From the NCBI GenBank assembly GCA_023091665.1, contig JALJCQ010000033.1, positions 744,001-808,000 of the forward strand: DNA of 64,000 nt. The letters are read 5' to 3'. Below are positions 1 to 64,000 of this stretch, piece after piece; within the stretch, counting starts at the first letter, position 1; each line of letters starts with the position of its first letter. Origin of the DNA: Pythium myriotylum. Taxonomy: Eukaryota; Oomycota; Peronosporomycetes; Pythiales; Pythiaceae. The notes under the pieces were generated by a model. That model did not search any database, was not told the DNA's origin, and was given only the letters and a program-made list of their open reading frames with translations. Made by a program: the position numbers and the translations under genes.

Positions 1-372
1 GTGCGTGAGCACATCGTCACCTTCTTCCATCATGGTCGTGAAGAAACGACGACGAAGAAAGAGCTTGTTGGCAAGGCTCTTCCTCTCGAAGTGTTCTTCC
101 AGTCTTGACCATGCATCTTGCGCACCACTCGCCGACCGAACCAGCGGGAGCTGCGAGTCTTCCATCGCGAGACAGATCATCGCGAGCGCCTTGCGAGACT
201 TCTTCTTGAAGAGGGCTCGGTCCGCTTCGGTCTGGCACTGCTCGAGTTTGACCTCTCCACAGACAACTTCCCAGACGTCGCGTTCTTCGAGCACCATCTG
301 CATCTTGAACTTCCATGTGTGGAAGTTGGTTCCGTCGAACTTGTTGATGCGGGCTGGGGTGGTCGAATCCAT
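1..372 (-). CDS. gag-pol: Gag N-terminus of a copia element, cut by the window edge
   Basis: This is the first 124 codons of the Gag part of the copia Gag-Pol polyprotein, running leftwards off the window. The start used is the ATG in a GCCATGG context at 372; an upstream in-frame ATG at 429 lies inside the primer-binding site. The protein opens with the [11 protein letters not shown] motif typical of copia Gag (UBN2/DUF4219-type region) that forms the capsid-like particle. Bases 1-792 match 6041-6832 almost base for base, including a Glu in the QTEADRALF stretch where other copies have Asp. The rest of this element, with its 3' LTR, must lie to the left. Confidence 0.85.
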   Translation of the reverse strand, partial: MDSTTPARINKFDGTNFHTWKFKMQMVLEERDVWEVVCGEVKLEQCQTEADRALFKKKSRKALAMICLAMEDSQLPLVRSASGAQDAWSRLEEHFERKSLANKLFLRRRFFTTMMEEGDDVLTH

Positions 373-421
373 GGCGAAGGCTGGGGAGGCGAAGTCGGTG
401 GAGGCAGAGTCGGCTGGGCTT

Positions 422-433
422 GGGCTCATAACC
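422..433 (-). other. Primer-binding site of the left-edge element
   Basis: Directly after the 5' LTR the minus strand reads GGTTATGAGCCC. Its complement matches 11 of 12 bases of the conserved eukaryotic initiator tRNA-Met anticodon arm (GGGCCCAUAACC). This is the half-tRNA type of primer known from Drosophila copia. No tRNA gene is in the window to confirm the pairing. Confidence 0.6.
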
Positions 434-792
434 TGTTGGAAGGTCGCTTGGTTGGTGGGATGCAAAATGCAAAGTGAATTGATCGGGACTTAGTTCGCTG
501 CTGCTACCTCTAAGCCGTCTGTGTGTGTCCTACGCTACCGTAATCAAATGTATGTCTTACCTATCGTAAACATATGCAAACATAGACTGACTTCGTGGAT
601 ACTTCAACGAAGTCGATGGGTGGCACTGGATTCAAACCAGAACCAGATGGAGAATCTTCCACATGTCGAATCTTCCACATGTCGAATCTTCCACGGAGAA
701 TCTTCTGCAGGAGAATCTTCTACAGCCGAGCTTCAACTGCCGAGCTTCAACTGGAATGATGACGCTGGGTTCGAGGCGCATCATCTTCAACA
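434..792 (-). repeat. LTR (5' LTR of the left-edge minus element)
   Basis: A complete 359 bp LTR bounded by TGTTG and CAACA. On its left are the primer-binding site and gag, so it is a 5' LTR. Its outer edge at 792 abuts plus-strand pol at 793 with no intervening sequence, so this minus element inserted into a plus-strand pol gene. The expected target-site duplication (CCTTT on this side) cannot be checked because the other end is outside the window. Confidence 0.9.
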
Positions 793-2307
793 CCTTTGCC
801 AGCCGGACGCAAGGCCATCACCAGCAAGTGGGTGTTCAAGGTCAAGGAAACCGCCGAAGGACTCGTCGAGCGGTACAAGGCTCGACTCGTTGCCAAGGGG
901 TTCCTGCAGAAGTACGGCATCGACTTCGAAGAGACATTCGCACCCGTCGCCAAGTTCACGTCGATCCGCACCATCCTCAGCATCGCCGCTCGACACAAGC
1001 TCATGATCCATCAGATGGATGTCAAGACGGCGTTCCTGAACGGCAACCTCGACGAAGAAATCTACATGAAGCAGCCCGAAGGCTTCGTCGACCAGCGCCA
1101 CCCCGACTACGTGTGCAAGCTCAAGCGCTCGCTCTACGGTCTCAAGCAGTCGCCACGCATGTGGAACCAGACCATCGACGCCTTCATGCGCAAGGTCGGC
1201 TTCACCAAGTGCGAGATGGACCACTGCGTGTACGTCAAGCGGAGCGGCTCAGCGATGATCTTCGTGGTGATCTACGTCGACGACCTCATCCTCGCCTGCA
1301 ACAGCCTCGAGTTGCTCACGGCGACCAAGCGTGCACTCAGCGAACGCTTCGAGATGTCCGACCTCGGCGAACTCAAGTACTGCCTCGGCATGGAAGTTGA
1401 GCAAGACCCCAAGTCCGGCGACGTGACCATGCGGCAGACCAAGTTCCTGCAGTCGATCCTGACCAAGTTCGGCATGCAAGACTGCAAACCAGTGAGGACC
1501 CCTCAAGACCCCGGACTCAAGCTGACCAAGGCCATGTGTGAAGGTGGTTGCAAGCACGAAGACACCATGAAGAACGTGCCGTACCGAAGTGCAGTCGGCG
1601 CACTGATGTACCTCATGGTCGGCACTCGACCAGACCTCGCAGCGGCAGTCGGCACACTCAGCCAGTTCGCCGCGGACCCGTGTCCAACACACTGGCAAGC
1701 TCTCAAGCGTGTGCTCCGGTATCTGCAAGCGACTCCGACGTACGGCCTGCAGTTCTCGGCATCGAACGACGGAAGACTGGTCGGCTACTCCGACGCCGAC
1801 TGGGCTGGCGACATCGAGTCACGTCGAAGCACCAGCGGCTACGTGTTCATGCTCAACGGCGGATGCATCAGCTGGCGCAGCAAGAAGCAGCGAACTGTCG
1901 CCCTCTCCTCGACCGAAGCAGAGTACATGGCTCTATCGGAAGCGATCCAAGAAGCCGTGTGGCTCAAGGCGTTCCTGTGCGAACTCGGCGAAGTTGCAAG
2001 TGACCAAGCGCTCACGGTGTACGAAGACAACCAAGGTGCCATCGCGTTGGCCAAGAACCCCGAGTTCCACAAGCGCACCAAGCACATCGACATTCGCTAC
2101 CACTTCGTTCGTGAGAAGGTCGAGGACGGCCAAGTGTCTCTCCAGTATTGCCCGACCCAAGACATGCTTGCCGACATCATGACCAAGCCGATCCCCACTG
2201 TCCAGTTCGACGTGCTCCGCACCAAGCTTGGTGTCCAAGACGCAGTCGAGTCGAGGGGGAGTGTTGAAGATGATGCGCCTCGAACCCAGCGTCATCATTC
2301 CAGTTGA
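793..2307 (+). pseudogene. Copia pol fragment: RT and RNase H, 5'-truncated
   Basis: An open frame of about 504 codons starting at the [18 protein letters not shown] region, the N-terminal edge of the RVT_2 domain. It contains the RT motifs [30 protein letters not shown] and catalytic YVDD, then RNase H with [15 protein letters not shown] and YEDNQG. Gag, protease and integrase are missing because the minus LTR at 434-792 interrupts the gene at 793. The frame runs through the polypurine tract and stops in the 3' LTR at 2305-2307. There is no start codon or promoter, so it is a remnant, although its RT and RNase H residues are undamaged. Confidence 0.9.
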
Positions 2308-2620
2308 AGCTCGGCAGTTGAAGCTCGGCTGTAGAAGATTCTCCTGCAGAAGATTCTCCGTGGAAGATTCGACATGTGGAAGATTCGACATGTGGAAGAT
2401 TCTCCGTCTGGTTCTGGTTTGAATCCAGTGCCACCCATCGACTTCGTTGAAGTATCCACGAAGTCAGTTTATGTTTGCATATGTTTACGATAGGTAGGAC
2501 ATACATTTGATTATGGTAGCGTAGGACACACACAGACGGCTTAGAGGTAGCAGTAGCGAACTAAGTCCCGATCAATTCACTTTGCATTTTGCATCCCACC
2601 AACCAAGCGACCTTCCAACA
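2262..2620 (+). repeat. LTR (3' LTR of the 793-2620 fragment)
   Basis: 359 bp, preceded by the GAGGGGGAG polypurine tract at 2253-2261. Its outer edge is followed by CAGTC at 2621-2625, inside a minus-strand RNase H-coding sequence. The same CAGTC borders the 5' LTR at 17138. Confidence 0.9.
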
Positions 2621-5600
2621 CAGTCTTCCGTCATGCGATGCCGAGAACTGCAGGCCGTACGTCGGAGTCGCTTGCAGATACCGGAGCACACGCTTGAGAG
2701 CTTGCCAATGTGTTGGACACGGGTCCGCGGCGAACTGGCTGAGTGTGCCGACTGCCGCTGCGAGGTCTGGTCGAGTGCCGACCATGAGGTACATGAGTGC
2801 GCCGACTGCACTTCGGTACGGCACGTTCTTCATGGTGTCTTCGTGCTTGCAACCACCTTCACACATGGCCTTGGTCAGCTTGAGTCCGGGGTCTTGAGGG
2901 GTCCTCACTGGTTTGCAGTCTTGCATACCGAACTTGGTCAGGATCGACTGCAGGAACTTGGTCTGCCGCATGGTCACGTCGCCGGACTTGGGGTCTTGCT
3001 CAACTTCCATGCCGAGGCAGTACTTGAGTTCGCCGAGGTCGGACATCTCGAAGCGTTCGCTGAGTGCACGCTTGGTCGCCGTGAGCAACTCGAGGCTGTT
3101 GCAGGCGAGGATGAGGTCGTCGACGTAGATCACCACGAAGATCATCGCTGAGCCGCTCCGCTTGACGTACACGCAGTGGTCCATCTCGCACTTGGTGAAG
3201 CCGACCTTGCGCATGAAGGCGTCGATGGTCTGGTTCCACATGCGTGGCGACTGCTTGAGACCGTAGAGCGAGCGCTTGAGCTTGCACACGTAGTCGGGGT
3301 GGCGCTGGTCGACGAAGCCTTCGGGCTGCTTCATGTAGATTTCTTCGTCGAGGTTGCCGTTCAGGAACGCCGTCTTGACATCCATCTGATGGATCATGAG
3401 CTTGTGTCGAGCGGCGATGCTGAGGATGGTGCGGATCGACGTGAACTTGGCGACGGGTGCGGACGTCTCTTCGAAGTCGATGCCGTACTTCTGCAGGAAC
3501 CCCTTGGCAACGAGTCGAGCCTTGTACCGTTCGACGAGTCCTTCGGCGGTTTCTTTGACCTTGAACACCCACTTGCTGGTGATGGCCTTGCGACCGACTG
3601 GCAAAGGGACTAGGTCCCAGGTCTCGTTCTTCTTGAGCGACTCGAGCTCCGAGTCGCAGGCTTCCTTCCAGTTGCTGGCGTCGTCGGATTCCATCGCCGA
3701 CTTGAACGATGTCGGCAACTCTCCCCCTGAATTCACGACGAGAGCAAACTCTTCGTAATCTTGGTCTTCTCCCCCTTGTTCTTGCACGTCTTCGCCTTCT
3801 TCGTCTTCATCTTCTACGCCTTCCTCTTCGATCGACGTGAGCAGTGCAGACAGATCTTCGAGCGATGTCCTTGAACCTTGCGTGGGTGGTGGAGTCGCAC
3901 CACTTGTGCGACCAACCCGTCCGTAGCGCTTCTCAACTGGCGGTTCAGCCAGGTTCTCGAGCGAGTGCGTGCGAGAGTGGCGCTTGGACCCTGGTGCGTA
4001 GTCGACATTCGGCTGCTGGGCCGATGCTGGTGCTGCTGGACGCTGCGACCGCTGGCCCTGTTGCCACTCCGGTCGCTCGTAGCTGCGCTGACTTGGTGCT
4101 GGTGAGGCTGGCTGCTCACCCATGTCTTCATCATCTTGGTTGTCGGTTGCTTCATCTTCATCATCTTCATCATCTTCATCGTCGCGGAACTCGACGGACT
4201 TGCTCCAGGGTTCTTCGCGCTTGCCATCGTCGAATGTGTCTTCCATGAACTGCGCGTCTCGACTGATGACGATCCGGCCGGTTGCGAACTCTTCAAACCG
4301 ATACGCTTTCTCGTGGTCCGAGTAGCCGAGGAACCGACACAAGATGGCTCGGGCGTCGAACTTCGACCGCTTCTCCTTGGGCACGTGGACGTACGCATGG
4401 CAGCCGAACACCTTGAAGTTGGCGAGCAAGGGCTTCTTCCCGTACCATTCTTCGTACGGCGACTTGTACAAGTCTTGAGCGCGGGTCGGAAGTCGGTTGC
4501 GAACTTCGACTGCAGTCATGACGGCTTCGCCCCAGTACTCGTCGGACAAGTTGGCATGGTGGAGCTTGCAACGACCACACTCACCGATGGTTCGGTTCAT
4601 GCGCTCCGCCACACCGTTCAACTGAGGCGTGTATGGCGGCGTGACGTCGTGCTCGATGCCACGCTTGCGACAGAACTTGGCAAGCTTGGCCGACTGGTAC
4701 TCGCCGCCGCCGTCGGTTCGAAGCACCTTGACTCGACGACCGGTTTGGTTCTCGGCCCAGTTGACGAACTCGACGAACTTGTCGTAGACTTCGTCCTTGG
4801 ACCGCATCAGGTACAACTTGCACAGTCGAGACTTGTCGTCGGTGAAGGTGGCAAAGTACTTCATGCCGCCGAAAGTCGGAGTCTTCATGGGGCCGGCCAC
4901 ATCGCTGTACACGACGTCAAGCAGATTCGCAGACCGCTTGGTCGTGCCTGACTGGAACTTGACGCGAGTCAGCTTGCCGAGTGCACAACCTTCACAGACC
5001 TCCCATTCCTGCACAGACCCGATGTCGAGTCCGTCGGCGAGGTCCTTCTTGACGATGGCTTCGAGTCCGCTGAAGCCGATGTGACCGAGTCGGAGGTGCC
5101 ACAGGTACGACTTGGACATGGCGCGACCTCGTCTTGTACTGGCGGCGTGGGCTGCTTCAATCGACACTGGAGACATGTTGAGCTTGAACAGACCCTTGCC
5201 GATACGAGTGCCGATGGTCCGCTTGGCGCCCTTGAGAACGACGAAGCAACCGTCCTTGTCGAACGTCACGGGAGCAACGTCCTCCGTGAATCTTCCGACC
5301 GAGAACAGGTTGCGGCTGAGCTTGGGGATATGCCACACGTTGGTGAGCAAGCCCTTCTTGACACCGCTTGGAGTCTTCATCGACATGAGAATGTCTCCCA
5401 CGCCAACTGCTTGGACCGTGCCATCATCGGCCAGATGCACGTCGACTGGGTCGATCTTCTTGTAGTTCATCATGAACTGCTTGGTTCGCGACATGTGCTG
5501 AGTCGCACCCGAGTCGACCAACCACGCCGTGGATTGACTCGACTTGCCTTGGGTCTTCCCGACCGAGAACAGGTACTCGCCGGGGTCTTCATCTCGCGCA

Positions 5601-6412
5601 AGGTTCGCTCGCTGGAACCGTTGCCGAGGGTTGCCGTTTCCGTTGCCGTTGCCGTTGCCGCCGGAGTTGCCGTTGCCGTTGCCGTTGCCGTTGTCCTTGA
5701 CACGCGAGTGGCACTCCGCGGCCCAATGACCGATCTTGCCGCAGTAGTTGCACGTGCCAGTCTTCTTGACTGCACGGCCCTTGGGCTTCGCGTCACTTGT
5801 CATGAACGCTTGGCCAAGCGTGGCTCCGTCGCCACCTTGCTCCTTGCGCTTCATGTCTTCATGGAGCAGCCGAGACGTCACGAGTTCCCACGTGAGCGCG
5901 TCGACACGCGACTCCAACGCCGTGATGAGGAACTGGTACGACTCGCTGAGACTGCCGAGAAGCGTGATCACCAAGTCGTCTTCGCTGACCGGAGCGCCGA
6001 CTGCGTCGAGTTGCTCGGCCAGGGTCTTGAGCTTGTTGATGTGCGTGAGCACATCGTCACCTTCTTCCATCATGGTCGTGAAGAAACGACGACGAAGAAA
6101 GAGCTTGTTGGCAAGGCTCTTCCTCTCGAAGTGTTCTTCCAGTCTTGACCATGCATCTTGCGCACCACTCGCCGACCGAACCAGCGGGAGCTGCGAGTCT
6201 TCCATCGCGAGACAGATCATCGCGAGCGCCTTGCGAGACTTCTTCTTGAAGAGGGCTCGGTCCGCTTCGGTCTGGCACTGCTCGAGTTTGACCTCTCCAC
6301 AGACAACTTCCCAGACGTCGCGTTCTTCGAGCACCATCTGCATCTTGAACTTCCATGTGTGGAAGTTGGTTCCGTCGAACTTGTTGATGCGGGCTGGGGT
6401 GGTCGAATCCAT
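2621..6412 (-). pseudogene. gag-pol: Gag-Pol polyprotein of element D, lacking RNase H
   Basis: 1,264 codons remain open. In order: Gag with [11 protein letters not shown]; a CCHC knuckle ([14 protein letters not shown], residues 221-234); one glycine-asparagine block; aspartic protease DSGAT (about residue 300); pre-integrase HHCC zinc site; integrase core with the D, D and E of a DD35E triad; an Asp/Glu-rich linker; RT with [11 protein letters not shown] and YVDD. The frame is cut after the DGRL codons, before GYSDADWAG, so RNase H is absent. The usual [10 protein letters not shown] motif reads [10 protein letters not shown], an unusual Phe-to-Ser change. The ATG at 6412 has a GCCATGG context; the ATG at 6469 lies in the primer-binding site. 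The frame continues for 19 codons into the foreign LTR. Confidence 0.9.
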
Positions 6413-6461
6413 GGCGAAGGCTGGGGAGGCGAAGTCGGTGGAGGCAGAGTCGGCTGGGCTT

Positions 6462-6473
6462 GGGCTCATAACC
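6462..6473 (-). other. Primer-binding site of element D
   Basis: GGTTATGAGCCC on the minus strand, immediately inside the 5' LTR. It includes the upstream in-frame ATG of gag, so the start codon and the tRNA-pairing region overlap. Confidence 0.6.
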
Positions 6474-6832
6474 TGTTGGAAGGTCGCTTGGTTGGTGGGA
6501 TGCAAAATGCAAAGTGAATTGATCGGGACTTAGTTCGCTGCTGCTACCTCTAAGCCGTCTGTGTGTGTCCTACGCTACCGTAATCAAATGTATGTCTTAC
6601 CTATCGTAAACATATGCAAACATAGACTGACTTCGTGGATACTTCAACGAAGTCGATGGGTGGCACTGGATTCAAACCAGAACCAGACGGAGAATCTTCC
6701 ACATGTCGAATCTTCCACATGTCGAATCTTCCACGGAGAATCTTCTGCAGGAGAATCTTCTACAGCCGAGCTTCAACTGCCGAGCTTCAACTGGAATGAT
6801 GACGCTGGGTTCGAGGCGCATCATCTTCAACA
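6474..6832 (-). repeat. LTR (5' LTR of element D)
   Basis: 359 bp and nearly identical to the LTR at 434-792. The outer flank ACAAG at 6833 is the reverse complement of the CTTGT that precedes the LTR at 9185: the same junction in opposite orientation. Confidence 0.9.
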
Positions 6833-8117
6833 ACAAGGTGCTTCGAACCGATAACAGGGACAAGTACCATTCGGCCAAGCTTGCTAAGTTCTGCCGCAAG
6901 CGAGGCATCGTGCACGACTTCACACCGCCATACACACCTCAGCTGAACGGTGTGGCGGAGCGAGTGAACCGAACAAACCCTTGGCGAGTGTGGTCGTTGC
7001 AAGCTCCACCATGCCAACTTGTCCGACGAGTACTGGGGCGAAGCCGTCATGACTGCAGTCGAAGTTCGCAACCGACTTCCGACCCGCGCTCAAGACTTGT
7101 ACAAGTCGCCGTACGAAGAATGGTACGGGAAGAAGCCCTTGCTCGCCAACTTCAAGATGTTCGGCTGTCACGCGTACGTCCACGTGCCCAAGGAGAAGCG
7201 GTCGAAGTTCGACGCCCGAGCCATCTTGTGTCGGTTCCTCGGCTACTCGGATCACGAGAAGGCGTATCGGTTTGAAGAAATCGCAACCGGCCGGATCGTC
7301 ATCAGTCGAGACGCGCAGTTCATGGAAGACACGTTCGACGACGGCAAGCGCGAAGAACCCTGGAGCAAGTCCGTCGAGTTCCGCGACGATGAAGATGATG
7401 AAGATGATGAAGATGAAGCAACCGACAACCAAGATGATGAAGACATGGGTGAGCAGCCAGCCTCACCAGCACCAAGTCAGCGCAGCTACGAGCGACCGGA
7501 GTGGCAACAGGGCCAGCGGTCGCAGCGTCCAGCAGCACCAGCATCGGCCCAGCAGCCGAATGTCGACTACGCACCAGGGTCCAAGCGCCACTCTCGCACG
7601 CACTCGCTCGAGAACCTGGCTGAACCGCCAGTTGAGAAGCGCTACGGACGGGTTGGTCGCACAAGTGGTGCGACCCCACCACCCACGCAAGGTTCAAGGA
7701 CATCGCTCGAAGATCTGTCTGCACTGCTCACGTGGATCGAAGAGGAAGGCGTAGAAGATCAAGACCACGAAGAGTTTGCTCTCGTCGTGAATTCAGGGGG
7801 AGAGTTGCCGACATCGTTCAAGTCGGCGATGGAATCCGACGACGCCAGCAACTGGAAGGAAGCCTGCGACTCGGAGCTCGAGTCGCTCAAGAAGAACGAG
7901 ACATGGGACCTAGTCCCTTTGCCAGCCGGACGCAAGGCCATCACCAGCAAGTGGGTGTTCAAGGTCAAGGAAACCGCCGAAGGACTCGTCGAGCGGTACA
8001 AGGCTCGACTCGTTGCCAAGAGGTTCCTGCAGAAGTACGGCATCGACTTCGAAGAAACGCTCGCCCCCGTGCCCGTGGCCAAGTTCACGTCGATTCGGAC
8101 CATCCTCAGCATCGCCG
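6833..8117 (+). pseudogene. Divergent copia pol fragment: integrase core to RT start, frameshifted
   Basis: This begins inside the integrase core at KVLRTD. The usual [10 protein letters not shown] motif is altered to RTDNRDKYHS, and the later [13 protein letters not shown] with its catalytic Glu is present. Just after NRT an extra stretch changes the reading frame near 6975-6990. The rest of integrase ([13 protein letters not shown]), the acidic linker and the first part of RT continue in another frame until the LTR at 8118. The RT start has the APVPVAKF variant. It carries the short form of the acidic linker. With no start, a frameshift and no catalytic RT residues, it is a decayed fragment. 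Confidence 0.85.
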
Positions 8118-8476
8118 TGTTGAAGATGATGCGCCTCGAACCCAGCGTCATCATTCCAGTTGAAGCTCGGCAGTTGAAGCTCGGCTGTAGAAGATTCTCC
8201 TGCAGAAGATTCTCCGTGGAAGATTCGACATGTGGAAGACTCGACATGTGGAAGATTCTCCGTCTGGTTCTGGTTTGAATCCAGTGCCACCCATCGACTT
8301 CGTTGAAGTATCCACGAAGTCAGTTTATGTTTGCATATGTTTACGATAGGTAGGACATACATTTGATTATGGTAGCGTAGGACACACACAGACGGCTTAG
8401 AGGTAGCAGTAGCGAACTAAGTCCCGATCAATTCACTTTGCATTTTGCATCCCACCAACCAAGCGACCTTCCAACA
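8118..8476 (+). repeat. LTR (plus), flanked by pol on both sides
   Basis: 359 bp. Left of it is RT code ending ...TILSIA; right of it RT code resumes earlier in the protein ([10 protein letters not shown]...), so about 30 codons are represented on both sides. That is too long for a target-site duplication and points to recombination. The right flank CTGCA also follows the LTR ending at 13656. Confidence 0.88.
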
Positions 8477-8837
8477 CTGCAGAAGTACGGCATCGACTTC
8501 GAAGAGGCATTCGCACCCGTCGCCAAGTTCACGTCGATCCGCACCATCCTCAGCATCGCCGCTCGACACAAGCTCATGATCCATCAGATGGATGTCAAGA
8601 CGGCGTTCCTGAACGGCAACCTCGACGAAGAAATCTACATGAAGCAGCCCGAAGACTTCGTCAACCAGCATCACCCCGACTACGTGTGCAAGCTCAAGCG
8701 CTCGCTCGACGGTCTCAAGCAGTCGCCTCGCACGTGGAACCAGACCATCGACGCCTTCATGCGCAAGGTCGGCTTCACCAAGTGCGAGATGGACCACTGC
8801 GTGTACGTCAAGCGGAGCGGCTCAGCGATGATCTTCG
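8477..8837 (+). pseudogene. RT fragment (palm motif upstream of YVDD)
   Basis: A 361 bp plus-strand RT piece from [10 protein letters not shown] to KRSGSAMIF, ending just before IYVDD. It carries the variants EDFVNQHH and LDGLKQ. At 8837 it is fused to inverted integrase code. The same piece with the same fusion point recurs at 13657-14017. It contains the first RT aspartate motif but not YVDD, so it cannot be active. Confidence 0.85.
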
Positions 8838-9184
8838 ACGTACGCGTGACAGCCGAACATCTTGAAGTTGGCGAGCAAGGGCTTCTTCCCGTACCATTCT
8901 TCGTACGGCGACTTGTACAAGTCTTGAGCGCGGATCGGGAGTCGATTGCGAACTTCGGCTGCAGTCATGACGGCTTCGCCCCAGTACTCGTCGGACAAGT
9001 TGGCGTGGTGGAGTTCGCATCGCGCACACTCGCCAAGGGTTTGTTCGGTTCACTCGCTCCGCCACACCGTTCAGCTGAGGTGTGTATGGCGGTGTGAAGT
9101 CGTGCACGATGCCTCGCTTGCGGCAGAACTTAGCAAGCTTGGCCGAATGGTACTTGTCCCTGTTATCGGTTCGAAGCACCTTGT
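8838..9184 (-). pseudogene. Inverted integrase fragment (divergent)
   Basis: Minus-strand integrase code running from RTD (near 9175) to the FGCHAYV region at 8838, with the variant RTDNRDKYHS also seen at 6833 onward. Read from the right it forms an inverted repeat with 6833-about 6985, sharing the same edge next to an LTR. It has frameshifts in the NRT region and is not functional. Confidence 0.82.
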
Positions 9185-9335
9185 TGTTGAAGATGATGCG
9201 CCTCGAACCCAGCGTCATCATTCCAGTTGAAGCTCGGCAGTTGAAGCTCGGCTGTAGAAGATTCTCCTGCAGAAGATTCGACATGTGGAAGATTCGACAT
9301 GTCATGTGGAAGATTCGACATGTGGAAGATTCTCC
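9185..9335 (+). repeat. Partial LTR (first 151 bp) interrupted by another LTR
   Basis: It begins TGTTGAAGATGATG and includes the first GAAGATTC repeats, then stops at TCTCC where the complete LTR of element A starts. The missing remainder is not found after element A. The left flank is CTTGT (9180-9184). Confidence 0.88.
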
Positions 9336-9663
9336 TGTTGAAGATGATGCGCCTCGAACCCAGCGTCATCATTCCAGTTGAAGCTCGGCAGTTGAAGCTC
9401 GGCTGTAGAAGATTCTCCGTGGAAGATTCGACATGTGGAAGATTCTCCGTCTGGTTCTGGTTTGAATCCAGTGCCACCCATCGACTTCGTTGAAGTATCC
9501 ACGAAGTCAGTTTATGTTTGCATATGTTTACGATAGGTAGGACATACATTTGATTATGGTAGCGTAGGACACACACAGACGGCTTAGAGGTAGCAGTAGC
9601 GAACTAAGTCCCGATCAATTTACTCTGCATTTTGCATCCCACCAACCAAGCGACCTTCCAACA
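9336..9663 (+). repeat. LTR (5' LTR of element A, short form)
   Basis: 328 bp; shorter than its partner because it has fewer GAAGATTC repeats. Near the end it has the variant ATCAATTTACTCTGC, shared with the 5' LTR of element B, where most copies read ATCAATTCACTTTGC. Confidence 0.92.
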
Positions 9664-9675
9664 GGTTATGAGCCC
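9664..9675 (+). other. Primer-binding site of element A
   Basis: GGTTATGAGCCC starts at the base after the LTR. It matches the anticodon arm of initiator tRNA-Met at 11 of 12 positions, and its internal ATG (9668-9670) is in frame with gag. Confidence 0.6.
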
Positions 9676-9724
9676 AAGCCCAGCCGACTCTGCCTCCACC
9701 GACTTCGCCTCCCCAGCCTTCGCC

Positions 9725-12700
9725 ATGGATTCGACCACCCCAGCTCGCATCAACAAGTTCGACGGAACCAACTTCCACACATGGAAGTTCAAGATGCAGA
9801 TGGTGCTCGAAGAACGCGACGTCTGGGAAGTTGTCTGTGGAGAGGTCAAACTCGAGCAGTGCCAGACCGACGCGGACCGAGCCCTCTTCAAGAAGAAGTC
9901 TCGCAAGGCGCTCGCGATGATCTGTCTCGCGATGGAAGACTCGCAGCTCCCGCTGGTTCGGTCGGCGAGTGGTGCGCAAGATGCATGGTCAAGACTGGAA
10001 GAACACTTCGAGAAGAAGAGCCTTGCCAACAAGCTCTTTCTTCGTCGTCGTTTCTTCACGACCATGATGGAAGAAGGTGACGATGTGCTCACGCACATCA
10101 ACAAGCTCAAGACCCTGGCCGAGCAACTCGACGCAGTCGGCGCTCCGGTCAGCGAAGACGACTTGGTGATCACGCTTCTCGGCAGTCTCAGCGAGTCGTA
10201 CCAGTTCCTCATCACGGCGTTGGAGTCGCGTGTCGACGCGCTCACGTGGGAACTCGTGACGTCTCGGCTGCTCCATGAAGACATGAAGCGCAAGGAGCAA
10301 GGTGGCGACGGAGCCACGCTTGGCCAAGCGTTCATGACAAGTGACGCGAAGCCCAAGGGCCGTGCAGTCAAGAAGACTGGCACGTGCAACTACTGCGGCA
10401 AGATCGGTCATTGGGCCGCGGAGTGCCACTCGCGTGTCAAGGACAACGGCAACGGCAACGGCAACGGCAACTCCGGCGGCAACGGCAACGGCAACGGAAA
10501 CGGCAACTCCGGCGGCAACGGCAACGGCAACGGAAACGGCAACCCTCGGCAACGGTTCCAGCGAGCGAACCTTGCGCGAGATGAAGACCCCGGCGAGTAC
10601 CTGTTCTCGGTCGGGAAGACCCAAGGCAAGTCGAGTCAATCCACGGCGTGGTTGGTCGACTCGGGTGCGACTCAGCACATGTCGCGAACCAAGCAGTTCA
10701 TGATGAACTACAAGAAGATTGACCCAGTCGACGTGCATCTGGCCGATGATGGCACGGTCCAAGCGGTTGGCGTGGGAGACATTCTCATGTCGATGAAGAC
10801 TCCAAGCGGTGTCAAGAAGGGCTTGCTCACCAACGTGTGGCATATCCCCAAGCTCAGCCGCAACCTGTTCTCGGTCGGAAGATTCACGGAGGATGTTGCT
10901 CCCGTGACGTTCGACAAGGACGGTTGCTTTGTCATGCTGAAGGGCGCCAAGCGGACCATCGGCACTCGAATCGGCAAGGGTCTGTTCAAGCTCAACATGT
11001 CTCCAGTGTCGACTGAAGCAGCCCACGCCGCCAGTACAAGACGAGGTCGCGCCATGTCCAAGTCGTACCTGTGGCACCTCCGACTCGGTCACATCGGCTT
11101 CAGCGGACTCGAAGCCATCGTCAAGAAGGACCTCGCCGACGGACTCGATATCGGGTCTGTGCAGGAGTGGGAGGTCTGTGAAGGCTGTGCACTCGGCAAG
11201 CTGACTCGCGTCAAGTTCCAGTCGGGCACGACCAAGCGGTCTGCGAATCTGCTTGACGTCGTGTACAGCGATGTGGCCGGCCCTATGAAGACTCCGACTT
11301 TCGGCGGCATGAAGTACTTTGCCACGTTCACCGACGACAAGTCTCGACTGTGCAAGTTGTACCTGATGCGGTCCAAGGACGAAGTCTACGACAAGTTCGT
11401 CGAGTTCGTCAACTGGGCCGAGAACCAAACCGGTCGTCGAGTCAAGGTGCTTCGAACCGACGGCGGCGGCGAGTACCAGTCGGCCAAGCTTGCCAAGTTC
11501 TGTCGCAAGCGTGGCATCGAGCACGACGTCACGCCGCCATACACGCCTCAGTTGAACGGTGTGGCGGAGCGCATGAACCGAACCATCGGTGAGTGTGGTC
11601 GTTGCAAGCTCCACCATGCCAACTTGTCCGACGAGTACTGGGGCGAAGCCGTCATGACTGCAGTCGAAGTTCGCAACCGACTTCCGACCCGCGCTCAAGA
11701 CTTGTACAAGTCGCCGTACGAAGAATGGTACGGGAAGAAGCCCTTGCTCGCCAACTTCAAGGTGTTCGGCTGCCATGCGTACGTCCACGTGCCCAAGGAG
11801 AAGCGGTCGAAGTTCGACGCCCGAGCCATCTTGTGTCGGTTCCTCGGCTACTCGGACCACGAGAAGGCGTATCGGTTTGAAGAGTTCGCAACCGGCCGGA
11901 TCGTCATCAGTCGAGACGCGCAGTTCATGGAAGACACATTCGACGATGGCAAGCGCGAAGAACCCTGGAGCAAGTCCGTCGAGTTCCGCGACGATGAAGA
12001 TGATGAAGATGATGAAGATGAAGCAACCGACAACCAAGATGATGAAGACATGGGTGAGCAGCCAGCCTCACCAGCACCAAGTCAGCGCAGCTACGAGCGA
12101 CCGGAGTGGCAACAGGGCCAGCGGTCGCAGCGTCCAGCAGCACCAGCATCGGCCCAGCAGCCGAATGCCGACTACGCACCAGGGTCCAAGCGCCACTCTC
12201 GCACGCACTCGCTCGAGAACCTGGCTGAACCGCCAGTTGAGAAGCGCTACGGACGTGTTGGTCGCACAAGTGGTGCGACCCCACCACCCACGCAAGGTTC
12301 AAGGACATCGCTCGAAGATCTGTCTGCACTGCTCACGTGGATCGAAGAGGAAGGCGTAGAAGATCAAGACCACGAAGAGTTTGCTCTCGTCGTGAATTCA
12401 GGGGGAGAGTTGCCGACATCGTTCAAGTCGGCGATGGAATCCGACGACGCCAGCAACTGGAAGGAAGCCTGCGACTCGGAGCTCGAGTCGCTCAAGAAGA
12501 ACGAGACATGGGACCTAGTCCCTTTGCCAGCCGGACGCAAGGCCATCACCAGCAAGTGGGTGTTCAAGGTCAAGGAAACCGCCGAAGGACTCGTCGAACG
12601 GTACAAGGCTCGACTCGTTGCAGTCGGCGCACTGATGTACCTCATGGTCGGCACTCGACCAGACCTCGCAGCGGCAGTCGGCACACTCAGCCAGTTCGCC

Positions 12701-13336
12701 GCGGACCCGTGTCCAACACACTGGCAAGCTCTCAAGCGTGTGCTCCGGTATCTGCAAGCGACTCCGACGTACGGCCTGCAGTTCTCGGCATCGAACGACG
12801 GAAGACTGGTCGGCTACTCCAACGCCGACTGGGCTGGCGACATCGAGTCACGTCAAAGCACCAGCGGCTACGTGTTCATGCTCAACGGCGGATGCATCAG
12901 CTGGCGCAGCAAGAAGCAGCGAACTGTCGCCCTCTCCTCGACCGAAGCAGAGTACATGGCTCTATCGGAAGCAATCCAAGAAGCCGTGTGGCTCAAGGCG
13001 TTCCTGTGCGAACTCGGCGAAGTTGCAAGCGACCAAGCGCTCACGGTGTACGAAGACAACCAAGGTGCGATCGCGTTGGCCAAGAACCCCGAGTTCCACA
13101 AGCGCACCAAGCACATCAACATTCGCTACCACTTCGTTCGTGAGAAGGTCGACGACGGTCAAGTGTGTCTGCAGTATTGCCCGACCCAAGACATGCTTGC
13201 CGACATCATGACCAAGCCGATCCCCACTGTCCAGTTCGACGTGCTCCGCACCACGCTTGGTGTCCAAGACGCAGTCGAGTCGAGGGGGAGTGTTGAAGAT
13301 GATGCGCCTCGAACCCAGCGTCATCATTCCAGTTGA
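9725..13336 (+). CDS. gag-pol: Gag-Pol polyprotein of element A with RT core deleted in frame
   Basis: 1,203 residues from the GCCATGG start (an upstream in-frame ATG is at 9668). Gag, CCHC knuckle (221-234), two GN blocks, protease DSGAT (312-316), HHCC zinc site, integrase triad, acidic linker and RNase H are present. At about residue 966 the frame jumps from ARLVA to VGALMY: compared with element B, 699 bp (233 codons) are gone, including [11 protein letters not shown] and YVDD. The join lies at a shared TGC, suggesting microhomology-mediated loss. RNase H also has GYSNADWAG, so the first catalytic Asp is Asn at residue 1033. The frame remains open although RT and probably RNase H are dead, so the damage looks recent. 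Gag, protease and integrase could still act in trans. Confidence 0.9.
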   Translation: MDSTTPARINKFDGTNFHTWKFKMQMVLEERDVWEVVCGEVKLEQCQTDADRALFKKKSRKALAMICLAMEDSQLPLVRSASGAQDAWSRLEEHFEKKSLANKLFLRRRFFTTMMEEGDDVLTHINKLKTLAEQLDAVGAPVSEDDLVITLLGSLSESYQFLITALESRVDALTWELVTSRLLHEDMKRKEQGGDGATLGQAFMTSDAKPKGRAVKKTGTCNYCGKIGHWAAECHSRVKDNGNGNGNGNSGGNGNGNGNGNSGGNGNGNGNGNPRQRFQRANLARDEDPGEYLFSVGKTQGKSSQSTAWLVDSGATQHMSRTKQFMMNYKKIDPVDVHLADDGTVQAVGVGDILMSMKTPSGVKKGLLTNVWHIPKLSRNLFSVGRFTEDVAPVTFDKDGCFVMLKGAKRTIGTRIGKGLFKLNMSPVSTEAAHAASTRRGRAMSKSYLWHLRLGHIGFSGLEAIVKKDLADGLDIGSVQEWEVCEGCALGKLTRVKFQSGTTKRSANLLDVVYSDVAGPMKTPTFGGMKYFATFTDDKSRLCKLYLMRSKDEVYDKFVEFVNWAENQTGRRVKVLRTDGGGEYQSAKLAKFCRKRGIEHDVTPPYTPQLNGVAERMNRTIGECGRCKLHHANLSDEYWGEAVMTAVEVRNRLPTRAQDLYKSPYEEWYGKKPLLANFKVFGCHAYVHVPKEKRSKFDARAILCRFLGYSDHEKAYRFEEFATGRIVISRDAQFMEDTFDDGKREEPWSKSVEFRDDEDDEDDEDEATDNQDDEDMGEQPASPAPSQRSYERPEWQQGQRSQRPAAPASAQQPNADYAPGSKRHSRTHSLENLAEPPVEKRYGRVGRTSGATPPPTQGSRTSLEDLSALLTWIEEEGVEDQDHEEFALVVNSGGELPTSFKSAMESDDASNWKEACDSELESLKKNETWDLVPLPAGRKAITSKWVFKVKETAEGLVERYKARLVAVGALMYLMVGTRPDLAAAVGTLSQFAADPCPTHWQALKRVLRYLQATPTYGLQFSASNDGRLVGYSNADWAGDIESRQSTSGYVFMLNGGCISWRSKKQRTVALSSTEAEYMALSEAIQEAVWLKAFLCELGEVASDQALTVYEDNQGAIALAKNPEFHKRTKHINIRYHFVREKVDDGQVCLQYCPTQDMLADIMTKPIPTVQFDVLRTTLGVQDAVESRGSVEDDAPRTQRHHSS
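13282..13290 (+). other. Polypurine tract of element A
   Basis: GAGGGGGAG directly before the 3' LTR, the expected plus-strand primer site. It also lies inside the coding frame. Confidence 0.8.
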
Positions 13337-13656
13337 AGCTCGGCAGTTGAAGCTCGGCTGTAGAAGATTCTCCTGCAGAAGATTCGACATGTGGAAGATT
13401 CGACATGTCATGTGGAAGATTCGACATGTGGAAGATTCTCCGTCTGGTTCTGGTTTGAATCCAGTGCCACCCATCGACTTCGTTGAAGTATCCACGAAGT
13501 CAGTTTATGTTTGCATATGTTTACGATAGGTAGGACATACATTTGATTATGGTAGCGTAGGACACACACAGACGGCTTAGAGGTAGCAGTAGCGAACTAA
13601 GTCCCGATCAATTCACTTTGCATTTTGCATCCCACCAACCAAGCGACCTTCCAACA
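13291..13656 (+). repeat. LTR (3' LTR of element A)
   Basis: 366 bp, with a GACATGTCATGTGG variant in the repeat cluster that is also in the partial LTR at 9185 and in the 5' LTR of element B. The right flank is CTGCA, in RT code. Confidence 0.92.
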
Positions 13657-14017
13657 CTGCAGAAGTACGGCATCGACTTCGAAGAGGCATTCGCACCCGT
13701 CGCCAAGTTCACGTCGATCCGCACCATCCTCAGCATCGCCGCTCGACACAAGCTCATGATCCATCAGATGGATGTCAAGACGGCGTTCCTGAACGGCAAC
13801 CTCGACGAAGAAATCTACATGAAGCAGCCCGAAGACTTCGTCAACCAGCATCACCCCGACTACGTGTGCAAGCTCAAGCGCTCGCTCGACGGTCTCAAGC
13901 AGTCGCCTCGCACGTGGAACCAGACCATCGACGCCTTCATGCGCAAGGTCGGCTTCACCAAGTGCGAGATGGACCACTGCGTGTACGTCAAGCGGAGCGG
14001 CTCAGCGATGATCTTCG
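13657..14017 (+). pseudogene. RT fragment, second copy of the RT/integrase chimera
   Basis: A near-identical copy of 8477-8837, with the same start (CTGCAGAAG next to an LTR) and the same fusion to inverted integrase. It was therefore made by duplication after the fusion arose. It lacks YVDD. Confidence 0.85.
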
Positions 14018-14530
14018 ACGTACGCGTGACAGCCGAACATCTTGAAGTTGGCGAGCAAGGGCTTCTTCCCGTACCATTCTTCGTACGGCGACTTGTACAA
14101 GTCTTGAGCGCGGATCGGGAGTCGATTGCGAACTTCGGCTGCAGTCATGACGGCTTCGCCCCAGTACTCGTCGAACAAGTTGGCGTGGTGGAGTTCGCAT
14201 CGCGCACACTCGCCAAGGGTTTGTTCGGTTCACTCGCTCCGCCACACCGTTCAACTGAGGCGTGTATGGCGGTGTGAAGTCGTGCACGATGCCTCGCTTG
14301 CGGCAGAACTTAGCAAGCTTGGCCGAATGGTACTCGCCGCCGCCGTCGGTTCGAAGCACCTTGTTTCGACGACCGGTCTGGTTCTCGACCCAGTTGACGA
14401 ACTCGACGAACTTGTCGTAGACTTTGTCCTTGGACCGCATGAGGTACAGCTTGCACAGTTGAGTCGAGACTTTTCGTTGGTCAAGGTGACGTAGTACTTC
14501 ATACCGCCCAAAGCCGGAGTCTTCATGGGG
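14018..14530 (-). pseudogene. Inverted integrase fragment, uninterrupted version
   Basis: Minus-strand integrase code from about [14 protein letters not shown] through [10 protein letters not shown] and [10 protein letters not shown] to FGCHAYV. Where the copy at 8838-9184 is cut at CTTGT by an LTR, this copy continues (CTTGT at 14360-14364 followed by TTCGAC), so it shows the empty insertion site. The RTDGGGEY motif is intact here, but frameshifts near 14250 and 14460 break the frame. Confidence 0.82.
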
Positions 14531-14552
14531 AACCAGATGGAGAATCTTCCAC
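14531..14552 (-). repeat. 22 bp LTR scrap at a recombination joint
   Basis: A short piece of the LTR interior (ending AGAATCTTCCAC) sits between inverted integrase code and minus-strand RT code. Both sides are truncated here, so it looks like filler at an illegitimate or microhomology joint. Confidence 0.7.
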
Positions 14553-16285
14553 GTGTGTTGGACACGGGTCCGCGGCGAACTGGCTGAGTGTGCCGACTGC
14601 CGCTGCGAGGTCTGGTCGAGTGCCGACCATGAGGTACATCAGTGCGCCGACTGCACTTCGGTACGACACGTTCTTCATGGTGTCTTCGTGCTTACAACCA
14701 CCTTCGCACATGGCCTTGGTCAGCTTGAGTCCGGGGTCTTGAGGAGTCCTCACTGGTTTGCAGTCTTGCATGCCGAACTTGGTCAGGATCGACTGCAGGA
14801 ACTTGGTCTGCCGCATGGTCACGTCGCCGGACTTGGGGTCTTGATCAACTTCCATGCCGAGGCAGTACTTGAGTTCGCCGAGGTCGGACATCTCGAAGCG
14901 TTCGCTGAGTGCACGCTTGGTCGCCGTGAGCAACTCGAGGCTGTTGCAGGCGAGGATGAGGTCGTCGACGTAGATCACCACGAAGATCATCGCCGAGCCG
15001 CTCCGCTTGACGTACACGCAGTGGTCCATCTCGCACTTGGTAAAGCCGACCTTGCGCATGAAGGCGTCGATGGTCTGGCTCCACGTGCGAGGCGACTGCT
15101 TGAGACCGTCGAGCGAGCGCTTGAGCTTGCACACGTAGTCGGGGTGATGCTGGTCGACGAAGCCTTCGGGCTGCTTCATGTAGATTTCTTCGTCGAGGTT
15201 GCCGTTCAGGAACGCCGTCTTGACATCCATCTGATGGATCATGAGCTTGTGTCGAGCGGCGATGCTGAGGATGGTCCGAATCGACGTGAACTTGGCCACG
15301 GGCACGGGGGCGAGCGTTTCTTCGAAGTCGATGCCGTACTTCTGCAGGAACCCCTTGGCAACGAGTCGAGCCTTGTACCGTTCGACGAGTCCTTCGGTGG
15401 TTTCCTTGACCTTGAACACCCACTTGCTGGTGATGGCCTTGCGTCCGGCTGGCAAAGGGACAAGGCCCCACGTCTCGTTCTTCTTGAGCGACTCGAGCTC
15501 GGAGTCGCAGGCTTCCTTCCAGTTGCTGGCGTCGTCGGATTCCATCGCCGACTTGAACGATGTCGGCAACTCTCCCCCTGAATTCACGACGAGAGCAAAC
15601 TCTTCGTGGTCTTGATCTTCTACGCCTTCCTCTTCGATCCACGTGAGCAGTGCAGACAGATCTTCGAGCGATGTCCTTGAACCTTGCGTGGGTGGTGGGG
15701 TCGCACCACTTGTGCGACCAACACGTCCGTAGCGCTTCTCAACTGGCGGTTCAGCCAGGTTCTCGAGCGAGTGCGTGCGAGAGTGGCGCTTGGACCCTGG
15801 TGCGTAGTCGGCATTCGGCTGCTGGGCCGATGCTGGTGCTGCTGGACGCTGCGACCGCTGGCCCTGTTGCCACTCCGGTCGCTCGTAGCTGCGCTGACTT
15901 GGTGCTGGTGAGGCTGGCTGCTCACCCATGTCTTCATCATCTTGGTTGTCGGTTGCTTCATCTTCATCATCTTCATCATCTTCATCGTCGCGGAACTCGA
16001 CGGACTTGCTCCAGGGTTCTTCGCGCTTGCCGTCGTCGAACGTGTCTTCCATGAACTGCGCGTCTCGACTGATGACGATCCGGCCGGTTGCGAACTCTTC
16101 AAACCGATACGCTTTCTCGTGATCCGAGTAGCCGAGGAACCGACACAAGATGGCTCGAGTGTCGAATTTCGACCGCTTCTCCTTGGGCACGTGGACGTAC
16201 GCATGGCAGCCGAACACCTTGAAGTTGGCGAGCAAGGGCTTCTTCCCGTACCATTCTTCGTACGGCGACTTGTACAAGTCTTGAG
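14553..16285 (-). pseudogene. Pol fragment L1: integrase C-terminus, linker, RT
   Basis: Reading leftwards from [14 protein letters not shown] (integrase C-terminal region), through the acidic linker with the short form, to RT with IYVDD, ending at AADPCPTH, where it is cut before RNase H. It has the second-subgroup variants [16 protein letters not shown] and LDGLKQSPR; the last replaces the near-invariant Tyr of the copia LYGLKQ motif by Asp. The frame is open over about 575 codons but has no start codon or Gag. Its right edge at TTGAG abuts the LTR at 16286, a junction seen in five places. Confidence 0.88.
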
Positions 16286-16650
16286 TGTTGGAAGGTCGCT
16301 TGGTTGGTGGGATGCAAAATGCAAAGTGAATTGATCGGGACTTAGTTCGCTACTGCTACCTCTAAGCCGTCTGTGTGTGTCCTACGCTACCATAATCAAA
16401 TGTATGTCCTACCTATCGTAAACATATGCAAACACAACTATAAACTGACTTCGTGGATACTTCAACGAAGTCGATGGGTGGCACTGGATTCAAACCAGAA
16501 CCAGACGGAGAATCTTCCACATGTCGAATCTTCCACATGTCGAATCTTCCACGGAGAATCTTCTGCAGGAGAATCTTCTACAGCCGAGCTTCAACTGCCG
16601 AGCTTCAACTGGAATGATGACGCTGGGTTCGAGGCGCATCATCTTCAACA
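16286..16650 (-). repeat. LTR shared between L1 and the next pol piece
   Basis: 365 bp. On the right it is preceded (minus strand) by the polypurine tract and pol end, so it serves as their 3' LTR. On the left it runs into integrase code at TTGAG. It has a 6 bp insertion (AACTATAAACTG) also found in the 3' LTR of element B. Confidence 0.92.
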
Positions 16651-17137
16651 CTCCCCCTCGACTCGACTGCGTCTTGAACACCAAGCTTGGTGCGGAGCAC
16701 GTCGAACTGGACAGTGGGGATCGGCTTGGTCATGATGTCGGCAAGCATGTCTTGGGTCGGGCAATACTGCAGACACACTTGACCGTCGTCGACCTTCTCA
16801 CGAACGAAGTGGTAGCGAATGTCGATGTGCTTGGTGCGCTTGTGGAACTCGGGGTTCTTGGCCAACGCGATGGCACCTTGGTTGTCTTCGTACACCGTGA
16901 GCGCTTGGTCACTTGCAACTTCGCCGAGTTCGCACAGGAACGCCTTGAGCCACACGGCTTCTTGGATCGCTTCCGATAGAGCCATGTACTCTGCTTCGGT
17001 CGAGGAGAGGGCGACAGTTCGCTGCTTCTTGCTGCGCCAGCTGATGCATCCGCCGTTGAGCATGAACACGTAGCCGCTGGTGCTTCGACGAGACTCGATG
17101 TCGCCAGCCCAGTCGGCGTCGGAGTAGCCGACCAGTC
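16605..17137 (-). pseudogene. RNase H end of pol, cut by element B
   Basis: The C-terminal part of pol from [12 protein letters not shown] through STEAEY and YEDNQG to the stop in the LTR at 16605. The RNase H triad is present but nothing upstream. The right edge, CAGTC (17133-17137), is the target flank of the 5' LTR of element B. The continuation of this sequence (CAGTCTTCCGTC) is found at 2621. Confidence 0.88.
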
Positions 17138-17208
17138 TGTTGAAGATGATGCGCCTCGAACCCAGCGTCATCATTCCAGTTGAAGCTCGGCAGTTGAAGC
17201 TCGGCTGT

Positions 17209-17287
17209 AGAAGATTCTCCTGCAGAAGATTCGACATGTGGAAGATTCGACATGTCATGTGGAAGATTCGACATGTGGAAGATTCTC
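17209..17287 (+). promoter_or_regulatory. Cluster of GAAGATTC palindromes in the LTR (possible heat-shock-element-like repeats)
   Basis: The repeated core AGAAGATTCT / GGAAGATTCG has the form nGAAn-nTTCn, the two-unit inverted heat-shock element arrangement. Units are separated by about 4-6 bp in most LTRs. Copy number varies between LTRs and causes most of the LTR length differences (327-371 bp). Some plant copia elements, such as ONSEN, have heat-shock elements in their LTRs. Function here is an inference. Confidence 0.35.
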
Positions 17288-17322
17288 CGTCTGGTTCTGG
17301 TTTGAATCCAGTGCCACCCATC

Positions 17323-17348
17323 GACTTCGTTGAAGTATCCACGAAGTC
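17323..17348 (+). other. Hairpin in the LTR (8 bp stem, 10 nt loop)
   Basis: GACTTCGT and ACGAAGTC are perfect inverted repeats around a 10 nt loop. The hairpin is present in every complete LTR. It could form in RNA; its role is unknown. Confidence 0.5.
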
Positions 17349-17453
17349 AGTTTATGTTTGCATATGTTTACGATAGGTAGGACATACATTTGATTATGGT
17401 AGCGTAGGACACACACAGACGGCTTAGAGGTAGCAGTAGCGAACTAAGTCCCG

Positions 17454-17476
17454 ATCAATTTACTCTGCATTTTGCA
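17454..17476 (+). promoter_or_regulatory. Possible oomycete-type core promoter (Inr plus flanking element)
   Basis: ATCAATTT resembles the oomycete initiator (YTCANTYY), and CATTTTGCA 13 bp later matches the flanking promoter element CAWTTTNYY at 8 of 9 positions. If transcription starts here, about 45 nt before the LTR end, the first AUG is the one in the primer-binding site. Most other LTRs read ATCAATTC, which fits the initiator equally well. No start-site data are available. Confidence 0.35.
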
Positions 17477-17503
17477 TCCCACCAACCAAGCGACCTTCCA
17501 ACA

Positions 17504-17515
17504 GGTTATGAGCCC
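17504..17515 (+). other. Primer-binding site of element B
   Basis: GGTTATGAGCCC, adjacent to the LTR, complementary to the initiator tRNA-Met anticodon arm with one mismatch to the usual eukaryotic sequence. Its ATG at 17508 is in frame with gag. Confidence 0.6.
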
Positions 17516-17564
17516 AAGCCCAGCCGACTCTGCCTCCACCGACTTCGCCTCCCCAGCCTTCGCC

Positions 17565-20500
17565 ATGGATTCGACCACCCCAGCTCGCATCAACAAGTTC
17601 GACGGAACCAACTTCCACACATGGAAGTTCAAGATGCAGATGGTGCTCGAAGAACGCGACGTCTGGGAAGTTGTCTGTGGAGAGGTCAAACTCGAGCAGT
17701 GCCAGACCGACGCGGACCGAGCCCTCTTCAAGAAGAAGTCTCGCAAGGCGCTCGCGATGATCTGTCTCGCGATGGAAGACTCGCAGCTCCCGCTGGTTCG
17801 GTCGGCGAGTGGTGCGCAAGATGCATGGTCAAGACTGGAAGAACACTTCGAGAAGAAGAGCCTTGCCAACAAGCTCTTTCTTCGTCGTCGTTTCTTCACG
17901 ACCATGATGGAAGGAGGTGACGATGTGCTCACGCACATCAACAAGCTCAAGACCCTGGCCGAGCAACTCGACGCAGTCGGCGCTCCGGTCAGCGAAGACG
18001 ACTTGGTGATCACGCTTCTCGGCAGTCTCAGCGAGTCGTACCAGTTCCTCATCACGGCGTTGGAGTCGCGTGTCGACGCGCTCACGTGGGAACTCGTGAC
18101 GTCTCGGCTGCTCCATGAAGACATGAAGCGCAAGGAGCAAGGTGGCGACGGAGCCACGCTTGGCCAAGCGTTCATGACAAGTGACGCGAAGCCCAAGGGC
18201 CGTGCAGTCAAGAAGACTGGCACGTGCAACTACTGCGGCAAGATCGGTCATTGGGCCGCGGAGTGCCACTCGCGTGTCAAGGACAACGGCAACGGCAACG
18301 GCAACGGCAACTCCGGCGGCAACGGCAACGGCAACGGAAACGGCAACTCCGGCGGCAACGGCAACGGCAACGGAAACGGCAACCCTCGGCAACGGTTCCA
18401 GCGAGCGAACCTTGCGCGAGATGAAGACCCCGGCGAGTACCTGTTCTCGGTCGGGAAGACCCAAGGCAAGTCGAGTCAATCCACGGCGTGGTTGGTCGAC
18501 TCGGGTGCGACTCAGCACATGTCGCGAACCAAGCAGTTCATGATGAACTACAAGAAGATTGACCCAGTCGACGTGCATCTGGCCGATGATGGCACGGTCC
18601 AAGCGGTTGGCGTGGGAGACATTCTCATGTCGATGAAGACTCCAAGCGGTGTCAAGAAGGGCTTGCTCACCAACGTGTGGCATATCCCCAAGCTCAGCCG
18701 CAACCTGTTCTCGGTCGGAAGATTCACGGAGGATGTTGCTCCCGTGACGTTCGACAAGGACGGTTGCTTTGTCATGCTGAAGGGCGCCAAGCGGACCATC
18801 GGCACTCGAATCGGCAAGGGTCTGTTCAAGCTCAACATGTCTCCAGTGTCGACTGAAGCAGCCCACGCCGCCAGTACAAGACGAGGTCGCGCCATGTCCA
18901 AGTCGTACCTGTGGCACCTCCGACTCGGTCACATCGGCTTCAGCGGACTCGAAGCCATCGTCAAGAAGGACCTCGCCGACGGACTCGATATCGGGTCTGT
19001 GCAGGAGTGGGAGGTCTGTGAAGGCTGTGCACTCGGCAAGCTGACTCGCGTCAAGTTCCAGTCGGGCACGACCAAGCGGTCTGCGAATCTGCTTGACGTC
19101 GTGTACAGCGATGTGGCCGGCCCTATGAAGACTCCGACTTTCGGCGGCATGAAGTACTTTGCCACGTTCACCGACGACAAGTCTCGACTGTGCAAGTTGT
19201 ACCTGATGCGGTCCAAGGACGAAGTCTACGACAAGTTCGTCGAGTTCGTCAACTGGGCCGAGAACCAAACCGGTCGTCGAGTCAAGGTGCTTCGAACCGA
19301 CGGCGGCGGCGAGTACCAGTCGGCCAAGCTTGCCAAGTTCTGTCGCAAGCGTGGCATCGAGCACGACGTCACGCCGCCATACACGCCTCAGTTGAACGGT
19401 GTGGCGGAGCGCATGAACCGAACCATCGGTGAGTGTGGTCGTTGCAAGCTCCACCATGCCAACTTGTCCGACGAGTACTGGGGCGAAGCCGTCATGACTG
19501 CAGTCGAAGTTCGCAACCGACTTCCGACCCGCGCTCAAGACTTGTACAAGTCGCCGTACGAAGAATGGTACGGGAAGAAGCCCTTGCTCGCCAACTTCAA
19601 GGTGTTCGGCTGCCATGCGTACGTCCACGTGCCCAAGGAGAAGCGGTCGAAGTTCGACGCCCGAGCCATCTTGTGTCGGTTCCTCGGCTACTCGGACCAC
19701 GAGAAGGCGTATCGGTTTGAAGAGTTCGCAACCGGCCGGATCGTCATCAGTCGAGACGCGCAGTTCATGGAAGACACATTCGACGATGGCAAGCGCGAAG
19801 AACCCTGGAGCAAGTCCGTCGAGTTCCGCGACGATGAAGATGATGAGGATCAAGATGAAGCAACCGACAACCAAGATGATGATGATGAAGACATGGGTGA
19901 GCAGCCAGCCTCACCAGCACCAAGTCAGCGCAGCTACGAGCGACCGGAGTGGCAACAGGGCCAGCGGTCGCAGCGTCCAGCAGCACCAGCATCGGCCCAG
20001 CAGCCGAATGTCGACTACGCACCAGGGTCCAAGCGCCACTCTCGCACGCGCTCGCTCGAGAACCTGGCTGAACCGCCAGTTGAGAAGCGCTACGGACGGG
20101 TTGGTCGCACAAGTGGTGCGACCCCACCACCCACGCAAGGTTCAAGGACATCGCTCGAAGATCTGTCTGCACTGCTCACGTGGATCGAAGAGGAAGGCGT
20201 AGAAGATCAAGACCACGAAGAGTTTGCTCTCGTCGTGAATTCAGGGGGAGAGTTGCCGACATCGTTCAAGTCGGCGATGGAATCCGACGACGCCAGCAAC
20301 TGGAAGGAAGCCTGCGACTCCGAGCTTGAGTCGCTCAAGAAGAACGAGACCTGGGACCTAGTCCCTTTGCCAGCCGGACGCAAGGCCATCACCAGCAAGT
20401 GGGTGTTCAAGGTCAAGGAAACCGCCGAAGGACTCGTCGAACGGTACAAGGCTCGACTCGTTGCCAAGGGGTTCCTGCAGAAGTACGGCATCGACTTCGA

Positions 20501-21878
20501 AGAGACGTTCGCACCCGTCGCCAAGTTCACGTCGATCCGCACCATCCTCAGCATCGCCGCTCGACACAAGCTCATGATCCATCAGATGGATGTCAAGACG
20601 GCGTTCCTGAACGGCAACCTCGACGAAGAAATCTACATGAAGCAGCCCGAAGGCTTCGTCGACCAGCGCCACCCCGACTACGTGTGCAAGCTCAAGCGCT
20701 CGCTCTACGGTCTCAAGCAGTCGCCACGCACGTGGAACCAGACCATCGACGCCTTCATGCGCAAGGTCGGCTTCACCAAGTGCGAGATGGACCACTGCGT
20801 GTACGTCAAGCGGAGCGGCTCAGCGATGATCTTCGTCGTGATCTACGTCGACGACCTCATCCTCGCCTGCAACAGCCTCGAGTTGCTCACGGCGACCAAG
20901 CGTGCACTCAGCGAACGCTTCGAGATGTCCGACCTCGGCGAACTCAAGTACTGCCTCGGCATGGAAGTTGAGCAAGACCCCAAGTCCGGCGACGTGACCA
21001 TGCGGCAGACCAAGTTCCTGCAGTCGATCCTGACCAAGTTCGGCATGCAAGACTGCAAACCAGTGAGGACCCCTCAAGACCCCGGACTCAAGCTGACCAA
21101 GGCCATGTGCGAAGGTGGTTGCAAGCACGAAGACACCATGAAGAACGTGCCGTACCGAAGTGCAGTCGGCGCACTCATGTACCTCATGGTCGGCACTCGA
21201 CCAGACCTCGCAGCGGCAGTCGGCACACTCAGCCAGTTCGCCGCGGACCCGTGTCCAACACATTGGCAAGCTCTCAAGCGTGTGCTCCGGTATCTGCAAG
21301 CGACTCCGATGTACGGCCTGCAGTTCTCGGCATCGAACGACGGAAGACTGGTCGGCTACTCCGACGCCGACTGGGCTGGCGACATCGAGTCTCGTCGAAG
21401 CACCAGCGGCTACGTGTTCATGCTCAACGGCGGATGCATCAGCTGGCGCAGCAAGAAGCAGCGAACTGTCGCCCTCTCCTCGACCGAAGCAGAGTACATG
21501 GCTCTATCGGAAGCGATCCAAGAAGCCGTGTGGCTCAAGGCGTTCCTGTGCGAACTCGGCGAAGTTGCAAGTGACCAAGCGCTCACGGTGTACGAAGACA
21601 ACCAAGGTGCGATCGCGTTGGCCAAGAACCCCGAGTTCCACAAGCGCACCAAGCACATCGACATTCGCTACCACTTCGTTCGTGAGAAGGTCGAGGACGG
21701 CCAAGTGTCTCTCCAGTACTGCCCGACCCAAGACATGCTTGCCGACATCATGACCAAGCCGATCCCCACTGTCCAGTTCGACGTGCTCCGCACCAAGCTT
21801 GGTGTCCAAGACGCAGTCGAGTCGAGGGGGAGTGTTGAAGATGATGCGCCTCGAACCCAGCGTCATCATTCCAGTTGA
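17565..21878 (+). CDS. gag-pol: Copia Gag-Pol polyprotein of element B, intact
   Basis: 1,437 residues in a single frame. The start was chosen for its GCCATGG context and presence in every gag copy; an in-frame ATG at 17508 adds 19 residues. Gag begins with [15 protein letters not shown] knuckle at 221-234; two GN-rich blocks; aspartic protease DSGAT at 312-316; zinc site H451, H456, C485, C488; integrase D516, D579, E615 (35 residues between the last two); acidic tract at about 756-777; RT with D1009 (QMDVKTAF) and YVDD 1094-1097; RNase H D1267, E1308, D1345. These make the virus-like particle, process the polyprotein, copy the RNA and integrate the DNA. Gag and Pol are not separated by a frameshift or stop, so any Gag excess would need splicing or processing. 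The last 15 or so codons lie in the 3' LTR. Confidence 0.95.
18288..18383 (+). repeat. Glycine-asparagine coding repeat after the zinc knuckle
   Basis: 32 codons of GN pairs broken by two SGG steps, with a 36 bp block duplicated. Elements A and B have the extra block; elements C and D have one fewer. It probably forms a flexible linker between nucleocapsid and protease. Confidence 0.85.
21824..21832 (+). other. Polypurine tract of element B
   Basis: GAGGGGGAG next to the 3' LTR. It is translated as part of the ...SRGSV end of Pol. Confidence 0.8.
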
Positions 21879-22197
21879 AGCTCGGCAGTTGAAGCTCGGC
21901 TGTAGAAGATTCTCCTGCAGAAGGTTCTCCGTGGAAGATTCGACATGTGGAAGACTCGACATGTGGAAGATTCTCCGTCTGGTTCTGGTTTGAATCCAGT
22001 GCCACCCATCGACTTCGTTGAAGTATCCACGAAGTCAGTTTATAGTTGTGTTTGCATATGTTTACGATAGGTAGGACATACATTTGATTACGGTAGCGTA
22101 GGACACACACAGACGGCTTAGAGGTAGCAGTAGCGAACTAAGTCCCGATCAATTCACTTTGCATTTTGCATCCCACCAACCAAGTGACCTTTCAACA
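21833..22197 (+). repeat. LTR (3' LTR of element B)
   Basis: 365 bp, ending CCTTTCAACA rather than CCTTCCAACA, with TTTATAGTTGTG in place of the usual TTTATG. The CCTTTCAACA ending is the form found in the tandem array. The right flank is GAGCG, in minus pol code. Confidence 0.92.
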
Positions 22198-22997
22198 GAG
22201 CGACTCGAGCTCGGAGTCGCAGGCTTCCTTCCAGTTGCTGGCGTCGTCGGATTCCATCGCCGACTTGAACGATGTCGGCAACTCTCCCCCTGAATTCACG
22301 ACGAGAGCAAACTCTTCGTGGTCTTGATCTTCTACGCCTTCCTCTTCGATCCACGTGAGCAGTGCAGACAGATCTTCGAGCGATGTCCTTGAACCTTGCG
22401 TGGGTGGTGGGGTCGCACCACTTGTGCGACCAACCCGTCCGTAGCGCTTCTCAACTGGCGGTTCAGCCAGGTTCTCGAGCGAGCGCGTGCGAGAGTGGCG
22501 CTTGGACCCTGGTGCGTAGTCGACATTCGGCTGCTGGGTCGATGCTGGTGCTGCTGGACGCTGCGACCGCTGGCCCTGTTGCCACTCCGGTCGCTCGTAG
22601 CTGCGCTGACTTGGTGCTGGTGAGGCTGGCTGCTCACCCATGTCTTCATCATCTTGGTTGTCGGTTGCTTCATCTTCATCATCTTCATCATCTTCATCGT
22701 CGCGGAACTCGACGGACTTGCTCCAGGGTTCTTCGCGCTTGCCATCGTCGAATGTGTCTTCCATGAACTGCGCGTCTCGACTGATGACGATCCGGCCGGT
22801 TGCGAACTCTTCAAACCGATACGCCTTCTCGTGATCCGAGTAGCCGAGGAACCGACACAAGATGGCTCGAGCGTCGAATTTCGACCGCTTCTCCTTGGGC
22901 ACGTGGACGTACGCATGGCAGCCGAACACCTTGAAGTTGACGAGCAAGGGCTTCTTCCCGTACCATTCTTCGTACGGCGACTTGTACAAGTCTTGAG
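22198..22997 (-). pseudogene. Pol fragment L2: integrase C-terminus and acidic linker
   Basis: 800 bp of minus code from LYKSPYEEW to SELESL, where it is cut by element B. It contains the [10 protein letters not shown] acidic tract and no catalytic residues. The right edge is the recurrent TTGAG/LTR junction. It aligns with the start of L3 and L4, of which it is a shortened copy. Confidence 0.88.
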
Positions 22998-23342
22998 TGT
23001 TGGAAGGTCGCTTGGTTGGTGGGATGCAAAATGCAAAGTGAATTGATCGGGACTTAGTTCGCTGCTGCTACCTCTAAGCCGTCTGTGTGTGTCCTACGCT
23101 ACCATAATCAAATGTATGTCCTACCTATCGTAAACATATGCAAACATAAACTGACTTCGTGGATACTTCAACGAAGTCGATGGGTGGCACTGGATTCAAA
23201 CCAGAACCAGACGGAGAATCTTCCACATGTCGAATCTTCCACATGTCGAATCTTCCACGGAGAACCTTCTGCAGGAGAATCTTCTACAGCCGAGCTTCAA
23301 CTGGAATGATGACGCTGGGTTCGAGGCGCATCATCTTCAACA
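22998..23342 (-). repeat. LTR between L2 and L3
   Basis: 345 bp. Left flank TTGAG in integrase code; right side is polypurine tract and pol end, so it is shared by two truncated pol units. Confidence 0.92.
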
Positions 23343-25648
23343 CTCCCCCTCGACTCGACTGCGTCTTGGACACCAAGCTTGGTGCGGAGCACGTCGAACT
23401 GGACCGCGGGGATCGGCTTGGTCATGATGTCGGCAAGCATGTCTTGGGTCGGGCAGTACTGGAGACACACTTGACCGTCCTCGACCTTCTCACGAACGAA
23501 GTGGTAGCGAATGTTGATGTGCTTGGTGCGCTTGTGGAACTCGGGGTTCTTGGCCAACGCGATCGCACCTTGGTTGTCTTCGTACCGTGAGCGCTTGGTC
23601 ACTTGCAACTTCGCCGAGTTCGCACAGGAACGCCTTGAGCCACACGGCTTCTTGGATTGCTTCCGACAGAGCCATGTACTCTGCTTCGGTCGAGGAGAGG
23701 GCGACAGTTCGCTGCTTCTTGCTGCGCCAGCTGATGCATCCGCCGTTGAGCATGAACACGTAGCCTACGCTGGTGCTTCGACGAGACTCGATGTCGCCAG
23801 CCCAGTCGGCGTCGGAGTAGCCGACCAGTCTTCCGTCATGCGATGCCGAGAACTGCAGGCCGTACGTCGGAGTCGCTTGCAGATACCGGAGCACACGCTT
23901 GAGAGCTTGCCAGTGTGTTGGACACGGGTCCGCGGCGAACTGGCTGAGTGTGCCGACTGCCGCTGCGAGGTCTGGTCGAGTGCCGACCATGAGGTACATG
24001 AGTGCGCCGACTGCACTTCGGTACGGCACGTTCTTCATGGTGTCTTCGTGCTTGCAACCACCTTCGCACATGGCCTTGGTCAGCTTGAGTCCGGGGTCTT
24101 GAGGAGTCCTCACTGGTTTGCAGTCTTGCATGCCGAACTTGGTCAGGATCGACTGCAGGAACTTGGTCTGCCGCATGGTCACGTCGCCGGACTTGGGGTC
24201 TTGATCAACTTCCATGCCGAGGCAGTACTTGAGTTCGCCGAGGTCGGACATCTCGAAGCGTTCGCTGAGTGCACGCTTGGTCGCCGTGAGCAACTCGAGG
24301 CTGTTGCAGGCGAGGATGAGGTCGTCGACGTAGATCACCACGAAGATCATCGCCGAGCCGCTCCGCTTGACGTACACGCAGTGGTCCATCTCGCACTTGG
24401 TAAAGCCGACCTTGCGCATGAAGGCGTCGATGGTCTGGCTCCACGTGCGAGGCGACTGCTTGAGACCGTCGAGCGAGCGCTTGAGCTTGCACACGTAGTC
24501 GGGGTGATGCTGGTCGACGAAGCCTTCGGGCTGCTTCATGTAGATTTCTTCGTCGAGGTTGCCGTTCAGGAACGCCGTCTTGACATCCATCTGATGGATC
24601 ATGAGCTTGTGTCGAGCGGCGATGCTGAGGATGGTCCGAATCGACGTGAACTTGGCCACGGGCACGGGGGCGAGCGTTTCTTCGAAGTCGATGCCGTACT
24701 TCTGCAGGAACCCCTTGGCAACGAGTCGAGCCTTGTACCGTTCGACGAGTCCTTCGGTGGTTTCCTTGACCTTGAACACCCACTTGCTGGTGATGGCCTT
24801 GCGTCCGGCTGGCAAAGGGACAAGGCCCCACGTCTCGTTCTTCTTGAGCGACTCGAGCTCGGAGTCGCAGGCTTCCTTCCAGTTGCTGGCGTCGTCGGAT
24901 TCCATCGCCGACTTGAACGATGTCGGCAACTCTCCCCCTGAATTCACGACGAGAGCAAACTCTTCGTGGTCTTGATCTTCTACGCCTTCCTCTTCGATCC
25001 ACGTGAGCAGTGCAGACAGATCTTCGAGCGATGTCCTTGAACCTTGCGTGGGTGGTGGGGTCGCACCACTTGTGCGACCAACCCGTCCGTAGCGCTTCTC
25101 AACTGGCGGTTCAGCCAGGTTCTCGAGCGAGCGCGTGCGAGAGTGGCGCTTGGACCCTGGTGCGTAGTCGACATTCGGCTGCTGGGTCGATGCTGGTGCT
25201 GCTGGACGCTGCGACCGCTGGCCCTGTTGCCACTCCGGTCGCTCGTAGCTGCGCTGACTTGGTGCTGGTGAGGCTGGCTGCTCACCCATGTCTTCATCAT
25301 CATCATCTTGGTTGTCGGTTGCTTCATCTTGATCCTCATCATCTTCATCGTCGCGGAACTCGACGGACTTGCTCCAGGGTTCTTCGCGCTTGCCGTCGTC
25401 GAACGTGTCTTCCATGAACTGCGCGTCTCGACTGATGACGATCCGGCCGGTTGCGAACTCTTCAAACCGATACGCCTTCTCGTGATCCGAGTAGCCGAGG
25501 AACCGACACAAGATGGCTCGAGCGTCGAATTTCGACCGCTTCTCCTTGGGCACGTGGACGTACGCATGGCAGCCGAACACCTTGAAGTTGACGAGCAAGG
25601 GCTTCTTCCCGTACCATTCTTCGTACGGCGACTTGTACAAGTCTTGAG
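23297..25648 (-). pseudogene. Pol fragment L3: integrase C-terminus to RNase H, frameshifted
   Basis: A 2.3 kb minus-strand 5'-truncated pol piece: integrase C-terminus, acidic linker (variant with [16 protein letters not shown]), RT with IYVDD, and RNase H. A 2 bp loss near 23585 (CGTACC where others have CGTACACC) shifts the frame inside RNase H after ALTV, and an extra 3 bp near 23765 adds a codon (STSVGYVF). It has the second-subgroup RT variants, including LDGLKQ. Non-functional. Confidence 0.88.
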
Positions 25649-25991
25649 TGTTGGAAGGTCGCTTGGTTGGTGGGATGCAAAATGCAAAGTGAATTGATCG
25701 GGACTTAGTTCGCTGCTGCTACCTCTAAGCCGTCTGTGTGTGTCCTACGCTACCATAATCAAATGTATGTCCTACCTATCGTAAACATATGCAAACATAA
25801 ACTGACTTCGTGGATACTTCAACGAAGTCGATGGGTGGCACTGGATTCAAACCAGAACCAGACGGAGAATCTTCCACATGTCGAATCTTCCACGGAGAAC
25901 CTTCTGCAGGAGAATCTTCTACAGCCGAGCTTCAACTGCCGAGCTTCAACTGGAATGATGACGCTGGGTTCGAGGCGCATCATCTTCAACA
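25649..25991 (-). repeat. LTR between L3 and the first short unit
   Basis: 343 bp, TTGAG on the left, pol end on the right. Confidence 0.92.
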
Positions 25992-26398
25992 CTCCCCCTC
26001 GACTCGACTGCGTCTTGGACACCAAGCTTGGTGCGGAGCACGTCGAACTGGACAGTGGGGATCGGCTTGGTCATGATGTCGGCAAGCATGTCTTGGGTCG
26101 GGCAATACTGGAGAGACACTTGGCCGTCCTCGACCTTCTCACGAACGAAGTGGTAGCGAATGTCGATGTGCTTGGTGCGCTTGTGGAACTCGGGGTTCTT
26201 GGCCAACGCGATCGCACCTTGGTTGTCTTCGTACACCGTGAGCGCTTGGTCGCTTGCAACTTCGCCGAGTTCGCACAGGAACGCCTTGAGCCACACGGCT
26301 TCTTGGATTGCTTCCGATAGAGCCATGTACTCTGCTTCGGTCGAGGAGAGGGCGACAGTTCGCTGCTTCTTGCTGCGCCAGCTGATGCATCCGCCGTT
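25946..26398 (-). pseudogene. Short pol end (RNase H C-terminal part), small cluster copy 1
   Basis: The last 407 bp of pol (25992-26398) plus the stop in the LTR. It begins at codons [11 protein letters not shown], includes STEAEY and YEDNQG but not GYSDADWAG, so the RNase H triad is incomplete. The right edge CCGTT abuts the LTR at 26399, the same edge as in every unit of the large array. Confidence 0.9.
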
Positions 26399-26739
26399 TG
26401 TTGAAAGGTCGCTTGGTTGGTGGGATGCAAAATGCAAAGTGAATTGATCGGGACTTAGTTCGCTACTGCTACCTCTAAGCCGTCTGTGTGTGTCCTACGC
26501 TACCATAACCAAATGTATGCTACCTATCGTAAACATATGCAAACATAAACTGACTTCGTGGATACTTCAACGAAGTCGATGGGTGGCACTGGATTCAAAC
26601 CAGAACCAGACGGAGAATCTTCCACATGTCGAATCTTCCACGGAGAACCTTCTGCAGGAGAATCTTCTACAGCCGAGCTTCAACTGCCGAGCTTCAACTG
26701 GAATGATGACGCTGGGTTCGAGGCGCATCATCTTCAACA
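26399..26739 (-). repeat. LTR, small cluster
   Basis: 341 bp, with the CCTTTCAACA ending. Confidence 0.92.
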
Positions 26740-27146
26740 CTCCCCCTCGACTCGACTGCGTCTTGGACACCAAGCTTGGTGCGGAGCACGTCGAACTGGA
26801 CAGTGGGGATCGGCTTGGTCATGATGTCGGCAAGCATGTCTTGGGTCGGGCAGTACTGGAGAGACACTTGGCCGTCCTCGACCTTCTCACGAACGAAGTG
26901 GTAGCGAATGTCGATGTGCTTGGTGCGCTTGTGGAACTCGGGGTTCTTGGCCAACGCGATCGCACCTTGGTTGTCTTCGTACACCGTGAGCGCTTGGTCA
27001 CTTGCAACTTCGCCGAGTTCGCACAGGAACGCCTTGAGCCACACGGCTTCTTGGATCGCTTCCGATAGAGCCATGTACTCTGCTTCGGTCGAGGAGAGGG
27101 CGACAGTTCGCTGCTTCTTGCTGCGCCAGCTGATGCATCCGCCGTT
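26694..27146 (-). pseudogene. Short pol end, small cluster copy 2
   Basis: Same boundaries as the piece at 25946-26398. With its LTR it makes a 748 bp unit (26399-27146), so two short units already stand in tandem here, about 2.6 kb left of the large array. Confidence 0.9.
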
Positions 27147-27487
27147 TGTTGAAAGGTCGCTTGGTTGGTGGGATGCAAAATGCAAAGTGAATTGATCGGG
27201 ACTTAGTTCGCTACTGCTACCTCTAAGCCGTCTGTGTGTGTCCTACGCTACCATAACCAAATGTATGCTACCTATCGTAAACATATGCAAACATAAACTG
27301 ACTTCGTGGATACTTCAACGAAGTCGATGGGTGGCACTGGATTCAAACCAGAACCAGACGGAGAATCTTCCACATGTCGAATCTTCCACGGAGAACCTTC
27401 TGCAGGAGAATCTTCTACAGCCGAGCTTCAACTGCCGAGCTTCAACTGGAATGATGACGCTGGGTTCGAGGCGCATCATCTTCAACA
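27147..27487 (-). repeat. LTR between the small cluster and L4
   Basis: 341 bp; CCGTT flank on the left, polypurine tract and the long pol piece L4 on the right. Confidence 0.92.
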
Positions 27488-29786
27488 CTCCCCCTCGACT
27501 CGACTGCGTCTTGGACACCAAGCTTGGTGCGGAGCACGTCGAACTGGACCGCGGGGATCGGCTTGGTCATGATGTCGGCAAGCATGTCTTGGGTCGGGCA
27601 ATACTGGAGAGACACTTGACCGTCCTCGACCTTCTCACGAACGAAGTGGTAGCGAATGTCGATGTGCTTGGTGCGCTTGTGGAACTCGGGGTTCTTGGCC
27701 AACGCGATCGCACCTTGGTTGTCTTCGTACACCGTGAGCGCTTGGTCACTTGCAACTTCGCCGAGTTCGCACAGGAACGCCTTGAGCCACACGGCTTCTT
27801 GGATTGCTTCCGATAGAGCCATGTACTCTGCTTCGGTCGAGGAGAGGGCGACAGTTCGCTGCTTCTTGCTGCGCCAGCTGATGCATCCGCCGTTGAGCAT
27901 GAACACGTAGCCGCTGGTGCTTCGACGTGACTCGATGTCGCCAGCCCAGTCGGCGTCGGAGTAGCCGACCAGTCTTCCGTCGTTCGATGCCGAGAACTGC
28001 AGGCCGTACATCGGAGTCGCTTGCAGATACCGGAGCACACGCTTGAGAGCTTGCCAGTGTGTTGGACACGGGTCCGCGGCGAACTGGCTGAGTGTGCCGA
28101 CTGCCGCTGCGAGGTCTGGTCGAGTGCCGACCATGAGGTACATGAGTGCGCCGACTGCACTTCGGTACGGCACGTTCTTCATGGTGTCTTCGTGCTTGCA
28201 ACCACCTTCGCACATGGCCTTGGTCAGCTTGAGTCCGGGGTCTTGAGGGGTCCTCACTGGTTTGCAGTCTTGCATGCCGAACTTGGTCAGGATCGACTGC
28301 AGGAACTTGGTCTGCCGCATGGTCACGTCGCCGGACTTGGGGTCTTGATCAACTTCCATGCCGAGGCAGTACTTGAGTTCGCCGAGGTCGGACATCTCGA
28401 AGCGTTCGCTGAGTGCACGCTTGGTCGCCGTGAGCAACTCGAGGCTGTTGCAGGCGAGGATGAGGTCGTCGACGTAGATCACGACGAAGATCATCGCTGA
28501 GCCGCTCCGCTTGACGTACACGCAGTGGTCCATCTCGCACTTGGTGAAGCCGACCTTGCGCATGAAGGCGTCGATGGTCTGGTTCCACGTGCGTGGCGAC
28601 TGCTTGAGACCGTAGAGCGAGCGCTTGAGCTTGCACACGTAGTCGGGGTGGCGCTGGTCGACGAAGCCTTCGGGCTGCTTCATGTAGATTTCTTCGTCGA
28701 GGTTGCCGTTCAGGAACGCCGTCTTGACATCCATCTGATGGATCATGAGCTTGTGTCGAGCGGCGATGCTGAGGATGGTGCGGATCGACGTGAACTTGGC
28801 GACGGGTGCGAACGTCTCTTCGAAGTCGATGCCGTACTTCTGCAGGAACCCCTTGGCAACGAGTCGAGCCTTGTACCGTTCGACGAGTCCTTCGGTGGTT
28901 TCCTTGACCTTGAACACCCACTTGCTGGTGATGGCCTTGCGTCCGGCTGGCAAAGGGACAAGGCCCCACGTCTCGTTCTTCTTGAGCGACTCGAGCTCGG
29001 AGTCGCAGGCTTCCTTCCAGTTGCTGGCGTCGTCGGATTCCATCGCCGACTTGAACGATGTCGGCAACTCTCCCCCTGAATTCACGACGAGAGCAAACTC
29101 TTCGTGGTCTTGATCTTCTACGCCTTCCTCTTCGATCCACGTGAGCAGTGCAGACAGATCTTCGAGCGATGTCCTTGAACCTTGCGTGGGTGGTGGGGTC
29201 GCACCACTTGTGCGACCAACCCGTCCGTAGCGCTTCTCAACTGGCGGTTCAGCCAGGTTCTCGAGCGAGCGCGTGCGAGAGTGGCGCTTGGACCCTGGTG
29301 CGTAGTCGACATTCGGCTGCTGGGCCGATGCTGGTGCTGCTGGACGCTGCGACCGCTGGCCCTGTTGCCACTCCGGTCGCTCGTAGCTGCGCTGACTTGG
29401 TGCTGGTGAGGCTGGCTGCTCACCCATGTCTTCATCATCATCATCTTGGTTGTCGGTTGCTTCATCTTGATCCTCATCATCTTCATCGTCGCGGAACTCG
29501 ACGGACTTGCTCCAGGGTTCTTCGCGCTTGCCGTCGTCGAACGTGTCTTCCATGAACTGCGCGTCTCGACTGATGACGATCCGGCCGGTTGCGAACTCTT
29601 CAAACCGATACGCCTTCTCGTGATCCGAGTAGCCGAGGAACCGACACAAGATGGCTCGAGCGTCGAATTTCGACCGCTTCTCCTTGGGCACGTGGACGTA
29701 CGCATGGCAGCCGAACACCTTGAAGTTGACGAGCAAGGGCTTCTTCCCGTACCATTCTTCGTACGGCGACTTGTACAAGTCTTGAG
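27442..29786 (-). pseudogene. Pol fragment L4: integrase C-terminus, RT and RNase H, open frame
   Basis: An open frame of about 778 codons from LYKSPYEEW to the stop in the LTR. It contains the acidic linker, complete RT ([35 protein letters not shown]) and complete RNase H ([21 protein letters not shown]). The RT has the first-subgroup Tyr in LYGLKQ, unlike L1 and L3, yet its start shares the KETTEGL variant with them, so it looks like a recombinant of the two subgroups. No Gag, protease or integrase core, and no start codon. The right edge is the TTGAG/LTR junction. Confidence 0.88.
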
Positions 29787-32700
29787 TGTTGGAAGGTCGC
29801 TTGGTTGGTGGGATGCAAAATGCAAAGTGAATTGATCGGGACTTAGTTCGCTACTGCTACCTCTAAGCCGTCTGTGTGTGTCCTACGCTACCATAATCAA
29901 ATGTATGTCCTACCTATCGTAAACATATGCAAACATAAACTGACTTCGTGGATACTTCAACGAAGTCGATGGGTGGCACTGGATTCAAACCAGAACCAGA
30001 CGGAGAATCTTCCACATGTCGAATCTTCCACGGAGAATCTTCTGCAGGAGAATCTTCTACAGCCGAGCTTCAACTGGAATGATGACGCTGGGTTCGAGGC
30101 GCATCATCTTCAACACTCCCCCTCGACTCGACTGCGTCTTGGACACCAAGCTTGGTGCGGAGCACGTCGAACTGGACAGTGGGGATCGGCTTGGTCATGA
30201 TGTCGGCAAGCATGTCTTGGGTCGGGCAGTACTGGAGACACACTTGACCGTCCTCGACCTTCTCACGAACGAAGTGGTAGCGAATGTTGATGTGCTTGGT
30301 GCGCTTGTGGAACTCGGGGTTCTTGGCCAACGCGATCGCACCTTGGTTGTCTTCGTACACCGTGAGCGCTTGGTCGCTTGCAACTTCGCCGAGTTCGCAC
30401 AGGAACGCCTTGAGCCACACGGCTTCTTGGATTGCTTCCGATAGAGCCATGTACTCTGCTTCGGTCGAGGAGAGGGCGACAGTTCGCTGCTTCTTGCTGC
30501 GCCAGCTGATGCATCCGCCGTTTGTTGAAAGGTCGCTTGGTTGGTGGGATGCAAAATGCAAAGTGAATTGATCGGGACTTAGTTCGCTACTGCTACCTCT
30601 AAGCCGTCTGTGTGTGTCCTACGCTACCATAACCAAATGTATGCTACCTATCGTAAACATATGCAAACATAAACTGACTTCGTGGATACTTCAACGAAGT
30701 CGATGGGTGGCACTGGATTCAAACCAGAACCAGACGGAGAATCTTCCACATGTCGAATCTTCCACGGAGAATCTTCTGCAGGAGAATCTTCTACAGCCGA
30801 GCTTCAACTGCCGAGCTTCAACTGGAATGATGACGCTGGGTTCGAGGCGCATCATCTTCAACACTCCCCCTCGACTCGACTGCGTCTTGGACACCAAGCT
30901 TGGTGCGGAGCACGTCGAACTGGACCGCGGGGATCGGCTTGGTCATGATGTCGGCAAGCATGTCTTGGGTCGGGCAGTACTGGAGACACACTTGACCGTC
31001 CTCGACCTTCTCACGAACGAAGTGGTAGCGAATGTTGATGTGCTTGGTGCGCTTGTGGAACTCGGGGTTCTTGGCCAACGCGATCGCACCTTGGTTGTCT
31101 TCGTACACCGTGAGCGCTTGGTCGCTTGCAACTTCGCCGAGTTCGCACAGGAACGCCTTGAGCCACACGGCTTCTTGGATTGCTTCCGATAGAGCCATGT
31201 ACTCTGCTTCGGTCGAGGAGAGGGCGACAGTTCGCTGCTTCTTGCTGCGCCAGCTGATGCATCCGCCGTTTGTTGAAAGGTCGCTTGGTTGGTGGGATGC
31301 AAAATGCAAAGTGAATTGATCGGGACTTAGTTCGCTACTGCTACCTCTAAGCCGTCTGTGTGTGTCCTACGCTACCATAACCAAATGTATGCTACCTATC
31401 GTAAACATATGCAAACATAAACTGACTTCGTGGATACTTCAACGAAGTCGATGGGTGGCACTGGATTCAAACCAGAACCAGACGGAGAATCTTCCACATG
31501 TCGAATCTTCCACGGAGAATCTTCTGCAGGAGAATCTTCTACAGCCGAGCTTCAACTGGAATGATGACGCTGGGTTCGAGGCGCATCATCTTCAACACTC
31601 CCCCTCGACTCGACTGCGTCTTGGACACCAAGCTTGGTGCGGAGCACGTCGAACTGGACCGCGGGGATCGGCTTGGTCATGATGTCGGCAAGCATGTCTT
31701 GGGTCGGGCAGTACTGGAGACACACTTGACCGTCCTCGACCTTCTCACGAACGAAGTGGTAGCGAATGTTGATGTGCTTGGTGCGCTTGTGGAACTCGGG
31801 GTTCTTGGCCAACGCGATCGCACCTTGGTTGTCTTCGTACACCGTGAGCGCTTGGTCGCTTGCAACTTCGCCGAGTTCGCACAGGAACGCCTTGAGCCAC
31901 ACGGCTTCTTGGATTGCTTCCGATAGAGCCATGTACTCTGCTTCGGTCGAGGAGAGGGCGACAGTTCGCTGCTTCTTGCTGCGCCAGCTGATGCATCCGC
32001 CGTTTGTTGAAAGGTCGCTTGGTTGGTGGGATGCAAAATGCAAAGTGAATTGATCGGGACTTAGTTCGCTACTGCTACCTCTAAGCCGTCTGTGTGTGTC
32101 CTACGCTACCATAACCAAATGTATGCTACCTATCGTAAACATATGCAAACATAAACTGACTTCGTGGATACTTCAACGAAGTCGATGGGTGGCACTGGAT
32201 TCAAACCAGAACCAGACGGAGAATCTTCCACATGTCGAATCTTCCACGGAGAATCTTCTGCAGGAGAATCTTCTACAGCCGAGCTTCAACTGCCGAGCTT
32301 CAACTGGAATGATGACGCTGGGTTCGAGGCGCATCATCTTCAACACTCCCCCTCGACTCGACTGCGTCTTGGACACCAAGCTTGGTGCGGAGCACGTCGA
32401 ACTGGACCGCGGGGATCGGCTTGGTCATGATGTCGGCAAGCATGTCTTGGGTCGGGCAGTACTGGAGACACACTTGACCGTCCTCGACCTTCTCACGAAC
32501 GAAGTGGTAGCGAATGTTGATGTGCTTGGTGCGCTTGTGGAACTCGGGGTTCTTGGCCAACGCGATCGCACCTTGGTTGTCTTCGTACACCGTGAGCGCT
32601 TGGTCGCTTGCAACTTCGCCGAGTTCGCACAGGAACGCCTTGAGCCACACGGCTTCTTGGATTGCTTCCGATAGAGCCATGTACTCTGCTTCGGTCGAGG

Positions 32701-35700
32701 AGAGGGCGACAGTTCGCTGCTTCTTGCTGCGCCAGCTGATGCATCCGCCGTTTGTTGAAAGGTCGCTTGGTTGGTGGGATGCAAAATGCAAAGTGAATTG
32801 ATCGGGACTTAGTTCGCTACTGCTACCTCTAAGCCGTCTGTGTGTGTCCTACGCTACCATAACCAAATGTATGCTACCTATCGTAAACATATGCAAACAT
32901 AAACTGACTTCGTGGATACTTCAACGAAGTCGATGGGTGGCACTGGATTCAAACCAGAACCAGACGGAGAATCTTCCACATGTCGAATCTTCCACGGAGA
33001 ATCTTCTGCAGGAGAATCTTCTACAGCCGAGCTTCAACTGGAATGATGACGCTGGGTTCGAGGCGCATCATCTTCAACACTCCCCCTCGACTCGACTGCG
33101 TCTTGGACACCAAGCTTGGTGCGGAGCACGTCGAACTGGACCGCGGGGATCGGCTTGGTCATGATGTCGGCAAGCATGTCTTGGGTCGGGCAGTACTGGA
33201 GACACACTTGACCGTCCTCGACCTTCTCACGAACGAAGTGGTAGCGAATGTTGATGTGCTTGGTGCGCTTGTGGAACTCGGGGTTCTTGGCCAACGCGAT
33301 CGCACCTTGGTTGTCTTCGTACACCGTGAGCGCTTGGTCGCTTGCAACTTCGCCGAGTTCGCACAGGAACGCCTTGAGCCACACGGCTTCTTGGATTGCT
33401 TCCGATAGAGCCATGTACTCTGCTTCGGTCGAGGAGAGGGCGACAGTTCGCTGCTTCTTGCTGCGCCAGCTGATGCATCCGCCGTTTGTTGAAAGGTCGC
33501 TTGGTTGGTGGGATGCAAAATGCAAAGTGAATTGATCGGGACTTAGTTCGCTACTGCTACCTCTAAGCCGTCTGTGTGTGTCCTACGCTACCATAACCAA
33601 ATGTATGCTACCTATCGTAAACATATGCAAACATAAACTGACTTCGTGGATACTTCAACGAAGTCGATGGGTGGCACTGGATTCAAACCAGAACCAGACG
33701 GAGAATCTTCCACATGTCGAATCTTCCACGGAGAATCTTCTGCAGGAGAATCTTCTACAGCCGAGCTTCAACTGGAATGATGACGCTGGGTTCGAGGCGC
33801 ATCATCTTCAACACTCCCCCTCGACTCGACTGCGTCTTGGACACCAAGCTTGGTGCGGAGCACGTCGAACTGGACCGCGGGGATCGGCTTGGTCATGATG
33901 TCGGCAAGCATGTCTTGGGTCGGGCAGTACTGGAGACACACTTGACCGTCCTCGACCTTCTCACGAACGAAGTGGTAGCGAATGTTGATGTGCTTGGTGC
34001 GCTTGTGGAACTCGGGGTTCTTGGCCAACGCGATCGCACCTTGGTTGTCTTCGTACACCGTGAGCGCTTGGTCGCTTGCAACTTCGCCGAGTTCGCACAG
34101 GAACGCCTTGAGCCACACGGCTTCTTGGATTGCTTCCGATAGAGCCATGTACTCTGCTTCGGTCGAGGAGAGGGCGACAGTTCGCTGCTTCTTGCTGCGC
34201 CAGCTGATGCATCCGCCGTTTGTTGAAAGGTCGCTTGGTTGGTGGGATGCAAAATGCAAAGTGAATTGATCGGGACTTAGTTCGCTACTGCTACCTCTAA
34301 GCCGTCTGTGTGTGTCCTACGCTACCATAACCAAATGTATGCTACCTATCGTAAACATATGCAAACATAAACTGACTTCGTGGATACTTCAACGAAGTCG
34401 ATGGGTGGCACTGGATTCAAACCAGAACCAGACGGAGAATCTTCCACATGTCGAATCTTCCACATGTCGAATCTTCCACGGAGAATCTTCTGCAGGAGAA
34501 TCTTCTACAGCCGAGCTTCAACTGGAATGATGACGCTGGGTTCGAGGCGCATCATCTTCAACACTCCCCCTCGACTCGACTGCGTCTTGGACACCAAGCT
34601 TGGTGCGGAGCACGTCGAACTGGACAGTGGGGATCGGCTTGGTCATGATGTCGGCAAGCATGTCTTGGGTCGGGCAGTACTGGAGACACACTTGACCGTC
34701 CTCGACCTTCTCACGAACGAAGTGGTAGCGAATGTTGATGTGCTTGGTGCGCTTGTGGAACTCGGGGTTCTTGGCCAACGCGATCGCACCTTGGTTGTCT
34801 TCGTACACCGTGAGCGCTTGGTCGCTTGCAACTTCGCCGAGTTCGCACAGGAACGCCTTGAGCCACACGGCTTCTTGGATTGCTTCCGATAGAGCCATGT
34901 ACTCTGCTTCGGTCGAGGAGAGGGCGACAGTTCGCTGCTTCTTGCTGCGCCAGCTGATGCATCCGCCGTTTGTTGAAAGGTCGCTTGGTTGGTGGGATGC
35001 AAAATGCAAAGTGAATTGATCGGGACTTAGTTCGCTACTGCTACCTCTAAGCCGTCTGTGTGTGTCCTACGCTACCATAACCAAATGTATGCTACCTATC
35101 GTAAACATATGCAAACATAAACTGACTTCGTGGATACTTCAACGAAGTCGATGGGTGGCACTGGATTCAAACCAGAACCAGACGGAGAATCTTCCACATG
35201 TCGAATCTTCCACGGAGAATCTTCTGCAGGAGAATCTTCTACAGCCGAGCTTCAACTGGAATGATGACGCTGGGTTCGAGGCGCATCATCTTCAACACTC
35301 CCCCTCGACTCGACTGCGTCTTGGACACCAAGCTTGGTGCGGAGCACGTCGAACTGGACAGTGGGGATCGGCTTGGTCATGATGTCGGCAAGCATGTCTT
35401 GGGTCGGGCAGTACTGGAGACACACTTGACCGTCCTCGACCTTCTCACGAACGAAGTGGTAGCGAATGTTGATGTGCTTGGTGCGCTTGTGGAACTCGGG
35501 GTTCTTGGCCAACGCGATCGCACCTTGGTTGTCTTCGTACACCGTGAGCGCTTGGTCGCTTGCAACTTCGCCGAGTTCGCACAGGAACGCCTTGAGCCAC
35601 ACGGCTTCTTGGATTGCTTCCGATAGAGCCATGTACTCTGCTTCGGTCGAGGAGAGGGCGACAGTTCGCTGCTTCTTGCTGCGCCAGCTGATGCATCCGC

Positions 35701-38640
35701 CGTTTGTTGAAAGGTCGCTTGGTTGGTGGGATGCAAAATGCAAAGTGAATTGATCGGGACTTAGTTCGCTACTGCTACCTCTAAGCCGTCTGTGTGTGTC
35801 CTACGCTACCATAACCAAATGTATGCTACCTATCGTAAACATATGCAAACATAAACTGACTTCGTGGATACTTCAACGAAGTCGATGGGTGGCACTGGAT
35901 TCAAACCAGAACCAGACGGAGAATCTTCCACATGTCGAATCTTCCACGGAGAATCTTCTGCAGGAGAATCTTCTACAGCCGAGCTTCAACTGGAATGATG
36001 ACGCTGGGTTCGAGGCGCATCATCTTCAACACTCCCCCTCGACTCGACTGCGTCTTGGACACCAAGCTTGGTGCGGAGCACGTCGAACTGGACAGTGGGG
36101 ATCGGCTTGGTCATGATGTCGGCAAGCATGTCTTGGGTCGGGCAGTACTGGAGACACACTTGACCGTCCTCGACCTTCTCACGAACGAAGTGGTAGCGAA
36201 TGTTGATGTGCTTGGTGCGCTTGTGGAACTCGGGGTTCTTGGCCAACGCGATCGCACCTTGGTTGTCTTCGTACACCGTGAGCGCTTGGTCGCTTGCAAC
36301 TTCGCCGAGTTCGCACAGGAACGCCTTGAGCCACACGGCTTCTTGGATTGCTTCCGATAGAGCCATGTACTCTGCTTCGGTCGAGGAGAGGGCGACAGTT
36401 CGCTGCTTCTTGCTGCGCCAGCTGATGCATCCGCCGTTTGTTGAAAGGTCGCTTGGTTGGTGGGATGCAAAATGCAAAGTGAATTGATCGGGACTTAGTT
36501 CGCTACTGCTACCTCTAAGCCGTCTGTGTGTGTCCTACGCTACCATAACCAAATGTATGCTACCTATCGTAAACATATGCAAACATAAACTGACTTCGTG
36601 GATACTTCAACGAAGTCGATGGGTGGCACTGGATTCAAACCAGAACCAGACGGAGAATCTTCCACATGTCGAATCTTCCACGGAGAATCTTCTGCAGGAG
36701 AATCTTCTACAGCCGAGCTTCAACTGGAATGATGACGCTGGGTTCGAGGCGCATCATCTTCAACACTCCCCCTCGACTCGACTGCGTCGTGGACACCAAG
36801 CTTGGTGCGGAGCACGTCGAACTGGACAGTGGGGATCGGCTTGGTCATGATGTCGGCAAGCATGTCTTGGGTCGGGCAGTACTGGAGACACACTTGACCG
36901 TCCTCGACCTTCTCACGGACGAAGTGGTAGCGAATGTTGATGTGCTTGGTGCGCTTGTGGAACTCGGGGTTCTTGGCCAACGCGATCGCACCTTGGTTGT
37001 CTTCGTACACCGTGAGCGCTTGGTCGCTTGCAACTTCGCCGAGTTCGCACAGGAACGCCTTGAGCCACACGGCTTCTTGGATTGCTTCCGATAGAGCCAT
37101 GTACTCTGCTTCGGTCGAGGAGAGGGCGACAGTTCGCTGCTTCTTGCTGCGCCAGCTGATGCATCCGCCGTTTGTTGAAAGGTCGCTTGGTTGGTGGGAT
37201 GCAAAATGCAAAGTGAATTGATCGGGACTTAGTTCGCTACTGCTACCTCTAAGCCGTCTGTGTGTGTCCTACGCTACCATAACCAAATGTATGCTACCTA
37301 TCGTAAACATATGCAAACATAAACTGACTTCGTGGATACTTCAACGAAGTCGATGGGTGGCACTGGATTCAAACCAGAACCAGACGGAGAATCTTCCACA
37401 TGTCGAATCTTCCACGGAGAATCTTCTGCAGGAGAATCTTCTACAGCCGAGCTTCAACTGGAATGATGACGCTGGGTTCGAGGCGCATCATCTTCAACAC
37501 TCCCCCTCGACTCGACTGCGTCGTGGACACCAAGCTTGGTGCGGAGCACGTCGAACTGGACAGTGGGGATCGGCTTGGTCATGATGTCGGCAAGCATGTC
37601 TTGGGTCGGGCAGTACTGGAGACACACTTGACCGTCCTCGACCTTCTCACGAACGAAGTGGTAGCGAATGTTGATGTGCTTGGTGCGCTTGTGGAACTCG
37701 GGGTTCTTGGCCAACGCGATCGCACCTTGGTTGTCTTCGTACACCGTGAGCGCTTGGTCGCTTGCAACTTCGCCGAGTTCGCACAGGAACGCCTTGAGCC
37801 ACACGGCTTCTTGGATTGCTTCCGATAGAGCCATGTACTCTGCTTCGGTCGAGGAGAGGGCGACAGTTCGCTGCTTCTTGCTGCGCCAGCTGATGCATCC
37901 GCCGTTTGTTGAAAGGTCGCTTGGTTGGTGGGATGCAAAATGCAAAGTGAATTGATCGGGACTTAGTTCGCTACTGCTACCTCTAAGCCGTCTGTGTGTG
38001 TCCTACGCTACCATAACCAAATGTATGCTACCTATCGTAAACATATGCAAACATAAACTGACTTCGTGGATACTTCAACGAAGTCGATGGGTGGCACTGG
38101 ATTCAAACCAGAACCAGACGGAGAATCTTCCACATGTCGAATCTTCCACGGAGAATCTTCTGCAGGAGAATCTTCTACAGCCGAGCTTCAACTGGAATGA
38201 TGACGCTGGGTTCGAGGCGCATCATCTTCAACACTCCCCCTCGACTCGACTGCGTCGTGGACACCAAGCTTGGTGCGGAGCACGTCGAACTGGACCGCGG
38301 GGATCGGCTTGGTCATGATGTCGGCAAGCATGTCTTGGGTCGGGCAGTACTGGAGACACACTTGACCGTCCTCGACCTTCTCACGAACGAAGTGGTAGCG
38401 AATGTTGATGTGCTTGGTGCGCTTGTGGAACTCGGGGTTCTTGGCCAACGCGATCGCACCTTGGTTGTCTTCGTACACCGTGAGCGCTTGGTCGCTTGCA
38501 ACTTCGCCGAGTTCGCACAGGAACGCCTTGAGCCACACGGCTTCTTGGATTGCTTCCGATAGAGCCATGTACTCTGCTTCGGTCGAGGAGAGGGCGACAG
38601 TTCGCTGCTTCTTGCTGCGCCAGCTGATGCATCCGCCGTT
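29787..38640 (-). repeat. Array part 1: short units (734-750 bp)
   Basis: Twelve units. Most have one copy of the 14 bp CGAGCTTCAACTGC step; the 748 bp units have two. The 750 bp unit at 34221 has an extra 16 bp (CACATGTCGAATCTTC). Units from 30523 to 34220 share a CCGCGGG variant that changes to CAGTGGGG from 34221 on. Confidence 0.93.
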
Positions 38641-41600
38641 TGTTGAAAGGTCGCTTGGTTGGTGGGATGCAAAATGCAAAGTGAATTGATCGGGACTTAG
38701 TTCGCTACTGCTACCTCTAAGCCGTCTGTGTGTGTCCTACGCTACCATAACCAAATGTATGCTACCTATCGTAAACATATGCAAACATAAACTGACTTCG
38801 TGGATACTTCAACGAAGTCGATGGGTGGCACTGGATTCAAACCAGAACCAGACGGAGAATCTTCCACATGTCGAATCTTCCACGGAGAATCTTCCACATG
38901 TCGAATCTTCCACGGAGAATCTTCTGCAGGAGAATCTTCTACAGCCGAGCTTCAACTGCCGAGCTTCAACTGGAATGATGACGCTGGGTTCGAGGCGCAT
39001 CATCTTCAACACTCCCCCTCGACTCGACTGCGTCTTGGACACCAAGCTTGGTGCGGAGCACGTCGAACTGGACAGTGGGGATCGGCTTGGTCATGATGTC
39101 GGCAAGCATGTCTTGGGTCGGGCAGTACTGGAGACACACTTGACCGTCCTCGACCTTCTCACGAACGAAGTGGTAGCGAATGTTGATGTGCTTGGTGCGC
39201 TTGTGGAACTCGGGGTTCTTGGCCAACGCGATCGCACCTTGGTTGTCTTCGTACACCGTGAGCGCTTGGTCGCTTGCAACTTCGCCGAGTTCGCACAGGA
39301 ACGCCTTGAGCCACACGGCTTCTTGGATTGCTTCCGATAGAGCCATGTACTCTGCTTCGGTCGAGGAGAGGGCGACAGTTCGCTGCTTCTTGCTGCGCCA
39401 GCTGATGCATCCGCCGTTTGTTGAAAGGTCGCTTGGTTGGTGGGATGCAAAATGCAAAGTGAATTGATCGGGACTTAGTTCGCTACTGCTACCTCTAAGC
39501 CGTCTGTGTGTGTCCTACGCTACCATAACCAAATGTATGCTACCTATCGTAAACATATGCAAACATAAACTGACTTCGTGGATACTTCAACGAAGTCGAT
39601 GGGTGGCACTGGATTCAAACCAGAACCAGACGGAGAATCTTCCACATGTCGAATCTTCCACGGAGAATCTTCCACATGTCGAATCTTCCACGGAGAATCT
39701 TCTGCAGGAGAATCTTCTACAGCCGAGCTTCAACTGCCGAGCTTCAACTGGAATGATGACGCTGGGTTCGAGGCGCATCATCTTCAACACTCCCCCTCGA
39801 CTCGACTGCGTCTTGGACACCAAGCTTGGTGCGGAGCACGTCGAACTGGACAGTGGGGATCGGCTTGGTCATGATGTCGGCAAGCATGTCTTGGGTCGGG
39901 CAGTACTGGAGACACACTTGACCGTCCTCGACCTTCTCACGAACGAAGTGGTAGCGAATGTTGATGTGCTTGGTGCGCTTGTGGAACTCGGGGTTCTTGG
40001 CCAACGCGATCGCACCTTGGTTGTCTTCGTACACCGTGAGCGCTTGGTCGCTTGCAACTTCGCCGAGTTCGCACAGGAACGCCTTGAGCCACACGGCTTC
40101 TTGGATTGCTTCCGATAGAGCCATGTACTCTGCTTCGGTCGAGGAGAGGGCGACAGTTCGCTGCTTCTTGCTGCGCCAGCTGATGCATCCGCCGTTTGTT
40201 GAAAGGTCGCTTGGTTGGTGGGATGCAAAATGCAAAGTGAATTGATCGGGACTTAGTTCGCTACTGCTACCTCTAAGCCGTCTGTGTGTGTCCTACGCTA
40301 CCATAACCAAATGTATGCTACCTATCGTAAACATATGCAAACATAAACTGACTTCGTGGATACTTCAACGAAGTCGATGGGTGGCACTGGATTCAAACCA
40401 GAACCAGACGGAGAATCTTCCACATGTCGAATCTTCCACGGAGAATCTTCTGCAGGAGAATCTTCTACAGCCGAGCTTCAACTGGAATGATGACGCTGGG
40501 TTCGAGGCGCATCATCTTCAACACTCCCCCTCGACTCGACTGCGTCGTGGACACCAAGCTTGGTGCGGAGCACGTCGAACTGGACAGTGGGGATCGGCTT
40601 GGTCATGATGTCGGCAAGCATGTCTTGGGTCGGGCAGTACTGGAGACACACTTGACCGTCCTCGACCTTCTCACGGACGAAGTGGTAGCGAATGTTGATG
40701 TGCTTGGTGCGCTTGTGGAACTCGGGGTTCTTGCCCAACGCGATCGCACCTTGGTTGTCTTCGTACACCGTGAGCGCTTGGTCGCTTGCAACTTCGCCGA
40801 GTTCGCACAGGAACGCCTTGAGCCACACGGCTTCTTGGATTGCTTCCGATAGAGCCATGTACTCTGCTTCGGTCGAGGAGAGGGCGACAGTTCGCTGCTT
40901 CTTGCTGCGCCAGCTGATGCATCCGCCGTTTGTTGAAAGGTCGCTTGGTTGGTGGGATGCAAAATGCAAAGTGAATTGATCGGGACTTAGTTCGCTACTG
41001 CTACCTCTAAGCCGTCTGTGTGTGTCCTACGCTACCATAACCAAATGTATGCTACCTATCGTAAACATATGCAAACATAAACTGACTTCGTGGATACTTC
41101 AACGAAGTCGATGGGTGGCACTGGATTCAAACCAGAACCAGACGGAGAATCTTCCACATGTCGAATCTTCCACGGAGAATCTTCTGCAGGAGAATCTTCT
41201 ACAGCCGAGCTTCAACTGGAATGATGACGCTGGGTTCGAGGCGCATCATCTTCAACACTCCCCCTCGACTCGACTGCGTCGTGGACACCAAGCTTGGTGC
41301 GGAGCACGTCGAACTGGACAGTGGGGATCGGCTTGGTCATGATGTCGGCAAGCATGTCTTGGGTCGGGCAGTACTGGAGACACACTTGACCGTCCTCGAC
41401 CTTCTCACGAACGAAGTGGTAGCGAATGTTGATGTGCTTGGTGCGCTTGTGGAACTCGGGGTTCTTGGCCAACGCGATCGCACCTTGGTTGTCTTCGTAC
41501 ACCGTGAGCGCTTGGTCGCTTGCAACTTCGCCGAGTTCGCACAGGAACGCCTTGAGCCACACGGCTTCTTGGATTGCTTCCGATAGAGCCATGTACTCTG

Positions 41601-44600
41601 CTTCGGTCGAGGAGAGGGCGACAGTTCGCTGCTTCTTGCTGCGCCAGCTGATGCATCCGCCGTTTGTTGAAAGGTCGCTTGGTTGGTGGGATGCAAAATG
41701 CAAAGTGAATTGATCGGGACTTAGTTCGCTACTGCTACCTCTAAGCCGTCTGTGTGTGTCCTACGCTACCATAACCAAATGTATGCTACCTATCGTAAAC
41801 ATATGCAAACATAAACTGACTTCGTGGATACTTCAACGAAGTCGATGGGTGGCACTGGATTCAAACCAGAACCAGACGGAGAATCTTCCACATGTCGAAT
41901 CTTCCACGGAGAATCTTCTGCAGGAGAATCTTCTACAGCCGAGCTTCAACTGGAATGATGACGCTGGGTTCGAGGCGCATCATCTTCAACACTCCCCCTC
42001 GACTCGACTGCGTCGTGGACACCAAGCTTGGTGCGGAGCACGTCGAACTGGACAGTGGGGATCGGCTTGGTCATGATGTCGGCAAGCATGTCTTGGGTCG
42101 GGCAGTACTGGAGACACACTTGACCGTCCTCGACCTTCTCACGGACGAAGTGGTAGCGAATGTTGATGTGCTTGGTGCGCTTGTGGAACTCGGGGTTCTT
42201 GCCCAACGCGATCGCACCTTGGTTGTCTTCGTACACCGTGAGCGCTTGGTCGCTTGCAACTTCGCCGAGTTCGCACAGGAACGCCTTGAGCCACACGGCT
42301 TCTTGGATTGCTTCCGATAGAGCCATGTACTCTGCTTCGGTCGAGGAGAGGGCGACAGTTCGCTGCTTCTTGCTGCGCCAGCTGATGCATCCGCCGTTTG
42401 TTGAAAGGTCGCTTGGTTGGTGGGATGCAAAATGCAAAGTGAATTGATCGGGACTTAGTTCGCTACTGCTACCTCTAAGCCGTCTGTGTGTGTCCTACGC
42501 TACCATAACCAAATGTATGCTACCTATCGTAAACATATGCAAACATAAACTGACTTCGTGGATACTTCAACGAAGTCGATGGGTGGCACTGGATTCAAAC
42601 CAGAACCAGACGGAGAATCTTCCACATGTCGAATCTTCCACATGTCGAATCTTCCACGGAGAATCTTCTGCAGGAGAATCTTCTACAGCCGAGCTTCAAC
42701 TGGAATGATGACGCTGGGTTCGAGGCGCATCATCTTCAACACTCCCCCTCGACTCGACTGCGTCGTGGACACCAAGCTTGGTGCGGAGCACGTCGAACTG
42801 GACAGTGGGGATCGGCTTGGTCATGATGTCGGCAAGCATGTCTTGGGTCGGGCAGTACTGGAGACACACTTGACCGTCCTCGACCTTCTCACGGACGAAG
42901 TGGTAGCGAATGTTGATGTGCTTGGTGCGCTTGTGGAACTCGGGGTTCTTGCCCAACGCGATCGCACCTTGGTTGTCTTCGTACACCGTGAGCGCTTGGT
43001 CGCTTGCAACTTCGCCGAGTTCGCACAGGAACGCCTTGAGCCACACGGCTTCTTGGATTGCTTCCGATAGAGCCATGTACTCTGCTTCGGTCGAGGAGAG
43101 GGCGACAGTTCGCTGCTTCTTGCTGCGCCAGCTGATGCATCCGCCGTTTGTTGAAAGGTCGCTTGGTTGGTGGGATGCAAAATGCAAAGTGAATTGATCG
43201 GGACTTAGTTCGCTACTGCTACCTCTAAGCCGTCTGTGTGTGTCCTACGCTACCATAACCAAATGTATGCTACCTATCGTAAACATATGCAAACATAAAC
43301 TGACTTCGTGGATACTTCAACGAAGTCGATGGGTGGCACTGGATTCAAACCAGAACCAGACGGAGAATCTTCCACATGTCGAATCTTCCACGGAGAATCT
43401 TCCACATGTCGAATCTTCCACGGAGAATCTTCTGCAGGAGAATCTTCTACAGCCGAGCTTCAACTGCCGAGCTTCAACTGGAATGATGACGCTGGGTTCG
43501 AGGCGCATCATCTTCAACACTCCCCCTCGACTCGACTGCGTCGTGGACACCAAGCTTGGTGCGGAGCACGTCGAACTGGACAGTGGGGATCGGCTTGGTC
43601 ATGATGTCGGCAAGCATGTCTTGGGTCGGGCAGTACTGGAGACACACTTGACCGTCCTCGACCTTCTCACGGACGAAGTGGTAGCGAATGTTGATGTGCT
43701 TGGTGCGCTTGTGGAACTCGGGGTTCTTGCCCAACGCGATCGCACCTTGGTTGTCTTCGTACACCGTGAGCGCTTGGTCGCTTGCAACTTCGCCGAGTTC
43801 GCACAGGAACGCCTTGAGCCACACGGCTTCTTGGATTGCTTCCGATAGAGCCATGTACTCTGCTTCGGTCGAGGAGAGGGCGACAGTTCGCTGCTTCTTG
43901 CTGCGCCAGCTGATGCATCCGCCGTTTGTTGAAAGGTCGCTTGGTTGGTGGGATGCAAAATGCAAAGTGAATTGATCGGGACTTAGTTCGCTACTGCTAC
44001 CTCTAAGCCGTCTGTGTGTGTCCTACGCTACCATAACCAAATGTATGCTACCTATCGTAAACATATGCAAACATAAACTGACTTCGTGGATACTTCAACG
44101 AAGTCGATGGGTGGCACTGGATTCAAACCAGAACCAGACGGAGAATCTTCCACATGTCGAATCTTCCACGGAGAATCTTCTGCAGGAGAATCTTCTACAG
44201 CCGAGCTTCAACTGGAATGATGACGCTGGGTTCGAGGCGCATCATCTTCAACACTCCCCCTCGACTCGACTGCGTCTTGGACACCAAGCTTGGTGCGGAG
44301 CACGTCGAACTGGACAGTGGGGATCGGCTTGGTCATGATGTCGGCAAGCATGTCTTGGGTCGGGCAGTACTGGAGACACACTTGACCGTCCTCGACCTTC
44401 TCACGAACGAAGTGGTAGCGAATGTTGATGTGCTTGGTGCGCTTGTGGAACTCGGGGTTCTTGGCCAACGCGATCGCACCTTGGTTGTCTTCGTACACCG
44501 TGAGCGCTTGGTCGCTTGCAACTTCGCCGAGTTCGCACAGGAACGCCTTGAGCCACACGGCTTCTTGGATTGCTTCCGATAGAGCCATGTACTCTGCTTC

Positions 44601-47600
44601 GGTCGAGGAGAGGGCGACAGTTCGCTGCTTCTTGCTGCGCCAGCTGATGCATCCGCCGTTTGTTGAAAGGTCGCTTGGTTGGTGGGATGCAAAATGCAAA
44701 GTGAATTGATCGGGACTTAGTTCGCTACTGCTACCTCTAAGCCGTCTGTGTGTGTCCTACGCTACCATAACCAAATGTATGCTACCTATCGTAAACATAT
44801 GCAAACATAAACTGACTTCGTGGATACTTCAACGAAGTCGATGGGTGGCACTGGATTCAAACCAGAACCAGACGGAGAATCTTCCACATGTCGAATCTTC
44901 CACGGAGAATCTTCCACATGTCGAATCTTCCACGGAGAATCTTCTGCAGGAGAATCTTCTACAGCCGAGCTTCAACTGCCGAGCTTCAACTGGAATGATG
45001 ACGCTGGGTTCGAGGCGCATCATCTTCAACACTCCCCCTCGACTCGACTGCGTCGTGGACACCAAGCTTGGTGCGGAGCACGTCGAACTGGACAGTGGGG
45101 ATCGGCTTGGTCATGATGTCGGCAAGCATGTCTTGGGTCGGGCAGTACTGGAGACACACTTGACCGTCCTCGACCTTCTCACGAACGAAGTGGTAGCGAA
45201 TGTTGATGTGCTTGGTGCGCTTGTGGAACTCGGGGTTCTTGGCCAACGCGATCGCACCTTGGTTGTCTTCGTACACCGTGAGCGCTTGGTCGCTTGCAAC
45301 TTCGCCGAGTTCGCACAGGAACGCCTTGAGCCACACGGCTTCTTGGATTGCTTCCGATAGAGCCATGTACTCTGCTTCGGTCGAGGAGAGGGCGACAGTT
45401 CGCTGCTTCTTGCTGCGCCAGCTGATGCATCCGCCGTTTGTTGAAAGGTCGCTTGGTTGGTGGGATGCAAAATGCAAAGTGAATTGATCGGGACTTAGTT
45501 CGCTACTGCTACCTCTAAGCCGTCTGTGTGTGTCCTACGCTACCATAACCAAATGTATGCTACCTATCGTAAACATATGCAAACATAAACTGACTTCGTG
45601 GATACTTCAACGAAGTCGATGGGTGGCACTGGATTCAAACCAGAACCAGACGGAGAATCTTCCACATGTCGAATCTTCCACGGAGAATCTTCCACATGTC
45701 GAATCTTCCACGGAGAATCTTCTGCAGGAGAATCTTCTACAGCCGAGCTTCAACTGCCGAGCTTCAACTGGAATGATGACGCTGGGTTCGAGGCGCATCA
45801 TCTTCAACACTCCCCCTCGACTCGACTGCGTCGTGGACACCAAGCTTGGTGCGGAGCACGTCGAACTGGACAGTGGGGATCGGCTTGGTCATGATGTCGG
45901 CAAGCATGTCTTGGGTCGGGCAGTACTGGAGACACACTTGACCGTCCTCGACCTTCTCACGAACGAAGTGGTAGCGAATGTTGATGTGCTTGGTGCGCTT
46001 GTGGAACTCGGGGTTCTTGCCCAACGCGATCGCACCTTGGTTGTCTTCGTACACCGTGAGCGCTTGGTCGCTTGCAACTTCGCCGAGTTCGCACAGGAAC
46101 GCCTTGAGCCACACGGCTTCTTGGATTGCTTCCGATAGAGCCATGTACTCTGCTTCGGTCGAGGAGAGGGCGACAGTTCGCTGCTTCTTGCTGCGCCAGC
46201 TGATGCATCCGCCGTTTGTTGAAAGGTCGCTTGGTTGGTGGGATGCAAAATGCAAAGTGAATTGATCGGGACTTAGTTCGCTACTGCTACCTCTAAGCCG
46301 TCTGTGTGTGTCCTACGCTACCATAACCAAATGTATGCTACCTATCGTAAACATATGCAAACATAAACTGACTTCGTGGATACTTCAACGAAGTCGATGG
46401 GTGGCACTGGATTCAAACCAGAACCAGACGGAGAATCTTCCACATGTCGAATCTTCCACGGAGAATCTTCCACATGTCGAATCTTCCACGGAGAATCTTC
46501 TGCAGGAGAATCTTCTACAGCCGAGCTTCAACTGCCGAGCTTCAACTGGAATGATGACGCTGGGTTCGAGGCGCATCATCTTCAACACTCCCCCTCGACT
46601 CGACTGCGTCGTGGACACCAAGCTTGGTGCGGAGCACGTCGAACTGGACAGTGGGGATCGGCTTGGTCATGATGTCGGCAAGCATGTCTTGGGTCGGGCA
46701 GTACTGGAGACACACTTGACCGTCCTCGACCTTCTCACGAACGAAGTGGTAGCGAATGTTGATGTGCTTGGTGCGCTTGTGGAACTCGGGGTTCTTGGCC
46801 AACGCGATCGCACCTTGGTTGTCTTCGTACACCGTGAGCGCTTGGTCGCTTGCAACTTCGCCGAGTTCGCACAGGAACGCCTTGAGCCACACGGCTTCTT
46901 GGATTGCTTCCGATAGAGCCATGTACTCTGCTTCGGTCGAGGAGAGGGCGACAGTTCGCTGCTTCTTGCTGCGCCAGCTGATGCATCCGCCGTTTGTTGA
47001 AAGGTCGCTTGGTTGGTGGGATGCAAAATGCAAAGTGAATTGATCGGGACTTAGTTCGCTACTGCTACCTCTAAGCCGTCTGTGTGTGTCCTACGCTACC
47101 ATAACCAAATGTATGCTACCTATCGTAAACATATGCAAACATAAACTGACTTCGTGGATACTTCAACGAAGTCGATGGGTGGCACTGGATTCAAACCAGA
47201 ACCAGACGGAGAATCTTCCACATGTCGAATCTTCCACATGTCGAATCTTCCACGGAGAATCTTCTGCAGGAGAATCTTCTACAGCCGAGCTTCAACTGGA
47301 ATGATGACGCTGGGTTCGAGGCGCATCATCTTCAACACTCCCCCTCGACTCGACTGCGTCTTGGACACCAAGCTTGGTGCGGAGCACGTCGAACTGGACA
47401 GTGGGGATCGGCTTGGTCATGATGTCGGCAAGCATGTCTTGGGTCGGGCAGTACTGGAGACACACTTGACCGTCCTCGACCTTCTCACGAACGAAGTGGT
47501 AGCGAATGTTGATGTGCTTGGTGCGCTTGTGGAACTCGGGGTTCTTGGCCAACGCGATCGCACCTTGGTTGTCTTCGTACACCGTGAGCGCTTGGTCGCT

Positions 47601-47744
47601 TGCAACTTCGCCGAGTTCGCACAGGAACGCCTTGAGCCACACGGCTTCTTGGATTGCTTCCGATAGAGCCATGTACTCTGCTTCGGTCGAGGAGAGGGCG
47701 ACAGTTCGCTGCTTCTTGCTGCGCCAGCTGATGCATCCGCCGTT
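38641..47744 (-). repeat. Array part 2: mixed units (734, 750 and 778 bp)
   Basis: Twelve units in which lengths and point variants are shuffled. The TTGCCC variant, for example, occurs in units at 40197, 41665, 42399, 43149 and 45439 in both 734, 750 and 778 bp forms. Confidence 0.93.
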
Positions 47745-50700
47745 TGTTGAAAGGTCGCTTGGTTGGTGGGATGCAAAATGCAAAGTGAATTGATCGGGAC
47801 TTAGTTCGCTACTGCTACCTCTAAGCCGTCTGTGTGTGTCCTACGCTACCATAACCAAATGTATGCTACCTATCGTAAACATATGCAAACATAAACTGAC
47901 TTCGTGGATACTTCAACGAAGTCGATGGGTGGCACTGGATTCAAACCAGAACCAGACGGAGAATCTTCCACATGTCGAATCTTCCACGGAGAATCTTCCA
48001 CATGTCGAATCTTCCACGGAGAATCTTCTGCAGGAGAATCTTCTACAGCCGAGCTTCAACTGCCGAGCTTCAACTGGAATGATGACGCTGGGTTCGAGGC
48101 GCATCATCTTCAACACTCCCCCTCGACTCGACTGCGTCGTGGACACCAAGCTTGGTGCGGAGCACGTCGAACTGGACAGTGGGGATCGGCTTGGTCATGA
48201 TGTCGGCAAGCATGTCTTGGGTCGGGCAGTACTGGAGACACACTTGACCGTCCTCGACCTTCTCACGAACGAAGTGGTAGCGAATGTTGATGTGCTTGGT
48301 GCGCTTGTGGAACTCGGGGTTCTTGGCCAACGCGATCGCACCTTGGTTGTCTTCGTACACCGTGAGCGCTTGGTCGCTTGCAACTTCGCCGAGTTCGCAC
48401 AGGAACGCCTTGAGCCACACGGCTTCTTGGATTGCTTCCGATAGAGCCATGTACTCTGCTTCGGTCGAGGAGAGGGCGACAGTTCGCTGCTTCTTGCTGC
48501 GCCAGCTGATGCATCCGCCGTTTGTTGAAAGGTCGCTTGGTTGGTGGGATGCAAAATGCAAAGTGAATTGATCGGGACTTAGTTCGCTACTGCTACCTCT
48601 AAGCCGTCTGTGTGTGTCCTACGCTACCATAACCAAATGTATGCTACCTATCGTAAACATATGCAAACATAAACTGACTTCGTGGATACTTCAACGAAGT
48701 CGATGGGTGGCACTGGATTCAAACCAGAACCAGACGGAGAATCTTCCACATGTCGAATCTTCCACGGAGAATCTTCCACATGTCGAATCTTCCACGGAGA
48801 ATCTTCTGCAGGAGAATCTTCTACAGCCGAGCTTCAACTGCCGAGCTTCAACTGGAATGATGACGCTGGGTTCGAGGCGCATCATCTTCAACACTCCCCC
48901 TCGACTCGACTGCGTCTTGGACACCAAGCTTGGTGCGGAGCACGTCGAACTGGACAGTGGGGATCGGCTTGGTCATGATGTCGGCAAGCATGTCTTGGGT
49001 CGGGCAGTACTGGAGACACACTTGACCGTCCTCGACCTTCTCACGAACGAAGTGGTAGCGAATGTTGATGTGCTTGGTGCGCTTGTGGAACTCGGGGTTC
49101 TTGGCCAACGCGATCGCACCTTGGTTGTCTTCGTACACCGTGAGCGCTTGGTCGCTTGCAACTTCGCCGAGTTCGCACAGGAACGCCTTGAGCCACACGG
49201 CTTCTTGGATTGCTTCCGATAGAGCCATGTACTCTGCTTCGGTCGAGGAGAGGGCGACAGTTCGCTGCTTCTTGCTGCGCCAGCTGATGCATCCGCCGTT
49301 TGTTGAAAGGTCGCTTGGTTGGTGGGATGCAAAATGCAAAGTGAATTGATCGGGACTTAGTTCGCTACTGCTACCTCTAAGCCGTCTGTGTGTGTCCTAC
49401 GCTACCATAACCAAATGTATGCTACCTATCGTAAACATATGCAAACATAAACTGACTTCGTGGATACTTCAACGAAGTCGATGGGTGGCACTGGATTCAA
49501 ACCAGAACCAGACGGAGAATCTTCCACATGTCGAATCTTCCACGGAGAATCTTCCACATGTCGAATCTTCCACGGAGAATCTTCTGCAGGAGAATCTTCT
49601 ACAGCCGAGCTTCAACTGCCGAGCTTCAACTGGAATGATGACGCTGGGTTCGAGGCGCATCATCTTCAACACTCCCCCTCGACTCGACTGCGTCTTGGAC
49701 ACCAAGCTTGGTGCGGAGCACGTCGAACTGGACAGTGGGGATCGGCTTGGTCATGATGTCGGCAAGCATGTCTTGGGTCGGGCAGTACTGGAGACACACT
49801 TGACCGTCCTCGACCTTCTCACGAACGAAGTGGTAGCGAATGTTGATGTGCTTGGTGCGCTTGTGGAACTCGGGGTTCTTGGCCAACGCGATCGCACCTT
49901 GGTTGTCTTCGTACACCGTGAGCGCTTGGTCGCTTGCAACTTCGCCGAGTTCGCACAGGAACGCCTTGAGCCACACGGCTTCTTGGATTGCTTCCGATAG
50001 AGCCATGTACTCTGCTTCGGTCGAGGAGAGGGCGACAGTTCGCTGCTTCTTGCTGCGCCAGCTGATGCATCCGCCGTTTGTTGAAAGGTCGCTTGGTTGG
50101 TGGGATGCAAAATGCAAAGTGAATTGATCGGGACTTAGTTCGCTACTGCTACCTCTAAGCCGTCTGTGTGTGTCCTACGCTACCATAACCAAATGTATGC
50201 TACCTATCGTAAACATATGCAAACATAAACTGACTTCGTGGATACTTCAACGAAGTCGATGGGTGGCACTGGATTCAAACCAGAACCAGACGGAGAATCT
50301 TCCACATGTCGAATCTTCCACGGAGAATCTTCCACATGTCGAATCTTCCACGGAGAATCTTCTGCAGGAGAATCTTCTACAGCCGAGCTTCAACTGCCGA
50401 GCTTCAACTGGAATGATGACGCTGGGTTCGAGGCGCATCATCTTCAACACTCCCCCTCGACTCGACTGCGTCTTGGACACCAAGCTTGGTGCGGAGCACG
50501 TCGAACTGGACAGTGGGGATCGGCTTGGTCATGATGTCGGCAAGCATGTCTTGGGTCGGGCAGTACTGGAGACACACTTGACCGTCCTCGACCTTCTCAC
50601 GAACGAAGTGGTAGCGAATGTTGATGTGCTTGGTGCGCTTGTGGAACTCGGGGTTCTTGGCCAACGCGATCGCACCTTGGTTGTCTTCGTACACCGTGAG

Positions 50701-53700
50701 CGCTTGGTCGCTTGCAACTTCGCCGAGTTCGCACAGGAACGCCTTGAGCCACACGGCTTCTTGGATTGCTTCCGATAGAGCCATGTACTCTGCTTCGGTC
50801 GAGGAGAGGGCGACAGTTCGCTGCTTCTTGCTGCGCCAGCTGATGCATCCGCCGTTTGTTGAAAGGTCGCTTGGTTGGTGGGATGCAAAATGCAAAGTGA
50901 ATTGATCGGGACTTAGTTCGCTACTGCTACCTCTAAGCCGTCTGTGTGTGTCCTACGCTACCATAACCAAATGTATGCTACCTATCGTAAACATATGCAA
51001 ACATAAACTGACTTCGTGGATACTTCAACGAAGTCGATGGGTGGCACTGGATTCAAACCAGAACCAGACGGAGAATCTTCCACATGTCGAATCTTCCACG
51101 GAGAATCTTCCACATGTCGAATCTTCCACGGAGAATCTTCTGCAGGAGAATCTTCTACAGCCGAGCTTCAACTGCCGAGCTTCAACTGGAATGATGACGC
51201 TGGGTTCGAGGCGCATCATCTTCAACACTCCCCCTCGACTCGACTGCGTCGTGGACACCAAGCTTGGTGCGGAGCACGTCGAACTGGACAGTGGGGATCG
51301 GCTTGGTCATGATGTCGGCAAGCATGTCTTGGGTCGGGCAGTACTGGAGACACACTTGACCGTCCTCGACCTTCTCACGAACGAAGTGGTAGCGAATGTT
51401 GATGTGCTTGGTGCGCTTGTGGAACTCGGGGTTCTTGGCCAACGCGATCGCACCTTGGTTGTCTTCGTACACCGTGAGCGCTTGGTCGCTTGCAACTTCG
51501 CCGAGTTCGCACAGGAACGCCTTGAGCCACACGGCTTCTTGGATTGCTTCCGATAGAGCCATGTACTCTGCTTCGGTCGAGGAGAGGGCGACAGTTCGCT
51601 GCTTCTTGCTGCGCCAGCTGATGCATCCGCCGTTTGTTGAAAGGTCGCTTGGTTGGTGGGATGCAAAATGCAAAGTGAATTGATCGGGACTTAGTTCGCT
51701 ACTGCTACCTCTAAGCCGTCTGTGTGTGTCCTACGCTACCATAACCAAATGTATGCTACCTATCGTAAACATATGCAAACATAAACTGACTTCGTGGATA
51801 CTTCAACGAAGTCGATGGGTGGCACTGGATTCAAACCAGAACCAGACGGAGAATCTTCCACATGTCGAATCTTCCACGGAGAATCTTCCACATGTCGAAT
51901 CTTCCACGGAGAATCTTCTGCAGGAGAATCTTCTACAGCCGAGCTTCAACTGCCGAGCTTCAACTGGAATGATGACGCTGGGTTCGAGGCGCATCATCTT
52001 CAACACTCCCCCTCGACTCGACTGCGTCGTGGACACCAAGCTTGGTGCGGAGCACGTCGAACTGGACAGTGGGGATCGGCTTGGTCATGATGTCGGCAAG
52101 CATGTCTTGGGTCGGGCAGTACTGGAGACACACTTGACCGTCCTCGACCTTCTCACGAACGAAGTGGTAGCGAATGTTGATGTGCTTGGTGCGCTTGTGG
52201 AACTCGGGGTTCTTGGCCAACGCGATCGCACCTTGGTTGTCTTCGTACACCGTGAGCGCTTGGTCGCTTGCAACTTCGCCGAGTTCGCACAGGAACGCCT
52301 TGAGCCACACGGCTTCTTGGATTGCTTCCGATAGAGCCATGTACTCTGCTTCGGTCGAGGAGAGGGCGACAGTTCGCTGCTTCTTGCTGCGCCAGCTGAT
52401 GCATCCGCCGTTTGTTGAAAGGTCGCTTGGTTGGTGGGATGCAAAATGCAAAGTGAATTGATCGGGACTTAGTTCGCTACTGCTACCTCTAAGCCGTCTG
52501 TGTGTGTCCTACGCTACCATAACCAAATGTATGCTACCTATCGTAAACATATGCAAACATAAACTGACTTCGTGGATACTTCAACGAAGTCGATGGGTGG
52601 CACTGGATTCAAACCAGAACCAGACGGAGAATCTTCCACATGTCGAATCTTCCACGGAGAATCTTCCACATGTCGAATCTTCCACGGAGAATCTTCTGCA
52701 GGAGAATCTTCTACAGCCGAGCTTCAACTGCCGAGCTTCAACTGGAATGATGACGCTGGGTTCGAGGCGCATCATCTTCAACACTCCCCCTCGACTCGAC
52801 TGCGTCTTGGACACCAAGCTTGGTGCGGAGCACGTCGAACTGGACAGTGGGGATCGGCTTGGTCATGATGTCGGCAAGCATGTCTTGGGTCGGGCAGTAC
52901 TGGAGACACACTTGACCGTCCTCGACCTTCTCACGAACGAAGTGGTAGCGAATGTTGATGTGCTTGGTGCGCTTGTGGAACTCGGGGTTCTTGGCCAACG
53001 CGATCGCACCTTGGTTGTCTTCGTACACCGTGAGCGCTTGGTCGCTTGCAACTTCGCCGAGTTCGCACAGGAACGCCTTGAGCCACACGGCTTCTTGGAT
53101 TGCTTCCGATAGAGCCATGTACTCTGCTTCGGTCGAGGAGAGGGCGACAGTTCGCTGCTTCTTGCTGCGCCAGCTGATGCATCCGCCGTTTGTTGAAAGG
53201 TCGCTTGGTTGGTGGGATGCAAAATGCAAAGTGAATTGATCGGGACTTAGTTCGCTACTGCTACCTCTAAGCCGTCTGTGTGTGTCCTACGCTACCATAA
53301 CCAAATGTATGCTACCTATCGTAAACATATGCAAACATAAACTGACTTCGTGGATACTTCAACGAAGTCGATGGGTGGCACTGGATTCAAACCAGAACCA
53401 GACGGAGAATCTTCCACATGTCGAATCTTCCACGGAGAATCTTCCACATGTCGAATCTTCCACGGAGAATCTTCTGCAGGAGAATCTTCTACAGCCGAGC
53501 TTCAACTGCCGAGCTTCAACTGGAATGATGACGCTGGGTTCGAGGCGCATCATCTTCAACACTCCCCCTCGACTCGACTGCGTCGTGGACACCAAGCTTG
53601 GTGCGGAGCACGTCGAACTGGACAGTGGGGATCGGCTTGGTCATGATGTCGGCAAGCATGTCTTGGGTCGGGCAGTACTGGAGACACACTTGACCGTCCT

Positions 53701-55524
53701 CGACCTTCTCACGAACGAAGTGGTAGCGAATGTTGATGTGCTTGGTGCGCTTGTGGAACTCGGGGTTCTTGGCCAACGCGATCGCACCTTGGTTGTCTTC
53801 GTACACCGTGAGCGCTTGGTCGCTTGCAACTTCGCCGAGTTCGCACAGGAACGCCTTGAGCCACACGGCTTCTTGGATTGCTTCCGATAGAGCCATGTAC
53901 TCTGCTTCGGTCGAGGAGAGGGCGACAGTTCGCTGCTTCTTGCTGCGCCAGCTGATGCATCCGCCGTTTGTTGAAAGGTCGCTTGGTTGGTGGGATGCAA
54001 AATGCAAAGTGAATTGATCGGGACTTAGTTCGCTACTGCTACCTCTAAGCCGTCTGTGTGTGTCCTACGCTACCATAACCAAATGTATGCTACCTATCGT
54101 AAACATATGCAAACATAAACTGACTTCGTGGATACTTCAACGAAGTCGATGGGTGGCACTGGATTCAAACCAGAACCAGACGGAGAATCTTCCACATGTC
54201 GAATCTTCCACGGAGAATCTTCCACATGTCGAATCTTCCACGGAGAATCTTCTGCAGGAGAATCTTCTACAGCCGAGCTTCAACTGCCGAGCTTCAACTG
54301 GAATGATGACGCTGGGTTCGAGGCGCATCATCTTCAACACTCCCCCTCGACTCGACTGCGTCTTGGACACCAAGCTTGGTGCGGAGCACGTCGAACTGGA
54401 CAGTGGGGATCGGCTTGGTCATGATGTCGGCAAGCATGTCTTGGGTCGGGCAGTACTGGAGACACACTTGACCGTCCTCGACCTTCTCACGAACGAAGTG
54501 GTAGCGAATGTTGATGTGCTTGGTGCGCTTGTGGAACTCGGGGTTCTTGGCCAACGCGATCGCACCTTGGTTGTCTTCGTACACCGTGAGCGCTTGGTCG
54601 CTTGCAACTTCGCCGAGTTCGCACAGGAACGCCTTGAGCCACACGGCTTCTTGGATTGCTTCCGATAGAGCCATGTACTCTGCTTCGGTCGAGGAGAGGG
54701 CGACAGTTCGCTGCTTCTTGCTGCGCCAGCTGATGCATCCGCCGTTTGTTGAAAGGTCGCTTGGTTGGTGGGATGCAAAATGCAAAGTGAATTGATCGGG
54801 ACTTAGTTCGCTACTGCTACCTCTAAGCCGTCTGTGTGTGTCCTACGCTACCATAACCAAATGTATGCTACCTATCGTAAACATATGCAAACATAAACTG
54901 ACTTCGTGGATACTTCAACGAAGTCGATGGGTGGCACTGGATTCAAACCAGAACCAGACGGAGAATCTTCCACATGTCGAATCTTCCACGGAGAATCTTC
55001 CACATGTCGAATCTTCCACGGAGAATCTTCTGCAGGAGAATCTTCTACAGCCGAGCTTCAACTGCCGAGCTTCAACTGGAATGATGACGCTGGGTTCGAG
55101 GCGCATCATCTTCAACACTCCCCCTCGACTCGACTGCGTCTTGGACACCAAGCTTGGTGCGGAGCACGTCGAACTGGACAGTGGGGATCGGCTTGGTCAT
55201 GATGTCGGCAAGCATGTCTTGGGTCGGGCAGTACTGGAGACACACTTGACCGTCCTCGACCTTCTCACGAACGAAGTGGTAGCGAATGTTGATGTGCTTG
55301 GTGCGCTTGTGGAACTCGGGGTTCTTGGCCAACGCGATCGCACCTTGGTTGTCTTCGTACACCGTGAGCGCTTGGTCGCTTGCAACTTCGCCGAGTTCGC
55401 ACAGGAACGCCTTGAGCCACACGGCTTCTTGGATTGCTTCCGATAGAGCCATGTACTCTGCTTCGGTCGAGGAGAGGGCGACAGTTCGCTGCTTCTTGCT
55501 GCGCCAGCTGATGCATCCGCCGTT
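47745..55524 (-). repeat. Array part 3: ten uniform 778 bp units next to element C
   Basis: Ten consecutive units of exactly 778 bp. They differ mainly at one site (CGTCGTGG or CGTCTTGG). The LTR has two copies of a 30 bp block in the GAAGATTC repeats. The adjoining LTR of element C has the same 371 bp form. Confidence 0.95.
54294..54746 (-). pseudogene. Representative short pol end within the array
   Basis: One of the 34 equivalent pieces. The RNase H C-terminal code NGGCISW... to the stop in the LTR is open, and the frame extends upstream into the neighbouring LTR, giving about 163 codons without a stop. The first in-frame ATG is inside STEAEYMAL. It lacks the first RNase H aspartate, the RT and a primer-binding site, so it has no expected enzyme activity. 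Every unit keeps this frame open, which may just reflect recent amplification. Confidence 0.9.
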
Positions 55525-55895
55525 TGTTGAAAGGTCGCTTGGTTGGTGGGATGCAAAATGCAAAGTGAATTGATCGGGACTTAGTTCGCTACTGCTACCT
55601 CTAAGCCGTCTGTGTGTGTCCTACGCTACCATAACCAAATGTATGCTACCTATCGTAAACATATGCAAACATAAACTGACTTCGTGGATACTTCAACGAA
55701 GTCGATGGGTGGCACTGGATTCAAACCAGAACCAGACGGAGAATCTTCCACATGTCGAATCTTCCACGGAGAATCTTCCACATGTCGAATCTTCCACGGA
55801 GAATCTTCTGCAGGAGAATCTTCTACAGCCGAGCTTCAACTGCCGAGCTTCAACTGGAATGATGACGCTGGGTTCGAGGCGCATCATCTTCAACA
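55525..55895 (-). repeat. LTR (3' LTR of element C, first LTR of the array)
   Basis: 371 bp, the same long form as in the adjacent 778 bp units, with the CCGTT/pol edge on its left. Confidence 0.95.
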
Positions 55896-58800
55896 CTCCC
55901 CCTCGACTCGACTGCGTCGTGGACACCAAGCTTGGTGCGGAGCACGTCGAACTGGACAGTGGGGATCGGCTTGGTCATGATGTCGGCAAGCATGTCTTGG
56001 GTCGGGCAGTACTGGAGACACACTTGACCGTCCTCGACCTTCTCACGAACGAAGTGGTAGCGAATGTTGATGTGCTTGGTGCGCTTGTGGAACTCGGGGT
56101 TCTTGGCCAACGCGATCGCACCTTGGTTGTCTTCGTACACCGTGAGCGCTTGGTCGCTTGCAACTTCGCCGAGTTCGCACAGGAACGCCTTGAGCCACAC
56201 GGCTTCTTGGATTGCTTCCGATAGAGCCATGTACTCTGCTTCGGTCGAGGAGAGGGCGACAGTTCGCTGCTTCTTGCTGCGCCAGCTGATGCATCCGCCG
56301 TTGAGCATGAACACGTAGCCGCTGGTGCTTCGACGAGACTCGATGTCGCCAGCCCAGTCGGCGTCGGAGTAGCCGACCAGTCTTCCGTCATGCGATGCCG
56401 AGAACTGCAGGCCGTACGTCGGAGTCGCTTGCAGATACCGGAGCACACGCTTGAGAGCTTGCCAGTGTGTTGGACACGGGTCCGCGGCGAACTGGCTGAG
56501 TGTGCCGACTGCCGCTGCGAGGTCTGGTCGAGTGCCGACCATGAGGTACATGAGTGCGCCGACTGCACTTCGGTACGGCACGTTCTTCATGGTGTCTTCG
56601 TGCTTGCAACCACCTTCACACATGGCCTTGGTCAGCTTGAGTCCGGGGTCTTGAGGGGTCCTCACTGGTTTGCAGTCTTGCATGCCGAACTTGGTCAGGA
56701 TCGACTGCAGGAACTTGGTCTGCCGCATGGTCACGTCGCCTGACTTGGGGTCTTGGTCAACTTCCATGCCGAGGCAGTACTTGAGTTCGCCGAGGTCGGA
56801 CATCTCGAAGCGTTCGCTGAGTGCACGCTTGGTCGCCGTGAGCAACTCGAGGCTGTTGCAGGCGAGGATGAGGTCGTCGACGTAGATCACCACGAAGATC
56901 ATCGCTGAGCCGCTCCGCTTGACGTACACGCAGTGGTCCATCTCGCACTTGGTGAAGCCGACCTTGCGCATGAAGGCGTCGATGGTCTGGTTCCACATGC
57001 GTGGCGACTGCTTGAGACCGTAGAGCGAGCGCTTGAGCTTGCACACGTAGTCGGGGTGGCGCTGGTCGACGAAGCCTTCGGGCTGCTTCATGTAGATTTC
57101 TTCGTCGAGGTTGCCGTTCAGGAACGCCGTCTTGACATCCATCTGATGGATCATGAGCTTGTGTCGAGCGGCGATGCTGAGGATGGTGCGGATCGACGTG
57201 AACTTGGCGACGGGTGCGAACGTCTCTTCGAAGTCGATGCCGTACTTCTGCAGGAACCCCTTGGCAACGAGTCGAGCCTTGTACCGTTCGACGAGTCCTT
57301 CGGCGGTTTCCTTGACCTTGAACACCCACTTGCTGGTGATGGCCTTGCGTCCGGCTGGCAAAGGGACTAGGTCCCATGTCTCGTTCTTCTTGAGCGACTC
57401 AAGCTCGGAGTCGCAGGCTTCCTTCCAGTTGCTGGCGTCGTCGGATTCCATCGCCGACTTGAACGATGTCGGCAACTCTCCCCCTGAATTCACGACGAGA
57501 GCAAACTCTTCGTAATCTTGGTCTTCTCCCCCTTGTTCTTGCACGTCTTCGCCTCCTTCGTCTTCATCTTCTACGCCTTCCTCTTCGATCGACGTGAGCA
57601 GTGCAGACAGATCTTCGAGCGATGTCCTTGAACCTTGCGTGGGTGGTGGAGTCGCGCCACTTGTGCGTCCAACACGTCCGTAGCGCTTCTCAACTGGCGG
57701 TCCAGCCAGGTTCTCGAGCGAGTGCGTGCGAGAGTGGCGCTTGGACCCTGGTGCGTAGTCGACATTCGGCTGCTGGGCCGATGCTGGTGCTGCTGGACGC
57801 TGCGACCGCTGGCCCTGTTGCCACTCCGGTCGCTCGTAGCTGCGCTGACTTGGTGCTGGTGAGGCTGGCTGCTCACCCATGTCTTCATCATCATCATCTT
57901 GGTTGTCGGTTGCTTCATCTTGATCCTCATCATCTTCATCGTCGCGGAACTCGACGGACTTGCTCCAGGGTTCTTCGCGCTTGCCGTCGTCGAACGTGTC
58001 TTCCATGAACTGCGCGTCTCGACTGATGACGATCCGGCCGGTTGCGATTTCTTCAAACCGATACGCCTTCTCGTGGTCCGAGTAGCCGAGGAACCGACAC
58101 AAGATGGCTCGGGCGTCGAACTTCGACCGCTTCTCCTTGGGCACGTGGACGTACGCATGGCAGCCGAACACCTTGAAGTTGGCGAGCAAGGGCTTCTTCC
58201 CGTACCATTCTTCGTACGGCGACTTGTACAAGTCTTGAGCGCGGGTCGGAAGTCGGTTGCGAACTTCGACTGCAGTCATGACGGCTTCGCCCCAGTACTC
58301 GTCGGACAAGTTGGCATGGTGGAGCTTGCAACGACCACACTCACCGATGGTTCGGTTCATGCGCTCCGCCACACCGTTCAACTGAGGCGTGTATGGCGGC
58401 GTGACGTCGTGCTCGATGCCACGCTTGCGGCAGAACTTGGCAAGTTTGGCCGACTGGTACTCGCCGCCGCCGTCGGTTCGAAGCACCTTGACTCGACGAC
58501 CGGTTTGGTTCTCGGCCCAGTTGACGAACTCGACGAACTTGTCGTAGACTTCGTCCTTGGACCGCATCAGGTACAACTTGCACAGTCGAGACTTGTCGTC
58601 GGTGAAGGTGGCAAAGTACTTCATGCCGCCGAAAGTCGGAGTCTTCATGGGGCCGGCCACATCGCTGTACACGACGTCAAGCAGATTCGCAGACCGCTTG
58701 GTCGTGCCTGACTGGAACTTGACGCGAGTCAGCTTGCCGAGTGCACAGCCTTCACAGACCTCCCACTCTTGCACAGACCCAATGTCGAGTCCGTCGGCGA

Positions 58801-60172
58801 GGTCCTTCTTGACGATGGCTTCGAGTCCGCTGAAGCCGATGTGACCGAGTCGGAGGTGCCACAGGTACGACTTGGACATGGCGCGACCTCGTCTTGTACT
58901 GGCGGCGTGGGCTGCTTCAATCGACACTGGAGACATGTTGAGCTTGAACAGACCCTTGCCGATACGAGTGCCGATGGTCCGCTTGGCGCCCTTGAGAACG
59001 ACGAAGCAACCGTCCTTGTCGAACGTCACGGGAGCAACGTCCTCCGTGAATCTTCCGACCGAGAACAGGTTGCGGCTGAGCTTGGGGATATGCCACACGT
59101 TGGTGAGCAAACCCTTCTTGACACCGCTTGGAGTCTTCATCGACATGAGAATGTCTCCCACGCCAACCGCTTGGACCGTGCCATCATCGGCCAGATGCAC
59201 GTCGACTGGGTCGATCTTCCTGTAGTTCATCATGAACTGCTTGGTTCGCGACATGTGCTGAGTCGCACCCGAGTCGACCAACCACGCCGTGGATTGACTC
59301 GACTTGCCTTGGGTCTTCCCGACCGAGAACAGGTACTCGCCGGGGTCTTCATCTCGCGCAAGGTTCGCTCGCTGGAACCGTTGCCGAGGGTTGCCGTTTC
59401 CGTTGCCGTTGCCGTTGCCGCCGGAGTTGCCGTTGCCGTTGCCGTTGCCGTTGTCCTTGACACGCGAGTGGCACTCCGCGGCCCAATGACCGATCTTGCC
59501 GCAGTAGTTGCACGTGCCAGTCTTCTTGACTGCACGGCCCTTGGGCTTCGCGTCACTTGTCATGAACGCTTGGCCAAGCGTGGCTCCGTCGCCACCTTGC
59601 TCCTTGCGCTTCATGTCTTCATGGAGCAGCCGAGACGTCACGAGTTCCCACGTGAGCGCGTCGACACGCGACTCCAACGCCGTGATGAGGAACTGGTACG
59701 ACTCGCTGAGACTGCCGAGAAGCGTGATCACCAAGTCGTCTTCGCTGACCGGAGCGCCGACTGCGTCGAGTTGCTCGGCCAGGGTCTTGAGCTTGTTGAT
59801 GTGCGTGAGCACATCGTCACCTTCTTCCATCATGGTCGTGAAGAAACGACGACGAAGAAAGAGCTTGTTGGCAAGGCTCTTCTTCTCGAAGTGTTCTTCC
59901 AGTCTTGACCATGCATCTTGCGCACCACTCGCCGACCGAACCAGCGGGAGCTGCGAGTCTTCCATCGCGAGACAGATCATCGCGAGCGCCTTGCGAGACT
60001 TCTTCTTGAAGAGGGCTCGGTCCGCGTCGGTCTGGCACTGCTCGAGTTTGACCTCTCCACAGACAACTTCCCAGACGTCGCGTTCTTCGAGCACCATCTG
60101 CATCTTGAACTTCCATGTGTGGAAGTTGGTTCCGTCGAACTTGTTGATGCGAGCTGGGGTGGTCGAATCCAT
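55850..60172 (-). CDS. gag-pol: Copia Gag-Pol polyprotein of element C, intact
   Basis: 1,440 residues from the GCCATGG start. The upstream ATG used as an alternative start in the other copies is GTG here (60229-60227), so 60172 is the only plausible start. CCHC knuckle 221-234; one GN block; DSGAT 300-304; HHCC site; integrase D504, D567, E603; acidic linker of the long type (with an extra [15 protein letters not shown] stretch); RT D1012 and YVDD 1097-1100; RNase H D1270, E1311, D1348. All catalytic residues of the four enzymes are present. Compared with B it is 12 residues shorter in the GN tract and longer in the linker. The stop lies in the 3' LTR. It is the best candidate source of the array units, which match its 3' end. 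Confidence 0.95.
55896..55904 (-). other. Polypurine tract of element C
   Basis: GAGGGGGAG on the minus strand, next to the 3' LTR. The same tract is kept in every array unit. Confidence 0.8.
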
Positions 60173-60221
60173 GGCGAAGGCTGGGGAGGCGAAGTCGGTG
60201 GAGGCAGAGTCGGCTGGGCTT

Positions 60222-60233
60222 GGGCTCACAACC
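60222..60233 (-). other. Primer-binding site of element C, mutated
   Basis: Reads GGTTGTGAGCCC instead of GGTTATGAGCCC. One base change both removes the upstream gag ATG and weakens the match to the initiator tRNA anticodon. Confidence 0.6.
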
Positions 60234-60590
60234 TGTTGGAAGGTCGCTTGGTTGGTGGGATGCAAAATGCAGAGTAAATTGATCGGGACTTAGTTCGCTA
60301 CTGCTACCTCTAAGCCGTCTGTGTGTGTCCTACGCTACCATAATCAAATGTATGCTACCTATCGTAAACATATGCAAACATAAACTGACTTCGTGGATAC
60401 TTCAACGAAGTCGATGGGTGGCACTGGATTCAAACCAGAACCAGACGGAGAATCTTCCACATGTCGAATCTTCCACGGAGAATCTTCCACATGTCGAATC
60501 TTCCACGGAGAATCTTCTGCAGGAGAATCTTCTACAGCCGAGCTTCAACTGGAATGATGACGCTGGGTTCGAGGCGCATCATCTTCAACA
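60234..60590 (-). repeat. LTR (5' LTR of element C, also 3' LTR of L5)
   Basis: 357 bp, flanked on the right by the polypurine tract and pol end of L5. It has the TTTACTCTGC variant also found in the 5' LTRs of A and B. Confidence 0.93.
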
Positions 60591-62920
60591 CTCCCCCTCG
60601 ACTCGACTGCGTCTTGGACACCAAGCTTGGTGCGGAGCACGTCGAACTGGACAGTGGGGATCGGCTTGGTCATGATGTCGGCAAGCATGTCTTGGGTCGG
60701 GCAGTACTGGAGACACACTTGACCGTCCTCGACCTTCTCACGAACGAAGTGGTAGCGAATGTTGATGTGCTTGGTGCGCTTGTGGAACTCGGGGTTCTTG
60801 GCCAACGCGATCGCACCTTGGTTGTCTTCGTACACCGTGAGCGCTTGGTCGCTTGCAACTTCGCCGAGTTCGCACAGGAACGCCTTGAGCCACACGGCTT
60901 CTTGGATTGCTTCCGATAGAGCCATGTACTCTGCTTCGGTCGAGGAGAGGGCGACAGTTCGCTGCTTCTTGCTGCGCCAGCTGATGCATCCGCCGTTGAG
61001 CATGAACACGTAGCCGCTGGTGCTTCGACGAGACTCGATGTCGCCAGCCCAGTCGGCGTCGGAGTAGCCGACCAGTCTTCCGTCATGCGATGCCGAGAAC
61101 TGCAGGCCGTACGTCGGAGTCGCTTGCAGATACCGGAGCACACGCTTGAGAGCTTGCCAGTGTGTTGGACACGGGTCCGCGGCGAACTGGCTGAGTGTGC
61201 CGACTGCCGCTGCGAGGTCTGGTCGAGTGCCGACCATGAGGTACATCAGTGCGCCGACTGCACTTCGGTACGACACGTTCTTCATGGTGTCTTCGTGCTT
61301 ACAACCACCTTCGCACATGGCCTTGGTCAGCTTGAGTCCGGGGTCTTGAGGAGTCCTCACTGGTTTGCAGTCTTGCATGCCGAACTTGGTCAGGATCGAC
61401 TGCAGGAACTTGGTCTGCCGCATGGTCACGTCGCCTGACTTGGGGTCTTGGTCAACTTCCATGCCGAGGCAGTACTTGAGTTCGCCGAGGTCGGACATCT
61501 CGAAGCGTCCACTGAGTGCGCGCGCTTGGTGACAGTGAGCAACTCGATGCTGTTGCAGGGTCGTCGACGTAGATCACGACGAAGACCATCGCCGAGCCGC
61601 TCCGCTTGACGTACACGCAGTGGTCCATCTCGCACTTGGTAAAGCCGACCTTGCGCATGAAGGCGTCGATGGTCTGGCTCCACGTGCGAGGCGACTGCTT
61701 GAGACCGTCGAGCGAGCGCTTGAGCTTGCACACGTAGTCGGGGTGATGCTGGTCGACGAAGTCTTCGGGCTGCTTCATGCAGATTTCTTCGTCGTGGTTG
61801 CCGTTCAGGAACGCCGTCTTGACACCCATCTGATGGATCATGAGCTTGTGTCGAGCGGCGATGCTGAGGATGGTCCGAATCGACGTGAACTTGGCCACGG
61901 GCACGGGGGCGAGCGTTTCTTCGAAGTCGATGCCGTACTTCTGCAGGAACCCCTTGGCAACGAGTCGAGCCTTGTACCGTTCGACGAGTCCTTCGGCGGT
62001 TTCCTTGACCTTGAACACCCACTTGCTGGTGATGGCCTTGCGTCCGGCTGGCAAAGGGACTAGGTCCCATGTCTCGTTCTTCTTGAGCGACTCAAGCTCG
62101 GAGTCGCAGGCTTCCTTCCAGTTGCTGGCGTCGTCGGATTCCATCGCCGACTTGAACGATGTCGGCAACTCTCCCCCTGAATTCACGACGAGAGCAAACT
62201 CTTCGTAATCTTGGTCTTCTCCCCCTTGTTCTTGCACGTCTTCGCCTCCTTCGTCTTCATCTTCTACGCCTTCCTCTTCGATCCACGTGAGCAGTGCAGA
62301 CAGATCTTCGAGCGATGTCCTTGAACCTTGCGTGGGTGGTGGGGTCGCACCACTTGTGCGACCAACCCGTCCGTAGCGCTTCTCAACTGGCGGTTCAGCC
62401 AGGTTCTCGAGCGAGTGCGTGCGAGAGTGGCGCTTGGACCCTGGTGCGTAGTCGGCATTCGGCTGCTGGGCCGATGCTGGTGCTGCTGGACGCTGCGACC
62501 GCTGGCCCTGTTGCCACTCCGGTCGCTCGTAGCTGCGCTGACTTGGTGCTGGTGAGGCTGGCTGCTCACCCATGTCTTCATCATCATCATCTTCATCATC
62601 ATCTTCATCATCTTCATCATCGTCGCGGAACTCGACGGACTTGCTCCAGGGTTCTTCGCGCTTGCCGTCGTCGAACGTGTCTTCCATGAACTGCGCGTCT
62701 CGACTGATGACGATCCGGCCGGTTGCGAACTCTTCAAACCGATACGCCTTCTCGTGATCCGAGTAGCCGAGGAACCGACACAAGATGGCTCGAGCGTCGA
62801 ATTTCGACCGCTTCTCCTTGGGCACGTGGACGTACGCATGGCAGCCGAACACCTTGAAGTTGACGAGCAAGGGCTTCTTCCCGTACCATTCTTCGTACGG
62901 CGACTTGTACAAGTCTTGAG
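60545..62920 (-). pseudogene. Pol fragment L5: integrase C-terminus to RNase H, frameshifted in RT
   Basis: A 2.33 kb minus-strand 5'-truncated pol piece: LYKSPYEEW, acidic tract with an altered [13 protein letters not shown] pattern, RT to IYVDD, RNase H to the stop in the LTR. Between about 61500 and 61570 the sequence departs from all other copies (substitutions plus loss of about ten bases), and the frame shifts just after YVDD ([10 protein letters not shown]). Upstream substitutions such as [11 protein letters not shown] replace the first RT catalytic Asp by Gly. It has the LDGLKQ and APVPVAKF variants. It is the most decayed of the long pieces. The right edge is the TTGAG/LTR junction. 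Confidence 0.88.
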
Positions 62921-63279
62921 TGTTGGAAGGTCGCTTGGTTGGTGGGATGCAAAATGCAAAGTGAATTGATCGGGACTTAGTTCGCTGCTGCTACCTCTAA
63001 GCCGTCTGTGTGTGTCCTACGCTACCATAATCAAATGTATGTCCTACCTATCGTAAACATATGCAAACATAAACTGACTTCGTGGATACTTCAACGAAGT
63101 CGATGGGTGGCACTGGATTCAAACCAGAACCAGACGGAGAATCTTCCACATGTCGAATCTTCCACGGAGAATCTTCCACATGTCGAATCTTCCACGGAGA
63201 ATCTTCTGCAGGAGAATCTTCTACAGCCGAGCTTCAACTGGAATGATGACGCTGGGTTCGAGGCGCATCATCTTCAACA
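62921..63279 (-). repeat. LTR between L5 and L6
   Basis: 359 bp; TTGAG on the left and pol end on the right. Confidence 0.92.
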
Positions 63280-64000
63280 CTCCCCCTCGACTCGACTGCG
63301 TCTTGGACACCAAGCTTGGTGCGGAGCACGTCGAACTGGACAGTGGGGATCGGCTTGGTCATGATGTCGGCAAGCATGTCTTGGGTCGGGCAGTACTGGA
63401 GACACACTTGACCGTCCTCGACCTTCTCACGAACGAAGTGGTAGCGAATGTTGATGTGCTTGGTGCGCTTGTGGAACTCGGGGTTCTTGGCCAACGCGAT
63501 CGCACCTTGGTTGTCTTCGTACACCGTGAGCGCTTGGTCGCTTGCAACTTCGCCGAGTTCGCACAGGAACGCCTTGAGCCACACGGCTTCTTGGATTGCT
63601 TCCGATAGAGCCATGTACTCTGCTTCGGTCGAGGAGAGGGCGACAGTTCGCTGCTTCTTGCTGCGCCAGCTGATGCATCCGCCGTTGAGCATGAACACGT
63701 AGCCGCTGGTGCTTCGACGAGACTCGATGTCGCCAGCCCAGTCGGCGTCGGAGTAGCCAACCAGTCTTCCGTCATGCGATGCCGAGAACTGCAGGCCGTA
63801 CGTCGGAGTCGCTTGCAGATACCGGAGCACACGCTTGAGAGCTTGCCAGTGTGTTGGACACGGGTCCGCGGCGAACTGGCTGAGTGTGCCGACTGCCGCT
63901 GCGAGGTCTGGTCGAGTGCCGACCATGAGGTACATCAGTGCGCCGACTGCACTTCGGTACGACACGTTCTTCATGGTGTCTTCGTGCTTACAACCACCTT
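63234..64000 (-). pseudogene. Pol fragment L6: RNase H end, running off the window
   Basis: At least 246 codons of minus code, from [15 protein letters not shown] through complete RNase H ([21 protein letters not shown]) to the stop in the LTR. It continues past the right edge, so it could be another long piece or a complete element. It shows the VSYRSAV variant of L1 and L5. Confidence 0.85.

What the first reader, a model, noticed from the sequence alone, without database searches (positions are those of the whole stretch)
29787..55524. A 25.7 kb satellite array made from a copia LTR plus the RNase H end of pol
Thirty-four head-to-tail units of 734-778 bp, all in one orientation, each one LTR and the same 407 bp of pol. 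The LTR/pol joint (CCTTTCAACA to the NGGC codon) is identical to the base in every unit, so all descend from one joint. Birth of a satellite from an LTR retrotransposon has been proposed in plants and animals, but an array this clear, still attached to an intact parental-type element, is unusual.
Basis: partly seen in the sequence, partly recalled or inferred. Interest (0 to 1): 0.88.

Follow-up and report, generated by a model that had tools for sequence, protein, structure and literature searches.

The report
Satellite array from nested retrotransposon insertions
In what looks like an oomycete centromere, a jumping element probably inserted into a copy of itself, and recombination between its end repeats then multiplied the resulting fragment into a 26-kilobase tandem array, which shows how a new satellite DNA can begin.

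Summary
In detail: 29787-55524 carries 34 head-to-tail units of 734-778 bp in one orientation, each one LTR plus the same 407 bp of pol, with an identical joint; two more units lie at 25649-27146. The array sits in a ~104 kb block made almost only of one Ty1/copia family in an oomycete genome, where listed copies form one main cluster per contig, as the CoLT clusters at Phytophthora sojae centromeres do. "A satellite born from a retrotransposon" is supported, but the origin can be stated more exactly. The joint is the exact LTR terminus next to an interior pol base. Joints of this form recur at dozens of other positions in the family, and the 11 start/end pairs matched by position overlap by exactly 5 bp. 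So it is best read as an integration joint of one copy into another in the same orientation; recombination between direct LTRs then multiplied the piece. The reciprocal joint was not found, so this step is inferred. Units lack the primer binding site. Arrays with other joints were read on three other contigs. LTR-derived tandem repeats are known; this is a new variant. Assembly accuracy and centromere function are untested.

The parts
29787..55524 (-). main array: 34 units, each LTR plus 407 bp of pol (3' end)
25649..27146 (-). two further units with the same joint, cut off from the main array by a 2.3-kb pol piece
55525..60590 (-). full-length copia element with a long open frame; shares its 3' LTR with the array
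60234..60590 (-). 5' LTR of that element, followed in sense direction by the presumed primer binding site GGTTGTGAGCCC
55525..55895 (-). first LTR of the array; identical to LTR 54747 and unlike the element's 5' LTR
30116..30522 (-). example 407-bp pol piece (from codons NGGC to the polypurine tract)
27488..29786 (-). 2.3-kb pol piece between an LTR|2382 joint and the next LTR
23343..25648 (-). second 2.3-kb pol piece with the same LTR|2382 joint
60591..62920 (-). third 2.3-kb pol piece with the LTR|2382 joint
17138..22197 (+). opposite-orientation copy; its left side sits at pol 4239 (flank ends CAGTC), its right end abuts another copy at pol 3229
2621..2625 (+). CAGTC at another LTR end (pol 4243), which completes the 5-bp overlap with pol 4239; not adjacent to 17138
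1..792 (-). end of an opposite-orientation copy (C33:739725-744792) inserted at pol 3257-3261, 5-bp duplication AAAGG on both sides

Best explanation
A Ty1/copia element that accumulates in one block per contig inserts into its own copies. One insertion, in the same orientation as its host copy, landed at pol position 4319 and created the joint LTR end|AACGGC. This left the structure LTR-407 bp-LTR, two direct LTRs about 0.4 kb apart. Unequal exchange or gene conversion between direct LTRs, perhaps between sister chromatids, then copied this LTR-plus-407 unit many times, shuffled it with neighbouring pieces (full element, 2.3-kb pieces), and removed the other side of the original insertion. 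The array is thus an incipient satellite whose unit borders are set by where integrase cut. Shown: the anatomy, exact-terminus joints, 5-bp duplications at other nested insertions, other arrays, LTR exchange at the array edge, likeness of neighbouring units. Inferred: that this joint itself came from an insertion, the order of events, the exchange mechanism, and that the block is a centromere.
For: Joint at the exact LTR terminus in 36 of 36 units, with no filler. Among 57 distinct non-standard LTR joints from C1, C3 and the listed part of C4, 45 were placed inside the same family; 8 start/end pairs were found at an overlap of 5 bp and none at 3, 4, 6 or 7 bp (the last two pairs matched by hand), against about 0.07 expected per offset. 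Three more 5-bp pairs in the C33 block, matched by hand. Of the 11 pairs, 6 have their two sides about one element length (4.3-5.1 kb) apart on one strand; the other 5 are separated by later rearrangement or lie on different strands (for nine of the pairs; positions). A complete same-orientation nested copy with its 5-bp duplication, the predicted precursor state, on C1 at L031:1431-6438. A C22 array whose 208-bp piece is bounded by insertion joints on both sides. A C1 array of LTR plus pol 3820-4725 with the same design and a different joint. Interleaved order of pieces in the chain: 2.3 kb, full, 34 x 407, 2.3 kb, 2 x 407, 2.3 kb. LTR sharing at the element/array edge. Neighbouring units more alike than shuffled ones, 0 of 2000 shuffles at lags 1 and 2.
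Against: The reciprocal joint (pol 4323|LTR start) was not found in the assembly with up to 3 mismatches, so the insertion at this site is not directly seen. The same joint occurs once on C3 with a different pol haplotype and LTR end, so either the site was hit twice or the history includes exchange and conversion. The prediction that same-orientation insertions lose one side more often has only weak support: 1 of 18 against 10 of 29 sites, p = 0.033, and no support when only pairs one element length apart count (1 of 18 against 5 of 29, p = 0.38). Exchange, conversion and rolling-circle growth are not separated.
Confidence: 0.75

Rival explanations
1. Self-integration of a linear cDNA copy into its own pol made a small circle of one LTR plus 407 bp; the circle, perhaps amplified by rolling-circle replication, then recombined into a chromosomal LTR.
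For: Such a circle would carry exactly this joint and no reciprocal joint, and none was found. Self-integration is known for retroviruses and Ty1 (recalled, no paper looked up).
Against: The C22 array piece has insertion joints on both sides, which one self-integration does not give. Chromosomal nested insertions with 5-bp duplications are plentiful. The chain alternates different pieces. Likeness of units falls with distance. None of this excludes it for the 4319 joint itself.
Confidence: 0.12
2. An internal deletion by illegitimate recombination in one element joined the 5' LTR to pol, followed by unequal exchange, as proposed for the maize CRM1TR and CRM4TR repeats.
For: Gives the same unit type; proposed by Sharma et al. 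(PMC3648361, passages read).
Against: The break falls exactly at the last LTR base in all four arrays read, C33, C1, C12 and C22; a random deletion would rarely do so.
Confidence: 0.06
3. The array, or its length and order, is an assembly artefact.
For: Reads could not be inspected; near-identical repeats are hard to assemble.
Against: The longest exact repeat inside the array is 2795 bp, so reads of 5 kb or more could in principle place most units; unit variants are ordered non-randomly; the contig runs on through sequence without this element on both sides of the block.
Confidence: 0.07
4. The unit is a non-autonomous mini-element that moves by itself and inserts in tandem.
For: Short, with an LTR at each end and a polypurine tract.
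Against: The sequence after the LTR is pol in 36 of 36 joints, where full copies have GGTTATGAGCCC or GGTTGTGAGCCC; no duplications between units; 36 of 37 joints are at one locus.
Confidence: 0.02

Closest known systems
CRM1TR and CRM4TR, maize centromeric-retrotransposon tandem repeats (PMC3648361, passages)
   Same: Units made of LTR plus adjacent element sequence, at or near centromeres; growth by conversion or unequal exchange proposed; nested insertion suggested by the authors as a possible source.
   Different: Those are Ty3/gypsy LTR-UTR pieces, for which the authors found no short repeats that would explain the joint in one step; here the joint is the exact LTR terminus on pol, in a Ty1/copia family of an oomycete, with several arrays of different joints.
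CoLT centromeric copia clusters of Phytophthora sojae and relatives (PMC7082073, passages)
   Same: Ty1/copia, about 5 kb, clusters usually once per contig.
   Different: The main text has no occurrence of 'tandem' or 'nested'; CENP-A binding not tested here.
Wukong TRIM tandem elements of maize (PMC4528315, passages)
   Same: Chains of same-orientation LTRs ascribed to unequal crossing over.
   Different: Wukong keeps primer binding site and polypurine tract and is dispersed; chains have at most seven LTRs in the passages read.
LTR-sharing tandem elements by ectopic LTR recombination (McGurk and Barbash model, as summarised in review PMC12628747, passages)
   Same: Same growth step: recombination between LTRs leaves tandem copies that share one LTR.
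   Different: Here the multiplied piece is, on my reading, cut out by self-insertion, so its length is set by the insertion site.
Satellites from tandem repeats inside Ogre elements of Lathyrus (PMC7004042, passages)
   Same: Retrotransposon-derived arrays that expand mainly in primary constrictions.
   Different: Those grow from short repeats within the element's 3' untranslated region; here the unit is LTR plus pol.

Membership tests
Ty1/copia element | gag, integrase, then reverse transcriptase order | tested here: met
   Pfam in three pieces: copia gag, gag_pre-integrs, rve, RVT_2 in that order; protease and RNase H gave no Pfam hit under those names
Ty1/copia element | LTR with TG...CA ends and 5-bp target duplication | tested here: met
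Ty1/copia element | tRNA primer binding site after the 5' LTR | not tested
   GGTTATGAGCCC or GGTTGTGAGCCC follows the LTR in full copies; its match to the iMet anticodon arm is recalled and was not searched
CoLT-type centromeric copia | copies in one cluster per contig | tested here: met
   met for the rows listed: 16 contigs, all rows of a contig within about 212 kb at most, except one further copy on C33 about 63 kb outside the block; only one row on C9 and one on C15; lists are capped, so unlisted copies were not seen
CoLT-type centromeric copia | CENP-A binding | not testable with these tools
   no ChIP data
CoLT-type centromeric copia | groups with CoLT in an RT tree | not tested
Retrotransposon-derived tandem repeat | head-to-tail units homologous to part of a known element | tested here: met
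Satellite DNA in the strict sense | abundant repeat at many loci or chromosomes | tested here: not met
   36 of 37 joints at one locus
TRIM / mini LTR element | primer binding site after the 5' LTR | tested here: not met
   pol follows the LTR directly in 36 of 36 joints

The most novel reading that the evidence does not exclude
A self-targeting centromeric copia element works as a satellite factory: same-orientation self-insertions cut out pieces between direct LTRs, and LTR exchange turns some of these pieces into arrays whose period is fixed by the insertion site. Several arrays of different period coexist in one genome, so the switch from retrotransposon-based to satellite-based centromeres can be watched in progress.
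Probability: 0.4. Interest if true: 0.75.

Novelty: new variant of a known kind. Interest (0 to 1): 0.58.

Why it matters
How satellites start is an open question, and in old satellites the founding joint can seldom be read (my judgement). Here the unit border is a base-exact joint that a known enzyme step can explain, the likely precursor state is present in the same genome, and several arrays of different length allow the growth step to be compared. If the block is a centromere, it shows satellites arising inside a retrotransposon-based centromere of a stramenopile.

Tried and rejected
Rejected: the joint as the normal 3' end of the element. The normal 3' joint is polypurine tract|LTR start; this one is LTR end|pol. 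Rejected: spread of the unit as a mobile mini-element (no binding site after the LTR, one locus).

Looked for the reciprocal joint genome-wide: none with up to 3 mismatches. Considered that C3 holds the founding insertion; its pol haplotype groups with its C3 neighbours, not with the array. The shared 2382 joint on C1 likewise has a pol haplotype identical to an ordinary copy on C12 and unlike the C33 pieces. About 0.006 shared sites are expected by chance and two are seen, so preferred insertion sites, or old exchange followed by conversion, remain open. No order of unit types longer than three units is repeated in the array.

Corrections made on checking. One search left out two of the 38 non-standard LTR-end rows printed; they were placed and both made further 5-bp pairs. 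The orientation test was run four times: 1 of 17 against 8 of 29, p = 0.12, without those rows; 1 of 17 against 10 of 29, p = 0.036; 1 of 18 against 10 of 29, p = 0.033, after adding a same-orientation joint of the C33 block (LTR start at 144) that I had overlooked; and 1 of 18 against 5 of 29, p = 0.38, when only pairs about one element length apart count. Joints seen in L004-L008 and L029-L033 were not part of these tests, nor were the unplaced joints. The chance figure (0.064) used slightly wrong joint numbers; recounted it is 0.066. Of the 12 joints left unplaced, one was later placed inside an LTR.

Papers: for PMC3648361, PMC11139960, PMC7082073, PMC12628747, PMC4528315, PMC7004042 and PMC9584435 I saw passages only; other papers only in search listings.
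Full report
Place. The window is C33:744001-808000 of an unnamed 58.7-Mb genome in 55 contigs. A flanking gene encodes a Zf_WRKY19 protein with ten matched stretches; its four best hits are oomycete proteins (Nothophytophthora, Pythium, Phytophthora, Globisporangium). The best named hits of a pol piece of the repeat are oomycete copia proteins, below five unnamed ones. So the host is an oomycete; the species was not determined.

Observation. The 36 units of the window are 16 distinct sequences and differ mainly in copy number of short repeats inside the LTR. The joint occurs 37 times genome-wide with up to 2 mismatches, 36 of them here.

Surroundings. About 104 kb of C33 (about 721-824.5 kb) are covered almost throughout by this one copia family, apart from a gap near 727-731 kb. 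The array is part of a chain of 41 same-orientation LTRs between 22998 and 62921. The pieces between them, in sense order, are: 2.3 kb (pol 2382 to end), the full element, 34 x 407 bp, 2.3 kb, 2 x 407 bp, 2.3 kb. The 3'-terminal LTR base variant goes with the joint: T in 36 of 36 LTRs before the 407-bp piece, C in 5 of 5 LTRs of the window before a 2382 piece. The full element's 3' LTR matches the next array LTR base for base (371 of 371) but differs from its own 5' LTR, which is what exchange between LTRs leaves.

What the joint is. LTRs run TGTTGAAGATG...CCTTYCAACA. In ordinary copies the LTR end is followed by GGTTATGAGCCC or a close variant. In the array it is followed directly by pol position 4319. 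Non-standard joints of the same form, exact LTR terminus next to an interior base of another copy, are frequent in the block. Three insertion sites in the block show both sides with a 5-bp overlap: 4239/4243, 3257/3261 and 3497/3501; in the last two the sides flank one contiguous element. On C1, C3 and the listed part of C4, 57 distinct non-standard joints were read: 45 were placed inside the same family and 12 were not placed. Eight pairs overlap by exactly 5 bp and none by 3, 4, 6 or 7; about 0.07 are expected per offset. Four of these eight have their sides about one element length apart on one strand; the other four do not, so there the duplication is read from positions, not from one intact insertion. 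One pair is a complete same-orientation nested element on C1 (L031:1431-6438, duplication ACATT), which is the predicted founder state. The reciprocal joint for 4319 itself was not found, so for this array the insertion is inferred.

Other arrays read. C22 (L029): period 566-567 bp, LTR plus element bases 879-1086 (208 bp), six LTR|879 joints in the stretch read, with an insertion joint on each side of the piece. C1 (L033): period 1241 bp, LTR plus pol 3820-4725, four joints. C12 (L032): period 1791 bp, a more complex unit with a partial opposite LTR, five LTR-end joints in the stretch read. C33:814-820 kb: period 2614 bp, the 2382 joint, three times. Regular spacing of listed LTR joints suggests more: C3 near 4029 bp, C12 2215-2243 bp and 1537 bp, C4 1065 bp and about 3.4-3.5 kb, C1 4691-4694 bp; these were not read.

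Growth. Neighbouring units of the main array are more alike than expected (mean distance 1.82 against 3.33 at lag 1, 0 of 2000 shuffles; the effect fades by lags 8-9). This fits local exchange or conversion and not a single concatemer insertion left alone. Of the two outlying units, one carries a pol haplotype identical to an ordinary copy nearby (C33:765426), and the other lies among ordinary copies in the tree, which points to conversion or exchange with them.

Direction. Same-orientation insertions create direct LTRs that can recombine; opposite ones do not. If this removes one side of an insertion, pairs should survive more often at opposite-orientation sites. Counted by position they do: 10 of 29 against 1 of 18, p = 0.033. 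Counting only pairs about one element length apart the difference is not significant: 5 of 29 against 1 of 18, p = 0.38 (sites). C4 is only partly listed, and the test was made after seeing the data. I give it little weight.

Centromere reading. Genome-wide 816 LTR ends and 822 LTR starts were counted with one mismatch allowed (backward-pattern controls 4 and 1), and 385 LTR ends next to the presumed binding site. The rows listed fall on 16 contigs in one main cluster each, as CoLT clusters usually do in P. sojae relatives (PMC7082073, passages). This is a likeness; CENP-A data are needed, and unlisted copies were not seen.

Known or new. Tandem repeats from LTR elements, LTR sharing, and nested insertion as a possible source are in print (PMC3648361, PMC12628747, PMC4528315, PMC7004042; passages). 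In the listings and passages of my searches I saw no paper that ties a satellite joint to an integration joint, nor one on tandem arrays of CoLT; those searches cover a library of open-access papers only. I rate it a new variant of a known kind.

Noticed in passing
C33:837758-874172 (outside the window; L021-L025): A second tandem array, 1074-bp unit, 33.6 copies, with 33 tRNA-Glu(TTC) genes, about 13 kb from the copia block. Tandem tRNA arrays are reported in P. infestans (PMC9584435, passages).
   Followed up: partly
C33 and C1 (LTR|2382); C33 and C3 (LTR|4319): Two insertion joints recur at the same base on two contigs each, with different pol haplotypes; about 0.006 such coincidences expected. 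Preferred insertion sites, or old exchange followed by conversion.
   Followed up: partly
LTR interiors, e.g. 38852-38924 and 60445-60517: Each LTR holds small tandem repeats (14-30 bp units) whose copy number makes most of the unit length differences.
   Followed up: partly
C12:2546001-2555000 (L032): An array of 1791-bp units that includes a partial opposite-orientation LTR, so arrays can also form from more complex nests.
   Followed up: partly
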